Below, piece after piece: positions 1 through 64,000 of a stretch of DNA of 64,000 nucleotides. Below the pieces are notes generated by a model. That model saw only the letters and a program-made list of their open reading frames with translations. It was not told the DNA's origin and did not search any database. How positions within the stretch are numbered: the first letter of the stretch is position 1; the number at the start of each line of letters is the position of its first letter. The translations under genes and the position numbers were made by a program. The DNA is from Actinomycetota bacterium (GTDB taxonomy: Bacteria; Actinomycetota; Thermoleophilia; RBG-16-64-13): the NCBI GenBank assembly GCA_018830645.1, contig JAHJSA010000076.1, positions 1 through 64,000 on the forward strand, read 5' to 3'.

Positions 1-298
1 TCATGTCCATCTCGCCGATGGCCTGCCCGGTGGTGACGAGCTGGTGTCGGATCTCGGCGTAGTAGTCGGCGGCGTCGGCATCCCACGGCAGCACGCGGAC
101 GATCCTCAGGAACTCGCGCACCCCCACGTGCAGACGATGTCCGGCCGGTAGGCGCTTCAGCCCATACTGTAACTCGGCGCGGGTGATCACCGACACGCAC
201 AGCAGGGACGGCGGGATCGCCGAGACCCGAGCACTGATCTCAGGCGAACGCGCCTTGATGATGTAGCTCGCCGTGTCGGTATCCAGCATGTGTAGCAT
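1..298 (-). CDS. vapC: PIN-domain toxin (VapC-like), 3' end outside window
   Basis: Reading leftwards from ATG at 298 gives a PIN-domain ribonuclease start: MLHMLDTDTASYIIK, with the acidic residues D6 and D8, and a second acidic site in TRAEL (E42), followed by the usual YGLKRLP segment. PIN toxins cleave RNA using a cluster of acidic residues and Mg2+. The gene starts 2 bp after the stop of the AbrB-type antitoxin gene at 301-585, the normal antitoxin-toxin order. The C-terminal third, which should carry the remaining acidic residues, lies beyond the left edge of the window, so integrity cannot be judged. Confidence 0.85.
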   Translation of the reverse strand, partial: MLHMLDTDTASYIIKARSPEISARVSAIPPSLLCVSVITRAELQYGLKRLPAGHRLHVGVREFLRIVRVLPWDADAADYYAEIRHQLVTTGQAIGEMDM

Positions 299-300
299 GG

Positions 301-585
301 TCACCGACTGTCTTCTGTACCGTCTTCCGCGAACACGTCGCGCTCGGGTGGCAGAGCATTCATCGGGCGGTCAGCCATGAATTCGAAGGGCACGTCGATG
401 GTCTCCATCAGGTCGAAGAACTCGGCCCAGACCCTCAAGCCTGGTTGGGTGGACAACACCACGTCCCCGCTTACCTCGTCGCGCGTGATGTAGACCTCCT
501 CGCCTTCGAAACGGAAATCGGCGGGCAGTCGCACCGCCTGGCTGGAGCCGTTCTTGAATAGTCTTGCCGTACGCGTCTCAGACAC
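301..585 (-). CDS. vapB: AbrB/MazE-type antitoxin paired with PIN toxin
   Basis: A 94-residue protein whose N-terminus, LFKNGSSQAVRLPADFRF, is the swapped-hairpin DNA-binding motif typical of VapB/AbrB antitoxins. The acidic C-terminus probably wraps the toxin. The start is GTG at 585. It precedes the PIN toxin gene by 2 bp and is presumably co-transcribed and autoregulated. Two TATACT boxes, 12 bp apart in the direct repeat upstream (607-627), are candidate -10 elements and operator half-sites. Confidence 0.85.
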   Translation of the reverse strand: MSETRTARLFKNGSSQAVRLPADFRFEGEEVYITRDEVSGDVVLSTQPGLRVWAEFFDLMETIDVPFEFMADRPMNALPPERDVFAEDGTEDSR

Positions 586-606
586 GGTCGTCTCCGGCGT
601 CAGTGG

Positions 607-630
607 CTAGTATATGCTCTAGTATATACC
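607..630 (-). promoter_or_regulatory. Tandem 12-bp repeat, probable vapB operator/promoter
   Basis: The 9-mer CTAGTATAT occurs at 607-615 and again at 619-627 (12-bp period). On the minus strand each copy supplies TATACTAG, so a -10-like TATACT is duplicated upstream of the GTG start at 585. Tandem operator sites overlapping the promoter are usual for autoregulated VapBC pairs. The assignment is inferred from position. Confidence 0.5.
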
Positions 631-733
631 TAAGATCGGCATTGCCAAAACGACCCGGCACACGCCGTCATTCCCGATCGACAGCCTGGAGCGCTTCCGG
701 GAACGCGCCTTCTTCACGAGGCCGGATGCATGA
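623..733 (+). pseudogene. Antitoxin C-terminal remnant upstream of PIN fragment
   Basis: An open frame without a start codon ends in ...RFRERAFFTRPDA followed by TGA (731-733), which overlaps the ATG at 730 of the next PIN gene. A 4-bp stop/start overlap and an Arg/Phe-rich tail are what one expects of the end of the cognate antitoxin. The N-terminal DNA-binding part is missing, and a TAG stop lies at 620-622. It is therefore probably a truncated antitoxin gene. The family cannot be named from this tail. Confidence 0.4.
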
Positions 734-1092
734 TCCTTCTCGACACGAACGTGATCTCGGAGTTGATGCGGCACACCCCCGACCGATCTGTCGTCCAATG
801 GGTGGACGCGCAGCCCGGGTACCGTCTGTACATCCAGGCGGTGACACGGGCCGAGATCGAGCTGGGTATCGAACTGCTGCCCAAGGGTCGACGTAGGCAG
901 GCTCTGCAGACGGCGGCGACGCGCATGTTCGGGGAGTTCCATGGCCGCCGCTTCCTCATCTTCAAGCTCCGCAAGGAGGCGGGACGCCCGTCTGAGCGCG
1001 TCTACTCTCCCGCGCACCCGGCCGGATGTGCCTGCGACGTGGGCCCAACTGATATCTTTTTGTGCTGTTTCGCATACTTATGGAGTAACTGA
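730..1092 (+). pseudogene. PIN toxin (FitB/VapC-like), C-terminus lost
   Basis: The first ~75 residues are a clear PIN domain: MILLDTNVISELMR (D5), TRAEIELGIELLPKGRRR (E42). After FGEFHGRRFL the expected PF(D)..A..YA segment with the last two acidic residues is absent. It is replaced by an unrelated tail rich in Arg, Pro and Cys (from about base 960). The break suggests a rearrangement or frameshift, so a functional nuclease is unlikely. It follows a 4-bp overlap with an antitoxin remnant. Confidence 0.7.
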
Positions 1093-1225
1093 GCGGCGCA
1101 CATGCCTTCCGCCCTCATAACCTCGAAATCCCGAGTCGAACTACTCACGTGGTTCTCACCCATCCGGCGCCGAGCGCCGCCGGAGCCGCTCGTCGCCTCG
1201 GCGGGCCCGCCCGCAAACGGCCGCG

Positions 1226-1522
1226 TCAGGAGCGCCCGGTCGATTCCTTCTCGAGCGCCACGGCCATCCCGAACGCGAGGAAGTAGCGCCGCCAGCTGTC
1301 GGCCGTGGAGCCGTACTGGTTCTCCCCCAGGAAGTAGTCGAGGAGGACCTCACGCAGGCGGGTCAGCTCCCGCAGGCGACCGCGGTGCTTGGGATCAGCG
1401 ATGGTGAGGTCCAGGAGCTCGAGTCCGCGCCAGAGCGTTTCCCGGCTTGGTCCGGGCTCGTCCTTGGCAGCCCAGCGGAGCGCCCGCTCCACCTCGCTCC
1501 CCACGTTCCCCAGCTGCTCCAT
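1226..1522 (-). CDS. Small conserved-looking protein, function unknown
   Basis: A 98-residue, Leu/Arg/Glu-rich, predicted all-helical protein (MEQLGNVGSEVERALRW... LRELTRLREVLLDYFLGENQYGS). The same frame continues upstream of ATG 1522 through RWREFSL, which resembles coding sequence. No ATG, GTG or TTG occurs there before the stop at 1565-1567, so the N-terminus may be lost or a non-standard start used. I recall similar proteins beside DUF5674 genes, which fits its position 51 bp downstream of 1573-1755, but this is from memory and unverified. No enzymatic motif is visible. Confidence 0.55.
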   Translation of the reverse strand: MEQLGNVGSEVERALRWAAKDEPGPSRETLWRGLELLDLTIADPKHRGRLRELTRLREVLLDYFLGENQYGSTADSWRRYFLAFGMAVALEKESTGRS

Positions 1523-1572
1523 GAGGGAGAACTCCCGCCACCGCCCGGCGGCCAGCTCCCGGTGCTAGACGG

Positions 1573-1755
1573 TCACGGCCCCAGCAACGCGTCCACGAGG
1601 GCCAGGATCCGCCCGCGGATCGCCGGGTCGTCCACACCGCGCGACCGGTTCCCCTGCGACGGGCGGATGTTCACGGCCTTGACGAAGTCGCCGAAACGGG
1701 CGTGAGCCATGCGTACGAGTTCCTCGCGGGGGATGGGGTCACGGACGATCTCCAT
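1573..1755 (-). pseudogene. DUF5674-like protein with internal deletion
   Basis: The 60-residue product joins two segments I associate with the N- and C-termini of DUF5674: RDPIPREELVRMAHARFGDF (residues 5-24) and NIRPSQGNRSRGVDDP (about 29-44). In the family these are normally separated by several dozen residues holding an acidic central region. Here they abut after VKAV, with the frame kept. The simplest reading is an in-frame internal deletion. Family function is unknown. It is upstream of 1226-1522 on the same strand. Confidence 0.5.
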
Positions 1756-1869
1756 GGTGGTGAATGTAGCACACGGCCCGCGTCGCCAAGCTCCACCAGA
1801 AGACCCATGGGCGGCGCGCCCGCCCCTCGGAATCCGGATCCGCTCGGTGCGGTAGTACGCCTGGGTATC

Positions 1870-1925
1870 ATGACTATGGTAGTATGACTATGGTAGTATG
1901 ACTATGGTAGTATGACTATGGTAAC
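1870..1925 (+). repeat. Four tandem 14-bp repeats at antitoxin promoter
   Basis: The unit ATGACTATGGTAGT starts at 1870, 1884, 1898 and 1912. The last copy is ATGACTATGGTAAC. Each complete copy contains a TAGTAT that could act as a -10 box, and each could also be translated as Met-Thr-Met-Val-Val followed by an in-frame TGA. The array lies directly upstream of the Phd-type antitoxin, so it may be an operator array or a set of leader mini-ORFs. Confidence 0.8.
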
Positions 1926-1953
1926 AAGAGAGCTCCCGGGAAGGCTCATCGCT

Positions 1954-2184
1954 ATGCAGTCCGTGTCGAAGTCGAAGTTCAAGGCCAAGGCGCTGGAGTA
2001 CCTGCGCAACGTCGAGCAGCGGAGCGAGGAATTAGTCATCACCGACCACGGGCGGCCCGTGGCCCGCGTGGTGCCCTTCGCGGCCGACGTGGAGGGCATG
2101 CTGGCTCCCTTCCGCGGCACCCTCATCGCCTACCGCGAACCTACGGAACCCGTCGGGGAAGGCGACTGGAACGCCCTTTCGTGA
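1954..2184 (+). CDS. Phd/YefM-type antitoxin
   Basis: The protein begins MQSVSKSKFKAKALEYLRNV and continues to VITDHGRPVARVVPF, the standard Phd/YefM N-terminal fold, followed by a toxin-binding tail of about 35 residues. I chose ATG 1954 because it matches the family N-terminus and has GGGAAGG 9 bp upstream. The open frame extends to ATG 1912 inside the 14-bp repeat. Its TGA overlaps the GTG start of the PIN toxin by 4 bp, so translation is probably coupled. Confidence 0.85.
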   Translation: MQSVSKSKFKAKALEYLRNVEQRSEELVITDHGRPVARVVPFAADVEGMLAPFRGTLIAYREPTEPVGEGDWNALS

Positions 2185-2597
2185 TCCTCCTCGATACCCA
2201 CGCCTGGATCTGGTGGCTGGCCCAACCCGAGTCCCTCTCTCCCGCCGCGCGGGCGGTGATGGACGCCGCCACCGATCCGGGCGGCGGCGGGGGATCGGCC
2301 GAGGGGCTGGCGGTGTCCGCCATCAGCGTGTGGGAGCTGGCGATGCTGGTGGAGCGGGGGCGCCTCGAACTCACGATGAGTCCGTCGCGCTGGGTGGAAG
2401 AGTGCGAACGGCTCCCGTTCCTGTCGTTTCTGGCCGTGGATCCCCGGGTCGCTCTGCACGCGGTCACCCACGCATCTGCCGCGCTCACCGACCCAGCCGA
2501 CCGGATGATCGTCGCCACCGCCTTGGTCCACGGCCTCGCCCTGGTGACCAAAGACGAGCGCATCCGCCGACACGCCCCGGTCCCCACCATCTGGTAG
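2181..2597 (+). CDS. PIN-domain toxin (VapC-like) paired with Phd antitoxin
   Basis: A 138-residue PIN protein with all expected elements: MILLDTHAWIWWL (D5), SAISVWELAMLVERGRL (catalytic Glu in WE), TDPADRMIVATAL and the closing KDERIRRH...IW. The motif set matches the PIN subgroup usually paired with Phd/PrlF antitoxins. It is predicted to be an Mg2+-dependent RNase. A Gly-rich insertion (GGGGGS, about residues 34-39) is unusual and sits in a loop. The start is GTG at 2181, overlapping the antitoxin stop. Confidence 0.88.
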   Translation: MILLDTHAWIWWLAQPESLSPAARAVMDAATDPGGGGGSAEGLAVSAISVWELAMLVERGRLELTMSPSRWVEECERLPFLSFLAVDPRVALHAVTHASAALTDPADRMIVATALVHGLALVTKDERIRRHAPVPTIW

Positions 2598-2736
2598 ACA
2601 TGGCCCTGCTGGGTCAGCCGCCTCCCTCGCTCCAGTTGACCTCTACACCCTGCCAAGCTCCTACCGATGGTGCACACATCCGATGGTTGCAGCGGCGTAT
2701 TCTTCTCGACGCGATCTCTCCAACAAACGCAAGGGG

Positions 2737-2771
2737 TTGCCTTCTATGACGCACCGCGTTATAGTGATTCC
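2737..2771 (+). promoter_or_regulatory. Promoter of higB-higA, leaderless geometry
   Basis: TTGCCT (2737-2742), a 17-bp spacer and TATAGT (2760-2765) are followed after 6 bp by the ATG at 2772. The transcription start would fall on or next to the start codon, giving a leaderless mRNA. No Shine-Dalgarno sequence is present. Confidence 0.55.
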
Positions 2772-3317
2772 ATGATCAAGAGCTTCCGCGGGCGGGAAGC
2801 GGAGAAGATCTGGACCGGCCGAGTCTCCACCAGGCTCCCACACGATATCCAGCGGGTCGCCCGTCGAAAGTTGCGAATGCTCAACGGTGCGCGCTCGTTG
2901 GAGGATCTGAGGATCCCCCCGGGCAACGCACTCGAGGCGCTCAAGGGAGATCGTGCCGGCGAGTTCAGCATCCGGATCAACGATCAGTGGCGTACCACGA
3001 AGGAGAAGGCCACTATGGAAACGACCAACGCGCTTCCCAACATCCATCCGGGGGAGGTCCTCAGAGAGGAGTTCCTCGTGCCGCTTGGATTGAGTCAGAA
3101 TCGTCTTGCAAGAGAACTCGGAGTGCCTCCCCGCCGCATCAACGAGATAGTCCTGGAGAAGCGCGCGATCACGGCCGACACCGCCTTGCGGCTGGCCCGA
3201 TTCTTCGGCACCAGTGAGGGCTTCTGGATGAGCCTGCAGTCCGACTACGACCTCGAGCGGACCCGCCGGGAGATCGGCGGTCGGGTGCAGCGGGAGATCC
3301 GCCCGTTCGCGGCGTAG
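2772..3317 (+). CDS. higBA: HigB toxin fragment fused in frame to HigA antitoxin
   Basis: Residues 1-76 are a RelE/HigB RNase toxin: MIKSFRGREAEKIW, RRKLRMLNGA, LRIPPGNALEALKGDRAGEFSIRINDQWR. The last strands (normally ICF.W....DVEIVDYH) are missing. The next bases, read in another frame, encode YHEGEGH, the usual end of HigB. A deletion that changes frame between them would explain why the reading frame runs straight into higA. The HigA part (ATG 3015, 100 residues) is complete: HPGEVLREEFL, an HTH at SQNRLARELGVPPRRINEIV, and the FGTSEGFWMSLQSDYDL tail. HigA may still be made separately from ATG 3015, which has GGAGAAGG upstream. The toxin half is probably dead. Confidence 0.8.
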   Translation: MIKSFRGREAEKIWTGRVSTRLPHDIQRVARRKLRMLNGARSLEDLRIPPGNALEALKGDRAGEFSIRINDQWRTTKEKATMETTNALPNIHPGEVLREEFLVPLGLSQNRLARELGVPPRRINEIVLEKRAITADTALRLARFFGTSEGFWMSLQSDYDLERTRREIGGRVQREIRPFAA

Positions 3318-3377
3318 GACGGGAGCGCATCATGTCACCTGCGGCGCCCGACGACGCGGAAGGAGCTACGCGTGTGG

Positions 3378-6300
3378 CTACTCGCCGCCGCCGGGCGTCA
3401 CCACCACCGTCCCCCTCTTCACCCACGCCGACGCAAGGCCGCCGTCGTCCGTGGCCCGCAGGTACACGTTCTTCTGACCGAGGAAGGCGCTCTTGAAGCT
3501 GAGTGACGGGGTCAGGGTCAGGGTGGTGCCGGCCTTCTGCACCGAGCTCCGCGCGAGGTCGACAACGACGTTCTCGTTCTCCAAAGTGCCGCCCACGGTG
3601 CCGAGGATACCGCCCCTGCCCCAGGTGGTGCTCGCGACATCGCGCAGGTAGATCCGGTTCAGGTTCTCATCGTAGCGCAGGTGGACCGCGCCGACCCCCG
3701 TGACCCTCGTGTTGATGAGCAGGTTGGCCCACTTGAGGTCGGCCGCCCCATTCGCGTCGGAGTAGGTGGCGGTGAAGGTCTGGGGTTCGCCCACCGGGAG
3801 GCCCGCGATCGAGGCGGGGTCGAGGGTGCCGACGGTGGGGGCGGTGGGGGGCGGCAGCTTCGTGAAGGTCGCCGAGGCCACCCCGCTCGGCCGGTACGTC
3901 GGAGCTTCGGCCAAGGCCTGGACCGTGGCGGAGGCGGTGAGGGTGAACGGAGAGCCGTAGACCGGGGAAGCCAGGGTCGGAGGGGAGCCGTCCAGGGTGT
4001 AGTGGATCACCGCTCCGGGGGTGGTAGACACCAAGGTCACCTCCATCGAGCCGGCGAAGCTGCCCCCATCCGGGGTTATGGTGGGGGTCGCCGCCGGGGG
4101 CAGGGTGCGAGGGTTCGCCTGCGGCCCCAGCCCCGTAGGCACGTAGGTGACGTTGGTGCTGAGCACCAGCTTGTCCACCTTGGCTCCGTCCTCCCGCATC
4201 CACAGGTTCACCGTGTAGACGCCCGGGGAGGGGATCTGGATGGTGGCCACGGGGCCGTTCCCGGTGGCCTGGGTCCAGCCCCAGGTGGGCTGCAGGCGGT
4301 CGATGTAGGCGGAACTGGCCAGCACGACGCCGTTCAGGCCCCCGTGGAGGGTGTCGTCGGCGTCAGTCGGGCCAAGACCCCGCACCCAGAGGTAGTGCAC
4401 CCCGGATTTCACGAAGCGCACCTGGTAGTCGAGACGGGGGCTCCTGCCCTCCACCGAGGAGGTCACCCGTGTGCCCGTGTTGGGACTGGCCACCAGGGCG
4501 CCGAGGCCGCTGTAGCCGGGGGTCGGGTCGGCCGTCCAGGCGTGTGTGCCGGAGGGCGTGGTGCCGTCGTAGAACTCCGCTTCAATGGACACCAGGCCGT
4601 CGGCTCCGGCGTCTTGGAGTATGGGGAGGCCGTTCGGCACCCCCTGAATGACGTCGATGGCCATCGTGGCCTCGGTGGGGAGATCGACCCCGTCGCTCGC
4701 GCGTACGGTGATCAGATCCCGCGGTGCGGCGGATGAAGGGGCTCGGTAGGTGACGGCCTGGCCACTCCCTGCGAACGTGCCGTGCTGCGCCGTCCAGGTG
4801 TAGGTGAGCCCACCCCCGTCCGGGTCGCGGGCCAGGGCCGTGAGGGCCAGTTCTCCGCCCGGCGAGGTGTAATAGCGCCCGGCGTCGGCCAGGGGTCCGC
4901 GCGTGAACACGGGCGACCGGCTGCTGCTCAGCCCGACCGGGTCGCCGTACACCTCCACCTCCGCCAACCCGGCTCCGCCGCCGCCGACCGTGTCGGTGAA
5001 GCCGGTCACGGTGATGGTGAGGGAGGTCGTCTCCACCGGTGCGGGAAGCACCACCTCGAGCGGGGTGAGGGCGTCGTCGGGCAGCGAGCCGACCGGCACC
5101 ACGGTACCGCCCCCGAACGAGAGCATGGCGCTCGTCACCTGTTTGCCCAGCATGGGCCGATCGAAGAGCCGCACCGAGGTGATGCGATAGGGGCGGGGCC
5201 AGGTGAGCGTGAGTGACTGCCCCACCCCGGCGCCGCCGTCCGCCACCCACTCCGCCTGGGAGCCCGCGGGGGCGCCGTCCACCACCCCGTCCACCACGTT
5301 GCGCGGGAGTTGGAACCCGGCCTCGTTGGCGCTCGAGGCGGTCACCGTGGCGGCCAGGGCGATGTTCCGCGACCAGGGGTGCCGCCAGAACACCTCGTCG
5401 CTCTTCCCGAAGGCGTAGTTGAAACTGGTCCGCTGAGACACGTGGGCGTCGATCATCCTGAACTTCAGGTTGGCGGCCAGAACGGTCGTCTGCATGTCGC
5501 TCGGCACGGGGATGCTCACACGGGCGGCCCAGGGGAAGACCTTCTGGGGCAGATCGGGGGGTGCGGTCAAGGCGACGGTGGGAGTGAAGCGCCGGATCTG
5601 GTGGTCGTAGTTGGTGGACGAGCCCGTCTCGGGCGGCTCGGGCCAGATGGTGTTCTTCCAGAAGTTCGGCGGGCTGGCCGGCGGGAAGGTGGTGGCCGCC
5701 CAAAGATCGGCGTAGGGATAGGAGGTGGGATTGTGGATCACGGCCGAGTAGACGTCCGGACGGATGGTGGGATCCCCCGCCTGTACGGCCGCAAGGGCGT
5801 CCACCAGATAGCGGTAGACCAGGCGATGGTCGGAGTGCTCGTCCACGGGCGAGTGGGTGTAGATCCTGGTGGGCCGGTAGCGGCGAAGCACCTCTTCGAT
5901 ATCCGCGAGGATCCGGTCGCTCCGGTATGCACCCGGGCTCCCCGTCCGATACGAGTGGAAATCCCGCCCGCCGAGCCCACGGTTCCCGTAGGTGGCGGCG
6001 AGCCCCGTGGCGGGAGACACGTAGGCCGGGCCGGCCGGGTCCCGGTAGTTGTTGTAGATGGAGCGCAGCGCCCCATCCCCCGAGATGCCGGGGTATCCCA
6101 TGAAGATCACGTGGTCTTCGGGAACGCCGAGGATCGCGAGGGCGGCGATGCTCTCGGCCTGCCGCGCGAGCCCGCTGCTGGAACCCTTGTGGTCACCGTT
6201 CGTCACCACCACGACCTTGGTGGGGGCGCCCGCGGCCAGAGCCGTCTCGATGATGCCCGCCATGGCCAGGGCTTCGTCGTCGGGGTGAGCCACGAAGACC

Positions 6301-6437
6301 AGGATGGAATCCGACGCCGTGGGCGCGTCGGCCGCCCACGCCGGCACAGCCATCAGCCCCGCGCCGACGAGGGCGCCGGCCAGAAGGAGCAGCGAGTACG
6401 CGACTGCGTGGTAGCGAAGACTCCGGAGCCGGATCAC
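3378..6437 (-). CDS. Secreted PIG-L family deacetylase with C-terminal binding modules
   Basis: A 1019-residue exported protein. A signal peptide (about 1-35, ending AWA) is followed by a PIG-L/LmbE deacetylase domain with the metal motif AHPDDE (H51-E55) and the downstream HSPVDEHSDH. This family removes N-acetyl groups from sugars or related compounds using zinc. Later modules, positions approximate: an F5/8C-like discoidin domain (about 385-500), a PKD-like repeat (510-600), a carbohydrate-binding-like domain (610-760), a chitobiase-type Fn3-like module (PTITPDGGSF...GSPPTLASPVYGSPF, about 785-860) and an unrecognised C-terminal domain. Probable role: deacetylation of an extracellular glycan while bound to it. 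It stands alone, with no operon partner. Confidence 0.85.
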   Translation of the reverse strand: MIRLRSLRYHAVAYSLLLLAGALVGAGLMAVPAWAADAPTASDSILVFVAHPDDEALAMAGIIETALAAGAPTKVVVVTNGDHKGSSSGLARQAESIAALAILGVPEDHVIFMGYPGISGDGALRSIYNNYRDPAGPAYVSPATGLAATYGNRGLGGRDFHSYRTGSPGAYRSDRILADIEEVLRRYRPTRIYTHSPVDEHSDHRLVYRYLVDALAAVQAGDPTIRPDVYSAVIHNPTSYPYADLWAATTFPPASPPNFWKNTIWPEPPETGSSTNYDHQIRRFTPTVALTAPPDLPQKVFPWAARVSIPVPSDMQTTVLAANLKFRMIDAHVSQRTSFNYAFGKSDEVFWRHPWSRNIALAATVTASSANEAGFQLPRNVVDGVVDGAPAGSQAEWVADGGAGVGQSLTLTWPRPYRITSVRLFDRPMLGKQVTSAMLSFGGGTVVPVGSLPDDALTPLEVVLPAPVETTSLTITVTGFTDTVGGGGAGLAEVEVYGDPVGLSSSRSPVFTRGPLADAGRYYTSPGGELALTALARDPDGGGLTYTWTAQHGTFAGSGQAVTYRAPSSAAPRDLITVRASDGVDLPTEATMAIDVIQGVPNGLPILQDAGADGLVSIEAEFYDGTTPSGTHAWTADPTPGYSGLGALVASPNTGTRVTSSVEGRSPRLDYQVRFVKSGVHYLWVRGLGPTDADDTLHGGLNGVVLASSAYIDRLQPTWGWTQATGNGPVATIQIPSPGVYTVNLWMREDGAKVDKLVLSTNVTYVPTGLGPQANPRTLPPAATPTITPDGGSFAGSMEVTLVSTTPGAVIHYTLDGSPPTLASPVYGSPFTLTASATVQALAEAPTYRPSGVASATFTKLPPPTAPTVGTLDPASIAGLPVGEPQTFTATYSDANGAADLKWANLLINTRVTGVGAVHLRYDENLNRIYLRDVASTTWGRGGILGTVGGTLENENVVVDLARSSVQKAGTTLTLTPSLSFKSAFLGQKNVYLRATDDGGLASAWVKRGTVVVTPGGGE

Positions 6438-6704
6438 AGGGGAAGGGTCCTTTCGGGAGATGCCGCACCACTAACCGAGATGTTAGCATGATTTCGTTTG
6501 CGTGCAACTCGCGCCTATCTACACCTTTCGGCCCATGGTGCCGCGCCGGGTTCAGCGCGACGATAGGAGCCATCAACGCCATTCCGGCACAGCGGTGAGC
6601 CATCTATTCTCGACGAATCCTGGATCCGCTTTCTTCCATAGTCGCTGACGGACCTGGATATGGCGGAACATGCTGAAGATGCGGGTACAGATCGGTATGG
6701 AGGC

Positions 6705-6741
6705 TATAATGGTATTACGCAGTCACACGAGGGAGTCTCCG
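6705..6741 (+). promoter_or_regulatory. Promoter and RBS of AbrB/PIN module
   Basis: A perfect TATAAT lies at 6705-6710, about 32 bp before the ATG at 6742, and GGGAG at 6731-6735 is a Shine-Dalgarno match. This supports starting the antitoxin at 6742 and not at the earlier in-frame ATG at 6670, which lies upstream of the -10 box. Confidence 0.55.
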
Positions 6742-6996
6742 ATGCCAAGCCTCCGTATCGGCCGTCGAGGCCAGATCACCATACCGAGCGCCCTGAGACG
6801 TGAGCTACATCTCGGCGAGGGCGACCACATGATAGTCACGGTCAGAGCCGGGGAACTGGTACTGCGGCCGGCCGGGCGTCCTCTCTTCGACCTGCGCGGC
6901 AGCGTGCCCGTAGCCGGGCCGCAGGACTTCGCGGCGATCAGGGCGCAGGTGACTGAGAGCCGGGCGCGGAGGCTGATCGCGGAGGCCGAGGAGTGA
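6742..6996 (+). CDS. AbrB/SpoVT-type antitoxin
   Basis: An 84-residue protein starting MPSLRIGRRGQITIPSALRR, the canonical SpoVT-AbrB DNA-binding hairpin (GRRGQITIP), followed by LGEGDHMIVTVRAGELVLRP and a charged helical tail for toxin binding. The TGA overlaps the GTG of the PIN gene by 4 bp. It presumably represses its own promoter and neutralises the PIN nuclease. Confidence 0.88.
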   Translation: MPSLRIGRRGQITIPSALRRELHLGEGDHMIVTVRAGELVLRPAGRPLFDLRGSVPVAGPQDFAAIRAQVTESRARRLIAEAEE

Positions 6997-7436
6997 CCCC
7001 GAGTGACTGTACCGGAAGCGACCTTCTATTCGTCGATACGAACGTGTTCCTTCGCTTCCTCACGAACGACGTGCCCGAGCAGGCAGACGCAGCGGAGGCC
7101 CTCTTCCGGCGGGCGGCGGCGGGAGAGGTCGGGCTGGTCACCAACACCATAGTGGTGGCCGAGATCGTATGGGTCCTCGAGTCGTACTACCGTCTGACAC
7201 GGCCCGACGTCATGGAGCGGGCATTGGCGGTCGCCCATATGGACGGCCTAGCGCTGCCGGAGTCCGACATCATCACCGAAGCCCTGCTCGAGTACGCCGA
7301 GTCGAACGTCGACTTCATCGACGCCTACAACGCCGGTTGGATCAGGCACCGCGGCCTGCGTCGGATCGCCACCTTCGATCAGAAGCACTACTCCCGCTTC
7401 GAGGGACTCGCCATTCAGATGCCCGGCGCGGACTAG
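6993..7436 (+). CDS. PIN-domain toxin paired with AbrB antitoxin
   Basis: A 147-residue PIN nuclease: LLFVDTNVFLRFLTND (D15), TIVVAEIVWVLESYY (Glu), and NVDFIDAYNAG plus ATFDQKHYSRF at the end, so all the usual acidic positions are present. It belongs to the PIN group with the FLRFLTND signature. The GTG start overlaps the antitoxin stop. Intact and probably functional. Confidence 0.88.
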   Translation: MTPSDCTGSDLLFVDTNVFLRFLTNDVPEQADAAEALFRRAAAGEVGLVTNTIVVAEIVWVLESYYRLTRPDVMERALAVAHMDGLALPESDIITEALLEYAESNVDFIDAYNAGWIRHRGLRRIATFDQKHYSRFEGLAIQMPGAD

Positions 7437-7548
7437 AGCGACCCCGCAGATGGTTCGTGACCCACGATTGGAGTAGCATACCGTCAAGTACTCAACCTGC
7501 CTTGTGAATGCGTCACTCGCCTTGTAAGCTGCGTAAGCGCACCGCGAT

Positions 7549-7591
7549 ATGGACAGAGTAAGTCGACAATTGGTCGACATACTCTGTCCAT
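7549..7591. promoter_or_regulatory. Long inverted repeat, probable AbiEi operator
   Basis: Perfect 12-bp arms ATGGACAGAGTA (7549-7560) and TACTCTGTCCAT (7580-7591) enclose two GTCGAC palindromes (7562-7567 and 7573-7578). It sits directly upstream of abiEi. AbiEi-type antitoxins are known to autoregulate by binding inverted repeats in their promoter, so this is a strong operator candidate. Confidence 0.75.
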
Positions 7592-7609
7592 TACTGCTAG
7601 AATCCTCGC
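7574..7609 (+). promoter_or_regulatory. abiEi promoter, leaderless
   Basis: TCGACA (7574-7579), inside the inverted repeat, can serve as a -35 with an 18-bp spacer to TAGAAT (7598-7603). Six bases later comes the ATG at 7610. No Shine-Dalgarno is present, so the mRNA is predicted to be leaderless and fully blocked when the operator is occupied. Confidence 0.55.
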
Positions 7610-8290
7610 ATGAACGACAAGCTGCGTCCGATCGCCCACCTCCGGGCACGCATCGAAGGAGAGGAGTTCGACTACCAGGCACTCCTCGGCTCCCTCGGCG
7701 ACCTCGCCTACCCACGGGACAAGATCACTTCCCTACTACGGCGGGGTGACATCGTGCGCGTCAAGAAGGGGCTCTATGTGTTCGGCCGCGCCCATGCGAG
7801 AAGACCCTACTCACGTGAGGTTCTGGCCAACATGCTGTACGGGCCGTCGTATATCTCTCTGGAATACGCCCTGCAATACCACGGCCTGATCCCCGAACGC
7901 GTGGAGGCCGTCACCTCCATGGCCATGAACCGGGCCCGACGGTTCAACACCCCCGTCGGGCTCTTCATCTACCGCCCGTCGACCCGGGCAGCGTATCCGC
8001 TCGGCGTGGAACTCGTGGAGATCGAGGGAGGACGGTTACTGCTCGCGACCCCGGAGAAGGCGCTGGCCGACCGAGTGAGGACCGACCGAGGCTCCGGCAT
8101 CGACAGCATCACCGCGATGGAGCGTTACCTTATCGACGATCTGCGAGTCGATCCGGCGGGACTCGCCTCGCTCGATGCGGACCGCCTGGAGTCGATCGCT
8201 GATGCCTACGGATCGCGCAAGCTGCGCCTCCTTACCTCGGTCGTGCGCGCGCTGTGGCCGACGCCGACACGGGGGGAGGCCGCACCGTGA
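7610..8290 (+). CDS. abiEi: AbiEi-family antitoxin / transcriptional regulator
   Basis: A 226-residue protein with an N-terminal winged-helix region (DYQALLGSLGDLAYPRDKITSLLRRGDIVRVKKGLYVFG) and the family core LANMLYGPSYISLEYALQYHGLIPERVEAVTSMA, RLLLATPEKALADRV. AbiEi is the antitoxin of the type IV AbiE phage-abortive-infection system and represses its own operon. Its TGA overlaps the GTG start of abiEii, so the two are translationally coupled. Full length. Confidence 0.88.
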   Translation: MNDKLRPIAHLRARIEGEEFDYQALLGSLGDLAYPRDKITSLLRRGDIVRVKKGLYVFGRAHARRPYSREVLANMLYGPSYISLEYALQYHGLIPERVEAVTSMAMNRARRFNTPVGLFIYRPSTRAAYPLGVELVEIEGGRLLLATPEKALADRVRTDRGSGIDSITAMERYLIDDLRVDPAGLASLDADRLESIADAYGSRKLRLLTSVVRALWPTPTRGEAAP

Positions 8291-9152
8291 ACGAGGCCGT
8301 GGCCCGGATGCTGCAGGGGTACGAGTATCGCACCACGGAGGACTACACCCGAGCACTACGCGAGGTCTTCCAGGAACTGACGCTCCTCGGCCTCTGGCGC
8401 GCCAAGTTCTTCGAGCACGCCGCCTTCTACGGAGGTACCGCCCTGCGCATCCTTCACGGACTCGATCGCCTCTCCGAAGATCTTGACTTCTCGCTCCTCG
8501 CGCCCGATCCAGACTTCGACCTTGGACGGTACCTGGGGGGCTGGAGCGCGAACTCGCAGCCTTCGGGCTCACAGTCACGGTGACCGCTAAGCCGAAGACC
8601 ACACGGGGCGCTGTGCGGTCCGCGTTCCTGAAGGCCGGCACACTCGAACACCTGCTCACCATCGGTGGCGTGGCCACTGCAACCCGAAGCATACCGAGCA
8701 ACCAGACGATCAAGGTGAAGCTCGAGGTGGACCGCGATCCGCCTGGCGGTTTCGACACGCAGACGCACTTTCTGCTTCGGCCCCTCCCCTTCTCGGTGCG
8801 CGCCTATGCCCTCCCTGACCTCTTCGCTGGGAAGATGCATGCCATCCTGTTCCGTCGCTGGAAGAAGAGAGTGAAGGGCCGCGATTGGTACGACCTAGTG
8901 TGGTTCGCGGCGAACCATCCAGAACTGCACCTCGCCCACCTGGAGCACCGCATGCGGCAGAGCAGCGACTGGACGTCGCACGAAACGCTCGACGCATCAA
9001 CATTCCAAGACATGCTGACGCAAGCGGTGGCAGCACTCGATGTGGGTCGCGCGGTGCGCGACGTGGAGCCGTTCGTGCGCCACCCGGAGAGTCTTGAGGT
9101 ATGGTCGCCCGAGTTCTTCCTGCACGTGGCGGGCCGGATCCAGATCGTCTAG
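8287..9152 (+). pseudogene. abiEii: AbiEii toxin (nucleotidyltransferase), frameshifted at a G6 run
   Basis: The first frame (GTG 8287 to 8583) carries the polymerase-beta-like motif GGTALRILHGLDRLSEDLDFSL. The second frame (to 9152) carries LERELAAFGLTVTVTAKPKTT, then LPDLFAGKMHAILFRRWKKRVKGRDWYDLVWF. Both are hallmarks of AbiEii toxins. The frames join at GGGGGG (8535-8540): one extra G would restore a single 288-residue protein (YLGG-LEREL). Possible explanations are true inactivation, phase variation or recoding at the homopolymer, or a sequencing error. AbiEii transfers nucleotides and causes growth arrest when AbiEi is limiting. Confidence 0.82.
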
Positions 9153-9159
9153 ATCAGGC

Positions 9160-9200
9160 GGATAGGGCCCTTCACAGCGCCCTTCACAGCGCCCCCAAAA
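9160..9200. repeat. 12-bp direct repeat in intergenic spacer
   Basis: CCCTTCACAGCG occurs twice back to back (about 9168-9191) in the 272-bp gap between the AbiEii gene and the dehydratase gene. I see no gene in the gap. A TACTGT around 9340 could be a -10 box for the dehydratase, but this is weak. Confidence 0.5.
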
Positions 9201-9424
9201 CGCTGGAGAGTCCCCTCTCGGAGACCCTCCACAGTAACCATCACCCGGCCGAACGCGCCGGGCACCCGGATCGCGCTGCTACGGCAGGATCGGCACCGCC
9301 GGCGGACGGGATCCGCCTTGCCCCCGCGCCGCCCGAGCGATACTGTGGGAGCCTCGGAAGTATCGTTCGCCCAAAGGAAGACGACCATGGGCACCGAACT
9401 ACCTCCCACGGGAGGTCACCTCCA

Positions 9425-11485
9425 ATGACAGCGGCACTCAAACTCACACGCCGGCGCCTGCTGGCCATGGTCATCGACGCGATCATCATCGTGATCGCGT
9501 ACTACGCGACCCTCGCCTTCCGCTTCGCCGGGCGCATCCCCGAGGACATCTCCTTCACGAGCCGCAGTTTCGCGATCTTCGCCGCACTGGCCATCTTCGC
9601 GCACCTCGCCGCTAACTGGGTGGGCTCCGTCTACGCCATCGTCAACCGCTACGTGGGCCTGCCCCAAGCGCTGCGCCTGGGCGAAGGGTCGCTCGTGGTG
9701 GTGGCCGTGCTCACCCTGATAGCCCTCGGCTGGCCCACCGGACGGCACCTCCTGCCCCTCTCGGTGGTGATCGTGGGCGGCGTGGGCGCTACCGTGGCCA
9801 TGATCGGCGTGCGCTTCTACGGGCGGGTGTTCCACGAGCGGAGCCTCTCCAACGTGGGTGGCGGCAAGCGACTCCTGCTGGTGGGCTCCGGCCAGGCCGC
9901 CGACATGATCGTGCGCGAGATACACCGCAACCCCGCCCTGCGCGTCCACGTGGTGGGTCTGGTGGACGACGACCCGTCCCTGTGGGGCATGCGCCTGCAC
10001 AACCACCCCGTGCTGGGTGCCGTGGAAGACGTTCCCCGGCTGGTCGCCACGCACGAGGTGAACGAGGTGCTCGTGTGCATCCCCTCAGCTACGCCCGAGC
10101 AGATGACCCGCATCTACCGGCAGGCCAAACTCGCGCGGGTGCCCATCAAGACGCTGCCGAACCTCACCGAGCTGGTCGACGGCACCGCGAGCCTCGCCGA
10201 CGCCCGCGCGCTCGACATCGAAGACCTCCTCGGCCGGCCCAAAGCGCAGACCGACCTGGCCGACATCACCGCCTACCTGCGCGGCCGCCGTGTGCTGGTG
10301 ACGGGAGCCGGGGGCTCCATCGGCTCCGAACTTGTGCGCCAGATCGCGGGCTTCCTGCCCGCTGAACTGGTGCTGGTCGACCGCGACGAGTCCGCCCTCT
10401 ACGACCTGCACGAGCAACTCCGGGTGTCGGGCTTCCACGCCTACGCACTGGTGCCGGCGAGCATCCTGGGGCAGGCGAAGATGGAGCAGGTGTTCGCCGA
10501 GCATCGCCCTGAGGTGGTGTTCCACGCCGCCGCTTTCAAGCACGTGCCGCTCATGGAGCTCCACCCCGACCAGGCCGTGCTCAACAACGTCAAGGGCACG
10601 CTCATGGTGGCCGAGGCGGCGGCGCAGGCGGGGGCGGAACGGTTCGTGAACATCTCCACCGACAAGGCCGTCGACCCGGTGAACGTGATGGGCGCCACAA
10701 AGCGGGTGGGCGAGCACGTGCTCCACCACCTGGCCCCGCGCTACCCGAAGACGCGCTTCGTCTCGGTGAGGTTCGGCAACGTGCTCGGCAGCAGGGGCAG
10801 CGTGATCCCCATCTTCCGCCGCCAGATCGAGGCGGGCGGGCCGGTCACCATCACCCACCCCGAGATGACCCGCTACTTCATGATGATCGAGGAGGCGGTG
10901 CAGTTGGTACTGCAGGCCGCCGCCCTCGACGACCTTCCCAACGACGTCGGCGCCCAGGGCGCCCAGGGACACCACGGCACCCTGATACTCGAGATGGGTG
11001 AGCCCGTGCCGATCATGGACCTGGCCCGCAAGATGATCGACCTCATGGCCAACGGCCGCGCCGACGCCATCGACATCGACATCACCGGCCTGCGGCCCGG
11101 GGAGAAGCTGCACGAGAACCTGGTGTGCCGCGGCGAGCGCACCTCGCCCACGAAACACCCGCTCATCAGACTGGCCCGCTTCTGCCGGGACGACGCATGC
11201 CCCGAGTCGCCCGCCTTACCACCCGGCTTCGCACGCGATCTCGAGAGGTTGATCGCGCTGGCCGAGCGGCACGCCTCCCCGGAGGAACTCGTAGCGGCCC
11301 TACAGGCCTGCGTCCCCACCTACGAGCCCTTCGATTGGGACGGCGTGGGCACCTTCCCCGGTGCGCGCCCGGCCCGCGAGGAAGGCGCCGAGGGTGCCGC
11401 TCATCGACCGTCCGCCGGTCCGATGGTGCCATTTCCCTTAGAAGATATGGCCCGACAAGGGTTTACACGGGCCGACGGCGTATAG
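9425..11485 (+). CDS. Membrane NDP-sugar 4,6-dehydratase (CapD/WbpM/PglF type)
   Basis: 686 residues from ATG 9425 (GGGAGGT upstream). Four N-terminal membrane helices (about 10-120) precede a first Rossmann motif KRLLLVGSGQAADMI and the catalytic SDR domain, with VLVTGAGGSIGSEL for NAD binding. The active-site stretch is STDKAVDPVNVMGATKR, in which Met replaces the usual SDR Tyr, as in WbpM/PglF. These enzymes convert UDP-GlcNAc to the 4-keto-6-deoxy sugar, the first step to di-N-acetyl-bacillosamine, QuiNAc or FucNAc. It probably supplies a rare sugar to the exopolysaccharide encoded nearby and sits upstream of the small FPFTG gene. Confidence 0.9.
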   Translation: MTAALKLTRRRLLAMVIDAIIIVIAYYATLAFRFAGRIPEDISFTSRSFAIFAALAIFAHLAANWVGSVYAIVNRYVGLPQALRLGEGSLVVVAVLTLIALGWPTGRHLLPLSVVIVGGVGATVAMIGVRFYGRVFHERSLSNVGGGKRLLLVGSGQAADMIVREIHRNPALRVHVVGLVDDDPSLWGMRLHNHPVLGAVEDVPRLVATHEVNEVLVCIPSATPEQMTRIYRQAKLARVPIKTLPNLTELVDGTASLADARALDIEDLLGRPKAQTDLADITAYLRGRRVLVTGAGGSIGSELVRQIAGFLPAELVLVDRDESALYDLHEQLRVSGFHAYALVPASILGQAKMEQVFAEHRPEVVFHAAAFKHVPLMELHPDQAVLNNVKGTLMVAEAAAQAGAERFVNISTDKAVDPVNVMGATKRVGEHVLHHLAPRYPKTRFVSVRFGNVLGSRGSVIPIFRRQIEAGGPVTITHPEMTRYFMMIEEAVQLVLQAAALDDLPNDVGAQGAQGHHGTLILEMGEPVPIMDLARKMIDLMANGRADAIDIDITGLRPGEKLHENLVCRGERTSPTKHPLIRLARFCRDDACPESPALPPGFARDLERLIALAERHASPEELVAALQACVPTYEPFDWDGVGTFPGARPAREEGAEGAAHRPSAGPMVPFPLEDMARQGFTRADGV

Positions 11486-11491
11486 TAGTAT
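11462..11491 (+). promoter_or_regulatory. Candidate promoter of first FPFTG protein gene
   Basis: TTTACA (11462-11467), an 18-bp spacer and TAGTAT (11486-11491) overlap the end of the dehydratase gene. The untranslated leader would be about 115-120 bases and contains a hairpin CCGACGG/CCGTCGG at about 11500-11521. An own promoter would allow this gene to be expressed apart from the dehydratase. Confidence 0.4.
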
Positions 11492-11615
11492 CGAGTGGGC
11501 CGACGGCTGTCGGACCGTCGGCACTGGGCGTACGAAGCATAGTTACGCCCGTTATTGGGAAGCAGTGTGACCACGAACTGCAGTGTGGTCGCATCATAGG
11601 AGAAGGGAGAACTGT

Positions 11616-11966
11616 ATGGCGAAGAAGATGATTTTGACCGTCGCCCTCGCCCTCGTGGTCGTTCTGGCTCTTGGTGGAGTAGCCCTCGCGGCAACCCCCC
11701 AGGACATCTACAACGACTTCGCGGACAACGGGAAACTCGACGGGAGCTACAGCAAGGCTGAACTCGAGGCTTACCTGGCCGACGCCACGGTGCACCAGTA
11801 CGGCGATCCGTACAATCTGGGTGTCCTGGATACGCTGGTGAAGCAGATGCTCGCTTCGAGCACCACGACTACCTTCCCGTTCACCGGTCTTGAGATCGCT
11901 CTTATCGCCTTTGGCGCAGTCGCGCTGCTTGGCGGAGGGTTGGTACTGCGCAGGTCGGCTGGCTGA
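11616..11966 (+). CDS. Small exported protein with FPFTG sorting-like tail (copy A)
   Basis: 116 residues, ATG 11616 after AGGAGAAGGGAGA. A signal peptide (1-26, ending ALAA) leads to a mature domain with TPQDIYNDFADNGKLDGSYS and AYLADATVHQYGDP. It ends with a Thr run, FPFTG, a hydrophobic helix and RRSAG. That tail has the architecture of a sortase signal (LPXTG-helix-positive charges), with F for L. Copy B at 42917-43318 shares the core PQDIYNDY..DG.LDG.Y and the same tail. Function unknown. Each copy lies between an exopolysaccharide gene and a convergent BY-kinase, suggesting a surface-anchored partner of glycan assembly. Confidence 0.8.
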   Translation: MAKKMILTVALALVVVLALGGVALAATPQDIYNDFADNGKLDGSYSKAELEAYLADATVHQYGDPYNLGVLDTLVKQMLASSTTTTFPFTGLEIALIAFGAVALLGGGLVLRRSAG

Positions 11967-12136
11967 TCCACCCTTCTCGCCTAAGCAGGGCCTCCGACAG
12001 TCCTGTGGCCGGCAACGGGGGGTTGGCAACGCCGGTGCGGCGCCGCGGCAGTAGAGCATAGCCGGGCTGGAAGCCGCCGTGAATCGGCCCAGGATGGACC
12101 GAGAGGCGACTGGAGCCTAGGTCCACGGGAAGCACC

Positions 12137-12171
12137 GAAGACCCCGTTCCCCTTTGGGGGGCGGGGTCTTC
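12137..12171. terminator. Hairpin between convergent genes
   Basis: A perfect 10-bp stem GAAGACCCCG/CGGGGTCTTC with an inner CCCC/GGGG extension. It lies between the convergent FPFTG gene and BY-kinase gene. There is no clear T-run on either side, so it is a probable rather than certain bidirectional terminator. The preceding 11967-12136 holds no gene that I can see. Confidence 0.55.
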
Positions 12172-12226
12172 TCTATGGGCGGGACCGGATGACAGCGGCG
12201 AGTCGGGGGTCAGTCCTCTTGCCGGG

Positions 12227-13840
12227 TCAGTCCTTGCGGGAGGGGTACGAGCCGTAGCCGTAGCCACGGTAATGGTAGCCTTTGCCGGCCACCACGCCGG
12301 TGGCCACCACGCCGGTGAGACGGGCGTTCGTGCGGCCAAGCACCTTGCGCATCTCGCGGGCCTCGTCGATCGTGGTGTGGTGCATGCGGGCCGAGATCAG
12401 GACCCCGTCCACGTGTCCCGCGAGGATGAGCGCGTCGGCCACGAGCAGACACGGGGGCGAATCTACGATCACGTAGTCGGCCACCTCTGACGCCTTGACG
12501 AGAAGCTCCGCCATCTTGGCCGACGAGATGAGTTCCGACGGGTTCGGGGGCAGCGGCCCCGAGGTCACACAGTACATGTTCTTCTGGAGCAGGCCGCCCT
12601 CGGACTCGTGCCCCCGGCCGCTACGCCGGGCCTCACTCGGCGAGAAGTCGTCCACCCGCACCAGCTGCATGGCTTCGGCCAGTGAGTGGGTGCCGGCCAG
12701 CACGTTCGACACGCCCACGTCGTTCCCGAGCTCCAGGTAGCGATGCACCATGGGGCGGCGCAGGTCGGCCTCCACCACGAGCACGCGCAGGCCGGAGAGG
12801 GCCAGGCTGAGGCCCAAGTTGATCGTGGTGACCGTCTTCCCCTCTTGCGGAAGGGCGCTGGTCACGAGCAACGTACGCAAGGGGCGATCGACCTCGAAGT
12901 ACTGCAGGTTGGAGCGCATCGTGCGGAAGGCCTCGAGGATGGGAGAGTCCAGGCTACCGAACCCGACGGAGGCGGTGGAACGCTTGTCGTCGGGATGGGC
13001 CCACTTCTTGCCGATGCGGGGCACGTGCGCGATCACGGGCAGGCCGAGTTCGCGGGTGAGCGTCTCCTCGTCTTTGATGCGGCGGTCGAGATACTCGAGC
13101 AGGAAGGCGGCGCCCACGCCCAGCACCAGTCCCACCGCCAGGGCAAGGATGCCGTCGCGCAGCGGCTGCGGGTCGAACGGCCCGGTGGGCACGGAAGCCA
13201 ACTGCGTGAGGATGAATCCCCCACTCTGCAACTCCTCGATCACGGCCAGCTCCTCGAGACGTTGCACGAGGAACACCCCGCGGTTGCTGGCGAGCTCCGA
13301 CAGGGTGAGGGCGTTCACCTGCTTCTCGACCACCTGGATCGCCAGGCTGATGGCCTTCTTATCGGACTCGGCTTGGTGGGCGACGTACTCGCGGGCGAAG
13401 GAGTTGGCCAGGGCGGCCGCTTCGTCGGCCGAGGTGCTCGTGGCGGTGACCCGCACGAGGTCGGCGTTGGTGGCAACCACGGCTTCGACCATACCGCCCA
13501 GCTCTTCCGCCGAGAGCGGGGAGTCCAAGGCGTCCTTCACCCGCAGGGCCACCGCTTCGATGTTCACGTTCTGCGCGCTGGTCTCGAGCAGGCGCTTCAC
13601 GTCCTGCGTCTCGAAGACGCGGCTGCCGAACAGCGTGTTGGTGAGGGTGTTGGGGTCGCGGGTGAGCACCGCTGTGGCGCGGTAGCGCGGCGTCCGTGTG
13701 AGCGAGAAGGCCAGGGCTGCCGCCACGACCACGAGCAGGATGGCGGCGACCACCCACTTCCGCTCTCGAAGGACGCGGAGGTAGTCCGCTAGCTCGACGG
13801 GCTCCTCGGTGTCGGTGTAGGTGGTCTCAGGCGTTTCCAT
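12227..13840 (-). CDS. Polysaccharide co-polymerase / BY-kinase (Wzz + CpsD fusion), copy A
   Basis: 537 residues. The N-terminal Wzz domain starts ELADYLRVLRERKWVVAAILLVVVAAALAFSL, a second membrane helix is at about 205-230 (ILALAVGLVLGVGAAFLLEYLDRR), and a cytoplasmic P-loop kinase follows: Walker A SALPQEGKTV (K about 335), Walker A' VEADLRRP, Walker B YVIVDSPP. The C-terminus YHYRGYGYGSYPSRKD is the autophosphorylated tyrosine cluster. BY-kinases control chain length and export of capsule or exopolysaccharide through cycles of Tyr phosphorylation. Copy B is at 44423-46024. The start overlaps the 3' end of cysQ by 52 bp. Confidence 0.92.
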   Translation of the reverse strand: METPETTYTDTEEPVELADYLRVLRERKWVVAAILLVVVAAALAFSLTRTPRYRATAVLTRDPNTLTNTLFGSRVFETQDVKRLLETSAQNVNIEAVALRVKDALDSPLSAEELGGMVEAVVATNADLVRVTATSTSADEAAALANSFAREYVAHQAESDKKAISLAIQVVEKQVNALTLSELASNRGVFLVQRLEELAVIEELQSGGFILTQLASVPTGPFDPQPLRDGILALAVGLVLGVGAAFLLEYLDRRIKDEETLTRELGLPVIAHVPRIGKKWAHPDDKRSTASVGFGSLDSPILEAFRTMRSNLQYFEVDRPLRTLLVTSALPQEGKTVTTINLGLSLALSGLRVLVVEADLRRPMVHRYLELGNDVGVSNVLAGTHSLAEAMQLVRVDDFSPSEARRSGRGHESEGGLLQKNMYCVTSGPLPPNPSELISSAKMAELLVKASEVADYVIVDSPPCLLVADALILAGHVDGVLISARMHHTTIDEAREMRKVLGRTNARLTGVVATGVVAGKGYHYRGYGYGSYPSRKD

Positions 13841-14703
13841 CCGGCCACACGATACACGCTGAACCCCCTGCTACTCAAGGGCCAGGGTGCGGAGGCGGCC
13901 CGCACCACGAACCAGGGGTTCAGAAGCTGCTCGCGGTTGTAGCGGAGGGGGCCTCCGTCGGCGAAGGCGAGGGGCCCTCCGGTGGGCGCCCCGCCGCGCA
14001 GCACCACACGCACCTCGCCGCCCGCAGCCTCCACGACCGCTTGGCCTGCGGCGGTGTCCCACTCCATGGTGGGGCCCAGGCGCGGATAGAGATCGGCGCG
14101 CCCTTCGGCGACCAAGCAGAGCTTCAGTGAGCTTCCGGCCGACACCCGCTCGGCCACCCACAGGCCCTCCAGGTACTGTTCCAGCTCGGGTGAGGGGTGG
14201 GAGCGGCTCTGCACCACCGCGAGCCCCTCGGCGGGGGGCGTGGAGCGAACGGTAATGGGCCGGGGTTCCTCGCCCGCCTCCTGCACGAAGGCGCCCAGGC
14301 CCCGCCCGCCCGCATAGAGCCGGTCGAGGGCGGGAGCGTACACCGCACCGGCCACCGGCGCGCCCTCCTCGATGAGGGCCACGTTCACGGTGAACTCGTC
14401 GAGTCCCTTGACGAACTCCTTCGTGCCGTCGAGAGGGTCCACCAGCCACAGACGGTTCCAGGCACGCCGCTCTTCGTAGGGGATCTCGCGACCCTCCTCG
14501 GAGAGCACGGGGATGCCTGGGAAGCGCGCCTCGAGCCCGGCGGCCAGCACGCGGTGCGACTCGCGGTCGGCGAGAGTGAGGGGCGAGCCGTCGGCCTTGT
14601 CGACGGCCTCGAGGGCGGCGTCGCCCGCGCGATACACCTGCATGATGGCCGCGCCGGCCTCGCGCACCAGGGCGCACAGCTGCATGAGTCCGGTCAGATC
14701 CAT
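13789..14703 (-). CDS. cysQ: 3'(2'),5'-bisphosphate nucleotidase CysQ
   Basis: An inositol-monophosphatase-fold phosphatase that hydrolyses PAP, the by-product of PAPS use, to AMP. The metal-binding motifs are LSEEGREIPYEER, WLVDPLDGTKEF and MEWDTAAGQAVVEAAGG. CysQ proteins usually end soon after LLNPWFVV. Here a 35-residue Pro/Arg-rich tail runs on into the start of the BY-kinase gene, an odd extension likely due to loss of the original stop. I start at ATG 14703 (GAGGCG upstream), although the frame is open to 14745. Its proximity to cysCDN and sulfotransferase genes fits a PAP-recycling role. Confidence 0.88.
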   Translation of the reverse strand: MDLTGLMQLCALVREAGAAIMQVYRAGDAALEAVDKADGSPLTLADRESHRVLAAGLEARFPGIPVLSEEGREIPYEERRAWNRLWLVDPLDGTKEFVKGLDEFTVNVALIEEGAPVAGAVYAPALDRLYAGGRGLGAFVQEAGEEPRPITVRSTPPAEGLAVVQSRSHPSPELEQYLEGLWVAERVSAGSSLKLCLVAEGRADLYPRLGPTMEWDTAAGQAVVEAAGGEVRVVLRGGAPTGGPLAFADGGPLRYNREQLLNPWFVVRAASAPWPLSSRGFSVYRVAGWKRLRPPTPTPRSPSS

Positions 14704-15006
14704 CGTGCGCCTCGTTTCCCAGGCCGGGCGCCGCGGAGGCGGCACCGGCTCGTGTCTCGTGTGTATCTCTCGTGTCTCGGCGTGCGACGGTGGCCCTATG
14801 CGGCCGCGAGCGGGAGCCGCGCGACGATGTCGCAGAGCCTACCACGGCGACCGGAGCCAAGCGGCGACCTGAGCCTGCCACGTTGAGCGGAGCCAAACGA
14901 TGAGCGGAGCCGCTTCCTCCGCCTCGAACCACTCACACGATGGGCGTCGCACTGATACCATCCCCCGGGTGTCGTTGTCGTGTGGTGTGCCTATCGGGAG
15001 GGCGGG
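14704..15006. other. Divergent intergenic region between cysQ and permease
   Basis: About 300 bp between divergent genes, so it should hold promoters for both. It contains three scattered copies of GCGGAGCC (around 14885-14915) and repeated TCTCGTGT (about 14755-14778). I recognise no riboswitch and no convincing -35/-10 pair. Confidence 0.4.
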
Positions 15007-16791
15007 GTGTCGTTCCACGCAGTGCTGACGGTGGCTGTGGTGGTGGCCATGATCGCGGCGTTGGTGCTCGAGCTGATCGAGCCCGACGCCGTCGTGTTCA
15101 CCGGGCTCACCGTGCTCTTGGTGGGCGGGGTGCTCACCCCCAAGGAGGCGCTGTCCGGCTTCGCCAACGAGGGCATGCTCACCGTGGCCGTGCTCTTCAT
15201 CGTGGCCCACGCCGCCCGCTCCTCTGGGTCGCTCACGCTACTCGCCAACCGCACCATGGGCCGGAGCGCCGGCGGGCCACGTTCGGTGCTGCGCATGATG
15301 GGCCCGGTGGCGGGCGTGTCGGCGTTCCTCAACAACACGCCCATCGTCGCCATGTTCACTCCCACCATCCGCGACTGGGCGCTCAAACGCGGCCTCGCGC
15401 CCTCGAAGTTCCTCATACCGCTCTCCTACGCCGCCATCTTCGGGGGTACCTGCACGCTCATCGGCACGAGCACGAACCTCGTGGTGAGTGGCATGCTGCT
15501 GGAGGCCACGGGGAGCCCCCTCGGCATGTTCACGCAGGCCTGGGTGGGCATACCGGCCGCCATGGTAGGCGTAGCGTTCATGGCCACCCTCGGCTACCGC
15601 CTCCTCCCTACCCGCAAGGACCCCGCCGAGGAGTTCGCCAGCGGCGGGCGCGAATACGTCTTCGAGTTCCGCGTGCCCGAAGGTAGCAGCGTCGAAGGGA
15701 AGACCGTGGAGGAAGCGGGTCTGCGGCAACTGCGCTTCGTGTACCTCACCGAGCTCGCGCGGGCGGGCGGCGCCGGGCAGACCTTCTCCCCCGTGCACCC
15801 CGGGGAGAAGCTCATGGGAGGCGACCGCCTGGTCTTCGCCGGCTCGGCGGCGAGCGCCGTGGAGCTGCAGGAGCTGAAAGGACTCGAGTCGATGCACGAC
15901 GCGGAACACCTGGATCACGTGCGCGACCGCGGCCACGGCCGCGTCGTCGAGGCCGTGGTCTCGAGCTCCTCGCCCATGCTCGGCAAGACCATCCGCGAGG
16001 GCGATTTCCGCGCCCGCTACGACGCTGCCGTGCTGGCCGTGCACCGCCGCGGCCACGAGATCACCTCCGGCTTGGGCCAGCTCCGGCTGCGCCCCGGCGA
16101 CACACTGCTCCTGCTCAGCGGCGACGACTTCCTGAAGCGCTGGAACCAGGCGCGCGACTTCTACATGGTGAGCAAGGTGGCCGATCTGCAGGCCTTCGAC
16201 CGCCGCAAGGCCACCATCTCGCTCGTTGCCCTCGGCGGCATGATCCTGCTGGCCGCGACGGGTGTCTTGGACATCCTGCCCGCCGCCATCCTCGCCGCCG
16301 TCGTGCTCGTGCTCACCCGCACGGTGACGGTGGTGGAAGCGCGGCGCTCGCTCGAGATCAACGTGCTCGTGGTGATCGCCGCCGCGCTCGGCATCAGCAA
16401 GGCGCTCGAGAAGACCGGGGTGGCGAGCGCCGTGGCCGGCGCGCTCATCGGGGCGGTCGAGCAGTTCGGCTTCGTGGCGCTCATCGCGGCCGTGTACCTG
16501 GTGACCACCTTCTTCACCGAGATCATCACCAACAACGCCGCGGCGGCCATCATCTTCCCCATTGCCATGGCCACCGCCGCCCAGACCGGCGCCGACCCCC
16601 TGCCCTTCGCCGTCACCGTGGCCATCGCGGCCTCCGCGAGCTTCGCCACTCCCATCGGCTACGCGACCAACCTCATGGTCTACGGTCCAGGCGGCTACCG
16701 CTTCACCGACTTCGTGAAGGTGGGCGTCCCCTTGAACCTGCTCTTCTTCGTGGCCACCATTGTCGTGGTGCCGCTGGTCTGGGGGCCGTGA
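15007..16791 (+). CDS. SLC13-family permease with two RCK_C domains, probable sulfate transporter
   Basis: 594 residues from GTG 15007 (GGGAGGG just upstream). Membrane halves flank a soluble centre: the first half has FLNNTPIVAMFTPTI and GTSTNLVVSG, the second TEIITNNAAAAIIFPIA and ATPIGYATNLMVYGPGGY, the paired substrate/Na+ motifs of the DASS/ArsB superfamily. Between them, at about 205-285 and 300-380, lie two TrkA-C domains that may bind a regulatory ligand. Proteins of this layout often transport sulfate. The genes immediately downstream (cysC, cysD, cysN) make that the best guess, though dicarboxylate or arsenite is not excluded. Confidence 0.85.
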   Translation: MSFHAVLTVAVVVAMIAALVLELIEPDAVVFTGLTVLLVGGVLTPKEALSGFANEGMLTVAVLFIVAHAARSSGSLTLLANRTMGRSAGGPRSVLRMMGPVAGVSAFLNNTPIVAMFTPTIRDWALKRGLAPSKFLIPLSYAAIFGGTCTLIGTSTNLVVSGMLLEATGSPLGMFTQAWVGIPAAMVGVAFMATLGYRLLPTRKDPAEEFASGGREYVFEFRVPEGSSVEGKTVEEAGLRQLRFVYLTELARAGGAGQTFSPVHPGEKLMGGDRLVFAGSAASAVELQELKGLESMHDAEHLDHVRDRGHGRVVEAVVSSSSPMLGKTIREGDFRARYDAAVLAVHRRGHEITSGLGQLRLRPGDTLLLLSGDDFLKRWNQARDFYMVSKVADLQAFDRRKATISLVALGGMILLAATGVLDILPAAILAAVVLVLTRTVTVVEARRSLEINVLVVIAAALGISKALEKTGVASAVAGALIGAVEQFGFVALIAAVYLVTTFFTEIITNNAAAAIIFPIAMATAAQTGADPLPFAVTVAIAASASFATPIGYATNLMVYGPGGYRFTDFVKVGVPLNLLFFVATIVVVPLVWGP

Positions 16792-16803
16792 CCCGACGGC
16801 TGA

Positions 16804-16816
16804 TACAATGGGGCCC
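16804..16816 (+). promoter_or_regulatory. Possible -10 box of cysC, leaderless
   Basis: TACAAT (16804-16809) ends 7 bp before the cysC ATG at 16817, with no Shine-Dalgarno between. This resembles the leaderless arrangement at 2772, 7610 and 40170. No clear -35 is present. The gene could also be read from the permease promoter. Confidence 0.4.
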
Positions 16817-17407
16817 ATGGCAACCGAGTCGAAGAACGTCGTCTGGCAAAGCTACAGCGTCGACAAGACGAAGCGCCGCACCCTCAACGGGCACACCTCA
16901 TTGCTGGTGTGGTTCACCGGGCTCTCCGGGTCGGGCAAGAGCACCATCGCACGCGAGGTCGAGGCCCGCCTGCACGAGCGTGGCGTGCGCACCTACGTGC
17001 TCGACGGCGACAACATCCGCCACGGCCTGAACGCCGATCTTGGCTTCTCCGACGACGACCGCCGCGAGAACATCCGCCGCATCGGCGAGGTGGCCAAGCT
17101 GTTGGTGGACGCCGGGGTCGTAGTGCTCTCGGCCTTCATCTCCCCCTTCAGGGAAGACCGCGAGGTCGTCCGCCGGCTCTTCGAGCCGGGCGAGTACGTC
17201 GAGGTGTATGTGTCGTGCGGGCTGGACGAGTGCCGGCAGCGCGACCCGAAAGGCCTGTACGAGAAGGCGTTCGCGGGTGAGATAGCGGAGTTCACGGGGG
17301 TGAGCAGCCCCTACGAGGAACCACTGGAGGCGGAGCTGGTGTTGGATACAGGGAGGGAATCGGTGGAGGAGTCTACGGACCGCGTGCTCGCGCGGCTGGG
17401 CCTGTGA
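16817..17407 (+). CDS. cysC: Adenylylsulfate kinase CysC
   Basis: 196 residues. Phosphorylates APS to PAPS with ATP. The P-loop is GLSGSGKS (35-42), then [34 protein letters not shown], the APS-binding segment, and [39 protein letters not shown] is the C-terminal lid. Full length and with all catalytic residues, in contrast to the degenerate kinase-like domain at the end of the CysN-like protein two genes downstream. The stop overlaps cysD by 4 bp (GTGA). Confidence 0.95.
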
Positions 17408-18339
17408 GCGGGGCCGCGGCCGTGCCGGGCGGCGCCACGATGGAGCGCGGTGCCCTACCCGCGCACCTCAAGAAGCTCGAGAACACCTCGGTGCACATCA
17501 TGCGCGAGGCCTACGCGAACTTCTCGAACCTCTGCATGCTCTGGTCCATCGGCAAGGACAGCACGGTGCTCCTCTGGTTGGCGCGCAAGGCCTTCCTGGG
17601 CCACGTGCCCTTCCCCCTGGTGCACATCGACACCTCGTACAAGATCCGCGAGATGATCGAGTACCGCGACCGCTTCACGCGCGAGTGGGGCCTGCTCATG
17701 GTGTACGGGCAGAACCGCCAGGCGCTCGACGCCAAGCAGACCTACCCCGACGGCGCCATCGACCGCATCGCCTGCTGCACGAGCCTGAAGACCGAGGCGC
17801 TCAAGCACACGCTCGACGGCAGCTGGCCGCGCTACCGCTTCAACCACGAGCTCGACCGCTACGAGGTCGACCCGAACAAGGAGCCGTACAACGGCGTGAT
17901 CGTGGGCGCCCGCTCCGACGAAGAGGGCTCGCGCAGCAAGGAGCGCTACTTCTCGGCCCGCGACCGGGCTTCAAACTGGGACATCGCCGAGCAGCCGCCC
18001 GAGTTCTGGAGCTACTACAAGACCGACTTCGCCCCCGGCACCCACGTGCGCGTGCACCCATTGCTCGACTGGACCGAGCTGAACATCTGGGAGTACATCA
18101 AGTACGAGAGCATCCCCACCGTCTCGCTCTACTACGACCGGGGCGACGGCACGCGCTTCCGCTCGCTGGGTTGCGAGCCGTGCACGGACCCGATCGAGTC
18201 CGACGCCCGCAACGTGGAAGACATCATCGAGGAGCTCAGCAGTGGCCGGCTGAAGAACGTGGCCGAGCGCTCTGGGCGGGCCCAGGACAAGGACGACGGC
18301 GGCGGACTTGAGACCCTGCGCCGCGACGGGTACATGTAG
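17404..18339 (+). CDS. cysD: Sulfate adenylyltransferase subunit 2 (CysD)
   Basis: 311 residues. A PP-loop ATP pyrophosphatase-type subunit that forms APS from ATP and sulfate together with the GTPase CysN. Motifs: [19 protein letters not shown] (PP-loop), [51 protein letters not shown] and [11 protein letters not shown]. The GTG start overlaps cysC, and an internal ATG (about residue 13) is also possible. cysN begins immediately after its stop. Confidence 0.95.
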
Positions 18340-20319
18340 ATGAAGGACGACGCGATGACCGACACGATCGCCGGGAGCGCGGTATCCGGCGCCGCCTCAG
18401 GCGCGGGCGCCCCGGATGTCGCGACGGGGGCCGCCGCCGGCCTCGCTGCCACCGCCGCGAGCGCCGCCTCAGGCGCGGGCGTCGCGATCGGCCCCGACTC
18501 CACGGCCATGAGCATCGTGATCGTGGGCCATGTGGACCACGGGAAGTCCACGGTGATCGGGCGCCTGCTGGCCGACACGAACAGCCTGCCCGACGGCAAG
18601 CTGCAGCAGGTGAAAGACCTGTGCGTGCGCACCTCGAAACCTTTCGAATACGCCTTCCTGCTCGACGCCCTCAAAGACGAGCAGGCCCAGGGCATCACCA
18701 TCGACTCCGCCCGGGTGTTCTTCAAGAGCGCCCTGCGCCACTACATCATCATCGACGCTCCGGGCCACATCGAGTTCCTCAAGAACATGATCACCGGCGC
18801 CGCCCGGGCCGAGGCCGCCCTGCTCGTCATCGACGCCCAGGAGGGGGTGCGCGAGAACTCCCGCCGCCACGGCTACATGCTCTCCATGCTCGGCATCGAC
18901 CAGGTGGCCGTGCTCGTGAACAAGATGGACCTCGTCGGCTACAGCGAGGAGCGCTTCCACGAGATCCGCGACGAGTACACCGCCTTCCTCGAAGACCTGG
19001 GCGTGGAGCCCGCCGCCTTCGTCCCGGTGAGCGGCGTGGAGGGCGAGAACATCGCCGCCCCCGGCGCCCTCATGCCCTGGTACGACGGGCCCACCGTGCT
19101 CCAGGTGCTCGACGGCTTCGGTGAGGTGTACGCCGACCTCGAACTGCCCTTCCGCATGCCGGTGCAAGACGTGTATAAGTTCACCCGCTTCGGCGACTCC
19201 CGCCGTATCGTGGTGGGCACCGTTGCGGCCGGCAGCATCGCCGTGGGCGACGAGGTGGTGTTCTACCCCTCGGGCAAGAAGTCCGAGGTGGCCTCGATCG
19301 AGACCTTCCCGGCACTTCCGGAAGGCGGGACGGCCCCTGCGGTTCTCCCCACCGACGCCGTCGGCTTCACCCTCACGGAACAACTCTACGTGAACCGAGG
19401 TCAGCTGGCCTGTCGTGCCGACCAACCCTCGCCCCGCATAGCCACCCGGCTGCGCGCCAGCGTGTTCTGGTTGGCCCGGGAAGCGATGACCAAGCAGAAG
19501 GAGTACCTGCTGCGCGTGGGCACCACGAGGGTGCCGGTGTGGCTGGAAGAGATCACCCGTGTGATCGACGCCTCCACGCTGGCCGCCATCCCCGACGCCG
19601 ACCGCATCGGCCGGCACGACGTGGCCGAGTGCGTGCTGCGCTGCGAGTTGCCCGTGGCCTTCGACATCGGCGCCGAGCTCACCGAGACCAGCCGCTTCGT
19701 GCTGATCGACGACTACGAGATCAGCGGCGGCGGCATCGTGCAGGACACCCTACTCGACGACCAAGCCTGGGTGCGCGACACGGTACTCCTGCGGAACGTC
19801 AAGTGGGAGCGCGGCAGCATCTCGGCGGAAGAGCGCAGCCGCAAGTACGGGCAGAAGCCTGCGCTGGTGCTCTTCACTGGTTCGGCGAACTCGCGCAAGA
19901 AGGACCTGGCCAAGGCCCTCGAGCGGGAACTCTTCGCCCAGGGCCGCTCCACCTACTACCTGGGCATCGGGAGCGTGGTGTACGGCATCGATGCCGACCT
20001 CAAGCAGCGGGCGCCCGACAGCCTGCACCAGAATCGCGAGGAGCACCTTCGACGCTTCGCCGAAGCGGCGCACCTGTTCCTCGACTCCGGCCTGATCCTT
20101 GTGGCCTCGGCCATCGACATCGGCGAAAGCGATCTAGCCGTGCTCACGGCCGTACTCGACGGCGCCGAGATCGTCGTCGTGGGCGTGGGAGACAAGGACG
20201 CCGCGCGCGAGTTCGCCCACCTCCACGTTCCCGAGGCTGAAGAAGCCGGCGACACCGACATCCACGTGATGCGCACCTGCGCGCTTCTGGAGCAGCGCGG
20301 CGTTGTGCCGCGGGGCTGA
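18340..20319 (+). CDS. cysN: CysN sulfate adenylyltransferase GTPase with degenerate C-terminal kinase domain
   Basis: 659 residues. The elongation-factor-like GTPase has G1 GHVDHGKS (63-70), G3 DAPGH and G4 NKMD, then two beta-barrel domains to about residue 490. The last 150 residues align in layout with the APS kinase part of CysNC fusions, but the P-loop reads [10 protein letters not shown] where GxSGxGKST is expected, so ATP binding is unlikely. The N-terminal 55 residues are Ala/Gly-rich with no predicted fold. An internal ATG just before [11 protein letters not shown] is an alternative start. With an intact stand-alone cysC in the operon, the tail may be structural or regulatory. Confidence 0.92.
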
Positions 20320-20461
20320 GGTCGCCCGGTGTTGAAGTATCCACATACGTGCGTAGCCTTCAATAACGGGCAACACGAACTTGCTCGTGATAACTCCATC
20401 GTGGTCGAATGGCTGACCTTCACCTCGCCGGAATGCCTGGGCCGGGACCAAGGAGAGTGAC

Positions 20462-21193
20462 ATGACGAGAGGAACCCTTCTCGACCACTGGTACCCAGAA
20501 ACCGAGGATGGCGTTCGTTTTCGTGATGGGACCATGCCGTTCTACTCGTGGCTCAAAGAGAGCACGCCAGACCCCGGAAGATCTCGCGTTCTCAATCTTG
20601 GCGCTGGTCCGGGCACGGAACCAGCCAGAGCCATCCGGGGATTCTTCGGGGAGGTCGTTGGCCTCGACGTGGACCCAGCGGTTCTGGAGAATCCCGACGT
20701 TGATCAGGCATTCGTATACGACGGGTTACGATTCCCGTTTGAAGACGAGACATACGATGTTTGCGTGAGCGACTGGACGATGGAGCACATTGAGAGGCCG
20801 ACAACCGTGTTGGCCGAGATATTTCGAGTCCTGAAGTCTGGTGGTCTTCTTACCTTCCGTACGCCCAACAAGTACCACTACGTCACTATCGGCGCGCGGA
20901 TCATTCCGGACCGTTTTCACATCGTGGCCAATAGGATGCGGTTGCTTGAAGGGCCGGCATCCCTACCGCATGAAACCTACTACAGGCTCAACTCCAGAGG
21001 ACTGATCAGTTCGGAGCTAGGCAAACAGGGGTTTGTTGAAGTAGAAGCGCGCATGGTGGAATCGTATCCGTCATACCTGCTATTCAATCGCAGATTGTTT
21101 GCTCTCGGCACTCTCTATGAGCGGTTCGTAAACGCTTCTCCGACTCTGGCTTGGCTCCGTCACACGATACTCATCAAAGCGAGAAAGCCCTAG
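20462..21193 (+). CDS. Class I SAM-dependent methyltransferase
   Basis: 243 residues. Motif I is VLNLGAGPGTEPAR (about 42-55), then VVGLDVDP and the motif DVCVSDWTMEHIERPTTVLAEIFRVLKSGGLLTFRTPN, typical of Methyltransf_11 proteins. The C-terminal segment YLLFNRRLFALGTLYERFVN is shared with the decayed methyltransferase at 36802-37290. The substrate is unknown; in this setting a sugar or lipid-linked glycan is likely. Codon usage is less GC-rich than in the cys genes. GGAGAGTGAC precedes ATG 20462. Confidence 0.82.
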   Translation: MTRGTLLDHWYPETEDGVRFRDGTMPFYSWLKESTPDPGRSRVLNLGAGPGTEPARAIRGFFGEVVGLDVDPAVLENPDVDQAFVYDGLRFPFEDETYDVCVSDWTMEHIERPTTVLAEIFRVLKSGGLLTFRTPNKYHYVTIGARIIPDRFHIVANRMRLLEGPASLPHETYYRLNSRGLISSELGKQGFVEVEARMVESYPSYLLFNRRLFALGTLYERFVNASPTLAWLRHTILIKARKP

Positions 21194-21215
21194 CCGATCT
21201 TGGTCAACTCCTGGG

Positions 21216-21992
21216 TCACGGCTCACCGCGTCTAAAAAGGAAATCCGCTTGAATGGTCCGACCTGAGCGGTCGAGCGTCGGATTGAAGACCCCCGCGTTC
21301 ATGTAGCCCCTCAGGGCCAGCCAGTCAATTACCTCTCCGGCCAACGCTTGTCCTTCATAGAGTTCCACAAACGAACACTCACAGTACACCCAATCAAACA
21401 GGGGAAGCAGGGACTCGCAACCGCGCAACGCCTCGAGCTCGAAGCCTTGTACGTCCAGCTTCAACATGGCCGGCGTACGGATGTCATCTTCGCTCACGAA
21501 GCTGCCAAGGGGGGCGGTGCGTACAGTCAGGGTGCCGGCGCTTTCTGTGCCCGGGAAGATTTCGCTTTGGAGCTGGGAGATGGGCAACAGGGAGGAGGAG
21601 TCATCGTGCGCTGACACGTTGATTGTTCTATTCTCAGACTGGGGTCCTATCGCTGCCTCGTGCAGCACGACTCCCGAATCCTCGCCGAAGACCGCTCGAA
21701 ACACTCTCGCCGGTCCCGGTAGCGGTTCGAAGGATATCACGGAGGCATCAGGGAAGCAGTGTCGGGCCACGAGGGCGAACTGGCCGCGGTTGGCACCGAT
21801 ATCGATGACCGTTTGGCAGGCGATTCTCCCGAACACGGGCAGATGCTCGACGCCGGCCACGGCACCGTGCGACATCGCCCGCAGCCAAAGGCCGTCCCTC
21901 GCTGAGACGATGGCCAATAGCTTCCGCGCGGCACGGACGATCGGTGGATAATCCAGTCGCGCGCCAGAATGTGGGTTCAAAGTGAATCCCAT
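21216..21992 (-). CDS. FkbM-family methyltransferase
   Basis: 258 residues. VIDIGANRGQFALVARHCFPDASVISFEPLPGPARVF and MLKLDVQGFELEALRGCESLL are signature FkbM motifs. Family members O-methylate sugars in polysaccharides, glycolipids and natural products. It is convergent with the methyltransferase at 20462-21193 and lies downstream of the GT4 gene across a 236-bp gap. Full length. Confidence 0.85.
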   Translation of the reverse strand: MGFTLNPHSGARLDYPPIVRAARKLLAIVSARDGLWLRAMSHGAVAGVEHLPVFGRIACQTVIDIGANRGQFALVARHCFPDASVISFEPLPGPARVFRAVFGEDSGVVLHEAAIGPQSENRTINVSAHDDSSSLLPISQLQSEIFPGTESAGTLTVRTAPLGSFVSEDDIRTPAMLKLDVQGFELEALRGCESLLPLFDWVYCECSFVELYEGQALAGEVIDWLALRGYMNAGVFNPTLDRSGRTIQADFLFRRGEP

Positions 21993-22227
21993 TTCCCGGT
22001 AACTGGGGGATTGCAGTCACCACACGGTCGACAAAGCGACCGCAGACGCCGTGTGCGAATGCCGCGTCCGATCGATGTTGTCGGTGTTCTCATGGGGTGC
22101 AACCGGCGGCGGGTGTAGTAGGGGAATCGAAGACCGACCGACAACTCGTGAACGCTGTGCGGCGAAAGCACCACCTCTGAGCAGCCCACGACCCCTGTGC
22201 CAACTCGCGACGATTCATCATGTGCAT
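21993..22227. other. Intergenic gap, no gene recognised
   Basis: 235 bp between two minus-strand genes. It holds only short open frames without family resemblance, and I found no clear promoter. Confidence 0.4.
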
Positions 22228-23415
22228 TCATACCTCCGACCGGGTCGAGATTGAGCCGGCCACATGATACTTGCCCGTACCGGTCATTTCATGCAGTAGG
22301 TCCTGCCATCGGGCGGCGCTTGAGGCGTACGTCTCCCGATAGCGCTGTGAAGCAGCGCGTCCAGTCGCCTCGAACAGGCCAGGAGAGGTATCCCAATCCA
22401 CGATCTGCGCCATTGCAGACGGAACGAACGGTTCGGCCGGATCTATCAATCGACCCGATTCCCACCCGACGATCTCCGATATGCAGCCGCGACTGTAGGC
22501 GATGACAGGTATTCCACGGCACATAGCTTCATGAATCGTCATTGGTTCGGCCTCATTGGCGTACCGTGTCGGAAAGACCAGTACGTCGATAGAAGCGAAG
22601 AACGACTCTTTCTCCTCGCCATACTTAGGCCCCTGATATTCGATCCTCGAGAGGCCCGCGAGCTGTTGAATGACACGGCGCTCCGTCTCAGTATCCTGGA
22701 ATGGGCCGGCCAACAGGGCCTGCACCTGCAGGCCGGCCGCCTCGACGGCAGCGACCAACTCGATGAAATCGAACACGCCCTTTTCGGCCGAGATATTGCC
22801 GAGGAAACCGAGCGTCTTCAGCCGGTCTCTTGTGCGCTGCGCACTCGCCTGCTGTGAGGGCAGGTGCAGGGCATTGGAGACCGGAATGGCCCGCCTCGCT
22901 CTCGGATAGTTCTGCTGAAGGCTCGCTGCCATTCCCGGTGAAAGAGTGATGTGCGTAGCCGAAGAGCCGGCGATCGCGGAAAGAAACGCTGTCAGGCGGC
23001 GGCGGCGGTCAAGATAGGAGTAGGCGTGATGGTGCAGGTACACCGGCATCCTTCGGAGCCGTGCGGCCAGTAGAAAGGCGATCTCATACGCCTGGCCAGG
23101 TCCACCGGAGATGCTCATGTACAGTTTGCAGCCCGGCGCCTGGCGCGCGGCGACCAGGTATCCAAGCCTCCGTAGTACCCTTGGCAACCGGCCGAGGCGG
23201 GCGAGCAACGAGCGGTCTTGACTGCGCGCCGCAACATCGAGAACCAAGACCTCTACGCCGGCCCGTTCGAAGAGTTCACGCACGGCCGCATTCACTACCG
23301 CCATGCCATGCACCGGCGGGGGGAATGCGCCGACCATGACCATCTCTGACGCTTTCGGAGTTCCGAACCGGCCGTTGCGCGGCGGATGCTCTTCATTGCT
23401 CACCAGCTTGTTCAT
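22228..23415 (-). CDS. Glycosyltransferase family 4
   Basis: 395 residues from ATG 23415, which overlaps the stop of the upstream sulfotransferase-like gene (ATGA). The N-terminal GT-B half has FPPPVHGMAVVNAAV near the acceptor loop. The C-terminal half has LGFLGNISAEKGVFDFIELV and the nucleotide-sugar site EAEPMTIHEAMCRGIPVIAY (an EX7E-like motif). It uses an activated sugar donor to extend a lipid-linked glycan on the cytoplasmic side. Donor and acceptor are unknown. Confidence 0.88.
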   Translation of the reverse strand: MNKLVSNEEHPPRNGRFGTPKASEMVMVGAFPPPVHGMAVVNAAVRELFERAGVEVLVLDVAARSQDRSLLARLGRLPRVLRRLGYLVAARQAPGCKLYMSISGGPGQAYEIAFLLAARLRRMPVYLHHHAYSYLDRRRRLTAFLSAIAGSSATHITLSPGMAASLQQNYPRARRAIPVSNALHLPSQQASAQRTRDRLKTLGFLGNISAEKGVFDFIELVAAVEAAGLQVQALLAGPFQDTETERRVIQQLAGLSRIEYQGPKYGEEKESFFASIDVLVFPTRYANEAEPMTIHEAMCRGIPVIAYSRGCISEIVGWESGRLIDPAEPFVPSAMAQIVDWDTSPGLFEATGRAASQRYRETYASSAARWQDLLHEMTGTGKYHVAGSISTRSEV

Positions 23416-24254
23416 GTGTTGGCAATGCCCCTTGGTTGGAGTGTGTTTGCGTTCTCGAGCCGACGAAACCAACTGAGGGCCGCACGACGTATCAACTGAA
23501 GTTGAGGCGCCTCGATGTCCGCGAAAAGAGTCCTTCTGTATTCTTCACGCTCCTTCAGTTCGCGCTGGCTTCTATGCACGCTGTAGCTGGCCCGCAGGTC
23601 ACCAATGCGTTCGCGCGTCAGTTCATCCACGAGAGCGTGAATCCGCGCGGGGCTGTGCGTCCTAGGCTCAGGCACGCCGAAAGAAGTGCCGAATCTCTGA
23701 TTCAGCGCGCCCACAACGCCTTCAAGGTCATTCGTGGCTTGGGAGAAACTCACCAGGAGAAACCGCGCGCGGTAGGAGAAGACCTCAGAGTAGAACGAGA
23801 CGTACTCAGAGTACGCAAGGAACAGATCAGTGCTACGTGGCTCCTGCATCAATCTCGAAATCACTGCATCGTCGGGACAACGGTACAACACGACGGTTGG
23901 TATTTGCCATTCGACCGCACGTTTGACCTGAGCGGAGGCGTGGGTGTGGTGGCCAATCGAGGCTGAATCGCCAAGAAGCAGCAAGAAGGCAGCTTCCGTC
24001 CAAGAGTTCGCAGATCGCGGGTAGCCCTCAACAACTAGAGCGGACGACCGAGTCACAAGCCCGGACGATCGGCGCGAGAAACCGACCAGCGAGAAGTAGA
24101 TGCGCGGGTATTTGGCGCAGACGTTCCGCAGTCTCCGACGAAACCGGAGCAAGGTGGGCGACCACAGAGCGAGCGAACGGCCGGTCGATTCGGCGAAACT
24201 CACGCCCGTGTTCTGAGCTTTCACTCTCGCCCTGTCGCCTCTCGCCTCTGTCAT
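23412..24254 (-). CDS. Sulfotransferase-like protein
   Basis: 280 residues, ATG 24254 with GGAGAGG upstream. A 5'-PSB-like loop EGYPRSANSW (76-85) and LYRCPDDAVISRLM, in the place of the 3'-phosphate-binding segment, resemble PAPS sulfotransferases. The loop is altered (SAN for SGN) and overall similarity is weak. If active it would move sulfate from PAPS to a glycan. It is translationally coupled to the GT4 gene and two genes from a canonical sulfotransferase. An inactive or divergent homologue is possible. Confidence 0.6.
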   Translation of the reverse strand: MTEARGDRARVKAQNTGVSFAESTGRSLALWSPTLLRFRRRLRNVCAKYPRIYFSLVGFSRRSSGLVTRSSALVVEGYPRSANSWTEAAFLLLLGDSASIGHHTHASAQVKRAVEWQIPTVVLYRCPDDAVISRLMQEPRSTDLFLAYSEYVSFYSEVFSYRARFLLVSFSQATNDLEGVVGALNQRFGTSFGVPEPRTHSPARIHALVDELTRERIGDLRASYSVHRSQRELKEREEYRRTLFADIEAPQLQLIRRAALSWFRRLENANTLQPRGIANT

Positions 24255-24464
24255 CGGCCGCCTCTCCTGGTTGGTGCCGTGCGGCTCTGCTCTGTGTCAG
24301 TACCTCCACCAAGGCGTCCCCGAGTGCATCTAGGGCAGCTGAAACCCACGGGCCAGCACAGTCTCACCACGTAGCCTTCCCGGCCGATGGTTCTCGTATC
24401 CCTCCGGGCGGACACCAGAGACCGACGCCGTCAGGGAAGACTGGGGATCTGAGGTCTCTGATCA

Positions 24465-25433
24465 TCAGCGCCCCCAACGAACGAGGCCGGTCCCGATGTC
24501 ACGCGAACTCCGTTTAGACCGCCTTACTATGGAGTAAGCAGGAGCGAACGTGGCCTGCAAAGCCCATAGTGCCTGAAGCGGCGACAAGCCGTGTGTGGCC
24601 CCCGGGCCTATGCCTCTGTAGCCAAGTGACGACATCTCAGCCGACGCGATCGCCTCAATCGTCGCTCCTTCGACCGGGCGCAGACCACGTCTCCATTTTC
24701 CGATGTTGGACGAGTCGATGGGGGACGAAGCGCGCGTCTTCCATGGCTCTCGCGCCGAATCGTAGTTCGGCCCAGCAGTTTCGTAAAACCTCAGAAGCTG
24801 GTCCTCAAACGGGATGCCAACAAAGGACGTGACCAGCCTTATGGTCTCCTCCGGTCTGGCGACAAGATCTTCATAGCGTACCAAGAGCCATTCCGACCTA
24901 GAAGCGGAAAGCGCTTTCCTGGTCGTCATCCGCCACTGGCGAGCAAGCACGACTGGGTTCCTGACTCCCCAGGGGACTCCCTTGTGCGAGAGGAACACGT
25001 CCCGGGGGTCCCGAACTACGATGATCACCTTGGCGTTCGGAAAGATCGCCATGATTGGATCCAGGTAACAGATGTGTCCGGGCGTCTTTTCGGTCCAATA
25101 CAGCTTTCCTTCCTGTTGAGCATATAGGGAGAGTATGCGGTCAAGGAACAGGCCATGCGAACCAGACCTTCCGGCTTCGGCCGCGAGGAGGTCTTTCTCA
25201 GATCCCGACAAACCAAGACTGTCGAAGTGCCACGTGTCAAGGTATGCGCGTGCAAGATGCTCGAATGTGCTGCGCGCCAAGAAAGACCTCGGTGGGATGG
25301 TCTTCTTCCAAAACAAATCAAAGTAGTGAGTTTCTGGGGGCACGGCAACCTCGCGCGAGGCGTTGAGAATCATAGCCAATAGCGTGGTGCCAGAGCGCTG
25401 CATTCCCACGATGAAAGCTGGGCGAGGATTCAT
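24465..25433 (-). CDS. PAPS-dependent sulfotransferase
   Basis: 322 residues. The 5'-phosphosulfate loop FIVGMQRSGTTLLAM (7-21) and the 3'-phosphate-binding VVRDPRDVFLSH (139-150) are both intact. YWTEKTPGHICYLDPIMAIFPNAKVI is typical of bacterial Sulfotransfer_3-type enzymes. Expected reaction: PAPS plus glycan or lipid gives a sulfated product and PAP. cysC upstream supplies PAPS and cysQ removes PAP. It lies just downstream of the Wzy-like polymerase, so a sulfated exopolysaccharide is the likely product. Confidence 0.88.
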   Translation of the reverse strand: MNPRPAFIVGMQRSGTTLLAMILNASREVAVPPETHYFDLFWKKTIPPRSFLARSTFEHLARAYLDTWHFDSLGLSGSEKDLLAAEAGRSGSHGLFLDRILSLYAQQEGKLYWTEKTPGHICYLDPIMAIFPNAKVIIVVRDPRDVFLSHKGVPWGVRNPVVLARQWRMTTRKALSASRSEWLLVRYEDLVARPEETIRLVTSFVGIPFEDQLLRFYETAGPNYDSAREPWKTRASSPIDSSNIGKWRRGLRPVEGATIEAIASAEMSSLGYRGIGPGATHGLSPLQALWALQATFAPAYSIVRRSKRSSRDIGTGLVRWGR

Positions 25434-25550
25434 CGGCCCATCGCCTTGTGGAGGAAGAAGCCCCGGATGAAACGGATTCCGAAATCGAGTCCCTCGGTCA
25501 TCATTGAGCTCGTGTTCGTGTCAGCCAGTGGCCACGTGTTGTCTCGCTGT

Positions 25551-26831
25551 TCACCGGGACTTCCAGCCAAGAAGCAAGACTAGAAGGAAGACCCCACCCA
25601 GCTCGGGAGACAACAAAGTCAGGTAGAAAGAAGAGTAGAAGAGAGCAACGATGCCTGCTGCGAGTACTGGACGAGTGCCCTCCATGTCGAGGTGCTTCGC
25701 GGGCCGAAAGACAGCGATCAGATTGAGCAGCAGCCAGCTAACACCCGACACGGCGCCCATCTCAGCGAAGATCTTGACTGGATAGTTATGCACGGGGTAC
25801 TGCCACCAGAAAGGCACCATGTCGCTGAACTGGGAGAGCACGTGGCGCGTCGACTCAAAGCCCAAACCCCAAATAGGATTCTCTAGTCCAATTAGCACGC
25901 CTACTCGAATCAACTCTATTCGAAAAGCAAGGGCATTGACATTCGCGCGGACCGTTTCATCTGTCGCTACCAACCCCGTAAACCTCGCGTACAGACCCGC
26001 CAAATAGACATCGAAGTAGAAATACGCCACTAACATAGCCCCTGCAGCGACAACGACCATCAGAGCAACTCTATAGATATAGCTGCTAATACCGCGGCGT
26101 ACCAGCTCTCCAAGTTGTAACCAGTAGCTTCCGTAATAGATGACAACTACTATGCCAACAGCTATGAGACTACCTCGCGCAACAGTCATCAGTATAGCTA
26201 GTACGCCGATAGCTAGCGCGAAGTAGCTTAGAGACTTCCTATACCCGCGGTCTATGTTGTAAAGAATGAAGGGGAGCATTAGAGCGATGAATGTACCCAC
26301 AGCGTTTGAGCTAGCCAAAGTTCCTGTAGCTCGTCGTACTTCCTCACCTCCCCATTCCTGCACGAGTATAAGGTTGGGATCTCCGAAGTAGTTCTTAACA
26401 TTCCCGAAAGAAGTACCGAACACCGTTTGAATGACTATAAGTACTGATTCCAGCACAACAAGCGGCCCTGCAGCCACAGATAATGCTTGAAGTATATCCT
26501 CGCGCGATAGTACGACAGCTCCTAAGAGGAGGAACAGTACCTGTGTAACGAATAGCGATAAGTGCGGCCACGAGATTTCCGCACTTTGAAGCACAAGTAG
26601 TTGCAGCAAGGCTACGAATAGTATGCCTAATAACATACCAAGTACGGATAGTCTAACGTCTACACGTAACTGCCGATGGAGAAGTAAGAGGAAGGTAAGC
26701 AACACAAGTGAAGCCTGCCAGGGTACGAAGAGGAAGTCCCGAAAGACATAGGCCAGGGGAAGGACCACGCTAACGACCAGAACCCAGAGACAGACGAGCG
26801 TAGAGAGGTTTCCCGAGACCTTGATGGACAT
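25551..26831 (-). CDS. O-antigen ligase / Wzy-like polymerase, low GC
   Basis: About 426 residues with 10-12 predicted membrane helices and a large periplasmic-type loop bearing ALAFRIELIRVGVLIGLENPIWGLGFESTRHV, the Wzy_C/O-antigen ligase signature. It polymerises or ligates lipid-linked repeats outside the membrane. Its codon usage is strikingly AT-rich compared with all neighbours, pointing to recent acquisition. I choose ATG 26831; GTG 26861 is also in frame. The remnant of an IS630 transposase begins about 40 bp upstream and may have replaced its promoter. Confidence 0.82.
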   Translation of the reverse strand: MSIKVSGNLSTLVCLWVLVVSVVLPLAYVFRDFLFVPWQASLVLLTFLLLLHRQLRVDVRLSVLGMLLGILFVALLQLLVLQSAEISWPHLSLFVTQVLFLLLGAVVLSREDILQALSVAAGPLVVLESVLIVIQTVFGTSFGNVKNYFGDPNLILVQEWGGEEVRRATGTLASSNAVGTFIALMLPFILYNIDRGYRKSLSYFALAIGVLAILMTVARGSLIAVGIVVVIYYGSYWLQLGELVRRGISSYIYRVALMVVVAAGAMLVAYFYFDVYLAGLYARFTGLVATDETVRANVNALAFRIELIRVGVLIGLENPIWGLGFESTRHVLSQFSDMVPFWWQYPVHNYPVKIFAEMGAVSGVSWLLLNLIAVFRPAKHLDMEGTRPVLAAGIVALFYSSFYLTLLSPELGGVFLLVLLLGWKSR

Positions 26832-26863
26832 CTGCCTACTGTTGCGTTCTCGAATGTACACGA

Positions 26864-27760
26864 TTACGCTGCTAACGGTTTCCCGGTGTGAGCCCAGCGG
26901 AAGGGCTGGCCCCTTCGCTCGAGTAGACGCGGATGTACTCCATGATCTGGCGTACGAGGTCGGCCTTGGAGTGCCAGACGGCGTCTTTCAGGACATCGCG
27001 GCTGTAGGTGTTGAACCAGATCTCCACCTGATACAGCCCGGAGGCGTAGGTGGGAGTGCGGTGTAGGGTGAGGCGTCGGCGCCGGTCCACCCAGGCCATG
27101 ACCTCCTTCTGCTTTTGCACGCTCAGGTTGTCCAGGGTCACGTGCAGGTGCTTTCCGGGATGAGCCCCGTAGAGAGATTCGAGGAAGAGCAGGAAGGTCT
27201 CGTGGTCGTTTCTGTCCGCGCAAGTCCCGAGACTCCCCCTGAGTGCACAGTTGGCGCGGCCAAAAGGCAGGTGGTCCCGCGCCTCGTAGAGGTGGCCGCC
27301 ACGCGCCGGGTAGAGCCCGCCTGCGTGTGCAGCTCCGGTTGCGTGCGGTCGAGCGCACGGGTACTCCAGCGGGTCATCCCATCAGCGGGTTTGCTGCTCG
27401 CGAGCGCCACCACGGCGAGAAAGGCCTCCGCTCCGATGCTCGGGGCCGGCCCGCCCGCGGCCGGTCGAGCAGGCCCGTCCAGACCCCTCCCCAGGAAGCG
27501 CTCGCGCCACTTGGAGGCGGTTTGGGGACTCAGGCCCGTCTCGTGGCTGATCCTGGCCACACTCCCTCCGACGGCCGAGAGCAGGATGACCTTCGCCCGC
27601 TCACAGAGACGGCGCTCTCCCTTGCGAGAACCGACCCACATACGCAGGGTGGCTTCACCCTCCGCAGAAAGCTCGACGCGGTAGCGTCGACCCTTGGCCA
27701 AGGCACACCTCCCGGTCTTGATCTGAGGGCACCACTCCATCATGTTGCTTCGCGAACGCG
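26864..27760 (-). pseudogene. IS630-family transposase, decayed (copy A)
   Basis: The N-terminal helix-turn-helix part is read in one frame (LSAEGEATLRMWVGSRKGERRL...GLSPQTASKWRERFLGRG) and the C-terminal DDE part in another (HVTLDNLSVQKQKEVMAWV...YQVEIWFNTYSRDVLKDAVW...IMEYIRVYS). The last residues (HTGKPLA) are in a third. The middle of the catalytic domain is partly deleted, so the gene is dead. It lies between the Wzy-like gene and the other insertion sequences. Confidence 0.82.
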
Positions 27761-27769
27761 ACACCGGCT

Positions 27770-28009
27770 GGCATTCCCCTGCTCCTCGCGCGCCAGGTTG
27801 GCAGGCGCTGGTGAGGCCTCCGTATTGCATGCGGAAGCGCCCGCCCTGCTTGTGGGTGTCGCCGTAGAGGTTCTGCTTGGCCGCGGTCAACATGATCACC
27901 GCGGGGCTTTCGCGCTTGGCGAAGGTGCGCGTGGCCGAGGGGGCGGTGAGCTTGCCATCCCGCCGTGGTCGGCGGCAAACACGAGGGTGACGACGGTCGG
28001 GGCGTTCAT
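27770..28009 (-). pseudogene. Unrecognised gene remnant
   Basis: From ATG 28009 the frame begins MNAPTVVTLVFAADHGG. A different frame then continues KLTAPSATRTFAKRESPAVIMLTAAKQNLYG and runs into the IS630 remnant. It looks like the frameshifted start of a real gene cut by the insertion. I cannot name a family. The following 28010-28199 shows nothing else. Confidence 0.3.
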
Positions 28010-28199
28010 GCGGGGAAGCATATCAGACAGTGCGTCTGCCATGCACCACAGCCACGCCTACCTTGAGCGGGCTGGGCTGTTGACTCGCGCCGCGCACATC
28101 AAGACCAAGGCCTTCGGCGGTGGGCAGACGGGATGTCCACAGTGATTCGCGCCGCCGCGAAACGCGGTAGGCGCCCTTGCCCACCAGTCGGGGTACTAA

Positions 28200-29473
28200 G
28201 GGCCTGTTGATTTTCAAGTGTGGGGTTCGATCGTGTAGTTCCACTCGGGGTGGAAGGGGTCGCCGTGGAGTCGGACGGCGGCGAGCTGTTGGTCGCTGAC
28301 GGCGATCTTGCTGGGGTAGGTGCGCTCGTCGAGTCGGGCGTAGACCTTGAGGCCGGTGCGGGTGCTGGTGGCGGCGATCAGGCTGACGATGACCCGGGTG
28401 CTGAGCAGCGGCTTGCCACGCCAGTTCTGGGTGATGAAGCTGAAGAGGCGGTGCTCGATCCTGTTCCACTTGCTGGTGCCGGGCGGCAGGTGGCAGACGT
28501 GGATCTGAAGGCCGGTGTGGTCGGCGAGGCGCTGCAGCTCGGTCTTCCACAGCCGGGTGCGGTAGCCGTTGCTGCCGCCGCAGTCAGCGGTGATCGTCAG
28601 GCTCGTAGCCTCGGGATAGCGGCTGTGACCGAGGTGCTCCCACCAGCCCTGGATGCTCGCGACGGCGAACTGGGCGGTGTCGTGGTCGATGCCGACGTTC
28701 ACCCAGCCTTCGTCGGCGGCCAGGTCGTAGATGCCGTAGGGGATGGCCTTGCCCAGCTCGGGGTCTTTGAAGTCGTGCACCCGGACCGGGACGGGGGAGC
28801 GCTTGGGGCGCAACTCGCGGCCGCCGTTCTTGAAGTCTCCGACGAGCTCCTTCTTCTTGGTGTCGACCGAGATCACGGGCTGGCCGGCGTCCAGCGCCGC
28901 CTCGACCGTCTGGTTGATGTGCCGGAACTGCGCGTCGCGGTCGGGGTGCGCGGAGCCCTCGCGGGTCTTGGCGTTGGCCTGCAGGCTGTATCCCAGACCA
29001 CGCAGCAGCTTGGCGACGGTCGTGAAGTGCGCCCGGTGCCCCAGCTCGGCCAACCCGTCGGCGAGCTTGCGCACGCTCTTGGCCGTCCAGCGCAGCGGCA
29101 GCTCGGGGTCGCCGCGGCTGTCGGTGTCGACCAGGCGCTCGAGATCCTCGAGCAGCGTCGGATCCGTCTCCGTGAGCGGCTTGCGCCCCCCACCCGGCCG
29201 ACGCACCCTGCCAGGCCCAAGACTGTGGCCGGCCTCCAGCTCCCGCACCCCCCGCCGGATCGTCTCCTCCGAGATGCCGCTCGCGCGCGCCACGGCCGCG
29301 ATCCCGCCACGGCCGGCCGAGCGCGCCTCCGCCGCCGCCCACAAGCGGCGCCGACGCTCATCAAGCTCGCCCGCCAGCGCCCGAAACCGCTCACCGATCG
29401 CCGCCTCGTCGACCATACCCCCGACATTCGCGGTAACCCACCAAAACCCTTCTCTTGTTCATCTACGGGCCCT
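28200..29473 (-). mobile_element. ISAzo13-family insertion sequence, apparently complete
   Basis: The ends carry imperfect inverted repeats beginning GGGCC(T/C)GT(T/A)GAT: left from 28200, right ending at 29473. TAA flanks both ends (28197-28199 and 29474-29476), a possible 3-bp target duplication. One intact transposase gene fills the element, so it may still be mobile. Confidence 0.7.
28214..29416 (-). CDS. ISAzo13-family transposase, intact
   Basis: 400 residues. An N-terminal HTH region (GIAAVARASGISEETIRRGVRELE) precedes the catalytic core VISVDTKKKELVGDFKNGGREL (first Asp), SLTITADCGGSNGYRTRLWK (second Asp) and HLPPGTSKWNRIEHRLFSFI (Glu), the DDE triad of ISAzo13-like transposases. Full length, with no stop or frameshift. 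It catalyses excision and insertion of the surrounding element. Confidence 0.92.
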   Translation of the reverse strand: MVDEAAIGERFRALAGELDERRRRLWAAAEARSAGRGGIAAVARASGISEETIRRGVRELEAGHSLGPGRVRRPGGGRKPLTETDPTLLEDLERLVDTDSRGDPELPLRWTAKSVRKLADGLAELGHRAHFTTVAKLLRGLGYSLQANAKTREGSAHPDRDAQFRHINQTVEAALDAGQPVISVDTKKKELVGDFKNGGRELRPKRSPVPVRVHDFKDPELGKAIPYGIYDLAADEGWVNVGIDHDTAQFAVASIQGWWEHLGHSRYPEATSLTITADCGGSNGYRTRLWKTELQRLADHTGLQIHVCHLPPGTSKWNRIEHRLFSFITQNWRGKPLLSTRVIVSLIAATSTRTGLKVYARLDERTYPSKIAVSDQQLAAVRLHGDPFHPEWNYTIEPHT

Positions 29474-29530
29474 AAGCCCGGATCCACCGGTCCAAACCGC
29501 AACAATCAGGTAGCAGATAACTGACAAGTG

Positions 29531-31107
29531 GTAACCGTTCAGCCCCCCGCGAAAATCAGGCGAGCAGGGGGATGGGGTCCCCCCGGATGCTGGCGCTGAG
29601 GACGTCGGTGAGGTAGGCAAAGAGCGAGCGCCGCTGCAGGCGGCAGGTAACTGAAGCCGACAACAGCCGCTCGATGGTGCGTTCCCCCTGATGGGACTGG
29701 CTGCCGAGCGAGAGCTTGCGGTAGATGACCGCCCCACGCAGGCCGCGCTCGGCGCGGTTGTTGGTGGGCTCGACGCCGGGGACGGTCGTGAAGGTCCACA
29801 GAGCCGGCCAGCGCTTGAGCAGGTTGTTGGCGAAGATCCGGTGGCGCTTGGTCTTCGCGCTCTTCTGCGCCGCTCGTTCGAGTAGCGCCCTGAGGTCCTC
29901 CTTCACCGGGCCGATCTGCTCCAGCAGGTGGCTGCGGTCACCGTCCCGCCGGAACTCCTCCGGAGACCCCAAACATCCGTCCCGCGATCTCAAGCCCCGC
30001 TAGGCCGAACTCCTTCTGGGCGGCCAGACCCTGGCTGTGGGCGGTGAAGTCGCGGATGAGATGCCCAACAGAGTTGGCGCCGCTCCGGGTCGAGGTAGTC
30101 GTAGGCCCACCAGCGGTCCGAGCAGGCGATGCCGGAGAAGTCGGGGCCGAGCAGCGCTTCGGCCTCGCGCCGGTGACGATCGGCGGCGATACGGAAGACG
30201 GCCGCCCGGGCACTGAGCGCTCCCCAGAGCGAGCGCCGCTCGCCAGCGGTACGCCAGCCGGTCTCGTCGATGTTGAGGGCCCGGGCGTCACGAACGTGGC
30301 GGAGCAGCCCATCGTGGGGCTCGGCGAGCGCTTCTCCGGCGCGGCTTATGATCGCGTCGACGGCCCCGGTCGAGAGCTCAGTCCCGAACAGCTCGCGCAG
30401 AAGTTCAACCGTGTCGCGTCGGGAGACGCGGTTACGGACCGCGAGGGTGGCCACGGCCGCCTGCAGGCGTGGGCCGAAAGCTCCCCGGGGAACGTCGGTG
30501 GGCAGCTCGGCCCGTGTCTCTTGTGCGCATTGCGGGCAGCGTAGCCGGTGCAGACGGTGCTCGGTCACCGTGACGGCGATCGAGGGCAGCTCGCAGAGCT
30601 GGTGACGATAGACCGGAGCGGCATCGGCCCGCTCCCCGGTGAGGAACGCGTGCCCGCACTGGGTGCAGTGCTGGGGCCAGTGGTCGTGCACCTCGTCCAC
30701 CCGCTCGAGGGGAAGTAGCTTGCGGTTCTTGCCTTGGTGTCCGGGTTGGCCGCCCTGGCTGCGGCCCGACTGGGGCTTCTGCGGGCGGCGCGGCGCTGAG
30801 GGCGGATCTTGGGACGGGGGAAGGGAGGAGTTGTGCGAGTTCCGGTTTAGGCGCTGCTCGAGCTCGGCCACGCGGGCCTCGAGCCGCCGGTTCGCCTCGA
30901 TGAGCTCACCCACCCGCATGAGCAGGGTGATCGCCGCCTCCCGGTCGCCGTCGAGAATCGCCTCTGCCTCGGCACGGTCCATGGCGGATGACTTCGCCGT
31001 GGAGAAGGATCTCCCTTCCTGACCCCGAGTCGGACGACGACGCAGATCCCGGGAACCATCTACCCCAGTCTCACCGAACCGGGATCAGAGGGGGCCTGAA
31101 CGGTTAC
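29531..31107 (-). mobile_element. IS66-family element inserted in an IS21 istA gene
   Basis: The ends are inverted repeats GTAACCGTTCAG (29531-29542) and CTGAACGGTTAC (31096-31107); IS66 elements characteristically begin GTAA. The right end interrupts an IS21 istA reading frame. Flanking 8-mers (GACAAGTG and AGGAACTC) do not match, so the target duplication is lost or the left flank was rearranged. Confidence 0.75.
29556..30982 (-). pseudogene. IS66-family transposase, two frameshifts
   Basis: The N-terminal coiled coil and linker (EANRRLEARVAELEQRLNRNSHNSSLPPS), the Cys-rich zinc region (CTQCGHAF...CPQCAQET) and the first Asp (ALNIDETGWR) are in one frame to about 30070. HLIRDFTAHSQGLAAQKEFG follows in a second frame. 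A third, from about 29960, holds the C-terminus FTTVPGVEPTNNRAERGLRGAVIYRK with the catalytic Glu. Two frameshifts inactivate the protein. Confidence 0.88.
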
Positions 31108-31560
31108 AGGAACTCGGGATGGAAGCGGGGACCTTCGGCCGTGCGGGCGAGACCACCTGCTTCTGGTTGTCGTAGAGGATCTCCTCGGGGAGGCCGCCCA
31201 AGGCCTCGAACGCATGCAGGTGGCAGGAGAGGAAGGTGGGGAGCCCGGTGGAGGTCACCACCTAGGCGTAGAGGTAGGGCCCGGGAGAACCCGAGGCCGA
31301 ACGCGAAGAGGTAGAGAGGCGTGGGAACGCCGTCGAGGACGTGGGTGCCGAGGTGGGCCCAGTCCACTTGGGTCTGCCGGCCCGGCGGCGTCTCGAAGCG
31401 GACCACCGGTTCCCGGCGGCGTACGCGATAGGGTCGGGTGAAGTTGCGCAGGATGGTGAGGCCGCCCGGGTAGCCCTGCGCCTGCATCTCCTCGAAGAGG
31501 ACAACGGTGGAGAGCTCGGGGAACTCGGCCAGGCGGGCGAGGAGTGCGCTGCAGAACCGA
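31108..31560 (-). pseudogene. IS21-family IstA transposase, internal fragment
   Basis: Residues such as LLARLAEFPELSTVVLFEEM, GYPGGLTILRNFTRPYR, VVRFETPPGRQTQVDWAHLG (containing the first catalytic Asp) and EALGGLPEEILYDN (in a shifted frame) are clear IstA segments. The fragment is cut by the IS66 element at 31107 and joined at about 31558 to the C-terminally truncated IS630 transposase. Confidence 0.82.
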
Positions 31561-32514
31561 GAAGTAGATCTCGACCTGGTTGAGCCAGCTTGCGTGTATG
31601 GGCAGGTGCACCAGCACCAGATTCGGATAGGCTCGGGCCAGGCGCTCAACCGACGCTCTCCCTCGGTGCGAGGAGCCGTTGTCCACGATCCAGAACACTT
31701 GCCTGGCCGAGCAGTAGGGTTCCAAGCTCATCACCTGGTCCACCAGCCTGCCGAAGGGGGCGATACCCGTAGTCGACTCCACGCGACCGAAGAGGCGGGC
31801 CTGGTGCACGTCCCAGGCGGCCAGGTAGGCGAGGGTGCCGCATCGGCGGTACTCGTGCTCCACGCGGCGGCAGGCGCCGGGCTGGGGTGGCCTGCCCGGG
31901 TGGCGGCGGGCGAGGGCCTGCAGCTGCGTCTTCTCGTCGGCCGAGAGCACGTACTCGTCGGACCCAAGAGTACTGCCCTCCCACGTCCGTGCATACAGGT
32001 CGAGTACGCGGGCCGCTTTGGGCTCGAAGTCGGGATCGCGCGGGAAGATCCAGCTCCGGTGACACCAGGGACGGATGGCGTCGGCGTGAAGCCAGCGCCA
32101 GATGGTCGTGCCCGACACCTCTGCCACCACCCCGCGCTCGATGGCCGCCGCTCGGATGTCGGCCACGGAGAGGCGCGAGAACGGGAGGCCGAGCGTGGCC
32201 GGCAACTCACAGGCGATCGCCTTGACCTCGACGATGGTCTGTGGGGGAAAAACCGCCGGTCTGCCCCGACGCGGCAGCTCCTCCAAGCCCGCAAGACGGC
32301 GCTCCGCGAAGCGCTTGCGCCACTTGCTGACCACCTCCCGGCGCGTAGAGAGGCGCGCCGCGATCTCGTCGTTGCGCAGCCCCTCGGCCGCCATCAACAC
32401 GATGCGCGCCCGCACCACGTCGCGATACGGCAACGTATACTTGGCGGCCCGTTCCTCCAAGGTTCGTCGCTCCTCCTGGCTGAGTTCGATGACATACGGG
32501 CTTTTTCTGGACAT
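31560..32514 (-). pseudogene. IS630-family transposase, C-terminus replaced (copy B)
   Basis: Starts at ATG 32514. The N-terminal HTH (RARIVLMAAEGLRNDEIAARL...VVSKWRKRF) and DDE core (EYVLSADEKTQLQAL, FWIVDNGSSHRG, HLPIHASWLNQVEIYFSVLQR) are intact. The usual last 50 or so residues are replaced by the IstA fragment immediately after VLQR. All three acidic residues remain, but the C-terminal truncation makes activity doubtful. It is a different sequence from copy A. Confidence 0.85.
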
Positions 32515-32591
32515 AGCACCCCCCTTCCTTGGAAAGAGGGTACCATACGAGAGATGCCCTTTACGTGTGCGTACTTATGGATATGGGTACT

Positions 32592-33009
32592 AGTCGGCAC
32601 CGACATGAGCCGCTTCCCTTCGGCCGGACACCTGGCCTCCTGGGCCGGACGCTGCCCGGGCAACCACCAGTCGGCGGGCAAGCGCCGCTCGGGGCGCAGC
32701 CGCAAGGGCTCCAAGTGGCTGGGCATCGCCCTGGAAGAAGCCGCGCTCGCGGCCACCCGTACCAACGGCAGCTACCTGCAGGCCCTCTACCGAAGGTTGC
32801 GCCCCCGCATCGGCCACGGCCGCGCCCTGGGCGCCGTCAAGCACTCGATGCTCATCGCCTACTGGCACATGTTCACCACCGGAGAAGTCTACCGTGACCT
32901 GGGCGGCGACTACTACCAACGCCGTGACCCCGAACGTCAGACCCGCCGCCTCGTCGCCCAGCTCGAACGGCTTGGACATCACGTTATTCTGGAGGCCGCT
33001 GCTGCTTGA
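32592..33009 (+). pseudogene. IS110-family transposase, C-terminal fragment
   Basis: Translates as GTDMSRFPSAGHLASWAGRCPGN...RKGSKWLGIALEEAALAATRT...YRDLGGDYYQRRDPE, the Transposase_20 half of IS110 proteins. The N-terminal RuvC-like DEDD domain is absent. The open frame continues upstream only because it reads the antisense of the IS630 gene, so the true fragment starts at about 32592. Confidence 0.85.
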
Positions 33010-33077
33010 ACAAGATCGTATTTCCCATCAGACTAGCGCAGGGTTCATGACCTCGGGCGTGCAGTCCCTCTTGACGA

Positions 33078-33246
33078 TCATGGCGGGATCTCCTCGACAC
33101 GACTGAATAAGGGGATACTATCGGTAACGAAGGCCCCGTCGGCGGTCCGGCTGCGGTCGCGACCTATAGTCACCCCACCGACGATGATGGCGTGAGGCCC
33201 GACCCAAACTTGCTCTGCGAGCACGTGGTATTCCGCAATGTCTGGT
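33078..33246 (-). pseudogene. Hexapeptide acyltransferase, C-terminal remnant
   Basis: A frame ending at TGA 33078-33080 reads VLAEQVWVGPHAIIVGGVTIGR, then GAFVTDSIPLFSRVEEIPP. These match the left-handed beta-helix coils and the closing GA.VTKDVPPYS.V.GIPA segment of sugar O-/N-acetyltransferases, with at least one coil missing. It directly follows the GT4 gene on the same strand, so an acetylation gene of this glycan locus has been lost. Confidence 0.6.
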
Positions 33247-34404
33247 TCAACACTTCGATCGCCCCGACGCCGTAGCGCATTCTCGGTATGAGGTCACCAT
33301 ATCGGAGGCGATCGCCTCCCACGCGTAGACGGTCTCGGCTAGTGCCCTCGCATTCCCACCGAGCCTTTCGGCCTTGACGGGCTGGCTCAGTGCTTCCACC
33401 ACGGCTTCGGCAAGATCGTCCGGCGCGCATTCTACAAGCCAACCACTGTGGCCGTGCTCGATCACGTCGCCGATTCCCCCGACGTTCGTGGCTACGATGG
33501 GGCGACCAAAGGCAAGGGCGGTCATGAGTACAGCACTTTGACTTGCGTCACGATAGGGAAGTAGCACCACGTCGGCCTGCTCGAAAAGCCCGGGCAACTC
33601 CGAGTCGGGTATGAACTCGTCTCGAACTTCAAAGTAGGGGCGAGAGCGCATGTCGGCGAGCAGAGACTCTAGGCGCACCTTCCATCCGCCCAACTCCCGG
33701 GAAACGTTGCTGGATCCGGCCACTACAAAACGGGCGTCGTCGCAGACAGAATGGACCCGTTCCGCGATCGGGGCCAACAGGTCCATCCCCTTGTTGGGAC
33801 GAAAGGCCCCGAAGAAGAGGACTGTCTTGAAGTCCCGTCCATCCGGCCGAGCGGTGCGCTGTCCGGCGAAAGCACCGCACGCCTTCATTTGGCCGATCTG
33901 GGATACCACGAGCTTGTCGTCTCTGATGCCGCTCTTCATCGCGTCGGCCGCGTTGGTGCTGCCGTGGACGACGACCTTCCGCGCGAAGTGCCGAAGCGCG
34001 AGCCTCTTGAAGCGCGTCCACGTCGATCGACCCATCCCCGAGTGTGGGCTCGGATCGTGCAGGGTGATGAACAACGGTGTCCGCGCGGGGATAAGCGGCC
34101 AGACGAAAGGGCCGGAACTCCAACCTACGCCGGTCGTGTCGTGAACCACATGTGGACCGAAGGATCGCAGGGCGAGTAGGACCGACAGGGTCAGTGCAGC
34201 GCGTGCGCCGTGGCCTTCCGAGACACCGCACAGCTTCAGCTCTTCCAAACGCCCCTGCCCCAGGACCCCTCTTGCCGTCGAAACCTGTGTCCCCTCGACG
34301 ATCGTCAGGACTTCGATGCCAGGAATGCTGGAGAGGGCCTGGGCATAGGCAAGGCCGTAGCGCAACATCCCCCCGCCCCCGAGCGCGAGGAGTGCGACGC
34401 GCAT
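33247..34404 (-). CDS. Glycosyltransferase family 4
   Basis: 385 residues from ATG 34404. The N-terminus MRVALLALGGGGMLRYGLAYAQAL is a GT-B donor-side start. The C-terminal half has TVLFFGAFRPNKGMDLLAPIAERV, LPGLFEQADVVLLPYRDASQSAVLMTALAFGRPIVATNVGG and GWLVECAPDDLAEAV, standard GT4 features. The EX7E motif is weakened (SQSAVLMTALAFG), as in some GT4 subgroups. The substrate is unknown. It is flanked by remnants of gmd/fcl and of an acetyltransferase, so it survives in a decayed cluster. Confidence 0.86.
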   Translation of the reverse strand: MRVALLALGGGGMLRYGLAYAQALSSIPGIEVLTIVEGTQVSTARGVLGQGRLEELKLCGVSEGHGARAALTLSVLLALRSFGPHVVHDTTGVGWSSGPFVWPLIPARTPLFITLHDPSPHSGMGRSTWTRFKRLALRHFARKVVVHGSTNAADAMKSGIRDDKLVVSQIGQMKACGAFAGQRTARPDGRDFKTVLFFGAFRPNKGMDLLAPIAERVHSVCDDARFVVAGSSNVSRELGGWKVRLESLLADMRSRPYFEVRDEFIPDSELPGLFEQADVVLLPYRDASQSAVLMTALAFGRPIVATNVGGIGDVIEHGHSGWLVECAPDDLAEAVVEALSQPVKAERLGGNARALAETVYAWEAIASDMVTSYRECATASGRSKC

Positions 34405-34629
34405 GTCCTTCCCCGTGTGTCTCACCCGGACCGCCCAGCCCGGTGCTCGCGTGCGTGTGGAGCAAGGCGCGTCATCGGGTCGGCGACCCTGTCTCCGCGG
34501 CCGAGCGAGCACCGGAAAGGACCCTCGCCTTCGAAGAGTATGCAGCCATGTAGGTCGTAGCCATAGACAGATCGCTTCATCAAATGGACTCCGACGCTAC
34601 CCTCATACGATCCAACCAAGACGTCTCGC
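34405..34629. other. Spacer upstream of GT4, no gene recognised
   Basis: A minus-strand frame encodes MKRSVYGYDLHGCILFEGEGPF... but I recognise no family. It probably holds the promoter region of the GT4 gene or further debris. Confidence 0.3.
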
Positions 34630-35035
34630 CATCGAGTGAGCCTCGGTAGAGACGGCGTGCAGGGTCCGGCGCTCCTACTCTCGATACTCTTTGAGGCCGA
34701 ACCCCCCCTCGCCGGCAGAGTTCCGCCCGCTGCGCTTCCCCCAAGTCCTCCCACACCATCTCCTGCACGAGTTCCGAGAAGGTGGTGGCGGCTACCCAAC
34801 CGAGACGCTCCCGGGCTTTGGTGGGGTCGCCGAGGAGACTCTCCACCTCGGTGGGACGGAAGTAGCGGGGGTCGATGTGCACGAGCACGGTGTCTGGCTT
34901 GAGCGGGCCGTCCCCCACCGGGGGCCCGTATCCGTTCCGGGCCCGCTCGAGGAGAGGGGCGTCTATCGACTCGATGAACCCCTCCTCGGCGACGCCCTCG
35001 CCCCGCCACCCTACGGTCACGCCCGGGCCGTGAGG
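34630..35035 (-). pseudogene. gmd: GDP-mannose 4,6-dehydratase, C-terminal remnant
   Basis: The frame reads VGWRGEGVAEEGFIES..., VLVHIDPRYFRPTEVESLLGDPTKARERLGW, FSELVQEMVWEDLGEAQRAELCRRGG, the unmistakable end of Gmd, the first enzyme of GDP-fucose/GDP-rhamnose synthesis. The whole NADP-binding and catalytic part is missing. The remnant is directly preceded by the start of fcl, so a deletion removed most of a two-gene module. Confidence 0.78.
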
Positions 35036-35112
35036 GCCCGCGTGACGGCGGAACCCACCATGCCGAGGTGGCCGGCGACGTAGATGCGGGTGGAGGCGTT
35101 CAGGTCGTTCAC
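35017..35112 (-). pseudogene. fcl: GDP-L-fucose synthase, N-terminal remnant
   Basis: From GTG 35112: NDLNASTRIYVAGHLGMVGS followed by AVTRALTARA and a stop at 35017-35019. IYVAGHxGMVGSA is the NADP-binding start of Fcl/WcaG epimerase-reductases. Only 31 codons remain before the frame runs into the gmd remnant. Confidence 0.7.
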
Positions 35113-35471
35113 GGGCGAAGCGTATCAGATGGCTCGGTGACGGGGGAGGGGGTAGCGGGCACCCGCGTGCGCGGATGCTCCGAGTGGCCGACCGGCACCC
35201 GTGCGTGCGGCCGGTGCGCCGAGCGACAGCCTCGGCGTCTGTTGGAACGCGCGTGCTGCAGCTGCTCGAGCAGCCCGGCGAGTGGCCCGGTGGGCATGCG
35301 CACGTCGAGGCCGAGTCGATGCCCCGGGCTCTCTCACCACGGTCGGAGAGGGAGGTGGTCACCGCACTGCTGGCGCTGGTGTAGTAGACTTCAGTCACCA
35401 CAAGTGCCGCGGGAGTCATACCTCTCCACGGGGCGCTGTCGTGAAGGTGCTCTGCCCGACGGAGGATACGT
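35113..35471. other. Spacer with promoter for methyltransferase
   Basis: No recognisable gene. A -10-like TAGACT at 35385-35390 and GGAGG at 35461-35465 belong to the gene starting at 35472. A plus-strand frame ending VVTALLALV at about 35384 could be a gene remnant but shows no family match. Confidence 0.35.
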
Positions 35472-36404
35472 GTGAGTCAGAGCGACGATTCGATTCTGGT
35501 GGCACGCTACAAGGGGTACTACCGTCTGCCCGATGACGTGGACATCTCGGCAGACATGGTTCTGTACCACTGGTCCCTCGAACGTGAGCTCACGAGGCGA
35601 CTGTTGACTTCGGCACCCGACGAGCGGTGGGAGACGTTCGAAGAGTGCTACACGCGTCTCTACTCCGAACTGCCTTGGCTGAACCAGTGGGTCGGGCAGG
35701 CGGACCAGGATCCGCCTGCTGAGCGGTTCCGTGCGTGGAGCGACCTCTTGGGTGCCCCCCCGAAGAGCATCTACGAGGTTGGGTCCGGTCACGGGGGCAT
35801 GCTGCGTTATCTCGTCTCAGTCGGCTACCGCGGGAAGGCGACGGAGATTACACGCGAGCGCAGCGGCCGGGAAGCCGATGAGGTCGGGCCACTTGAGTGG
35901 GGGGCCACCGACGGAGTGCACCTCGACGAGTTCGAGTCGCCGGGGTCGTGGGACTATGTCGTCTCCAATCAGGTTATTGAACACCTGCACCCCGACGATC
36001 TTGTCGAACATCTCCGGTCCGCCCGGGCAATCCTTGTCGAGGGTGGGGAGTACATCCTGTCGACACCCCATCGCTACCGGGGGCCAGCGGACGTCTCCGC
36101 CCTCTTCGGCGCAGACGTTGCCTGCGGAATGCACCTCATGGAGTACACGTATCGAGAGATGAGCCGAGCTCTGAAGACGAGCGGGTACGGTCGGGTGCGG
36201 GCCGTGTTCGGACTTCCTCGTCCGCTGAGAGGCATTCTCGGGCCCCACTTTACCGTCCGCAGAAGCAAGGTCTACCTAGGTTGGGTGGTCTTGATCGAGA
36301 CGGTTGTCGGCCTTGTCCCTTCGCAGCGCATCAGACGCCGTATGATGCGGTATGCGCAAGTGCTGCTTGGCCCGAGTGGAGTCTGGATCGCGGCGCGTCG
36401 CTAA
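35472..36404 (+). CDS. Class I SAM-dependent methyltransferase
   Basis: 310 residues, GTG start at 35472 with GGAGG 6 bp upstream. SAM-binding motif I is IYEVGSGHGGMLRYLVSVGYRG (about 99-120). WDYVVSNQVIEHLHPDDLVEHLRSARAILVEGGEYILSTPHRYRGPADVSALFG is typical of glycan-locus methyltransferases. The hydrophobic C-terminal part (VYLGWVVLIETVVGLVPSQ) may associate with the membrane. It probably methylates a sugar residue; the target is unknown. Confidence 0.82.
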   Translation: MSQSDDSILVARYKGYYRLPDDVDISADMVLYHWSLERELTRRLLTSAPDERWETFEECYTRLYSELPWLNQWVGQADQDPPAERFRAWSDLLGAPPKSIYEVGSGHGGMLRYLVSVGYRGKATEITRERSGREADEVGPLEWGATDGVHLDEFESPGSWDYVVSNQVIEHLHPDDLVEHLRSARAILVEGGEYILSTPHRYRGPADVSALFGADVACGMHLMEYTYREMSRALKTSGYGRVRAVFGLPRPLRGILGPHFTVRRSKVYLGWVVLIETVVGLVPSQRIRRRMMRYAQVLLGPSGVWIAARR

Positions 36405-36491
36405 GGTTTGGGGGCCCTCCGCATATCGCTGGTTGCCGCGACTCCGACACCGCTGAAGTAGGCCTCATGGGTCCCCGGAGGGGCGCCTTGG

Positions 36492-36809
36492 TCAGGCCCC
36501 GTCGCAGGAAAGAAAGTCCCAGTCGATGCCCACCTGCTCGTCGTACTTGGGCAGTCCCTCCCGCCAGAACTCCCGGAACATCGCGGCTCGTTCACACTCC
36601 CGAAAGCGGGGGCGGGCCGAGGAGCTTGTGCAGATGCCGGTGGCGCTAAGCGTGTTCCACTGCATGCCGGTGCGCAGCACCAAGAGGATGGCGTCCAAGG
36701 TGTTCCTGTCCAGCACTCTTGGGTTGTGGCAGCCCAGGGGGTGGGTTGACCGGACGGGCAAGAAGGGGTTCCGTCTCTTCCCACAGCCGATCGGGGATAC
36801 GTCAGCCAT
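36492..36809 (-). pseudogene. IS5-family transposase, N-terminal fragment
   Basis: HPLGCHNPRVLDRNTLDAILLVLRTGMQWNTLSATGIC...FREFWREGLPKYDEQVGIDWDFLSCDGA matches the DUF4096/IS5 N-terminal domain and stops right at the first catalytic Asp (CDGA). The catalytic remainder is missing. Confidence 0.8.
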
Positions 36810-37290
36810 CGTCGCGATCGACGAGTCCGATCATTCCGTCCTCTGGTGGAAAACGTGACCAGTGGGTGCGTGGCAAGCCACGAGACCCGGGGTGTGGTCC
36901 CATTTCGGTGCCCCGAGCACGAACGAGTTGGGCGGCCTCACGGCTTCCAAGCCTTCGCAGCAAGCGTCCGCCGGAACGACCGGGCTCTTCGCTGGGTTCA
37001 CGGCCCGTTCGTAGAGCACGCCGGCGAGGAAGGCGAAGCGGTTGAAATGCAAGTACACGGCCGGCGATTCCAGGCACAGCACCTCCGCGTTCCGAAATCC
37101 CTCGTCCCCGAGTGGAGCACACGCTCTTGCGGGGCCATTCGAATGGTAGTACGTGTCGTGGGTGCCGTGGTCGCGGTCGACGAAGGCTATTGAGCGCGAG
37201 GTCGTAGAACACCCTCGTGCCGTCGGTGCGGCGCGCCGAAGACGCATCGCTCGGGTAGTACTTGTCGATAAGCTGCTCGACGTTCTTCAC
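36802..37290 (-). pseudogene. Methyltransferase remnant coupled to GT4 gene
   Basis: ATG 37290 overlaps the GT4 stop (ATGA) and begins MKNVEQLIDKYYPSDASSAR, a plausible methyltransferase N-terminus. After about 35 residues the frame is lost. A second frame gives GFRNAEVLCLESPAVYLHFN and RFAFLAGVLYERAVN, similar to the C-terminus of the intact methyltransferase at 20462-21193. The SAM-binding core is deleted. This suggests that both exopolysaccharide loci once carried related methyltransferases. Confidence 0.6.
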
Positions 37291-38528
37291 CGTCGCCCCC
37301 CATTCGTCAACCGTTCCATCTCACGGCAGAATCCACCCAACACCGCCCGACGTTCGAGCCGCCGCTCGGCGTAGTCCCGCGCGTTTCGGCCCAAGCTCGC
37401 GGCCTCGGCAGGACTCCGATGTAGATCGAGCAGGGCGGCGGCGAGTGCTCGAGGATCCTCCGGAGCCACAAGCGCGCCGCCGCCGGACTCACATACCGCC
37501 TTGCCCAGAGACGTGCGAGGTGTGGTCGTGGCCACCACCGGGCGCCCGCTCGCCAAGATGCCGGTGAGCTTCGAGGGCATCACTTGGTCGGCGGCGCCGC
37601 TCAGCTCGGTGAGCACGTGGACGTCGGCCAGGTTGAGCAACTCGTTGAGCCGCTCGACCGGCTGGAGCGGAAGGAAGCGCAGGTGCGGAAGTCGAGCCTC
37701 CTCGGCTGCCTGTACCAAGGCCGTTCGGGCGCTGCCTTCACCGCAGATCACGAACTGGATGAGCGGCAGGTCGGTGAGCAAGGCCGCGGCCTGCACAAGC
37801 ACGTGGAGCCCTTGCTTGAGCCCGAGGTTCCCGGAGTAGAGCACCACGGTCGCCCTGGGGTCGAGACCCAGCTCCGCACGGAACGAAGAGACGGCTGTGA
37901 GAGGCCTGATCACCTGAGTGTCCACCCAATTCGGGAACAGGTACGTGCGATTGGGCGGCACCCCCTTCCCGGCGAGCGCTCGACACATGGCCGGAGAGAT
38001 CGACGACACCCGGTCGAAAGCCCCCAGTGCCGCGGTTTCGTAGCGTTCTCCCACGTATCGGGCGGGCGATCCGAGGAGACCGAGGCCCAAAGCCGCGTCG
38101 AGTTCGAAATCCTGCACGTGGAGCCACGACTTGGCTCCCGTGAGTCGCGCGAGCGCAAGTGCGCCCGGCGCCGCCAGCAGCGTGGGCGCGATGGCGACAA
38201 CAACGTCGGGCGCCCACCTGGCCGTCCGCGCCAAAGGCAGCAAGCTGCTGGCCGCGAACGACCCCAGGTGAGCGAGACGCGTGACGGCCGTGGGATCGCG
38301 GGGCACCCACGTGGGACACCGCGTCACCTCGGCTCCCTCCCACTGCTCGCCGCGGTAACGCGTCGCGTCGTACCCGGGAGCCACTCGCCAGGAGGGGTAG
38401 TACGGAGGGGCGGTCACCACCCGCACCTCGTGGCCTTCACTCACGAGGTACTGCGTCATCTCACCGGAGTACTTGCCAACGCCGATGGGCTCGGGTGCGA
38501 AGTTCAGGGAGTGCAGAAGGATCCTCAT
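37287..38528 (-). CDS. Glycosyltransferase family 4 (WcaI/WbuB-like)
   Basis: 413 residues from ATG 38528. MRILLHSLNFAPEPIGVGKYSGEM and VVTAPPYYPSWRV are characteristic of the colanic-acid WcaI/WbuB group. The donor half has VVLYSGNLGLKQGLHVLVQAA, ADVHVLTELSGAADQVMPSKLTGILASGRPVVAT and GGGALVAPEDPRALA. The group commonly transfers fucose or fucosamine-type residues, which would fit the GDP-fucose gene remnants nearby, but specificity is not readable. Divergent from the phosphoglycosyltransferase. Confidence 0.88.
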   Translation of the reverse strand: MRILLHSLNFAPEPIGVGKYSGEMTQYLVSEGHEVRVVTAPPYYPSWRVAPGYDATRYRGEQWEGAEVTRCPTWVPRDPTAVTRLAHLGSFAASSLLPLARTARWAPDVVVAIAPTLLAAPGALALARLTGAKSWLHVQDFELDAALGLGLLGSPARYVGERYETAALGAFDRVSSISPAMCRALAGKGVPPNRTYLFPNWVDTQVIRPLTAVSSFRAELGLDPRATVVLYSGNLGLKQGLHVLVQAAALLTDLPLIQFVICGEGSARTALVQAAEEARLPHLRFLPLQPVERLNELLNLADVHVLTELSGAADQVMPSKLTGILASGRPVVATTTPRTSLGKAVCESGGGALVAPEDPRALAAALLDLHRSPAEAASLGRNARDYAERRLERRAVLGGFCREMERLTNGGRR

Positions 38529-38578
38529 CGTCACTGCAAGCATAACAGCGAACGGGACCGGCGGGAGTCCGACAGTGG

Positions 38579-38584
38579 TAGTAT
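38579..38584 (+). promoter_or_regulatory. -10 box upstream of phosphoglycosyltransferase
   Basis: TAGTAT at 38579-38584 lies 48 bp before the ATG at 38633 in the 104-bp divergent gap. A -35 is not obvious. It is the same -10 form seen upstream of both FPFTG genes. Confidence 0.4.
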
Positions 38585-38632
38585 GCGAATGAACCGACCG
38601 ACCTCTCGTGAACAATCCCCTGGTGATTCCCA

Positions 38633-40096
38633 ATGACTCAGCGAACAAGCACGCTCACCGACTCCACGAAGACCGACCGGCCCCTACCGCGGCGGATACT
38701 AACCATACTCGATCCTGCTGCCGCCGCCGTGGCGCTCGTGGGCAGCACGTACGCGCTACCGTTGCGCTACGTGCAGGGCACGATGCCCCGCGTAGCCCAC
38801 ATCATCACTTTGGTTCTCCTCGGTCTTGTGCTGATGCTGCTCCTGTTCCGAGATGACCAGTACACGGCCCGCAGGCGCATGACGCGACTGGCCGACTTCG
38901 GCTCCGTAGCGAAGAACCTTGCTCTGGCCTACATGGTGGTCATCGCGGCCTCCTTCGCCACCAAGGGGTTCTTCACCGGGTACGTGGCGCTGTCGAGGCT
39001 CGTGATCCTGGTGCACCTGTTCGTCCTGCTCGGCCTCATGCTCGCTTCGCGGTACGCGTTGTGGGCCTATCAGACACGACTCTTCCGCGAGGGCGAAGCG
39101 ACCCGCCGCATACTCGTGGTCGGCGGAGGCGGTGCGGCGACCGACCTAGTGGCGTTCCTCGACAAGAGGCAGTGGCTCGGCGTTCACTGTGTGGGCTCCC
39201 TGTGCGTGGGCGAGCGGGGCGACCATCTCCCCACCAGTGACGGACGCCTCGTCCCTCTCGTGGGCACCGTGCGCGAAGTGCGGACGGCACTGACTCAGAC
39301 CGGCGCCGACGAGGTCATCGTCGCGCTCGACAAGAACGAGGCCCAGCATCTCCCCGAGATCACCGATCTCCTCACGGCGGCCGGCGTGCCTTACCAACTC
39401 GTGCCGTCGCTCTTCGAGCAGTCCTACCGCAAAGCCAAGCTCTCCGGCCTCGCCGAGCTGCCCGTGGTCGAGATGGCGGTCGATCCGCTCGACGAGGTGC
39501 AGCGCACCTTCAAGCGCGCGTCGGATCTGGCGATCGTGGTGACTGCGCTGGTCGTGGGATCGCCCTTACTGCTGCTCATCGCCCTCGCTGTCAAGCTCAC
39601 CTCCCCGGGCCCGATACTGTTCCGTCAGGAGCGGGTGGGAGCCAAGGGACGGCACTTCCAGATGCTCAAGTTCCGCACGATGGTGCAGGACGCCGAGGCG
39701 CGGCTCGGGGAGCTGGAGGAAGAGAACGAAGCCGAGGGCCACATCTTCAAGATGAAGTCCGACCCGCGCATCACCTCGGTGGGGAGCTTCCTTCGCCGGT
39801 GGAGCCTCGACGAGATCCCGCAGTTCTTCAACGTGTTGCGGGGCGAGATGAGCGTGGTCGGGCCTCGGCCCCCGCTCCCTCGCGAGGTCGCGGAGTACCA
39901 GACGCCACACTTCGCCCGGCTCAAGGGCCGCCCCGGCATCACCGGTCTCTGGCAAGTATCGGGCAGGAGCGACCTCACCTTTGACGAGATGGTGAAGCTC
40001 GACAGGCACTATCTCGAGAACTGGTCGATCGGCCTCGACCTGACCATCCTCGTGAAGACGATCTATGTGGTGTTCGCCGGGAAGGGCGCGTACTAG
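38633..40096 (+). CDS. Polyprenyl-phosphate sugar-1-phosphate transferase (WbaP/WcaJ type)
   Basis: 487 residues. Four to five N-terminal membrane helices, a Rossmann-like central domain (RILVVGGGGAATDLVAFLDKRQW) and the catalytic bacterial sugar transferase domain: FKRASDLAIVV, SPGPILFRQERVGAKGRHFQMLKFRTM, SLDEIPQFFNVLRGEMSVVGPRPP (catalytic DE dyad), RPGITGLWQVSGRSDLTFDEMVKLD. It starts repeat-unit assembly by placing a sugar phosphate on undecaprenyl phosphate. First gene of the plus-strand part of the second exopolysaccharide locus. Confidence 0.93.
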   Translation: MTQRTSTLTDSTKTDRPLPRRILTILDPAAAAVALVGSTYALPLRYVQGTMPRVAHIITLVLLGLVLMLLLFRDDQYTARRRMTRLADFGSVAKNLALAYMVVIAASFATKGFFTGYVALSRLVILVHLFVLLGLMLASRYALWAYQTRLFREGEATRRILVVGGGGAATDLVAFLDKRQWLGVHCVGSLCVGERGDHLPTSDGRLVPLVGTVREVRTALTQTGADEVIVALDKNEAQHLPEITDLLTAAGVPYQLVPSLFEQSYRKAKLSGLAELPVVEMAVDPLDEVQRTFKRASDLAIVVTALVVGSPLLLLIALAVKLTSPGPILFRQERVGAKGRHFQMLKFRTMVQDAEARLGELEEENEAEGHIFKMKSDPRITSVGSFLRRWSLDEIPQFFNVLRGEMSVVGPRPPLPREVAEYQTPHFARLKGRPGITGLWQVSGRSDLTFDEMVKLDRHYLENWSIGLDLTILVKTIYVVFAGKGAY

Positions 40097-40157
40097 GAGC
40101 GCGCCCGACCGAGCATGCCACCAGGCTCCGCTCTCTCCCCTCGGATGGCGTTCGTAG

Positions 40158-40169
40158 TAGAATGCCCGC
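40158..40169 (+). promoter_or_regulatory. -10 box with leaderless spacing
   Basis: TAGAAT (40158-40163) is followed after exactly 6 bp by the GTG start at 40170, the same hexamer and spacing as at abiEi (7598-7610). Confidence 0.45.
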
Positions 40170-42770
40170 GTGAACGGAGCCGCATACCAGCGATCGGGCG
40201 CCACGCCCTCCTCGCCCCGCGAGCGCGTACTCAACGCCGCGCCGATCGCCGGTCTGGTGGGCGTATGGCTCCTCCTGGCCTTCTCGTACGGGGGATTCCA
40301 ACACAGGCAGTGGCTCCTGCCGGGGCTGGGCGTCGCGCTCTTCGGGCTGGTGGCCGGTCTTTCGGCCGGGTACCCGCGGCGGCCGCGGGAGCTCTCTCTT
40401 GCGGTGTTGGGGGCGTTCGCCCTCTACGTGGTGTGGGTGGGCGCGTCGTTCTTCTGGGCGGACTCACGCGATGCAGCCTTCGAAGAGGCCGGGCGGTCCG
40501 CGCTGTATCTCGTGGTACTGGCGTTGGCCCTCACGTACCTCACCGACAGGAACGCCCGGCGGGTGTTCCGCTATCTCGTGCTCCTCGGGGGACTGGCGAT
40601 CGTCGGACTCGTGTCGTACCGGCTGTTGACCGTCGACGCTGCGGGCATCGGACTCCTCTTCACCGGCGGCAACCGTTTCAGCTATCCGGTGAGCTACCCA
40701 AACAACGCGGCCGCCCTCTTCCTCGTGCTCTTCTGGCCGCTCGTGTCGCTCGCCTCCGACCGCGCCGAGTTCGCGCCCGTCCGAGGCCTGGCGCTGGGAG
40801 CCGCCTCCGGCCTCATCTGTCTTGCCGCGCTCCCCCAATCACGGGGAGCGCTCTATGCCCTGATCATCACAACGATCCTGATGTTCGTGCTGTCCCCCAC
40901 CCGTCTGCGTACGCTCGTGTTCCTGCTGACGCCCGTCGCTCTGCTGGTGTGGGCGTTCCCCGACCTCAACCAGTATTGGGTGCGGGGGGCCGAAGAGATG
41001 GGGGGCATGACGGCTGCCCGCATCGTCCTGATCGCCGTCGCCGTGGCGACCGGCGTGGGCCTCGTGCTGGCGATCCTGGAGCGATGGGTGCATGTGAGCG
41101 GCCGGATGAAGGCGGTCTTCGGCACGATCGCCGTGCTGGTGACCGTGGCTTCGCTGTTCGTGGGCTACCAGGCATTCGAGCGCCGGGTGGGCGAACCTCG
41201 AGAGTGGCTGAGCGCCACATGGGAGCGTTTCACGGCCGACCAGATCACCACGCTGTCCGGAACGAGCGATTCGATGCGGGCGGCCGAGGCCTCGTCGCGG
41301 CTGGCGGTCCTGTCCACGAGCGGACGCTGGGACCTCTGGCGGGTTGCCTGGAGAGCGTTCGAGGCGGAGCCAGTCACGGGGGTGGGAGCCGGCAACTACA
41401 TGTACTACCACGATGAGTGGCGCAGGAACAAGAACGCCAAGGTCAGGCAGCCGCACAGCATCGAACTCAGGGTGCTCTCGGAGACCGGGGCGGTGGGTGC
41501 CGCGCTTCTCTTCGGGGCGTTCGCACTGGGTGCGGGCGGCATCCTCTGGGCCCGCTATTCGGCCGCATGGCAGGGAGCCAGGCACACGTGGCTCCGGCGG
41601 AGAGACCGGCGCTCGCCCGACGACTCCCGTCCAAACGACGCCGTCCGCGGGCCCGACGTGGAGTTCCTGGGTGGACGTTGGGGCCTCGACTCCTCCGAAT
41701 ACGCCTGGGAGGTAGCGCTGCTCATGGGCTTCGCGTACTGGCTGGTGCACGGCAGCGTGGAGTGGCTCTGGCACATGCCCGGTGTCGCGATGGTCGCGCT
41801 TCTGTTGTTCGCGGCAAGTGTCGCTTCGATCGACGCGCGGGCGGGCGTCATGTGGCCCCGTTGGGCGGCTCTCATCGGCCGAGGCGGCTCGACGCACCGC
41901 GCCGCGAACCAGCCCCCAGATGGTGACTCCGGCGAGGACGACCCCGCCGACGACGACCCCACTGAGGATGAAGACCTGGCCGCGCCGGCCGACAGGACGG
42001 GCAGTCAGGGCATGGGCGCTTTGGGGACGATACCGCTCTACGCGGATGCCCCCTTCACCGGGTACCGGCGCGCAGACCGGCACCGCGACAAGCGGAACAG
42101 TAAGGACCGCCGCTCCGAGCGACGATCGACCCGCCGCGGTGGTGGCTCCAGCTCACTCTGGCCTCCCGGGCCGCTTTCCGTATGGTTCCGGGGGTGCCTG
42201 ATCGCGGGGTCGCTGGCGGCGCTTGCGGTGCTCACACCCCAGTACCTGTCCCTGCGTTACCAGGATCTCGCTCTGGCGAACTCGTCGGCAGACAGCGCCG
42301 CCGCCCTCGGAGCCGCGGCCACGGCGGCGCGGCTTCTTCCCATCTCACCAGCTCCGCTCACCACCACAGCCGACGTCTACGAGACGGCCGGCCGCCTGGC
42401 CGACGCCGATCGCCCCGCGGGTCAGGGGGCACGGCTCGACGCTCTCGCTCTGACCCTCGACGCGAGGGAGAGCGCGGTCGAACTTGACCCCTTAGCGTGG
42501 GCCCTCCACTTCAAGGCGGCGCTGGCGGCACTCCGGCTGGCCGAGGCTCTCGAAGAAGGAAACGTGGCGACCGAAGCCGGCAGCACCTCCGACTCCCCCG
42601 CACTCACCCCGGAAGCGGTGGCCACCGCGGCGCACCTACGCGATCTCTCCCCTGAAGAACTACGGGAGTCGGCCCGTGCGCACCTCACCACGGCCCAGGA
42701 ACGCAATCCTCTGAATGCCCAAGTGGCACGAACGCTCCTCGAACTCGACGAGCAGGCCACCATCCCCTAG
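40170..42770 (+). CDS. O-antigen ligase/polymerase with C-terminal repeat domain
   Basis: 866 residues, GTG start. 10-12 membrane helices with the ligase loop GRWDLWRVAWRAFEAEPVTGVGAGNYMYYHDEW (Wzy_C signature, about 390-425). A long acidic, then basic, disordered linker (about 570-665) contains DDPADDDPTEDED. One more membrane helix (about 675-695) leads to an extracytoplasmic helical, TPR-like domain (YETAGRLADADR, LDPLAWALHFKAALAALRLAEAL). It joins or polymerises lipid-linked glycan repeats. The extra domain may bind the growing chain or a partner such as the small FPFTG protein downstream. Confidence 0.85.
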   Translation: MNGAAYQRSGATPSSPRERVLNAAPIAGLVGVWLLLAFSYGGFQHRQWLLPGLGVALFGLVAGLSAGYPRRPRELSLAVLGAFALYVVWVGASFFWADSRDAAFEEAGRSALYLVVLALALTYLTDRNARRVFRYLVLLGGLAIVGLVSYRLLTVDAAGIGLLFTGGNRFSYPVSYPNNAAALFLVLFWPLVSLASDRAEFAPVRGLALGAASGLICLAALPQSRGALYALIITTILMFVLSPTRLRTLVFLLTPVALLVWAFPDLNQYWVRGAEEMGGMTAARIVLIAVAVATGVGLVLAILERWVHVSGRMKAVFGTIAVLVTVASLFVGYQAFERRVGEPREWLSATWERFTADQITTLSGTSDSMRAAEASSRLAVLSTSGRWDLWRVAWRAFEAEPVTGVGAGNYMYYHDEWRRNKNAKVRQPHSIELRVLSETGAVGAALLFGAFALGAGGILWARYSAAWQGARHTWLRRRDRRSPDDSRPNDAVRGPDVEFLGGRWGLDSSEYAWEVALLMGFAYWLVHGSVEWLWHMPGVAMVALLLFAASVASIDARAGVMWPRWAALIGRGGSTHRAANQPPDGDSGEDDPADDDPTEDEDLAAPADRTGSQGMGALGTIPLYADAPFTGYRRADRHRDKRNSKDRRSERRSTRRGGGSSSLWPPGPLSVWFRGCLIAGSLAALAVLTPQYLSLRYQDLALANSSADSAAALGAAATAARLLPISPAPLTTTADVYETAGRLADADRPAGQGARLDALALTLDARESAVELDPLAWALHFKAALAALRLAEALEEGNVATEAGSTSDSPALTPEAVATAAHLRDLSPEELRESARAHLTTAQERNPLNAQVARTLLELDEQATIP

Positions 42771-42916
42771 ATCGGAGCCGGCGCGGGAGGAACACAGCCC
42801 CAGGATCGGAGCCCCGACGGTGGATCCGCCCCCCGATATCGACCCCACACGGCTGTATCCACTCGGGTGCACGTAGTATGATTATGAGGGACATACCATC
42901 GAGCAAAGGAGGACGC

Positions 42917-43318
42917 ATGCATAGGAAGATCGTCGCCATTCTGGTGCTTGCGGCGGCGGGTCTGCTCATGCTCGCGTCTGCGGCCCCCGCCGCCTCGCCT
43001 CAAGACATCTACAACGACTACGTCACCGACGGCAGACTCGACGGCCCGTACACCCAGACAGAGATCGACGCCTACCTGAACGACGCCACCGTGCGACAGT
43101 ACGGAGATGTAGGCACGCTGGGTTCGCTCGACGCTCTTCTGAAGGGGGCTCTGCCCTACCTCGAATCGGGCGACACCCTCTCCGATGCACTGGCCAAGGC
43201 TGCGGCCGGTGAACAGAGCGGGCGAAGCCGCTTCCCGTTCACGGGCCTGCCTCTGGCCGCCCTCGCCCTCGGGGTGCTCGGCGTCGTAGGTGGGATGGCA
43301 CTGCGCCGGCCCGCCTAA
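42917..43318 (+). CDS. Small exported protein with FPFTG sorting-like tail (copy B)
   Basis: 133 residues, AAAGGAGG before ATG 42917, and TAGTAT at about 42875 as a -10. A signal peptide (to about residue 27, ending APAA) is followed by SPQDIYNDYVTDGRLDGPYT and AYLNDATVRQYGDV, closely matching copy A (11616-11966). It then has a longer helical stretch than copy A (LLKGALPYLESGDTLSDALAK) and SRFPFTGLPLAALALGVLGV plus RRPA, again a sortase-like sorting signal with F for L. Function unknown; probably wall- or membrane-anchored. Confidence 0.8.
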   Translation: MHRKIVAILVLAAAGLLMLASAAPAASPQDIYNDYVTDGRLDGPYTQTEIDAYLNDATVRQYGDVGTLGSLDALLKGALPYLESGDTLSDALAKAAAGEQSGRSRFPFTGLPLAALALGVLGVVGGMALRRPA

Positions 43319-43342
43319 GGCCTGGCCCTCGTCTGAAAGTCG

Positions 43343-43370
43343 CACCGCCGGCCTTGGAACGCCGGTGGTG
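43343..43370. terminator. Hairpin between convergent genes
   Basis: CACCGCCGGC/GCCGGTGGTG forms a 10-bp stem (one G-U pair) with an 8-base loop, between the FPFTG gene and the convergent RodZ-like gene. There is no T-run, so confidence is moderate. The position mirrors the hairpin at 12137-12171. Confidence 0.4.
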
Positions 43371-43396
43371 ACCGGGCGGGGCCGGGCCGGGGCGCG

Positions 43397-43864
43397 TCAG
43401 CTCAGCGCCAAAGCAGCGAGCACCAGCCCCACTACTACCATCGCCCCGCCCGCGAACCTGATCCACAGCGCCGGCCGGTATTCCTCTGCGCCGCGCGCTC
43501 CCCATGGTTTCGCCCACGGACGACTCGTGACGGCCGACGGGGCCGTCCTCGGCAGGGCCCCAGGAATGCGCTCTAGAAGCGGGCACGGCTCCAGATCGAG
43601 GAACACGGCGTAACGCGCCACCATGCCGGGCGCGTAGGAACCGGAACCAGGTAGACGGTCGAACCGGCCCTCCTCCATGGCGGCGACGAAATCCGCGCGC
43701 ATGCCGAGGATCGCCCCTACCTGCGTGAGTTCATAGCCTCGACTGACCCGCGCCGCTTTCAGAACAGACCCCGCGTCGCCAAAATGGGAGAGGGCCTCGT
43801 GCGTACGTGTGGCGCGTTCCTGGGCGCCGGGTCGGGCCTCCTCCGCCGGCGACGGCACCACCAC
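43397..43864 (-). CDS. RodZ-like HTH protein with C-terminal membrane helix
   Basis: 155 residues. Cytoplasmic HTH_25-type domain (GSVLKAARVSRGYELTQVGAILGMRADFVAAMEEGRFDRLPGSGSYAPGMVARYAVFLDLE, about 32-92), a short linker, and a terminal membrane helix (IRFAGGAMVVVGLVLAALALS) with nothing beyond it. RodZ-type HTH domains bind cytoskeletal or membrane partners more than DNA. First of four such proteins around the BY-kinase. Confidence 0.72.
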   Translation of the reverse strand: MVVPSPAEEARPGAQERATRTHEALSHFGDAGSVLKAARVSRGYELTQVGAILGMRADFVAAMEEGRFDRLPGSGSYAPGMVARYAVFLDLEPCPLLERIPGALPRTAPSAVTSRPWAKPWGARGAEEYRPALWIRFAGGAMVVVGLVLAALALS

Positions 43865-43875
43865 GGCACAGATCC

Positions 43876-44439
43876 TCAGAGTATCTGCGGATAGAGGGAG
43901 ATCAGGCTCAACAGCACCCCCACCAGCAAGAAGAGCACGCCGAACCTGCGCAGACGAAGACCGGTGTCGATCTCCGGCACCGGATGACCGAACGCCAGGG
44001 CGACCGCGCGGGCCTGCCGGCTCTCGTCGAACAACAGGGGAGCACGCGAACGCGACTCGAACTGAGCCACGGGAATGGGCGGCTCGTCGCGATCGTCATC
44101 GTAGCTCCAGCCGGCGAACCAGTCCTCGATCACTTGTACGTCGAGCCCGAGCACCTCGGCGTACTCGGCCGTCAGCTTCATAGCGCGGTTCGACCCGAGC
44201 ACCCGCCCCCCCTGGTCGGTCTCTACGGCTTCGATGTACTCGACCCGCACGCCCAGGACCGCGGAGATATCCTCGAGGTCAAGCAGGCGGCCGACGCGCA
44301 CGTCGCGCAGAACGGGTCCGGCAGAGCCACGGCTCATCAGGGCGGCCCTCAGCCGGCCGGCGCCCACCTCCTGCCGGTCTACCCGGTCTGAGAACCGCCT
44401 CGCACCCGAGAGCTCCCGGCTCTCACTTCTGAGCGCCAT
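43876..44439 (-). CDS. RodZ-like HTH protein with C-terminal membrane helix
   Basis: 187 residues from ATG 44439, which lies inside the last codons of the BY-kinase gene (17-bp overlap), so translation is probably coupled. An HTH-like domain (VRVGRLLDLEDISAVLGVRVEYIEAVETDQGG...MKLTAEYAEVLGLDVQVIEDWF) precedes a membrane helix (RRFGVLFLLVGVLLSLISL) at the very end. No extracellular part. The overlap with the kinase suggests a partner or regulator of it. Confidence 0.7.
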   Translation of the reverse strand: MALRSESRELSGARRFSDRVDRQEVGAGRLRAALMSRGSAGPVLRDVRVGRLLDLEDISAVLGVRVEYIEAVETDQGGRVLGSNRAMKLTAEYAEVLGLDVQVIEDWFAGWSYDDDRDEPPIPVAQFESRSRAPLLFDESRQARAVALAFGHPVPEIDTGLRLRRFGVLFLLVGVLLSLISLYPQIL

Positions 44440-46024
44440 CGGAAACACCGTACCCGTAGCCGTAGTAGTAGCCCTTGCTGCGCGAGACGCCGCTCGCGAT
44501 CGCACCGATCACCCGAGCACTCGTGCGCTCGAGAGCCCGGCGTACCTCCCGAGCTTCATCTACCCTGCTGTGGCCGATGTGGGACGAGATGATCACGCCG
44601 TCCGCGAGACCGGCCAGACTGAGCCCGTCGGCCACCAGCAGGAGCGGCGGGGAGTCCACCAGCACGTAGTCGGCTATCTCCTTGGCGCTCTCGAGCAGCT
44701 CGGCCATCTTGCCGGAAGCTATCAGCTCGGTGGGGTTGGGAGGAATCGGCCCCGAGGTGACGCAGTACATGTTCTTCTGCAGGACCCGCGACCCAGGTCT
44801 GCCGGCCCCGGAGTGCGGCGGAGCGAAGCTCTCCACCCGCACGAGCTGTACGGCCTCGGAGAAGGTGTGCGTCCCCGCCAGGACGTTCGACACGCCCATG
44901 TCGTTACTCAGCTGCAGGTAGTTGTGCAGCATGGGCCGTCGTAGGTCGGACTCGATGAGCACCACTCTGGACCCCGATAGCGCGAGGCTGAGCCCCAGGT
45001 TGATACTGGTGACCGACTTGCCCTCCCGAGGAAGCGCGCTGGTGATCAGAATGGACCGGAGAGGCTTGTCCACCTGGAAATACTGGAGGTTGGAGCGAAG
45101 CGTGCGGAAGGCCTCGAGCGTGGGGGAATCGGCCTCCATGAACCCGATCGGCACTGCCGAGCGGCGCTTGTCCTCCTTGACCCACTTGGCCTTTCCCACC
45201 TGCGGCACGCGGGCCAGGACGGGGACTCCCAGGACCTCCGCGAGGGTGTCTTCGTCTTTGATGCGCCGATCGAGGTACTCGAGCAGCAGGGCGGCGGCGA
45301 CGCCGGCCACTAGCCCCACGAGGAGCGCGAGAGCGCTGTTGCGCACGGGGCGGGGGCTGAACGGCTGCTCCGGCACCGAAGCCCTCTGCACGATCTCGAA
45401 GCCACCGGTCTGCAAGGCTTCCAGGATCTGGAGCTCCTTGAGCTTATCGGTGAGAATCAGTCCACGCCCGGAGTCTCTCTCGGCCAGGGGAAGACCCTGG
45501 ATCTCCTGCTCGACCAACGCACTGGCCTCCGCCACAGCGCGGCGATCTGCGGTCCGCCGTGATTCGACGAACTGCTCCGCGAACGCGTCGGCGATCTGCG
45601 CCGCCTCAAAGGCCACCGTGCTCGTTGCGGTGATCAGGATGAGGTTGGTCTGGGTCTGCGGCCGCACCTCGATCATGCCGAGTATCGCCCGGTCGCTGTA
45701 GGACACGCCCAGTTCGCGACGGACCGCCTCAGCCACCACCTTGAGTCGCACGAGTCCGGCCCCGGTCTGCAGTTCCCGGTTGACGTCGCGCACGTCGAAC
45801 ACCTGCGAACCGGTCAACGCCTGTTCGAGCTTCGAGACCTTGTACAGCAGCTGGGAGCTCGCGCGGTACTTCGGTGTGGTGAGGAGCGAAAAGGCCAGCA
45901 CGACGGCCACAAAGGCAGCCGCCACGATGAGGATGAACCACAGGCGTTCCCGGATGACCCGGATGAACACGCCGAGATCGATGGTCTCCTGTTGGCCTTG
46001 GTTCTGATTCCGTGCTGAATCCAT
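44423..46024 (-). CDS. Polysaccharide co-polymerase / BY-kinase (Wzz + CpsD fusion), copy B
   Basis: 533 residues from ATG 46024. Wzz domain (IDLGVFIRVIRERLWFILIVAAAFVAVVLAFSLL), second membrane helix (ALALLVGLVAGVAAALLLEYLDRR), then the kinase: Walker A TSALPREGKSV (K336), Walker A' ESDLRRPM, Walker B YVLVDSPP. The C-terminal tyrosine cluster is YYYGYGYG. Same architecture and many identical segments as copy A at 12227-13840. Its neighbours here are RodZ-like genes; copy A has none. It regulates chain length and export of the locus polysaccharide. Confidence 0.92.
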   Translation of the reverse strand: MDSARNQNQGQQETIDLGVFIRVIRERLWFILIVAAAFVAVVLAFSLLTTPKYRASSQLLYKVSKLEQALTGSQVFDVRDVNRELQTGAGLVRLKVVAEAVRRELGVSYSDRAILGMIEVRPQTQTNLILITATSTVAFEAAQIADAFAEQFVESRRTADRRAVAEASALVEQEIQGLPLAERDSGRGLILTDKLKELQILEALQTGGFEIVQRASVPEQPFSPRPVRNSALALLVGLVAGVAAALLLEYLDRRIKDEDTLAEVLGVPVLARVPQVGKAKWVKEDKRRSAVPIGFMEADSPTLEAFRTLRSNLQYFQVDKPLRSILITSALPREGKSVTSINLGLSLALSGSRVVLIESDLRRPMLHNYLQLSNDMGVSNVLAGTHTFSEAVQLVRVESFAPPHSGAGRPGSRVLQKNMYCVTSGPIPPNPTELIASGKMAELLESAKEIADYVLVDSPPLLLVADGLSLAGLADGVIISSHIGHSRVDEAREVRRALERTSARVIGAIASGVSRSKGYYYGYGYGVSDGAQK

Positions 46025-46153
46025 AGCCGCCAAGTCTAGTGCACCGGAGCGGCTCGGACAAGCACCCCAAGGAGTCGTGCCTCTTGCTCCTGCTGGCCAC
46101 CTCGAAATACACACGCCGGCGTGGTCGCGCCGGCGAGCGATCGGCCGCCCGGA

Positions 46154-47665
46154 TCAGCCCCGCTGCTCGATCCCCGACGACGTGATGCGCCACTTGAAGG
46201 CCAGCGGGGGAGCGACCGTCTGCCCGTCTACCGTCACCGCGACCGCCTCCGGCCTGCCGATGACCGCGTTCACCGGACCCTCCACCTTCACATCCAACGA
46301 CCCGCCCTTCGCGACGACACCCGCGTGCAGCACGCGCCCGGTGTCGACGGCGGTCAGCTCGACCCACACGTCGGCAGTGGTCGCCCGCAGGACGAGGGCG
46401 AAGCTGGCGGTCGGTGACGTCGTGGAGGTGGTCGCCGGTGTCGTGGTCGAGGTGGTGGTTGATGAAGCCGTCGTGGTGGTGGTGCCGGCTGGAGAGGCGG
46501 CGGCGCCCAAACCGGTGGTGGTGGTGGCGGAGAGTATCGTCGACTGGGTGGATGAGACCACCGTCGCCGCCGCGGCGGCGGACGTGACGGAGGAACTGGA
46601 CGACACAGGCGGCACGGTCGGCACGGTCGTGGTGGACGACCCCGCGGCCTGAAGGGTCATGGTGGTCGCCTCGTCGTCTCCGCCGAAGAGCCCCAGGAAG
46701 CCGAATTGCTGCGCGCCGAACAGCCCCACAACGACCAGGATGACCGCGAGGGGCGGAACAACCCAGGCGCGCGAGAGCCGCGGCGCGAAGCGTCGGTCGC
46801 CCTGGGCGCGCGTATCGTTGGCGACGATGGGGCGCGTCTGGGTCACAGCCGCGTCGAGCGCGGCCGCCCGGCGGGCCACGGCGCGCGCCTTGTTGCGTGC
46901 CACCCGCGACTCGGGCATGGTCGAGGCGGCATCCCTGTTTGCCACAGGCTGCCGCCCGTTCTCGGGCGGAGCCGATATGCGTTCCAGATCGGCGAGGAGG
47001 GCCTCGACGGCGGATTGGGCGGAATCGGCGGGCTTGGATGCCCGGAGCTCTGCGGACTCCGGCGATCGCGACTCCGGCGATCGCGACTCCGGCGATCGCG
47101 ACCCCGGCGATCGCGACCACCGTCCACCCTCCGGGATGTCCAGGCGGGTCGGGGGACTGTCTTCCGCGAGCCACGCCGGCAGCGAGCCGTTCCCGAGGGA
47201 CGAGCGTCCCCAGCCTGGAGCCGCTTCCGGAACGCTCGGCGGTTCCGAAACAGGCGGAGGCGGCGGTGCGACAGCGGGGGCCGACAGCGCGGCAGCGGGC
47301 TCCCGAGGAGGATCGGTCTTCGCCGAGGAGGCCGCCGGGGGTGAGCCGTGTCTCTTGACCGAGGAACCCGCCGATGCTCCCGGGGCGCTATTCGGTGAAG
47401 AGATAGACGCCGGTTCACGCGCGGCCCGCAGCAGCACATCATCAGGATCGATATCGAGGTGGAGGGCATACCGCACCACCATGCTCTCGACATACGTGGG
47501 CCCGAAGAAACGGCTGAGCTCACCACGCTCAAGAGCCTCCAGATACCCGGTGCGGATACCGAGTACGGCAGCCACGTCGTCCAGCGACCGACCCGCCTCG
47601 TTCCTCGACCGTCTCAGCCACTCGCCTACCGCAGGGAGCCCCTGAGTCTCAACGATTCCGTTCAT
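46154..47665 (-). CDS. RodZ-like protein with Thr/Ser stalk and DUF4115-like C-terminal domain
   Basis: 503 residues from ATG 47665 (AGAGGAAG upstream). HTH_25 domain (VGEWLRRSRNEAGRSLDDVAAVLGIRTGYLEALERGELSRFFGPTYVESMVVRYALHLDIDPDDVL), a long Pro/Ser-rich linker with RSPES repeats, a membrane helix (AWVVPPLAVILVVVGLFGAQQF), an extracellular Thr/Ser-rich stalk and a small beta domain (ADVWVELTAVDTGRVLHAGVVAKGGSLDVKVEGPVNAVIGRPEAVAVTVDG) like the DUF4115 domain of RodZ. The stalk could be O-glycosylated. It may link the glycan machinery to cell shape or wall growth. Confidence 0.82.
   Translation of the reverse strand: MNGIVETQGLPAVGEWLRRSRNEAGRSLDDVAAVLGIRTGYLEALERGELSRFFGPTYVESMVVRYALHLDIDPDDVLLRAAREPASISSPNSAPGASAGSSVKRHGSPPAASSAKTDPPREPAAALSAPAVAPPPPPVSEPPSVPEAAPGWGRSSLGNGSLPAWLAEDSPPTRLDIPEGGRWSRSPGSRSPESRSPESRSPESAELRASKPADSAQSAVEALLADLERISAPPENGRQPVANRDAASTMPESRVARNKARAVARRAAALDAAVTQTRPIVANDTRAQGDRRFAPRLSRAWVVPPLAVILVVVGLFGAQQFGFLGLFGGDDEATTMTLQAAGSSTTTVPTVPPVSSSSSVTSAAAAATVVSSTQSTILSATTTTGLGAAASPAGTTTTTASSTTTSTTTPATTSTTSPTASFALVLRATTADVWVELTAVDTGRVLHAGVVAKGGSLDVKVEGPVNAVIGRPEAVAVTVDGQTVAPPLAFKWRITSSGIEQRG
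47055..47114 (-). repeat. Four 15-bp tandem repeats within coding sequence
   Basis: GACTCCGGCGATCGC occurs at 47055, 47070 and 47085, with a near copy at 47100. On the minus strand it encodes repeating Ser-Pro-Glu-Ser-Arg in the linker of the RodZ-like protein. The repeat keeps frame, so copy number can change without loss of the protein. Confidence 0.85.
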
Positions 47666-47797
47666 CGACTCTTCCTCTCGCGACGCCATATCCCGTAACT
47701 GTTCCCGGCCGCGCGTCGCATTCCTTCGCCGAGCGGCACGCGGAGGTGAGCCGTCTCCGATCCGGCGCCGGAGTCATGGAGAAAGGTGCCGCGACCG

Positions 47798-49171
47798 TTA
47801 GCCTGGCGGCTCCGTGTCGATGGTCGTCGAGGGGGTCGATGCGGTGGTCGTCGTGGAGATCGTTGTAGTCGTGGATGTGGTCGTCGTGCTCGTGGTGGTC
47901 GCGACCGTGGTCGACGTCGAGCTGGTGGTCGTAGGCCTTCTCGTGGTGGTGGTGGCGGGCCGCCGCGTGGTGGATGTGGTGGCCGTCGGTCTGGTGGTGC
48001 TCGTGGTGGTCGCGACCGTGGTCGACGTCGAGCTGGTGGTCGTGCCCGTGCTCGGCATCCCCGCTGCCAGCCAGCCGTCGGGGGGTGTCTGCACGGGCGG
48101 GAACCAGGTCACCGGTGGGCCGGAGGAGGTGGTGGACGTGTCCGCCGCGAGCGTGGAACTCGTGCTGATGGGCTGAGCGAGCGTGACGGTGCTCGTAGAA
48201 CCGTCATCGCCACCTATGATCCCGAGGGCACGCGCCCCGAAGAAGCCCACCACCAGCAGGGCGGCGATGAAGGGTGGCACGATCCACCAGCGAGAGAGTC
48301 GGGGCGTCGAACCCCTGGCGCCGCTCTTACTCCGACCGCCGCTCGGACTCTGGGCGCCGCTCTTGCTTCGATCGCCACTGCTCCGCCGGGAGGTGCGGCT
48401 GGCCGCGGAGGCGGCCGACGCCGAGGAGGCCACGGGCTCGCGAAGAGATCGCCGAGTGGGCAAAGACGGGAGCGACTCGAGATCTTCGGGGATCGATACG
48501 TCGGGCGTCAACTCGTCGGGCGTCAACTCGTCGGGCGTCAACTCGTCGGGCGTCAACTCGTCGGGCGTCAACTCGTCGGGCGTCAACTCGTCGGGCGCCG
48601 ACACCTCTGGCACCGATTCCTTCGACGCCGCTCTCTCGGCCACCGATTCCCTCAGGAATCCGGGAATGGACGCCGCCTCGAAGGTTGTCGCGGAGGGCGC
48701 CGGTGGAACCCGCGGTGGAGCCGAGGGAGCCGTCAGTGGCGGTGGAGGCGCCTGCGGAGGCGCCTGTGCGGGCGTCTGTGGCGGAGGAACCTGCGGTGGA
48801 GCCGGGGGAGCTGGCGCGACCTCGGGCACAACGGGAGGCGTGATCGCGGGGGCGTCCTGCGTCTCCGGCGCCCCAGACTCCGCGGGGGGAGCGTCGGCCC
48901 CGGGCTTCTTGATCACCTCGGCATCGACGGCTTCATCGAGCACCCGGTCGGGATCGAGGCCCAAGTGGAGCGCGTACCGCACCACCATGCTCTCCACGTA
49001 CGAGGGGCCCATGAAGCGGTGCAACTCGCCCCTCTCGAGTGAATCGAGGTAGGTGGACCGCACTCCCATGGCCTCGGCGGCCTCGGCCAGGGTCCGTCCA
49101 CTCTCGGTGCGGGCCTGCCGGAGCAGACCGCCTACCAAGGTGAGCCCTCGACCGCCGTCCCCGGCTTGCAT
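47798..49171 (-). CDS. RodZ-like protein with DELTP repeats and Thr/Ser-rich tail
   Basis: 457 residues from ATG 49171 (GTG 49210 is an alternative in frame). HTH_25 domain (VGGLLRQARTESGRTLAEAAEAMGVRSTYLDSLERGELHRFMGPSYVESMVVRYALHLGLDPDRVL), nearly the same as in the neighbouring 46154-47665 protein. A Pro-rich linker with six DELTP repeats, a membrane helix (WWIVPPFIAALLVVGFFGARALG) and an extracellular tail made almost wholly of Thr/Ser follow, without the DUF4115 domain. The tail looks like a mucin-type stalk. Probably a duplicate of its neighbour that lost the terminal domain. Confidence 0.78.
   Translation of the reverse strand: MQAGDGGRGLTLVGGLLRQARTESGRTLAEAAEAMGVRSTYLDSLERGELHRFMGPSYVESMVVRYALHLGLDPDRVLDEAVDAEVIKKPGADAPPAESGAPETQDAPAITPPVVPEVAPAPPAPPQVPPPQTPAQAPPQAPPPPLTAPSAPPRVPPAPSATTFEAASIPGFLRESVAERAASKESVPEVSAPDELTPDELTPDELTPDELTPDELTPDELTPDVSIPEDLESLPSLPTRRSLREPVASSASAASAASRTSRRSSGDRSKSGAQSPSGGRSKSGARGSTPRLSRWWIVPPFIAALLVVGFFGARALGIIGGDDGSTSTVTLAQPISTSSTLAADTSTTSSGPPVTWFPPVQTPPDGWLAAGMPSTGTTTSSTSTTVATTTSTTRPTATTSTTRRPATTTTRRPTTTSSTSTTVATTTSTTTTSTTTTISTTTTASTPSTTIDTEPPG
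48496..48600 (-). repeat. 15-bp tandem repeat encoding DELTP
   Basis: The unit ACTCGTCGGGCGTCA is repeated about six times, with a degenerate first copy, in the linker of the RodZ-like gene. In-frame minisatellite, likely variable between strains. Confidence 0.88.
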
Positions 49172-49372
49172 CGTTCCGAACCCCCGACTTGTTCCTTTCT
49201 CCGACTCCACCTACAGGTTAGCGCAATCCCGCGCCGCCGTGGGGCCAATTATCTGGATTCTACTAAAGCAGAAACCCCATTCCACCGATACGAAACTGGA
49301 GCGCAGTGCGTCGCGGTTCCAGGGGACTGTGCACAGGTCCTTCACCCAATTCAAAGCGGAGACGGCAGGCTC

Positions 49373-50986
49373 TTGAGCGATACGAACCCACGACTCAGTC
49401 TGGCACAGACGATCGCCTCCACCGAGACGCCGACTGGAACTCACCCCGCGCCGGTCCTGCCCGGGAATGACCGCTTCCTCACCGCGGTGCTCGACATCAA
49501 CGACCTGATAAACAGCGACCGCGACCTCTGCTTCATCCTCGCCACCATCCTCGACTCCGCTCTCGACCTACTGCATGCCGAGGCGGGTTCTCTCCTCGTG
49601 CTCGACGGCGATTCCAGGGAACTCGTGGTGGGCGCGGCGAGCGATATCCCGAAGGCCGCCTGGCCCGACATACGCATCCCCATCGGGTCGGGCATCGCGG
49701 GGTGGGTGGCCGAGAAGAGGAAGCCACTGCTCCTCGTGAGTGGCGAGACTCCACACGACGACGGTCCGGGCGAGCACCATCGCGCCGACGTGCGCGACGG
49801 GATGTCGGTGCCGCTGGAGCGATCGGGAGCCCTCTACGGCGTGCTCAACCTCACCAATCGGCGAGCCGGTGGTGAGTTCACCCGTGACGATCTCGACCTG
49901 CTGGCCACGTTCGGCAAGCAGGCCGCCATCGCGATCCATCAGGCACGCCTCAACGAGGAACGGGTCGCCGGCTACTGGGGCATGGTCACGTCGCTGGCGC
50001 GGGCGGTCGATGCCCGCGACCCCTTCACGTTCGGCCACTCTCAGTCGGTGCGCGATCATGCGGTGGCGCTTGCGGTACTCGCCGGACTCTCGGAAGAGCT
50101 GGTGGCCGACTTCGGTACCGGGGCGCTCTTGCACGACATCGGCAAGATCGGCGTGCGCGACGCCATCCTGCTGAAACCGGGGCGCCTCACCGACACCGAG
50201 TACGAGGTGGTCAAGACCCATCCCGCCCTGGGCGCCGACATCCTGCGTCCGGTGCTCAAACGCCCTATCGTGATCGCCGCCGTGCGTCACCACCACGAGC
50301 GGTTCGACGGCTGCGGCTATCCCGACGGCCTGGCCGGGGAAGCGATCCCTCTCACGGCTAGGGTCCTGGCCGTCGCCGACGCCTACGACGCCATGTCGTC
50401 CACCAGGAACTACCGCGTGGCGCTCCGGCCGGTCGACGTGCTCGCCGAACTGCGAAAGCACCGCGGAAAGCAGTTCGATCCCGACCTGGTCGACCTGTTC
50501 ATCGAGCAGTTCGCCGTGGAGACCGGCCCCGCACTGGTGCGAGAGAAGGTGCTCGATGTAGTCCGTGACTTCCTTCCCAAGGAAGAATACGAGGGGTACG
50601 CGTCGTTCTGTCTGCTCGGTCACCAGGAGGACGCAGGACACACCCAGAGCCTCGCCGCCAGCGCGGTCGAACTGATCCAAGCGCAGCTCGACATGGTGGG
50701 AGCCAGGGCCGGCGCCGAAACACTCGTTCGGCTCAGCGTGCGGCTCGAGACTTTCGTGCGCGAGCAAGAGATACCGATACGGATCGATGCGAAGGGCAAG
50801 GTCGGCTGGTCGCCGCTGGCCGGCGGCGCGCCACAAGTAGTTCGAGCGCTCCAGACATACGAGGCCTTCTTCAAGGCCAACCTCGTACGGGTGACCGGGT
50901 TCCAGACGGCAGACCTGATCACGCAGGAAAGCCTGGCGGAAGTGGGGGAACCGGCCCGCACCCTCTACTACCAGCTGTTCGCATAG
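49373..50986 (+). CDS. GAF + HD-GYP domain protein
   Basis: 537 residues. I start at TTG 49373 (GGAGACGG about 10 bp upstream); the frame is open further left into non-conserved sequence. GAF domain about 35-185 (SLLVLDGDSRELVVGAASDIP, GSGIAGWVAEKRKPLLL), then HD-GYP with HDIGKIG (H254) and RHHHERFDGCGYPDGLAGE...ARVLAVADAYDAMSS. HD-GYP proteins hydrolyse c-di-GMP, and all catalytic residues are present. The C-terminal 180 residues are unrecognised and helical. Divergent from the RodZ-like genes. Confidence 0.88.
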   Translation: MSDTNPRLSLAQTIASTETPTGTHPAPVLPGNDRFLTAVLDINDLINSDRDLCFILATILDSALDLLHAEAGSLLVLDGDSRELVVGAASDIPKAAWPDIRIPIGSGIAGWVAEKRKPLLLVSGETPHDDGPGEHHRADVRDGMSVPLERSGALYGVLNLTNRRAGGEFTRDDLDLLATFGKQAAIAIHQARLNEERVAGYWGMVTSLARAVDARDPFTFGHSQSVRDHAVALAVLAGLSEELVADFGTGALLHDIGKIGVRDAILLKPGRLTDTEYEVVKTHPALGADILRPVLKRPIVIAAVRHHHERFDGCGYPDGLAGEAIPLTARVLAVADAYDAMSSTRNYRVALRPVDVLAELRKHRGKQFDPDLVDLFIEQFAVETGPALVREKVLDVVRDFLPKEEYEGYASFCLLGHQEDAGHTQSLAASAVELIQAQLDMVGARAGAETLVRLSVRLETFVREQEIPIRIDAKGKVGWSPLAGGAPQVVRALQTYEAFFKANLVRVTGFQTADLITQESLAEVGEPARTLYYQLFA

Positions 50987-51020
50987 CGAGAGGGGTGCAC
51001 CGGCGGGCGACCGGTCGACG

Positions 51021-51090
51021 TCTCCACCCCGGTTGACGCCCCTCCACCCCGGTTGACGCCTCCACCCTGGTTGACGCCCCTCCACCCTCG
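51021..51090. repeat. 18-20-bp tandem repeats upstream of rsgA
   Basis: About 3.5 copies of (C)CTCCACCC(C/T)GGTTGACGCC from 51021. Each contains TTGACG, a -35-like hexamer. TACTAT at 51091-51096 follows the array and could be the -10, though the spacer from the last TTGACG is only 14 bp. Confidence 0.75.
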
Positions 51091-51150
51091 TACTATCCTG
51101 CTTGATGACCCGCTTACGAGCGCGGGTGCGCCTCCCGATGATCGGATCGC

Positions 51151-52254
51151 ATGTCTGACCCCGCTATCGCCACCGCTCTGACCCCCTTGGGCTTCGACGA
51201 CCGGGTGGAAGAACTCTTCCGCCCCCGCGCCGCCCGAGGCCTGACCCTGGGGCGGGTGATCCGTGTCGATAGAGGGAGCAGCTTCGTGTTCACCGCCTCA
51301 GGCCCGGTGCGCGCTGAATCTGCTCCCGACCATTCTCGCGACTCGGAGGACCCGGTACAGATCGCCGTGGGCGACTGGGTCACCTTGCGCGACGACGACC
51401 TGCTCGAGAACCTGGTGATCGATGAGATCCTGCCCCGCCGCTCCGTCTTCACCCGCGGCGATCCAGGCAAGGCCACGGCCCGCCAGGTGGTGGCGGCGAA
51501 CGTGGACACGGTGTTCCTCGTGCACGCCCTCGGCGGCGACATGAACCTGCGGCGCCTCGAGCGGGAGTTGGTGCTCACCTGGGAGAGTGGCGCCCAGCCG
51601 GTGGTCGTGCTCACGAAGGCCGACCTGCTCTCCGATCCGAGCGAAGGGGAGACTGCCCGGGAGACGGCCGCGTCGGTGGCGCTCGACGTGCCCATCCATG
51701 TGACAAGCGTCGTCACGGGACTCGGCATGGAGGAACTCGCCGCGTACACCGCGGGTCACCGGACGGTCGCGCTGTTGGGCGCGTCCGGAGTGGGCAAGTC
51801 GACGCTCGTGAACCTGCTCGCCGGCGAGGAGCTGCAGAAGACCAGAGAGGTGAGAGCCTTCGACGACAAAGGGCGCCACACGACGGTGGCTCGGGAGCTC
51901 TTCCCACTCTCCTCCGGCGGCGTGCTCATCGACACTCCCGGTCTGCGCGCTCTCGCGCTCTGGGATGCCGACTCGGGGCTGGCGGCGACCTTCCCCGACA
52001 TCGTGTCGCTCACTTCGGAGTGCCGTTTCGCAGACTGCAAACACCGAACGGAACCTGGGTGCGCCGTGATCGCCGCGGTCGAGGTGGGCGGCCTGCCACG
52101 AGAGCGCCTCGAAAGCTACCTCAAGCTGCAGGAGGAACTCGACGACGTCGCCGCGCAGCAGGAAGCACGGCAGCGCAACATGCGCGACCGCCGTCCCGAG
52201 GCGTCTGGAAACCCGGCACCCGGCGGCAAGCGCGGGCGACGTAAGAAGGGGTGA
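51151..52254 (+). CDS. rsgA: Ribosome small subunit-dependent GTPase A
   Basis: 367 residues. Circularly permuted GTPase that helps 30S maturation. An N-terminal OB fold (to about 110), G4 TKAD before G1 GASGVGKST (210-218), G3 DTPG, and a C-terminal zinc site of C291, C296, H298, C304 within ECRFADCKHRTEPGC. A basic tail (PGGKRGRRKKG) is consistent with rRNA binding. The order G4-G1-G3 is diagnostic. Stand-alone gene with all motifs intact. Confidence 0.96.
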   Translation: MSDPAIATALTPLGFDDRVEELFRPRAARGLTLGRVIRVDRGSSFVFTASGPVRAESAPDHSRDSEDPVQIAVGDWVTLRDDDLLENLVIDEILPRRSVFTRGDPGKATARQVVAANVDTVFLVHALGGDMNLRRLERELVLTWESGAQPVVVLTKADLLSDPSEGETARETAASVALDVPIHVTSVVTGLGMEELAAYTAGHRTVALLGASGVGKSTLVNLLAGEELQKTREVRAFDDKGRHTTVARELFPLSSGGVLIDTPGLRALALWDADSGLAATFPDIVSLTSECRFADCKHRTEPGCAVIAAVEVGGLPRERLESYLKLQEELDDVAAQQEARQRNMRDRRPEASGNPAPGGKRGRRKKG

Positions 52255-52357
52255 GCCGCGGGCGGGTCTCGCGGGCCGGCGGCGCAGCGACCGGCGCCGC
52301 GCAGGTCGGCGCGTTCAGAGCGCAGCGCACGGCTGGCGACTGAGCCGGCCGGACCGA

Positions 52358-52403
52358 CCGCCGCGTCACCCTCCTACGACCCGCCGCGTCACCCTCCTAC
52401 GAC
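52358..52403. repeat. 23-bp tandem duplication after rsgA
   Basis: The 23-mer at 52358-52380 (starting CCGCCGCGTCACCC) is repeated exactly at 52381-52403. The second copy overlaps the 3' end of the small minus-strand gene at 52389-52661. Confidence 0.85.
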
Positions 52404-52661
52404 GGCCTCGGCCCGCGTGCGCAGCACACCTACCTGTTGATCGACCGTCTCGCTCATGCCCTGCGTGACCAGGCCCATCAGCTCGCCCAGGCGTATCGCC
52501 GAAGCCTGGAAAGCCAGCGCCTTCCCGTTCTCCAGCCCTCGATCGTAATCGGTCGCGGCCCTGGCTGTGCGACCGAAGTGATCGTCCGCCTGGTCGAGGA
52601 ACCTGATGAGTTCACCCGCCAGGTTGGCCTGCTGGCCGCCGCTCAAACCGAGTGATTCCAT
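52389..52661 (-). CDS. Small helical protein, function unknown
   Basis: 90 residues from ATG 52661, with AGGGGG 5-10 bp upstream. Predicted all alpha: MESLGLSGGQQANLAGELIRFLDQADDHFGRTARAATDYDRGLENGKALAFQASAIRLGELMGLVTQGM. No cysteines, no signal peptide, no known motif. The size and helix pattern resemble WXG100-like or chemoreceptor-like small proteins, but I see no WXG. Convergent with rsgA. Confidence 0.5.
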   Translation of the reverse strand: MESLGLSGGQQANLAGELIRFLDQADDHFGRTARAATDYDRGLENGKALAFQASAIRLGELMGLVTQGMSETVDQQVGVLRTRAEAVVGG

Positions 52662-52885
52662 GACGCCCCCTATTCGTCGACTTCTCGTACTGGCAGTCGC
52701 TGCTACGCTTCCCGCGGACGGACGAATCCAATCACCCGACCTTGGCGGCACCGAGGCACCGAGCTTGTGAGCCCCGAGGCGCCGACCCAGCGGATGCAGA
52801 AGCACCGCCCTTGCGGGCCACCCTTCTGCCACGTACGATTCCCGCAAGGAAGTGTCCGAACGGAATCGAGGCTCGGGGGGCTCAC

Positions 52886-54340
52886 GTGAACACCAAACGC
52901 TTCACCATCCTTCATTCCAACGACATGCACGGCGACTTCCTCGCCGAGGCCCAGGAGGGCCGGGGCGACCTGGTGGGCGGGCTCGCCCTGCTCTCCGGAT
53001 ACCTCAACAAGGTGCGTCAGGAAGAAGAGAACGTGATCTACGTGATCGCGGGAGACATGCTCCAGGGCTCCATCATCGACTCCGAGTGGAAGGGCATCTC
53101 GACCATCGAGATCATGAACTACCTCTCGCCCGACGTGGTGGCGCTCGGCAACCACGAGCTCGACTACGGTCTCCCCCACCTGCTCTTCCTCGAGAAGATG
53201 GCGATGTTCCCCATCGTGAACGCAAACCTCTTCATCAGAGGCAGCGGGCGCCGCCTCATGCAGTCGCACCACATCATCCAGAAGGCGGGCTTCGACATCC
53301 TCTTCACCGGCATACTCACCGAGAAGGTGATGGACGCGCTCTCGCAGGACAGTCTCATCGGCAGTTTCGTCGACCTGGAGGAAGCCGGCTCCGCGGTGGG
53401 CCGCATCACCAACGCCTACAAGAACGACGATATCGACCTCACCATCCTCCTCACCCACATCGGCCTTGACTCCGACATCGAGTTGGCGCGCACGCTCGAC
53501 CCGCTGTGGGGCGTGGACATGATCATCGGCGGTCACAGCCACTCGATCCTCGAGGAGCCCCTGGTCGAGAACGGCATCCTCATCGCTCAAGCGGGAGTGG
53601 GCACCGACCAGATCGGCCGCTTCGACATCGTGGTCGACGACGACACCAACAGCATCGTCGAGCACACCTGGAGCCTGGTGCCCATCGAATCCGGCATCGC
53701 CGAGCCCGACACGGTGCTGAAGAACTACATCGGCACGTTCAAGAAGGAGGTGGACGCGAAGTACGGCGCCCTCCTCTGCAAGTTCAGCCGGAAGCTGACC
53801 CACCCCGCCCGCGAAGAAGAGACCGCACTCGGCAACGCCATCTCCGACGTGCTTGCCGCCTGCGCCCAAGCCGACGTCATGCTCCTGGGGAGCGGCTCGG
53901 TGCGGGTGAAGGAACTGGGCGCCGCGGTGACCCTGGGCGACCTCACCTCCTGCTTCCCATACGATGACGCGCTGCACCGCTACGAGATCTCGGGCGAGGC
54001 TCTCGAACGCGCCTTCGCGCATTGGATGCGCAACGAGAACCGCACCGGCGAGGGCGAGTGCTATCAGGTGAACTCGAGCGTGGCCGCGGTGTATGACGCC
54101 GGCGAAGACCGCCTGCTCTCGCTCATGGTGGGCGGCGACCCCGTCACCATCGACCGCACCTACACGGTCTGCGTGCAGGGCTACCACGCGAACAATGCGG
54201 CGGCGTACCTCACGTTCACGCCTGAGGAGATGACGCAGCACAAGGTGGTGGCTACCTCGGCCAAGCAGGTACTCGAGGAGTACCTCCGCGAGAGTCAGAA
54301 CCTCTCCTCGAAGGTGGAGGGGCGCCTGGTCTGGCGGTAG
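52886..54340 (+). CDS. 5'-nucleotidase / metallophosphoesterase, cytoplasmic
   Basis: 484 residues, GTG 52886 after GGGGGG. Calcineurin-like domain with ILHSNDMHGD (D13, H15), IAGDMLQGS, ALGNHELDYG and IIGGHSHS for two metals, followed by a 5'-nucleotidase C-terminal domain (ALGNAISDVLAACAQADVMLLGSGSVR, SCFPYDDALHRYEISGEALERAF). No signal peptide, unlike periplasmic UshA, so it resembles the intracellular YunD/CapA-like group. It dephosphorylates nucleotides or related phosphate esters. Confidence 0.9.
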   Translation: MNTKRFTILHSNDMHGDFLAEAQEGRGDLVGGLALLSGYLNKVRQEEENVIYVIAGDMLQGSIIDSEWKGISTIEIMNYLSPDVVALGNHELDYGLPHLLFLEKMAMFPIVNANLFIRGSGRRLMQSHHIIQKAGFDILFTGILTEKVMDALSQDSLIGSFVDLEEAGSAVGRITNAYKNDDIDLTILLTHIGLDSDIELARTLDPLWGVDMIIGGHSHSILEEPLVENGILIAQAGVGTDQIGRFDIVVDDDTNSIVEHTWSLVPIESGIAEPDTVLKNYIGTFKKEVDAKYGALLCKFSRKLTHPAREEETALGNAISDVLAACAQADVMLLGSGSVRVKELGAAVTLGDLTSCFPYDDALHRYEISGEALERAFAHWMRNENRTGEGECYQVNSSVAAVYDAGEDRLLSLMVGGDPVTIDRTYTVCVQGYHANNAAAYLTFTPEEMTQHKVVATSAKQVLEEYLRESQNLSSKVEGRLVWR

Positions 54341-54589
54341 GGCCGGCGAATAAGGCCGGCGAATAGGTCCGGCGGCGCCACTGCGCCACTGCGGCGGGAC
54401 CACGACGGCGCTCCCGAGGCACCGCGGCGGCACCGACGCGACCGCCCGCGACGGCCGCCGAGCGCGCCGGGCGATCGCCCGCCCGGCTTGACCGAGACTC
54501 CCGGCGCGCGATAGGTTGAGACCCGGATCATCGAGCTCCGGGCAACCGGGCTTCTGCGAACGACCGGCCACCACGTCATGGGGGATCTC
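54341..54589. other. Intergenic spacer with short repeats
   Basis: Contains GGCCGGCGAATA twice (about 54341-54367) and very GC-rich sequence. CGATAGGTTGAG near 54510 could hold a weak -10. No gene seen. Confidence 0.35.
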
Positions 54590-56635
54590 ATGCGAACACG
54601 CCCGCTGTGCCACCGCCTTTCCATCCTCGTCATGGGCCTTCTGGCCTTCCTCGCGGCGACACCGGCCCTCGCCTCCAGCGGCGGCCTGTCATCCCCGCAG
54701 ACCATCGCCGCCGGCCTCGGTCACACCGTGGTCATCAAGTCTGACGGCTCTCTGTGGGCCTGGGGCCGCAACGACAGCGGTCGCCTCGGCACCGGGGACA
54801 CGACGCAGCATCTCTCCCCCATCCGCATCGGTACGGACACCGACTGGCGCAGCATCGCCGCCGGCGGCGCACATACTCTGGCCTTGAAGGCCGACGGCTC
54901 CCTGTGGGTCTGGGGCGAGAACCACTTCGGGCAGCTCGGCACCGGAGACACCGCCCCACTCCTCACCCCCACCCGCATCGGCTCGGCCACTGACTGGCGC
55001 AGCATCGCCGGAGGCGGCAACCACACGCTCGCCCTGAAGGCCGACGGCTCCCTGTGGGCCTGGGGTGCGAACTACTTCGGGCAGCTGGGCAGCAACGACA
55101 CCACCCAGCGTCTCGTCCCCTACCGCATCGGTACGGCCACGGACTGGCGCGCGGTCGCCGCCAACGGCATGCACAGCGTGGCCTTGAAAGCCGACGGCTC
55201 CGTCTGGGCGTGGGGCTGGAACGGCAATGGACGGCTCGGCACCGGCGGCACCACCGAGCGTCATGCGCCCGCCCGCATCGGCTCGGCAGTCGACTGGCGC
55301 GCCGTCAGCGCCGGCGGCGCACATACCATGGCCGTCAAGACCGGCGGCGCCCTATGGGCATGGGGATACAACGGGGCCGGAGCGCTCGGCACCGGGGACA
55401 TCGTCGACAGTCTTACTCCAACCGTGGTCGGCGCGGACACCGACTGGCAGAGCGTGGTCGCCGGCGGCGGACACACCGTAGCCCTGAAGACCAACGGTTC
55501 CCTCTGGGCATGGGGCGCCAACGGCAGCGGACAGCTCGGCACGGGCGACACGCTCCAGCAGCTGACCCCGATGCAGATCGGCACAGACGTCGACTGGCTG
55601 GAGATCGCGGCTCCGTTCTACCATAGCCTCGCCTTCAAGGCCGATGGCTCCCTCTGGGCCTGGGGTGAGAACGAGCACGGGCAACTCGGCACGGGGGACA
55701 CCAAGGACGTTCTGGCCCCCGCCAAGATTCTCACCGGAATCCGCCTCCCCACCCTCTACAACGACTTCACCGGCGCCGATCGCTACGAGACCGCCATCAT
55801 GATCTCGAAGAAGGCCTTCCCGGCGGGCGCTCCGGTGGTCTTCCTGGTGAAAGGTGACGACTTCCCCGACGCGTTGGCGGCAGCGCCCCTGGCCCGGGCG
55901 CACGTCGGTCCGGTCGTCATAACGCCGTCCACCGGCCTCACCCCCGCGGTGGTGGCGGAGCTGCAACGCCTCGACCCGGGCACGGTCTTCTTCGTGGGCC
56001 TCGCGGAGTCGGTGAAGCCCGCGCTCGAAGCCGCCTTGCCCACCGCCCAGATCAAGACCATCCGCGGCTCAGACCGCTATCAGACCGCAGTGCTCCTCGC
56101 GGAAGACCTCCGGAAGAAGCTCGGGAAGATAGAGAGGGTCGTGCTCGTGCCGGGGGACAAGTTCCCCGACGCCCTCTCCGTGGCACCGCTGGCGGCGAAG
56201 AGGGGCTGGGCGATCCTTCTCACCCCCCAAGCCGGCCCGCTTCCCAAGGTGACCGCGGACGAGATCAAGGCGCTCGGCGTGAGCCAATGCCTGGTGGTGG
56301 GCACCTGGGTGCTGCCCCCGTCCACGGTCACCGACGCCGTCTTCAAGGTGGGCACCGACCGCTACCACACCGGCGCCCTCGTGGCGGCCTACGCTGAGAC
56401 CATGGGCCTTTCCTTCCGGCACGTGACCCTCGCCACCGGCGATAACTTCCCCGACGCCCTGGTGGTGGCGCCGTATCTGGTCGCCGACGGTGGGATGCTC
56501 CTGCTCGTCCAGAGGACGGCGCTGCCCGCCCCGATCCGAGACATCCTGGCCGCCAACGCGGCCGAGGTGCGCGTGCTCGACTTCGTGGGACTCGGGACGA
56601 CCATCCAGCCGACGGTGAAGGGGATCATCTGGTAG
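54590..56635 (+). CDS. Secreted RCC1-repeat protein with cell wall binding repeats
   Basis: 681 residues from ATG 54590 (GGGGG upstream). Signal peptide to about residue 30 ([10 protein letters not shown]). Seven RCC1-type blades follow (pattern [21 protein letters not shown], about 30-390), then three CWB2 repeats (RYETA...[26 protein letters not shown]...[27 protein letters not shown]...[14 protein letters not shown]). CWB2 modules bind secondary wall polymers, so the propeller is displayed at the cell surface. Partner unknown. Full length, single gene. Confidence 0.92.
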
Positions 56636-56718
56636 CCTGCGGACACTCATCCGGTGGCCTGCCGATACGTTCGACCGGCGAGGATGAGGCGGACCGGCGC
56701 ACGAGTGGAGGCGGGAAG

Positions 56719-58083
56719 ATGACCGATGGAATCACGCGGCTCGACCGGGGGCGGCTCGCCGGTCTCCTGCTGGCGGAGGAGGAGTTGTTCGAGCGACGCC
56801 ACCCGCGCTCCCAGGACCTCTTCGAGCGCGCGAAGGAACACCTGCTCGACGGCGTGCCGATGAACTGGATGACCCGCTGGGCCGGACCGTACCCGGTGTT
56901 CGTGGCCGACGCCGCGGGCCCCTACTTCACCTGCGTGGACGGCATCCGTTACCTCGACTTCTGTCTGGGCGACACCGGCGCCATGACCGGGCATTCACCG
57001 CCGGCCTCCGTGGCCGCCATCGCCGAACAGCTGCGCCGCGGTATCACCATGATGCTGCCCACTGAGGACGCCGTGCTGGTCGCCGAAGAGCTCTCGGCCC
57101 GCTTCGGGCTGCCCTTCTGGCAGGTAGCCATGACCGCCACCGACGCCAACCGTTTCGTGATCCGCCTCGCCCGTCACATCACACGCCGCCCGAAGATCCT
57201 GGTGTTCGACTGGTGCTACCACGGGACGGTGGACGAGACCTTCATCACGGTCACCGATGGCGTCGCCGGACCGCGGCCCGGCAACATCGGGCCGCCGGTG
57301 GACCCGTCGCTCACCACCAAGGTGATCCAATTCAACGACATCGCCGCCCTGGAAGAGGCGCTCGCCCCGGGCGACGTGGCCTGCGTGCTGGCCGAGCCGG
57401 CGATGACGAACATCGGGATCATCCACCCCGACCCCGGCTACCACGAGGCCCTGCGCAAGATCACCCGGCGAACGGGCACTCTCCTCGTGATCGACGAGAC
57501 CCACACCATCTGCACCGGCCCCGGCGGCTACACCCGCACCCACGGCCTCGATCCCGATCTCTTCGTCCTCGGCAAGCCCATCGGCAGCGGCATCCCCTGC
57601 GCCGTCTACGGCTTCACCGCGGACGTGGCCGAGCGTATCCGCGAACGCTGGGACTACGACACCGCCGACGTGGGCGGCATCGGCGGCACCCTGTCCGGTA
57701 ACGCCCTGGCCATGGCAGCGATGCGTGCCACCCTGCGCGACGTACTGAACGACGCGGCATACGCGGAGACCATCCCCTTGGCCGAGCGCTTCAATGCGGG
57801 AGTCGAGGGAGTCATCGCCGAGTTCGGGCTGCCCTGGATCGTGAAGCGCCTGGGTTGCCGCACCGAGTATTGGTTCCGCCCGGAACCTCCCCGAAATGGT
57901 GCCGAGGCCGCCGCCGCGGTGGACGAGGAGCTCGACCGCTACATGCACCTCTTCGCCCTGAACCGGGACATCCTCATGACTCCGTTCCACAACATGGCCC
58001 TGATCGCCCCCGGCACCACCGAGACCGACGTCGACCGCCATACCGAGGTCTTTCGGGAGGCTGTGCGGAGCCTGTACGGGTAG
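56719..58083 (+). CDS. Class-III PLP-dependent aminotransferase (GSAM-like)
   Basis: 454 residues. PLP enzyme with VFDWCYHGTVDETFITV, LLVIDETHTICTGPGGYTRTHGLDPDLFVLGKPIGSGIPCAVYGF (D and the Schiff-base lysine K286) and GGTLSGNALAMAAMRATL. Resembles glutamate-1-semialdehyde aminomutase, but the extended N-terminus (RHPRSQDLFERAKEHLLDGVPMNWMTRW) and lack of hemL context point to a different amine transfer. Followed 57 bp later by pcrB. The substrate is unknown. Confidence 0.87.
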   Translation: MTDGITRLDRGRLAGLLLAEEELFERRHPRSQDLFERAKEHLLDGVPMNWMTRWAGPYPVFVADAAGPYFTCVDGIRYLDFCLGDTGAMTGHSPPASVAAIAEQLRRGITMMLPTEDAVLVAEELSARFGLPFWQVAMTATDANRFVIRLARHITRRPKILVFDWCYHGTVDETFITVTDGVAGPRPGNIGPPVDPSLTTKVIQFNDIAALEEALAPGDVACVLAEPAMTNIGIIHPDPGYHEALRKITRRTGTLLVIDETHTICTGPGGYTRTHGLDPDLFVLGKPIGSGIPCAVYGFTADVAERIRERWDYDTADVGGIGGTLSGNALAMAAMRATLRDVLNDAAYAETIPLAERFNAGVEGVIAEFGLPWIVKRLGCRTEYWFRPEPPRNGAEAAAAVDEELDRYMHLFALNRDILMTPFHNMALIAPGTTETDVDRHTEVFREAVRSLYG

Positions 58084-58140
58084 GCGAGGGCGAGAGTCTT
58101 CAGCCAAGTGGAGCCGGGGCCACAGCCAGGCGGAGCGCAC

Positions 58141-58857
58141 ATGAACGTCGATCATCGCGGGTGGCGCCGCATCGTCAAACTCGACCCGGCCCGTCCGCTG
58201 AGCGACGAGCGGCTCGCTGCCGTGCGTTCCTGGGGTGCCGACGCCATCGTGGTGGGCGGCAGCGGGGGGTACGGGGCCGAGGAAGTGCGCATGCTGCTGG
58301 ACCGGGTCAGGCTCAAGTCGCCTCCGGGGGCCCTCGGGGCCCCCACAGCTCCGGAGGCGCTGGCGACCCCCGTCGCGCTCGAAATCTCCGATGCTCGGGC
58401 TGTGTGCCCGGGCTTCGACCTGTACCTCGTTCCGATGGTGCTGAACAGCAGCGATGTCGACTGGGTGATGGGTCACCATCAGGCTGCGATCAAGCGCTAT
58501 GCCGATGTCATCGACTGGCGCAAGGTGGTCGTGGAAGGCTACTGCGTCCTGAATGCCGACGCCACCGTGGCCCGCTTATCCGGCGCTCGGGCCACGATGG
58601 GCATCGACGACGTCGTGGCCTTCGCCCGGCTGGCTGAGCATCTGCTGAAGCTGCCGATCTTCTACCTGGAATACAGCGGCACCTACGGACCGCCCGAGGT
58701 CGTCAGCGCCGTCCGCCGCGTCCTCAGTTCCACGCGGTTGTGGTATGGAGGGGGTATCCGGACGCGCGCGCAGGCTCGAGAGATGGCCGCGCTGGCGGAC
58801 ACGATCGTGGTCGGGAACGCCGTGTACGAGGGACATGATCCGTTCGGGACTTCATAG
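58141..58857 (+). CDS. pcrB: Prenylglyceryl-phosphate synthase, PcrB/GGGP synthase family
   Basis: 238 residues. TIM-barrel prenyltransferase joining a polyprenyl diphosphate to glycerol-1-phosphate through an ether bond. Family motifs: GADAIVVGGSGG, ALEISDARAVCPGFDLYLVPMVLNSSDVDWVMGHHQ, VVEGYCVLNADATVARL, LPIFYLEYSGTYGPPEVV and YGGGIRTRAQAREMAALADTIVVGNAVYEG. Chain-length preference cannot be read. No glycerol-1-phosphate dehydrogenase is in the window. Confidence 0.9.
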   Translation: MNVDHRGWRRIVKLDPARPLSDERLAAVRSWGADAIVVGGSGGYGAEEVRMLLDRVRLKSPPGALGAPTAPEALATPVALEISDARAVCPGFDLYLVPMVLNSSDVDWVMGHHQAAIKRYADVIDWRKVVVEGYCVLNADATVARLSGARATMGIDDVVAFARLAEHLLKLPIFYLEYSGTYGPPEVVSAVRRVLSSTRLWYGGGIRTRAQAREMAALADTIVVGNAVYEGHDPFGTS

Positions 58858-58914
58858 CGCCGGGGAGATCTCTGATCGTGTTGACGCAGGCGGGCTGCGT
58901 GGGGTAGGTCGACT

Positions 58915-58948
58915 GAATGAAGCACCATCCCGAATGAAGCACCATCCC
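58915..58948. repeat. 17-bp tandem repeat
   Basis: GAATGAAGCACCATCCC occurs exactly twice (58915-58931, 58932-58948) in the gap after pcrB. No gene is seen in 58858-59057. Confidence 0.85.
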
Positions 58949-58970
58949 GTTCCCTGCCATGCTGACCGGA

Positions 58971-59003
58971 GAAAGAGAAAACCCGGCCCACAAGGAGCCG
59001 GGT
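58971..59003 (-). terminator. Intrinsic terminator of NYN gene
   Basis: Read on the minus strand: stem ACCCGGC/GCCGGGT with a 9-base loop, followed by TTTCTCTTTC. It lies about 55 bp after the stop of the NYN-domain gene. The most convincing Rho-independent terminator in the window. Confidence 0.7.
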
Positions 59004-59039
59004 GAGTTAGACCGCAAGAAGCATACAACACCACGGCTC

Positions 59040-59065
59040 GTTTGTCACCACCGTTTGTCACCACC
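59040..59065. repeat. 13-bp tandem repeat at NYN gene 3' end
   Basis: GTTTGTCACCACC occurs twice in a row (59040-59052 and 59053-59065), spanning the stop codon of the minus-strand NYN gene. Confidence 0.8.
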
Positions 59066-59789
59066 CTTGGGGCTTTGCGTATGTCTTGCTCGGATCAGGC
59101 AACTGATGGGCGCAGAAGGCCGCTCGGTCCAGTTGAACCCACCAATGCCTGCCGACCCCGCCGGTCTCTTGTCCTCGGAGCGCACCGGCCAATTGATGCC
59201 GACTGGGGTTCACCGTCCCGACAGGAATCCGTTGCCGAGCCTGCTCGATTGGGAGCCTCAAGTCGCTGTCATTGGAGACAACGACGGCCGCGTCTATTCG
59301 CCTTTCAAGAGTGTCCAGCAGAAGGTGTGCAGCCACGTTGACGTCTGATCCCTTTTCCTCCCGATGGGCATAGGACACCATGAACTGCGCACCGGGAACA
59401 TCCTTCTCTGTGGAGTCACGCACCATCAGTGGCCAGCGAGAGGTCGTGAGTATTGGGCGCCCCCGCGGATCAGCCGTCGCCAGGGGCGCCCGCTTGACCC
59501 GCGCCGCAAAATACCCGTACTCAATCAAGTCCACGCTCTCGGTTGCGAGCAAGGCCTTCAGGTAGATGTCCTGGTCCCGATGTCCCGACTCGTTCGTCGC
59601 GCCATCGATTCTCGCGGTGCAGTAGACGACGCGGTCGATAGTCGCGCCAACCCAGTTTCGTCGCCGGCCAATCAGGTCCGCCGCGAGCGACCGGATATCC
59701 AGCCAGCGCCACCCTGCCGCCCCGCGGCCAAAATGCTCGCGCCCCCCATGGTACAGGTTGAATCCGTCAACGTAGACTCCGACTCTCAT
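59058..59789 (-). CDS. NYN-domain (LabA/DUF88-like) putative ribonuclease
   Basis: 243 residues from ATG 59789. PIN-like NYN fold: MRVGVYVDGFNLYHG (D8), KDVPGAQFMVSYAHREEKGSDVNVAAHLLLDTLERRIDAAVVVSNDSDLRLPIEQA. The three acidic sites needed for metal-dependent RNA cleavage are present. Many homologues accompany restriction or phage-defence genes. The ATG overlaps the stop of a truncated DNA-methyltransferase start (59786-59857), suggesting it was once part of a restriction-modification-like operon. Confidence 0.82.
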   Translation of the reverse strand: MRVGVYVDGFNLYHGGREHFGRGAAGWRWLDIRSLAADLIGRRRNWVGATIDRVVYCTARIDGATNESGHRDQDIYLKALLATESVDLIEYGYFAARVKRAPLATADPRGRPILTTSRWPLMVRDSTEKDVPGAQFMVSYAHREEKGSDVNVAAHLLLDTLERRIDAAVVVSNDSDLRLPIEQARQRIPVGTVNPSRHQLAGALRGQETGGVGRHWWVQLDRAAFCAHQLPDPSKTYAKPQGW

Positions 59790-59857
59790 GCCGGCTCCCT
59801 GACGTGCCAACGGAGCACGTCCAGGTTGTCGCCGTAGTAGAGCAGGTTCTCGTTCAT
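59786..59857 (-). pseudogene. DNA methyltransferase N-terminal remnant
   Basis: 23 codons from ATG 59857: MNENLLYYGDNLDVLRWH, then VREPA and TGA. NLLYYGDNLDVLR is the start typical of adenine-specific site DNA methyltransferases, where it precedes the DPPF/Y catalytic region. Everything after is missing. Its stop overlaps the NYN start (ATGA-type). Confidence 0.6.
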
Positions 59858-59904
59858 GTCCGAAGACTACCAGTCACTACCCGTCACGCACAAACTCGTG
59901 AGGC

Positions 59905-59970
59905 AGGCTCCACTCTGGGGTCCACTCTGGGGTCTCAGGTCCCACCAGATCCCACTCAGGTCCCACTCTG
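59905..59970. repeat. Imperfect short direct repeats
   Basis: TCCACTCTGGGG occurs twice, followed by related CCCACTC/GGTCCCAC segments. Low-complexity spacer between the methyltransferase remnant and the tRNA gene; no gene is seen in 59858-60054. Confidence 0.6.
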
Positions 59971-60054
59971 TACCGGGTTATGCACCGTACGTCCAGGTAA
60001 TTGCTGTGTCTCGGATAGTGGCGTTTTGCGGCCTATTCTGGTACTTCGCAAGAG

Positions 60055-60126
60055 TGCCCCCGACAGGAATCGAACCTGTGCACGAGGTTTAGGAAACCTC
60101 TGCTCTATCCCCTGAGCTACGGGGGC
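60055..60126 (-). tRNA. tRNA-Arg (CCT anticodon)
   Basis: Minus strand, 72 nt: acceptor GCCCCCG/CGGGGGC with discriminator A, D-arm with GCTC...GAGC, anticodon stem GAGGTT/AACCTC with loop TTCCTAA, and T-arm ACAGGTTCGATTCCTGT. Reads AGG codons. The 3' CCA is not encoded. Confidence 0.93.
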
Positions 60127-60312
60127 GCGGAGGGCATTCTACCACCGGTCCGCGACGCGAGGCCACGACCGTCGACGTCGCCGAGAGACCTCCGGCAGAC
60201 CGACACGGCAGACCGACTACGGGCTTCCGAAGGCAGCCGCAGGATTGTAGACTGGGTTCGAGGGTCCTGACGGCACGGGCCCGGTACATCGATTCTCTCG
60301 ATCGGGGGGCGG

Positions 60313-61920
60313 ATGACGGTGATCTCTACCACCCTGGATGCCGGCTCGGAGCAGTTCAGGGAGAATGCCCGCGCGATGGCCGCGCTCGTGGCCGACCTCG
60401 AGGCCAAGGTGGCCGAGATCGAACTCGGTGGCGGGGCGGCCGCGTGCGAGCGACACCTGAAGCGAGGGAAGCTGCTGCCCCGGGAGCGCGTACGGCGGTT
60501 GCTCGATCTGGGCTCCCCCTTCCTGGAGTTCTCGCAGCTCGCCGCCTGGGACATGTATGGCGGTGGGATCGCCGCCGCGGGCATCATCACCGGCATCGGC
60601 CGGGTCGTGGGCCAGGAGTGCGTCATCGTGGCCAACGACGCCACCGTGAAGGGGGGTGCCTACCTCCCGCTCACCATGAAGAAGCACCTGCGCGCCCAGG
60701 AGATCGCCGCCGAGAATAACCTCCCCTGCATCTACCTGGTGGAGTCCGGCGGGGCCTTCCTGCCCCTGCAGGAAGACGTCTTCCCCGACCGCGACCACTT
60801 CGGGCGCATCTTCTACAACCAGGCTAACTTGTCGGCCAAAGGAATCCCGCAGATCGCCGTGGTGCTCGGCTCGTGCACGGCAGGAGGCGCCTACCAGCCG
60901 GCCATGGCCGACGAGAGCATCATCGTGCGCAACCAGGGCACCATCTTCCTGGGCGGTCCGCCTCTGGTGAAGGCCGCCACCGGCGAGATCGTCACGGCTG
61001 AGGAACTCGGCGGCGCCGACGTGCACTGCCGCGTCTCGGGCGTCACCGACCACTACGCCGAGGACGACGCCCACGCCCTGGCAATCGCCCGGCGGATCGT
61101 GGGGACGCTGAACCGCGTGAAGAAGGTCGGCCTGGCCGTGCGCGAACCGGTGGAGCCCGCGCTCGACCCGGCCGGGCTCGACGGCGTGATCCCCACCGAC
61201 AGCCGTATCCCCTACGACGTGCGCGAGGTGATCGGCAGGATCGTCGACGGATCGGAGTTCGACGAGTTCAAGAAGCTCTTCGGGCCCACACTGGTGTGCG
61301 GCTTCGCCCATATCTGGGGCTACCCGGTGGGCATCGTGGCCAACAACGGCATCCTGTTCTCGGAGTCGGCGCTCAAGGGGGCGCACTTCGTGCAGCTCTG
61401 CAGTAAACGGGGTATCCCTCTGGTGTTCCTTCAGAACGTCACGGGGTTCATGGTGGGCAGCAAGTACGAGGCGGGCGGCATAGCCAAGGACGGCGCCAAG
61501 ATGGTGACGGCGGTGGCCTGCTCGCGCGTGCCCCGTTTCACGGTGGTGATAGGCGGCAGCTTCGGCGCGGGCAACTACGCCATGTGCGGCCGGGGATACA
61601 GCCCGCGGTTCCTGTGGATGTGGCCCAACGCCCGCATCTCGGTCATGGGAGGAGAACAGGCGGCAAGCGTGTTGGCCCAGGTCAAGCGCGACGCCATGGA
61701 GGAGCGAGGTGAGGAGTGGCCGTTGGACGAAGAGGAGGCCTTCAAAGAGCCCATCCGCGAGACGTACGAGACCCAGGGACACCCCTACTACGCCAGCGCC
61801 CGCCTCTGGGACGACGGCATCATCAAGCCCACCGACACCCGCACGGTGCTCGGCCTGGCCATCTCGGCCTCGCTGAACGCACCCATCGAACCGACCGTCC
61901 ACGGCGTCTTCAGGATGTGA
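60313..61920 (+). CDS. mccB: Acyl-CoA carboxylase carboxyltransferase (methylcrotonyl-CoA carboxylase beta)
   Basis: 535 residues. Crotonase-fold carboxyltransferase: [138 protein letters not shown]. These match the 3-methylcrotonyl-CoA carboxylase beta group more than propionyl-CoA carboxylase. It carboxylates methylcrotonyl-CoA in leucine breakdown, using biotin charged by the subunit at 62760. First gene of the operon. Confidence 0.9.
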
Positions 61921-61924
61921 CCTC

Positions 61925-62719
61925 ATGAGCGGAGCCCCCTTATTGAAGCGCGTCGACGAACTCGGCCGCGCGACCCTCACCCTCAACCGTCCGGAGTTGC
62001 GCAACGCGTTCGACGACGAGCTGATCGTCCTACTGGTGGAGGCTCTGAAGGAACTCGAACGTAGCTCCACGGTACGGGTGGTCATGCTCGCCGCTTCCGG
62101 CACCGCCTTCTCGGCCGGCGCCGACCTCGCCTGGATGCGCCGAATGGCCGACTACACGTTCGATGAGAACCTCGCGGACGCCGCGGCGCTGGCGGCTCTG
62201 ATGGCGACACTCGCCGGTTTGAAGAAGCCCACGATCGCGCTGGTGCAGGGCCCCGCAGTGGCAGGAGGGCTCGGCCTGGTGGCCTGCTGCGACATCGCCC
62301 TGGCCACGGAGGCGGCCACCTTCGGTCTGCCTGAGGTGCGCCTCGGCCTGACCCCGGCCGTGATCTCTCCGTACGTCGTGGCGGCCATCGGTGCACGCGC
62401 CACCCGGCGATACGCGCTCACCGCAGAGGCGTTCGACGCCCGAGAAGCGCTCCGGATCGGGCTCGTGCACGAGCTGCTGCCCGACGCGGAGGCGCTCACA
62501 GCACGGGCGGACAGCCTCACCCGCGCCATCCTCCAGGGCGGCCCCAACGCGATCCGCGCCACCAAGGAGCTCCTGGAGGTGGTGGCCCACACACCCCTCG
62601 ACGACGATCTCGTTGCCTGGACTGCCCGCCGCACCGCCGAGACCCGGGCCTCGGAGGAGGCCCGCGGCGGCCTGGCCGCCTTCTTCGACAAGGCCGAAGC
62701 CCCGTGGCTGGAAGACTGA
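61925..62719 (+). CDS. Enoyl-CoA hydratase, probable methylglutaconyl-CoA hydratase
   Basis: 264 residues, 4 bp after mccB. Crotonase motifs: [25 protein letters not shown] (oxyanion hole), [44 protein letters not shown]. The [10 protein letters not shown] signature is shared with LiuC-type methylglutaconyl-CoA hydratases, and the position between the two carboxylase subunits supports that step. A generic enoyl-CoA hydratase is the alternative. Confidence 0.88.
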
Positions 62720-62759
62720 GCCCGTGACGCCAGGCGCCCACGGAACGGATGGAGCCGCC

Positions 62760-64000
<1,241 letters not shown>

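Follow-up and report, generated by a model that had tools for sequence, protein, structure and literature searches.

The window (the whole 64,000-nucleotide stretch of DNA analyzed) encodes two small exported proteins of a family whose genes are paired with genes for Wzy_C proteins of the O-antigen ligase type. A Wzy_C gene was the immediate neighbor in 52 of 71 homologues. Because the family usually adjoins a ligase-type enzyme, the mini-proteins are probably protein handles for surface sugar chains. Our leading explanation, held at a little short of even confidence, is that the FPFTG mini-proteins are dedicated acceptors of a Wzy_C O-linking ligase (WaaL/PglL/WsfB type) that are loaded with glycan and then anchored. 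The gene pairing is observed directly, whereas glycosylation of the mini-protein, the modified site, and the action of a sortase are inferred. The features of the two loci are as follows.

9425..11485, + strand: membrane protein of polysaccharide biosynthesis (PF02719; scanned from 9101), upstream of protein 1
11616..11966, + strand: small exported protein 1, 116 aa, with signal segment, helical core, and FPFTG tail
11799..11801, + strand: Tyr62 codon of protein 1 (VHQYGDP); the residue is proposed to accept glycan or to serve in docking
11874..11888, + strand: FPFTG sorting-signal-like motif of protein 1
12137..12171, no strand: 16-nt inverted repeat between protein 1 and the convergent kinase
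12227..13840, − strand: Wzz/BY-kinase, convergent with protein 1
38633..40096, + strand: sugar-phosphate transferase (PF02397), starter of lipid-linked glycan synthesis
40170..42770, + strand: candidate O-linking ligase (R245, R386, H429), a Wzy_C protein whose C-terminal domain is helical, directly upstream of protein 2
42917..43318, + strand: small exported protein 2, 133 aa, architecture as protein 1 with a longer linker
43100..43102, + strand: Tyr62 codon of protein 2 (VRQYGDV)
43232..43246, + strand: FPFTG sorting-signal-like motif of protein 2
43397–43864 and 43876–44439, − strand: two HTH_25 genes between protein 2 and the kinase
44423..46024, − strand: Wzz/BY-kinase of locus 2, 1.1 kb past protein 2

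The preliminary description of this DNA had reported two related short exported proteins, and both open reading frames are real and homologous (BLASTP, 43% identity over 106 columns, E 3e-26). Both contain the shared core, an N-terminal signal segment, the FPFTG motif, a hydrophobic helix, and an LRR end. This is the layout of a sortase substrate, i.e., an N-terminal signal followed by a C-terminal pentapeptide, hydrophobic helix, and basic end. FPFTG is a variant of the LPXTG-type signal, and relatives carry LPFTG or LAFTG. A third paralogue lies outside the window in the source genome, where the pattern [LF][PA]FTG occurs six times, compared with four for a reversed-pattern control; as a C-terminal tail it is confined to the three family members, and the pattern search of the source genome found no other FPFTG-tailed protein. 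Curated sorting-signal models gave weak matches to some of the 29 members scanned (NF058582 in seven, TIGR01167 in four, and NF058583 in two; best E 7e-4) and none to window protein 2.

Searches with the core returned nothing above chance level. The Pfam and NCBIfam matches listed for the 29 members were weak (best E 7e-4 in NCBIfam and 0.0098 in Pfam), the strongest were to tail or membrane models, and no family among those listed matched the core convincingly. The predicted structure of protein 1 has four core helices at residues 28–81, and a Foldseek search with this model returned 18 matches, none below E 5.7. The best PDB sequence match, to immunoglobulin-binding protein G (E 0.0033 over ~35 residues), was taken as chance. 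The DG.LDG motif had suggested an EF-hand or dockerin, a reading abandoned when neither kind of model appeared among the Pfam/NCBIfam matches listed. Tyrosine occupies the Tyr62 position in 70 of 75 homologues; it is one of five tyrosines in protein 1 and one of six in protein 2, and its conservation may instead reflect a structural role.

At both loci a polysaccharide membrane enzyme precedes the mini-protein gene, as described previously: the PF02719 protein at locus 1 and the Wzy_C protein at locus 2. Each mini-protein gene was also said to face a BY-kinase gene across a hairpin. Both kinases are real, and at locus 1 the genes are convergent and separated by the inverted repeat; at locus 2, however, the two HTH_25 genes intervene, and no inverted repeat was found at 43310–43420. 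Terminator-like sites were absent from the stretch scanned at either locus. No kinase was found among the labeled neighbors of the third paralogue, and protein 1 and its orthologue L065 lack a ligase neighbor.

A comparison across homologues separated the general from the local features of these neighborhoods. The immediate Wzy_C neighbors comprised 16/22 homologues in the window's family, 26/33 in other families with strong matches, 2/2 in a further group, and 8/14 in a remote set without the tail motif. The chance rate of Wzy_C is ~0.4% per gene, estimated from Pfam positions in 18 genomes (94 matches), so that the adjacency in the window's family has P ~1e-34 if copies are independent. A BY-kinase was the immediate neighbor in 10/22, 1/33, and 0/16 homologues of the window's family, other strong-match families, and the rest, respectively, and the pairing claimed previously is therefore not general. 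The broader tie to polysaccharide loci, for which homologues lying mostly elsewhere had been named as the refutation, survived that test, since 60/71 homologues have a Wzy_C, BY-kinase, or polysaccharide-initiating membrane enzyme gene as immediate neighbor. It is the Wzy_C gene that persists, which shifts the likely role from export accessory factor to ligase acceptor. These counts leave out L088 (common signal peptide only) and keep L089 as a weak member without FPFTG, whose ligase position was entered by hand and borne out as an open reading frame. Beyond the mini-protein/ligase pair, flanking genes vary among families. The pairing was also examined from the ligase side: no core open reading frame was found in the stretches fetched around 22 of 29 other Wzy_C genes, and the remaining seven share loci with a core gene but are never its immediate neighbor. 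Within the samples searched, the core is found only in one class. A 29-row profile matched 16 of 396 genomes across the phylum at 1e-6, all from the window's class, and a search of the class matched 240 of 399 genomes at 1e-3, some via the tail alone.

By its Wzy_C domain, WaaL fold, and R-R-H residues, the partner gene belongs to the WaaL/PglL O-antigen ligase superfamily. The window ligase matches PF04932 (E 2.7e-16) and, weakly, the NCBIfam models TIGR03097 (4e-9) and TfpM (6e-6), both far under their cut-offs; the polymerase model TIGR04370 gave 0.048, also under cut-off. Its sequence had no match in the PDB up to E 10, and the closest PDB fold to its model was WaaL (7tpg, E 4.4e-4; the fold was compared for the window protein only). 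In a quick tree, a branch with SH-aLRT 99 separated the 36 adjacent and 20 look-alike ligases from the 29 other Wzy_C proteins, and in a larger FastTree, which has long branches, 69 of 70 such ligases grouped at 97, with L175 outside. Drift of the ligase profile was suspected, but all eight doubtful assignments passed the Wzy_C cut-off when rescanned. R245, R386, and H429 are kept in 53, 55, and 55 of the 56 ligases; the list of residues comes from an excerpt of PMC3643930, and positions were matched to the published ones by order in the domain. The equivalent residues are present in 25, 29, and 26 of the 29 other Wzy_C proteins and therefore do not discriminate a ligase from a polymerase. C-terminal TPR repeats were matched at E < 0.01 in six of eight ligases scanned, five of them over cut-off, and the window ligase had no Pfam TPR match.

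Related ligases, some from another family of the phylum, have unrelated small exported proteins nearby, many of them sortase-tailed. A [QE]Y motif like that at Tyr62 of the window proteins was present in 23 of 34 such non-core proteins, with 5.5 expected from shuffling (the near-identical L262 and L267 both enter the [QE]Y counts). The first motif test, on anchored non-core proteins with a filter that admitted multi-pass proteins and core members, was not significant (9/16 vs 14/33, P 0.54). Of 20 fresh ligase loci, nine had a small exported protein no more than 200 bp away, three of these being of core type, and 11 had none. The motif occurred in 2/5 fresh proteins under the earlier filter (0.77 expected, P 0.17) and in 4/8 under a revised one (P 0.009); the exported-protein filter was changed after the fresh loci were seen, which brought in L300 and L306. 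This sensitivity to the filter slightly lowers our confidence in both the acceptor explanation and the broader generalization given below. Exported proteins distant from ligases carry [QE]Y in 6/20 cases, and part of the signal may thus be background. The adjacent proteins (27/42) nevertheless exceed this distant set (P 0.015), as does an anchored subset chosen afterwards (20/24, P 0.0006). Examples lacking the motif include L272, L304, and L188 and the remote core-type members L189, L198, and L199. A broader generalization is possible but rather doubtful: a widespread actinobacterial system of protein-anchored polysaccharides, in which the ligases of one Wzy_C branch, often with TPR repeats, would each have a small carrier encoded alongside, recognize a short QY motif found in several unrelated protein families, and load a tyrosine with glycan, after which a sortase or a membrane helix would anchor the carrier. 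Such a system would fix Wzx/Wzy polysaccharide to a Gram-positive surface without lipid A or direct attachment to peptidoglycan.

The source genome has two full-length sortases and one fragment, but no sortase gene was found on the contigs of the three mini-protein copies. Sortase presence was dropped as a discriminating test because it is uninformative when 52 of 61 genomes have one. No sortase match was obtained in five genomes that encode tailed members (G399, G594, G656, G536, and G650; 72–91% complete).

By analogy with known pathways, the sugar-phosphate transferase would start a glycan on a lipid carrier, and the glycan would be lengthened under Wzz/BY-kinase control and then flipped. 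The ligase would move it onto the exported mini-protein, with the conserved tyrosine of the QY motif, or a residue next to it, as the most likely loading site. The C-terminal signal would then allow a sortase to attach the glycan-bearing protein to the wall; relatives that lack an xTG motif would keep the protein in the membrane by its C-terminal helix.

Adjacency to the ligase, the compact predicted core, and the conserved tyrosine would also be expected if the mini-protein carried no glycan and were instead a non-covalent partner of the ligase, such as a chaperone, docking subunit, or activity switch, for example with QY binding the TPR domain seen on most of the ligases scanned. We consider this unlikely, although it is the most serious of the alternatives. 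Unrelated families replace the core near related ligases and share little except the motif and anchor, which is more in keeping with a substrate than with a regulator that depends on its shape, and sortase-type tails suit surface display. The Wzy_C protein could otherwise be a repeat-unit polymerase and the mini-protein an anchored glycan-binding protein that holds the finished polymer non-covalently. The Pfam Wzy_C family covers polymerases as well as ligases and does not separate them, and Wzz/BY-kinases are present at the loci as in polymerase systems. The TPR tails of the ligases argue against this, as do the NCBIfam matches, which lean to O-glycosylation ligase models over TIGR04370 (all under cut-off), and a core of ~55 residues would make an unusually small lectin; we regard this reading as improbable.

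Two further readings have very little probability. The accessory factor of the preliminary description, tied to the BY-kinase in export or chain-length control, draws on a kinase within three genes in 12/22 homologues of the window's family and on gene 1, which adjoins the kinase and not a ligase. The same distance holds in just 3/33 homologues in other strong-match families and 0/16 of the rest, and the kinase domain of a BY-kinase is cytoplasmic, whereas the mini-protein is exported. Slightly less probable still is an ordinary sortase-anchored surface protein that shares its neighborhood through general clustering of envelope genes. The common occurrence of sortases and the FPFTG, LPFTG, and LAFTG tails would suit such a protein, but its neighbor belongs to one particular Wzy_C branch, and the other Wzy_C genes either have no core gene in the stretches fetched around them or never adjoin it.

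Acceptors of an O-linking ligase would have partial precedents, compared here with excerpts of the published accounts. PglL genes adjoin pilin genes in 21 of 31 cases, and there too a Wzy_C enzyme with R-R-H residues is encoded beside a dedicated small exported target (PMC3643930); the target here is not a pilin, has a sortase-type or membrane tail, is actinobacterial, and may accept glycan on Tyr rather than Ser/Thr. A TPR motif accompanies Wzy_C in both WsfB and PglL, and the S-layer glycans of Paenibacillus alvei sit on Tyr (PMC2943079). WsfB resembles the present enzymes as a Gram-positive Wzy_C protein with a C-terminal TPR motif and a Tyr-linked glycan (here a proposal), but its acceptor is an S-layer protein, whereas the candidates here are mostly mini-proteins of 90–220 aa whose genes adjoin that of the enzyme. 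Actinomyces oris glycosylates GspA before a sortase anchors it (PMC6381275); GspA/LcpA matches our proposal as an actinobacterial exported protein beside a glycan transferase gene, although that transferase is an LCP enzyme and the partner here is Wzy_C. The PEP-CTERM/EpsH (exosortase) system likewise ties sorted proteins to polysaccharide loci (PMC1569441), and the window ligase weakly matches its TIGR03097 model, but its C-terminal signal differs from that of the mini-proteins.

No description of the mini-protein family or its ligase pairing was found among the titles and abstracts that searches of open-access PubMed Central listed. To our knowledge, few pathways are known for fastening Wzx/Wzy-type polysaccharides in bacteria without lipopolysaccharide. 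The gene pair identifies a ligase together with the protein presumed to receive its glycan and offers a short motif to examine, which opens the question to direct experiment both in the window's class and in another actinobacterial family. If the mini-proteins are acceptors, glycoengineering would also gain additional O-linking ligases whose targets are short and contain Tyr.

Two short open reading frames, proposed in the preliminary description to encode related exported proteins, were both present in the window, and their kinship was borne out by alignment (43% identity, E 3e-26). The genes discussed here are:

11616-11966, small exported FPFTG protein (protein 1)
12227-13840, minus strand, Wzz/BY-kinase (BY-kinase 1)
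40170-42770, Wzy_C protein (PF04932, O-antigen-ligase-type), upstream of protein 2 (window ligase)
42917-43318, small exported FPFTG protein (protein 2)
44423-46024, minus strand, Wzz/BY-kinase (BY-kinase 2)

Both mini-proteins start with a signal segment, followed by a core of roughly 55 residues (PQDIYND..DG.LDG.Y....E..AYL.DATV.QYGD), a linker that varies, and then FPFTG, a hydrophobic helix and LRR. A third copy adjoins another polysaccharide cluster in the same genome (3.87 Mb, 112 contigs). No model among the Pfam and NCBIfam matches listed covered the core. Structure prediction from 17 sequences gave four helices at residues 28-81 (pLDDT about 85-91 per block of ten), with a looser linker and a helical tail, and a comparison of the model with solved folds produced nothing matching below E 5.7. 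Among 75 members, the most conserved residues were Asp34 (73), Tyr62 (70) and Gly39 (70); tails assigned by a simple rule were FPFTG in 21, LPFTG in 11, LAFTG in 10, another type in 11 and none in 22. No sortase match was found in five genomes with tailed members. One sequence in the window's own genome (G000:C69:34248-34400; stretches L009 and L013) matched only the C-terminal part of the sortase domain (positions 72-124) and contains one TGA.

A profile of the three own copies matched 25 of 41 genomes at 0.01 in a search among relatives. With a 29-row profile, 240 of the 399 genomes in the window's class matched at 0.001, some by the tail alone, and 16 of 396 genomes across the phylum matched at 1e-6, every one in that class.

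Gene neighborhoods were compared from 68 fetched stretches around hits in the own and related genomes, one of which (L088) was removed because its hit was not a homologue. Genes were called with a home-made codon model, many genomes being draft assemblies, and Wzy_C, BY-kinase, sugar-phosphate transferase and epimerase genes were labeled by profile. In the window's family, these labels agreed with Pfam positions obtained by an independent search of the genomes; in other families the labels rest on our own profile, and eight doubtful ones were confirmed by Pfam. Among 71 homologues, including both window copies, the immediate neighbors were Wzy_C in 52, an initiating membrane enzyme in 15 and a BY-kinase in 11. 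The suggested polysaccharide-locus setting therefore held, with at least one of the three adjoining 60 of 71 homologues, although these counts are not independent events because the homologues share ancestry. The proposed BY-kinase link was upheld in the window's family, where 12 of 22 homologues have the kinase within three genes, but not elsewhere (3/33 in other strong-match families, 0/16 in the rest). In one genome (G407), a single BY-kinase has a mini-protein copy on either side (L071:8536-11012).

The core match mostly lies less than 400 bp from the Wzy_C gene; protein 1 has no adjoining ligase. Beyond the pair, the window's family carries BY-kinase and HTH_25 genes, another family an LCP protein (PF03816) with murA-like and ATP synthase-like genes (by eye), and further families sugar-phosphate transferases and transporter-like or glycosyltransferase-like genes. 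Because these outer genes differ between families, the mini-protein/ligase pair itself is the conserved unit. There were 94 Wzy_C matches in 18 genomes of the window's family, so the chance of such a neighbor is about 0.4% per random gene; 16 of 22 homologues have one (P near 1e-34 assuming independence, which the copies do not fully have).

Several other features of the window were recorded. Four HTH_25 proteins surround BY-kinase 2 (43397-49210), one of which (46154-47689) adds a RodZ_C domain. Beside BY-kinase 1, positions 13789-20319 carry what we take to be a sulfate-activation-like run (CysQ-type phosphatase, sulfate transporter, APS kinase, CysD and CysN), and the surface polysaccharide may be sulfated. 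An AbiE-type toxin-antitoxin-like pair was seen by eye at 7610-9152, its second gene split over two frames (8254-8583 and 8580-9152); a relative in L065 (7667-8533) is a single open frame. An RCC1-repeat protein at 54578-56635 has three matched CWB2 wall-binding stretches.

The partner ligases form a distinct group. A tree of 85 Wzy_C proteins comprised 36 partners (including L068 and L074, a few genes off), 20 look-alikes picked by the late start of their Pfam match and 29 others. One branch (SH-aLRT 99) split partners and look-alikes from the others, and the own genome's nine other Wzy_C proteins all fell opposite the partners. For 22 of the 29 others, no core ORF was seen in the fetched stretches; the remaining 7 share a locus with a core gene, none as its immediate neighbor. 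Partners have a median length of 719 aa versus 501 aa for other Wzy_C proteins. TPR repeats were found by Pfam (E<0.01) in six of eight ligases scanned, five of them above a cut-off. The window ligase itself lacks a TPR match in Pfam; its C-terminal domain is helical, and the model weakly matches TPR structures (E 0.07 and worse). WsfB and PglL are described in the available text of PMC2943079 as combining Wzy_C with a TPR motif at the C terminus. The best overall fold match of the window ligase model was the WaaL ligase 7tpg (E 4.4e-4, TM 0.61 by target), and R245, R386 and H429 occupy positions like those of the Arg, Arg and His of WaaL/PglL, as far as the available text of PMC3643930 describes them; these residues are likewise common in other Wzy_C proteins.

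Should this branch of ligases use the mini-protein as its substrate, small exported proteins of other kinds would be expected near the remaining ligases of the branch. Twenty look-alike ligases lacking a known core neighbor were fetched to test this prediction. Core relatives were found at four loci (L189, L193, L198 and L199), and LPFTG-tailed non-core proteins at L188 and, about 2 kb away, at L197. Further small proteins that look exported lay near L190, L191, L192, L194, L196 and L200; none was seen at the remaining loci. A ligase-profile search of 296 phylum genomes detected the ligase in 45, 21 from the window's class and 24 from one further family (f18). In f18, an unrelated exported protein with a sorting-type tail (including LPETGG, LPDTGG, LPFTGG, LPSTG and LPTTGG) lies within 1 kb of the ligase in 13 of 20 fetched loci. 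In these proteins and the window proteins alike, a Tyr that is often the sole one of the mature part lies within a similar short stretch:

Window proteins: QYGDP, QYGDV
f18: QYGSP, QYGAP, QYTPR
Other members of the window's class: EQYIENVPGAGG, QYGKK, QYPKK

In the wider ligase tree, the non-core partner type tracks the sub-branch (EQY..PGAGG in one, ICHKG in another), and ligases with core-type partners occupy two further sub-branches. A distinct family of small exported proteins, which have TICHKG/TICHRT..HGD stretches and are possibly another acceptor type, adjoins one sub-branch:

L191:4412-4828
L200:2219-2671
L287:5979-6428
L300:5115-5636

Sulfotransferase-like starts (GSGRSGT.., by eye) were seen beside shorter f18 ligases at L310:3325-4239 and L311:5615-6538.

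The motif [QE]Y was scored in the first 120 mature residues of small exported non-core proteins within 1 kb of a ligase. It occurred in 23 of 34, against 5.5 expected from within-protein residue shuffling, and 0 of 20,000 simulations reached 23. Exported proteins away from the ligase had it in 6 of 20, compared with 27 of 42 adjacent ones (P 0.015). Twenty more ligase loci were fetched once the motif had been written down. With a revised filter, changed after the loci were seen, the count was 4 of 8 such proteins versus 0.99 expected (P 0.009), and with the earlier filter 2 of 5 versus 0.77 (P 0.17); because the result hinges on the filter, this fresh set is suggestive of the association, short of decisive. 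An earlier, cruder test of anchored non-core proteins found no difference (9/16 versus 14/33, P 0.54), its control holding multi-pass proteins and core members.

These data establish that mini-protein and ligase are paired, to which class the ligase belongs, that the tails are anchor-like and that many partners have a motif in common. They are explained most simply by a ligase that has its own dedicated acceptor protein: the ligase would transfer glycan to the mini-protein, probably at or next to the motif Tyr, and a sortase may then act on the tail. In the available text of each source, the same logic applies to PglL with pilin (PMC3643930), WsfB with Tyr-linked S-layer glycans (PMC2943079) and, in Actinomyces oris, to GspA with LcpA, GspA being exported, glycosylated and then sortase-anchored (PMC6381275). 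Unlike in those systems, the proposed acceptor differs in size, its gene adjoins the Wzy_C ligase across many families of one class, and acceptor families appear to be swapped near related ligases.

Follow-up and report, generated by a model that had tools for sequence, protein, structure and literature searches.

RodZ-like membrane proteins encoded around a BY-kinase gene: candidate adaptors of a polysaccharide assembly complex

RodZ is known mainly as a partner of MreB, and to our knowledge the placement of BY-kinase/Wzy machines at particular membrane sites is poorly understood. The locus examined here touches both subjects. Within the window (the whole stretch of 64,000 nucleotides that was analysed), a first-pass annotation had recognized four RodZ-like HTH membrane proteins around a BY-kinase and proposed that they form a membrane scaffold linking glycan synthesis to cell shape. 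Do these proteins act with the cell-shape machinery, with DNA, or with the polysaccharide kinase beside which they are encoded?

Layout of the locus and architecture of its HTH proteins

Open reading frames, Pfam profiles and hydropathy bear out the arrangement described earlier: five minus-strand genes (43397-49171), read in the order HTH4, HTH3, kinase, HTH2, HTH1, place two HTH_25 genes, each encoding one clear membrane helix, on either side of a Wzz-type BY-kinase gene (Table 1). About 130 bp separate HTH4 from HTH3 and HTH3 from the kinase gene, and about 11 bp separate HTH2 from HTH1, whose GTG start is uncertain by one or two codons; the 17-bp overlap noticed in the first pass is that of HTH2, between its ATG (44439) and the kinase stop (44423).

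Table 1. Features of the kinase locus and related loci, with positions in the window unless a relative's locus is named
Feature	Position	Strand	Remarks
HTH4	47798-49171	-	RodZ-like long protein without RodZ_C; HTH_25 49.7 bits; congener orthologue
HTH4, HTH_25 domain	48941-49126	-	followed by Pro-rich cytosolic linker and one TM
HTH4, PDELT repeats	48500-48600	-	six repeats in cytosolic linker; absent from congener orthologue
HTH4, exoplasmic tail	47801-48208	-	Thr/Ser-rich
HTH3	46154-47665	-	full RodZ-like architecture; HTH_25 57.3 and RodZ_C 44.1 bits
HTH3, HTH_25 domain	47435-47617	-	followed by disordered linker and TM
HTH3, stalk	~46415-46702	-	Thr/Ser
HTH3, RodZ_C/DUF4115	~46157-46414	-	
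Kinase	44423-46024	-	Wzz/GNVR-BY-kinase; polysaccharide co-polymerase with tyrosine autokinase domain
HTH2	43876-44439	-	short tail-anchored HTH_25 protein; 28.1 bits; most diverged HTH
HTH1	43397-43864	-	short tail-anchored HTH_25 protein; 49.0 bits; congener orthologue
Small exported protein	42878-43318	+	C-terminal FPFTG + TM + RR (sortase-like signal); conserved neighbour of BY-kinases
Wzy_C/O-antigen-ligase-like membrane protein	40170-42770	+	polymerase or ligase; PF04932 60.1 bits
Polyprenyl-phosphate sugar transferase	38633-40096	+	initiating glycosyltransferase; TIGR03025 414.6 bits, above cut-off
RCC1-repeat protein	54578-56635	+	three CWB2 cell-wall-binding repeats; close to the HTH-kinase locus
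Second BY-kinase	12227-13840	-	no HTH neighbours
Small FPFTG protein of second BY-kinase	11616-11966	+	
Polysaccharide gene near second BY-kinase	9425-11485		same arrangement in congener (L121)
Peptidase_M23-SLH gene	L039:10631-12679	-	between long and short HTH genes
Peptidase_M23-SLH gene	L040:9237-11315	+	between long and short HTH genes

All four HTH domains exceed the Pfam HTH_25 cut-off of 24.6 bits. In each protein a single membrane helix follows the HTH, on which AlphaFold helices and hydropathy agree, and the charges point to an N-in orientation. As had been described, two of the proteins end at this helix: HTH1 and HTH2 stop 0-3 residues past it and are thus tail-anchored, with no exoplasmic part. 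The other two carry the mucin-like segments first noticed in their composition (Ser and Thr make up 50% of the HTH3 stalk and 57% of the residues after the helix in HTH4), and RodZ_C (DUF4115) is found in HTH3 only. AlphaFold models are confident for the HTH, the TM helix and the beta-rich RodZ_C of HTH3, with disordered linkers, and for a five-helix HTH plus C-terminal TM helix in HTH2.

Measured against a congener, the HTH genes have dN/dS values of 0.25-0.37 and the kinase gene one of 0.10; all four HTH genes are under purifying selection, with the HTH, TM and RodZ_C segments well conserved and the linkers drifting. Selection of this kind, together with synteny, rules out chance open reading frames.

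The kinase scores 134.6 bits against TIGR01007 (cut-off 108), contains Wzz and GNVR domains by Pfam, and bears the Walker A, A' and B motifs and Tyr-rich tail of BY-kinases of the Wzc/CpsCD type. Its Walker A' motif reads ESDLR, and the Glu, which recurs in three other kinases where the motif was read, stands at a position occupied by Asp in Wzc-type kinases. The small exported protein next to the locus and its counterpart at the second BY-kinase belong to a family with the motif A[ST]PQDIYNDY...YG..., usually encoded beside a BY-kinase (relatives at L038, L039, L040, L042, L043, L108, L112, L116 and L121). The protein has no significant Pfam or NCBIfam match; the FPFTG + TM + RR-type tail is present in 12 of 12 inspected members, and sortases occur in 15 of the 18 family genomes searched.

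Recurrence beside BY-kinases in relatives

Relatives keep this cluster next to the kinase. In this small family of uncultured actinobacteria, 7 of 18 genomes, from 4 genera, encode a long HTH protein close to a BY-kinase, in most cases together with a short tail-anchored one, and every genome with long-type proteins has the kinase adjacent (7/7). Besides this genome, the congener has all five genes in identical order, three genomes encode a long-short pair of HTH proteins on the same strand as the kinase, and in two a lone long HTH gene lies no more than about 4 kb from the kinase gene. The same gene order in an independent congener assembly also rules out an artefact of MAG contamination. RodZ_C is present in seven of the nine long proteins. 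At a threshold of E <= 1e-16, the long-type profile matched only the seven family genomes among 399 genomes of the class, and only those of the seven that were included in a phylum sample of 396. A GTDB scan with one exact peptide pattern, which could miss diverged members, returned six loci, all in MAGs labelled Actinomycetes, Actinobacteria, Actinomycetota or Thermoleophilia.

Within the family, HTH genes occur at 6 of the 8 kinase loci that have a ligase-type (Wzy_C) gene next to them, compared with none of the 14 others (p = 4e-4, Fisher, over the 22 kinase loci inspected and ignoring kinship between genomes); one of the genomes with a long and short pair was excluded from this count, as its contig breaks off within the kinase gene. 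We conclude that the four-gene set is a genus-level expansion of a simpler long and short pair. Ancestrally there was probably a single long protein accompanied by a single short one; this genus, which has two short ones, would have duplicated the long one, with HTH4 losing RodZ_C. In two genera the long and short HTH genes are separated by a gene on the opposite strand that encodes Peptidase_M23 and SLH domains.

It could be argued that the HTH proteins are envelope-associated and merely share a locus with the kinase, with no functional tie to it, given that the number of HTH genes varies by genus (4, 2 or 1), as does their order, and that M23-SLH, LysR or cytochrome genes intervene in some genera. 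The adjacency to the kinase in all seven genomes, the overlap with the kinase gene, the shared strand and the purifying selection argue against this reading, which we regard as quite unlikely.

Relation to RodZ, MreB and DNA-binding regulators

Seven HTH_25 matches occur in the genome. Outside the four at the kinase locus, the count of RodZ homologues that the first-pass annotation had called for comes to one full-length, canonical RodZ on another contig (HTH, TM and C-terminal domain, 278 aa, 86.5 bits) and two weak partial XRE-type matches. The ordinary rodZ is single in this genome, and the four kinase-linked genes are extra. There is likewise one MreB; a much weaker profile match on a further contig resembles a background match, seen in nearly all the genomes, that we take to be DnaK.

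With MreB and a canonical RodZ both present, and a RodZ-type fold in the HTH proteins, the latter could still bind MreB and in this way tie the assembly of polysaccharide to the elongation machinery, the role first proposed for this locus. The residues that make this contact offer a way to weigh the proposal, since the substitutions Y53A and Y57A in T. maritima RodZ (F60 and Y64 in E. coli) lower MreB binding (PMC6946637). We aligned 16 kinase-linked HTHs, 17 canonical RodZs of the family and three PDB RodZ-type domains on the 2WUS chain. The Tm Y57/Ec Y64 column holds F in 17/17 canonical RodZs and Y or F in the three PDB domains, and a non-aromatic M, I or L in 16/16 kinase-linked HTHs, a loss that may be one ancestral event and hence not 16 independent observations. 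The Tm Y53/Ec F60 column keeps its Y in 14 of the 16 and has R in HTH2 and its orthologue, from which both contact aromatics are gone. In a domain tree built on only 70 columns and with long branches, the 16 kinase-linked HTHs split from the same-family RodZs and PDB domains with support 99/95; within them the long forms cluster (74/92), HTH3 and HTH4 being sisters (95/95).

The loss of the Y57-column aromatic in 16/16 thus weakens the case for a tie to MreB-dependent cell shape, and we consider continued coupling to MreB quite unlikely. Of the scaffold originally proposed, the glycan-synthesis part stands as the most likely reading; the cell-shape part is not supported, the HTH domains grouping apart from RodZ and lacking one of two MreB-binding aromatics throughout. 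The loss of a residue that holds MreB suggests, on sequence grounds, that these RodZ relatives may now serve the sugar-making machine instead.

Could the HTH domains bind DNA? Profile searches matched all four to RodZ-type HTH_25 more significantly than to ordinary DNA-binding regulators, with RodZ-type structures (4gqm, 2wus) ahead of XRE regulators among PDB matches. Structural comparison is less clear-cut: Foldseek places 2wus first for HTH3 with XRE regulators close behind, and for HTH2 DdrO leads by E-value, with RodZ (2wus/3fym) best by query TM-score (0.34-0.35, against mostly 0.27-0.29 for others), so that the modelled fold alone cannot decide between a RodZ-type domain and a DNA-binding XRE regulator. 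Pneumococcal RocS, with a MarR-like HTH and a C-terminal membrane helix, binds DNA and works with CpsD (PMC7022226), and the short forms share this general layout. The proteins might be RocS-like tethers: their membrane-anchored HTHs would contact DNA, either at an operator or without sequence specificity, and would attach the kinase complex to the nucleoid or control the locus; matches of the HTH profiles and folds to ClgR, SinR and DdrO (XRE) at lower significance agree with this. We find it rather unlikely, in that the best family matches are HTH_25/RodZ, RocS itself is MarR-like and not RodZ-like, and the HTH of E. coli RodZ reportedly lacks DNA binding (PMC6946637). The HTH domains are also neutral or acidic (net charge 0 to -6), a property that does not clearly discriminate RodZ from DNA binders, and a search upstream of the operon found no inverted repeats of at least 7 bp. 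The 200 bp upstream are strongly conserved between the congeners, which alone says nothing on what binds there.

Proposed role and comparison with known systems

Taken together, our analysis leads us to suggest, with about even confidence, that these four RodZ-family paralogues have taken on a new task, as membrane adaptors in a polysaccharide assembly complex under BY-kinase control. This reading is supported by the operon-like run and strand shared with the kinase, the conserved pairing, the RodZ-type HTH fold, the single TM and the lost MreB-contact aromatic, as well as by the retention of a canonical rodZ and a single mreB elsewhere in the genome and by the lack of upstream inverted repeats, and it makes the kinase/polymerase complex, rather than the cell-shape machinery, the more likely partner. 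Against it count the kinase tree, in which the HTH-linked kinases do not group as one clade; the contact aromatic that most members keep, by which some MreB binding may persist; and the resemblance of the modelled HTH fold to DNA-binding XRE regulators.

In the adaptor mechanism we envisage, the cytosolic HTH heads would bind the kinase, at its ATPase domain or Tyr-rich tail, or one another. The short tail-anchored forms would serve at the inner membrane face, as clamps or as subunits. The long forms would span the membrane and reach outwards with a disordered stalk, RodZ_C-bearing or not, that senses or holds the growing polymer or the wall, so that the HTH proteins jointly place or gate the Wzz-kinase/Wzy complex. 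More tentatively, and with less confidence than in the adaptor role itself, we hypothesize an MreB-independent, RodZ-derived family in which long adaptors (transmembrane, RodZ_C-bearing) pair with short ones (tail-anchored), and which forms a dedicated part of the BY-kinase complex and sets where or when it works. If true, a RodZ-derived set on a polysaccharide kinase would mean that evolution can redirect the RodZ scaffold to a different envelope polymer; the analysis also singles out a few residues (the Y57 column) and partners that lend themselves to testing.

Our literature search found no description of HTH membrane proteins in a BY-kinase gene run and no paper naming both RodZ and Wzc. 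Among the matches listed, those for RodZ with tyrosine kinase were mostly irrelevant name matches, and titles and abstracts of those for RodZ with exopolysaccharide held nothing on such a pairing.

With the RodZ proteins of E. coli, B. subtilis (YmfM) and T. maritima, those described here have in common the five-helix HTH_25 head, the single TM and the topology, and in HTH3 also RodZ_C. They differ in belonging to a BY-kinase operon, in occurring several to a genome in addition to a separate rodZ, in the lost Tm Y57/Ec Y64 aromatic, and in their outer parts, which are missing from HTH1 and HTH2 and reduced to a Thr/Ser tail in HTH4. RodZ is also kept in cocci without MreB (PMC6946637), and the binding of B. 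subtilis RodZ to SpoIIE (PMC4945075) provides a precedent for a RodZ partner outside the MreB machinery, although SpoIIE is sporulation-specific and the case involves no kinase or polysaccharide locus. Wzc/CpsCD loci likewise encode Wzz, GNVR and kinase domains with a Tyr tail, near a Wzy-like ligase and an initiating sugar transferase; here, in contrast, HTH membrane proteins are encoded in the same gene run. RocS and CpsD of Streptococcus pneumoniae likewise combine a BY-kinase with an HTH protein that has its membrane helix at the C-terminus. RocS, however, joins its MarR-like, DNA-binding HTH to a MinD-like membrane-binding helix, in place of which the present proteins have a RodZ/XRE-type HTH_25 domain and a hydrophobic TM tail anchor, and the likeness between the two systems is one of analogy.
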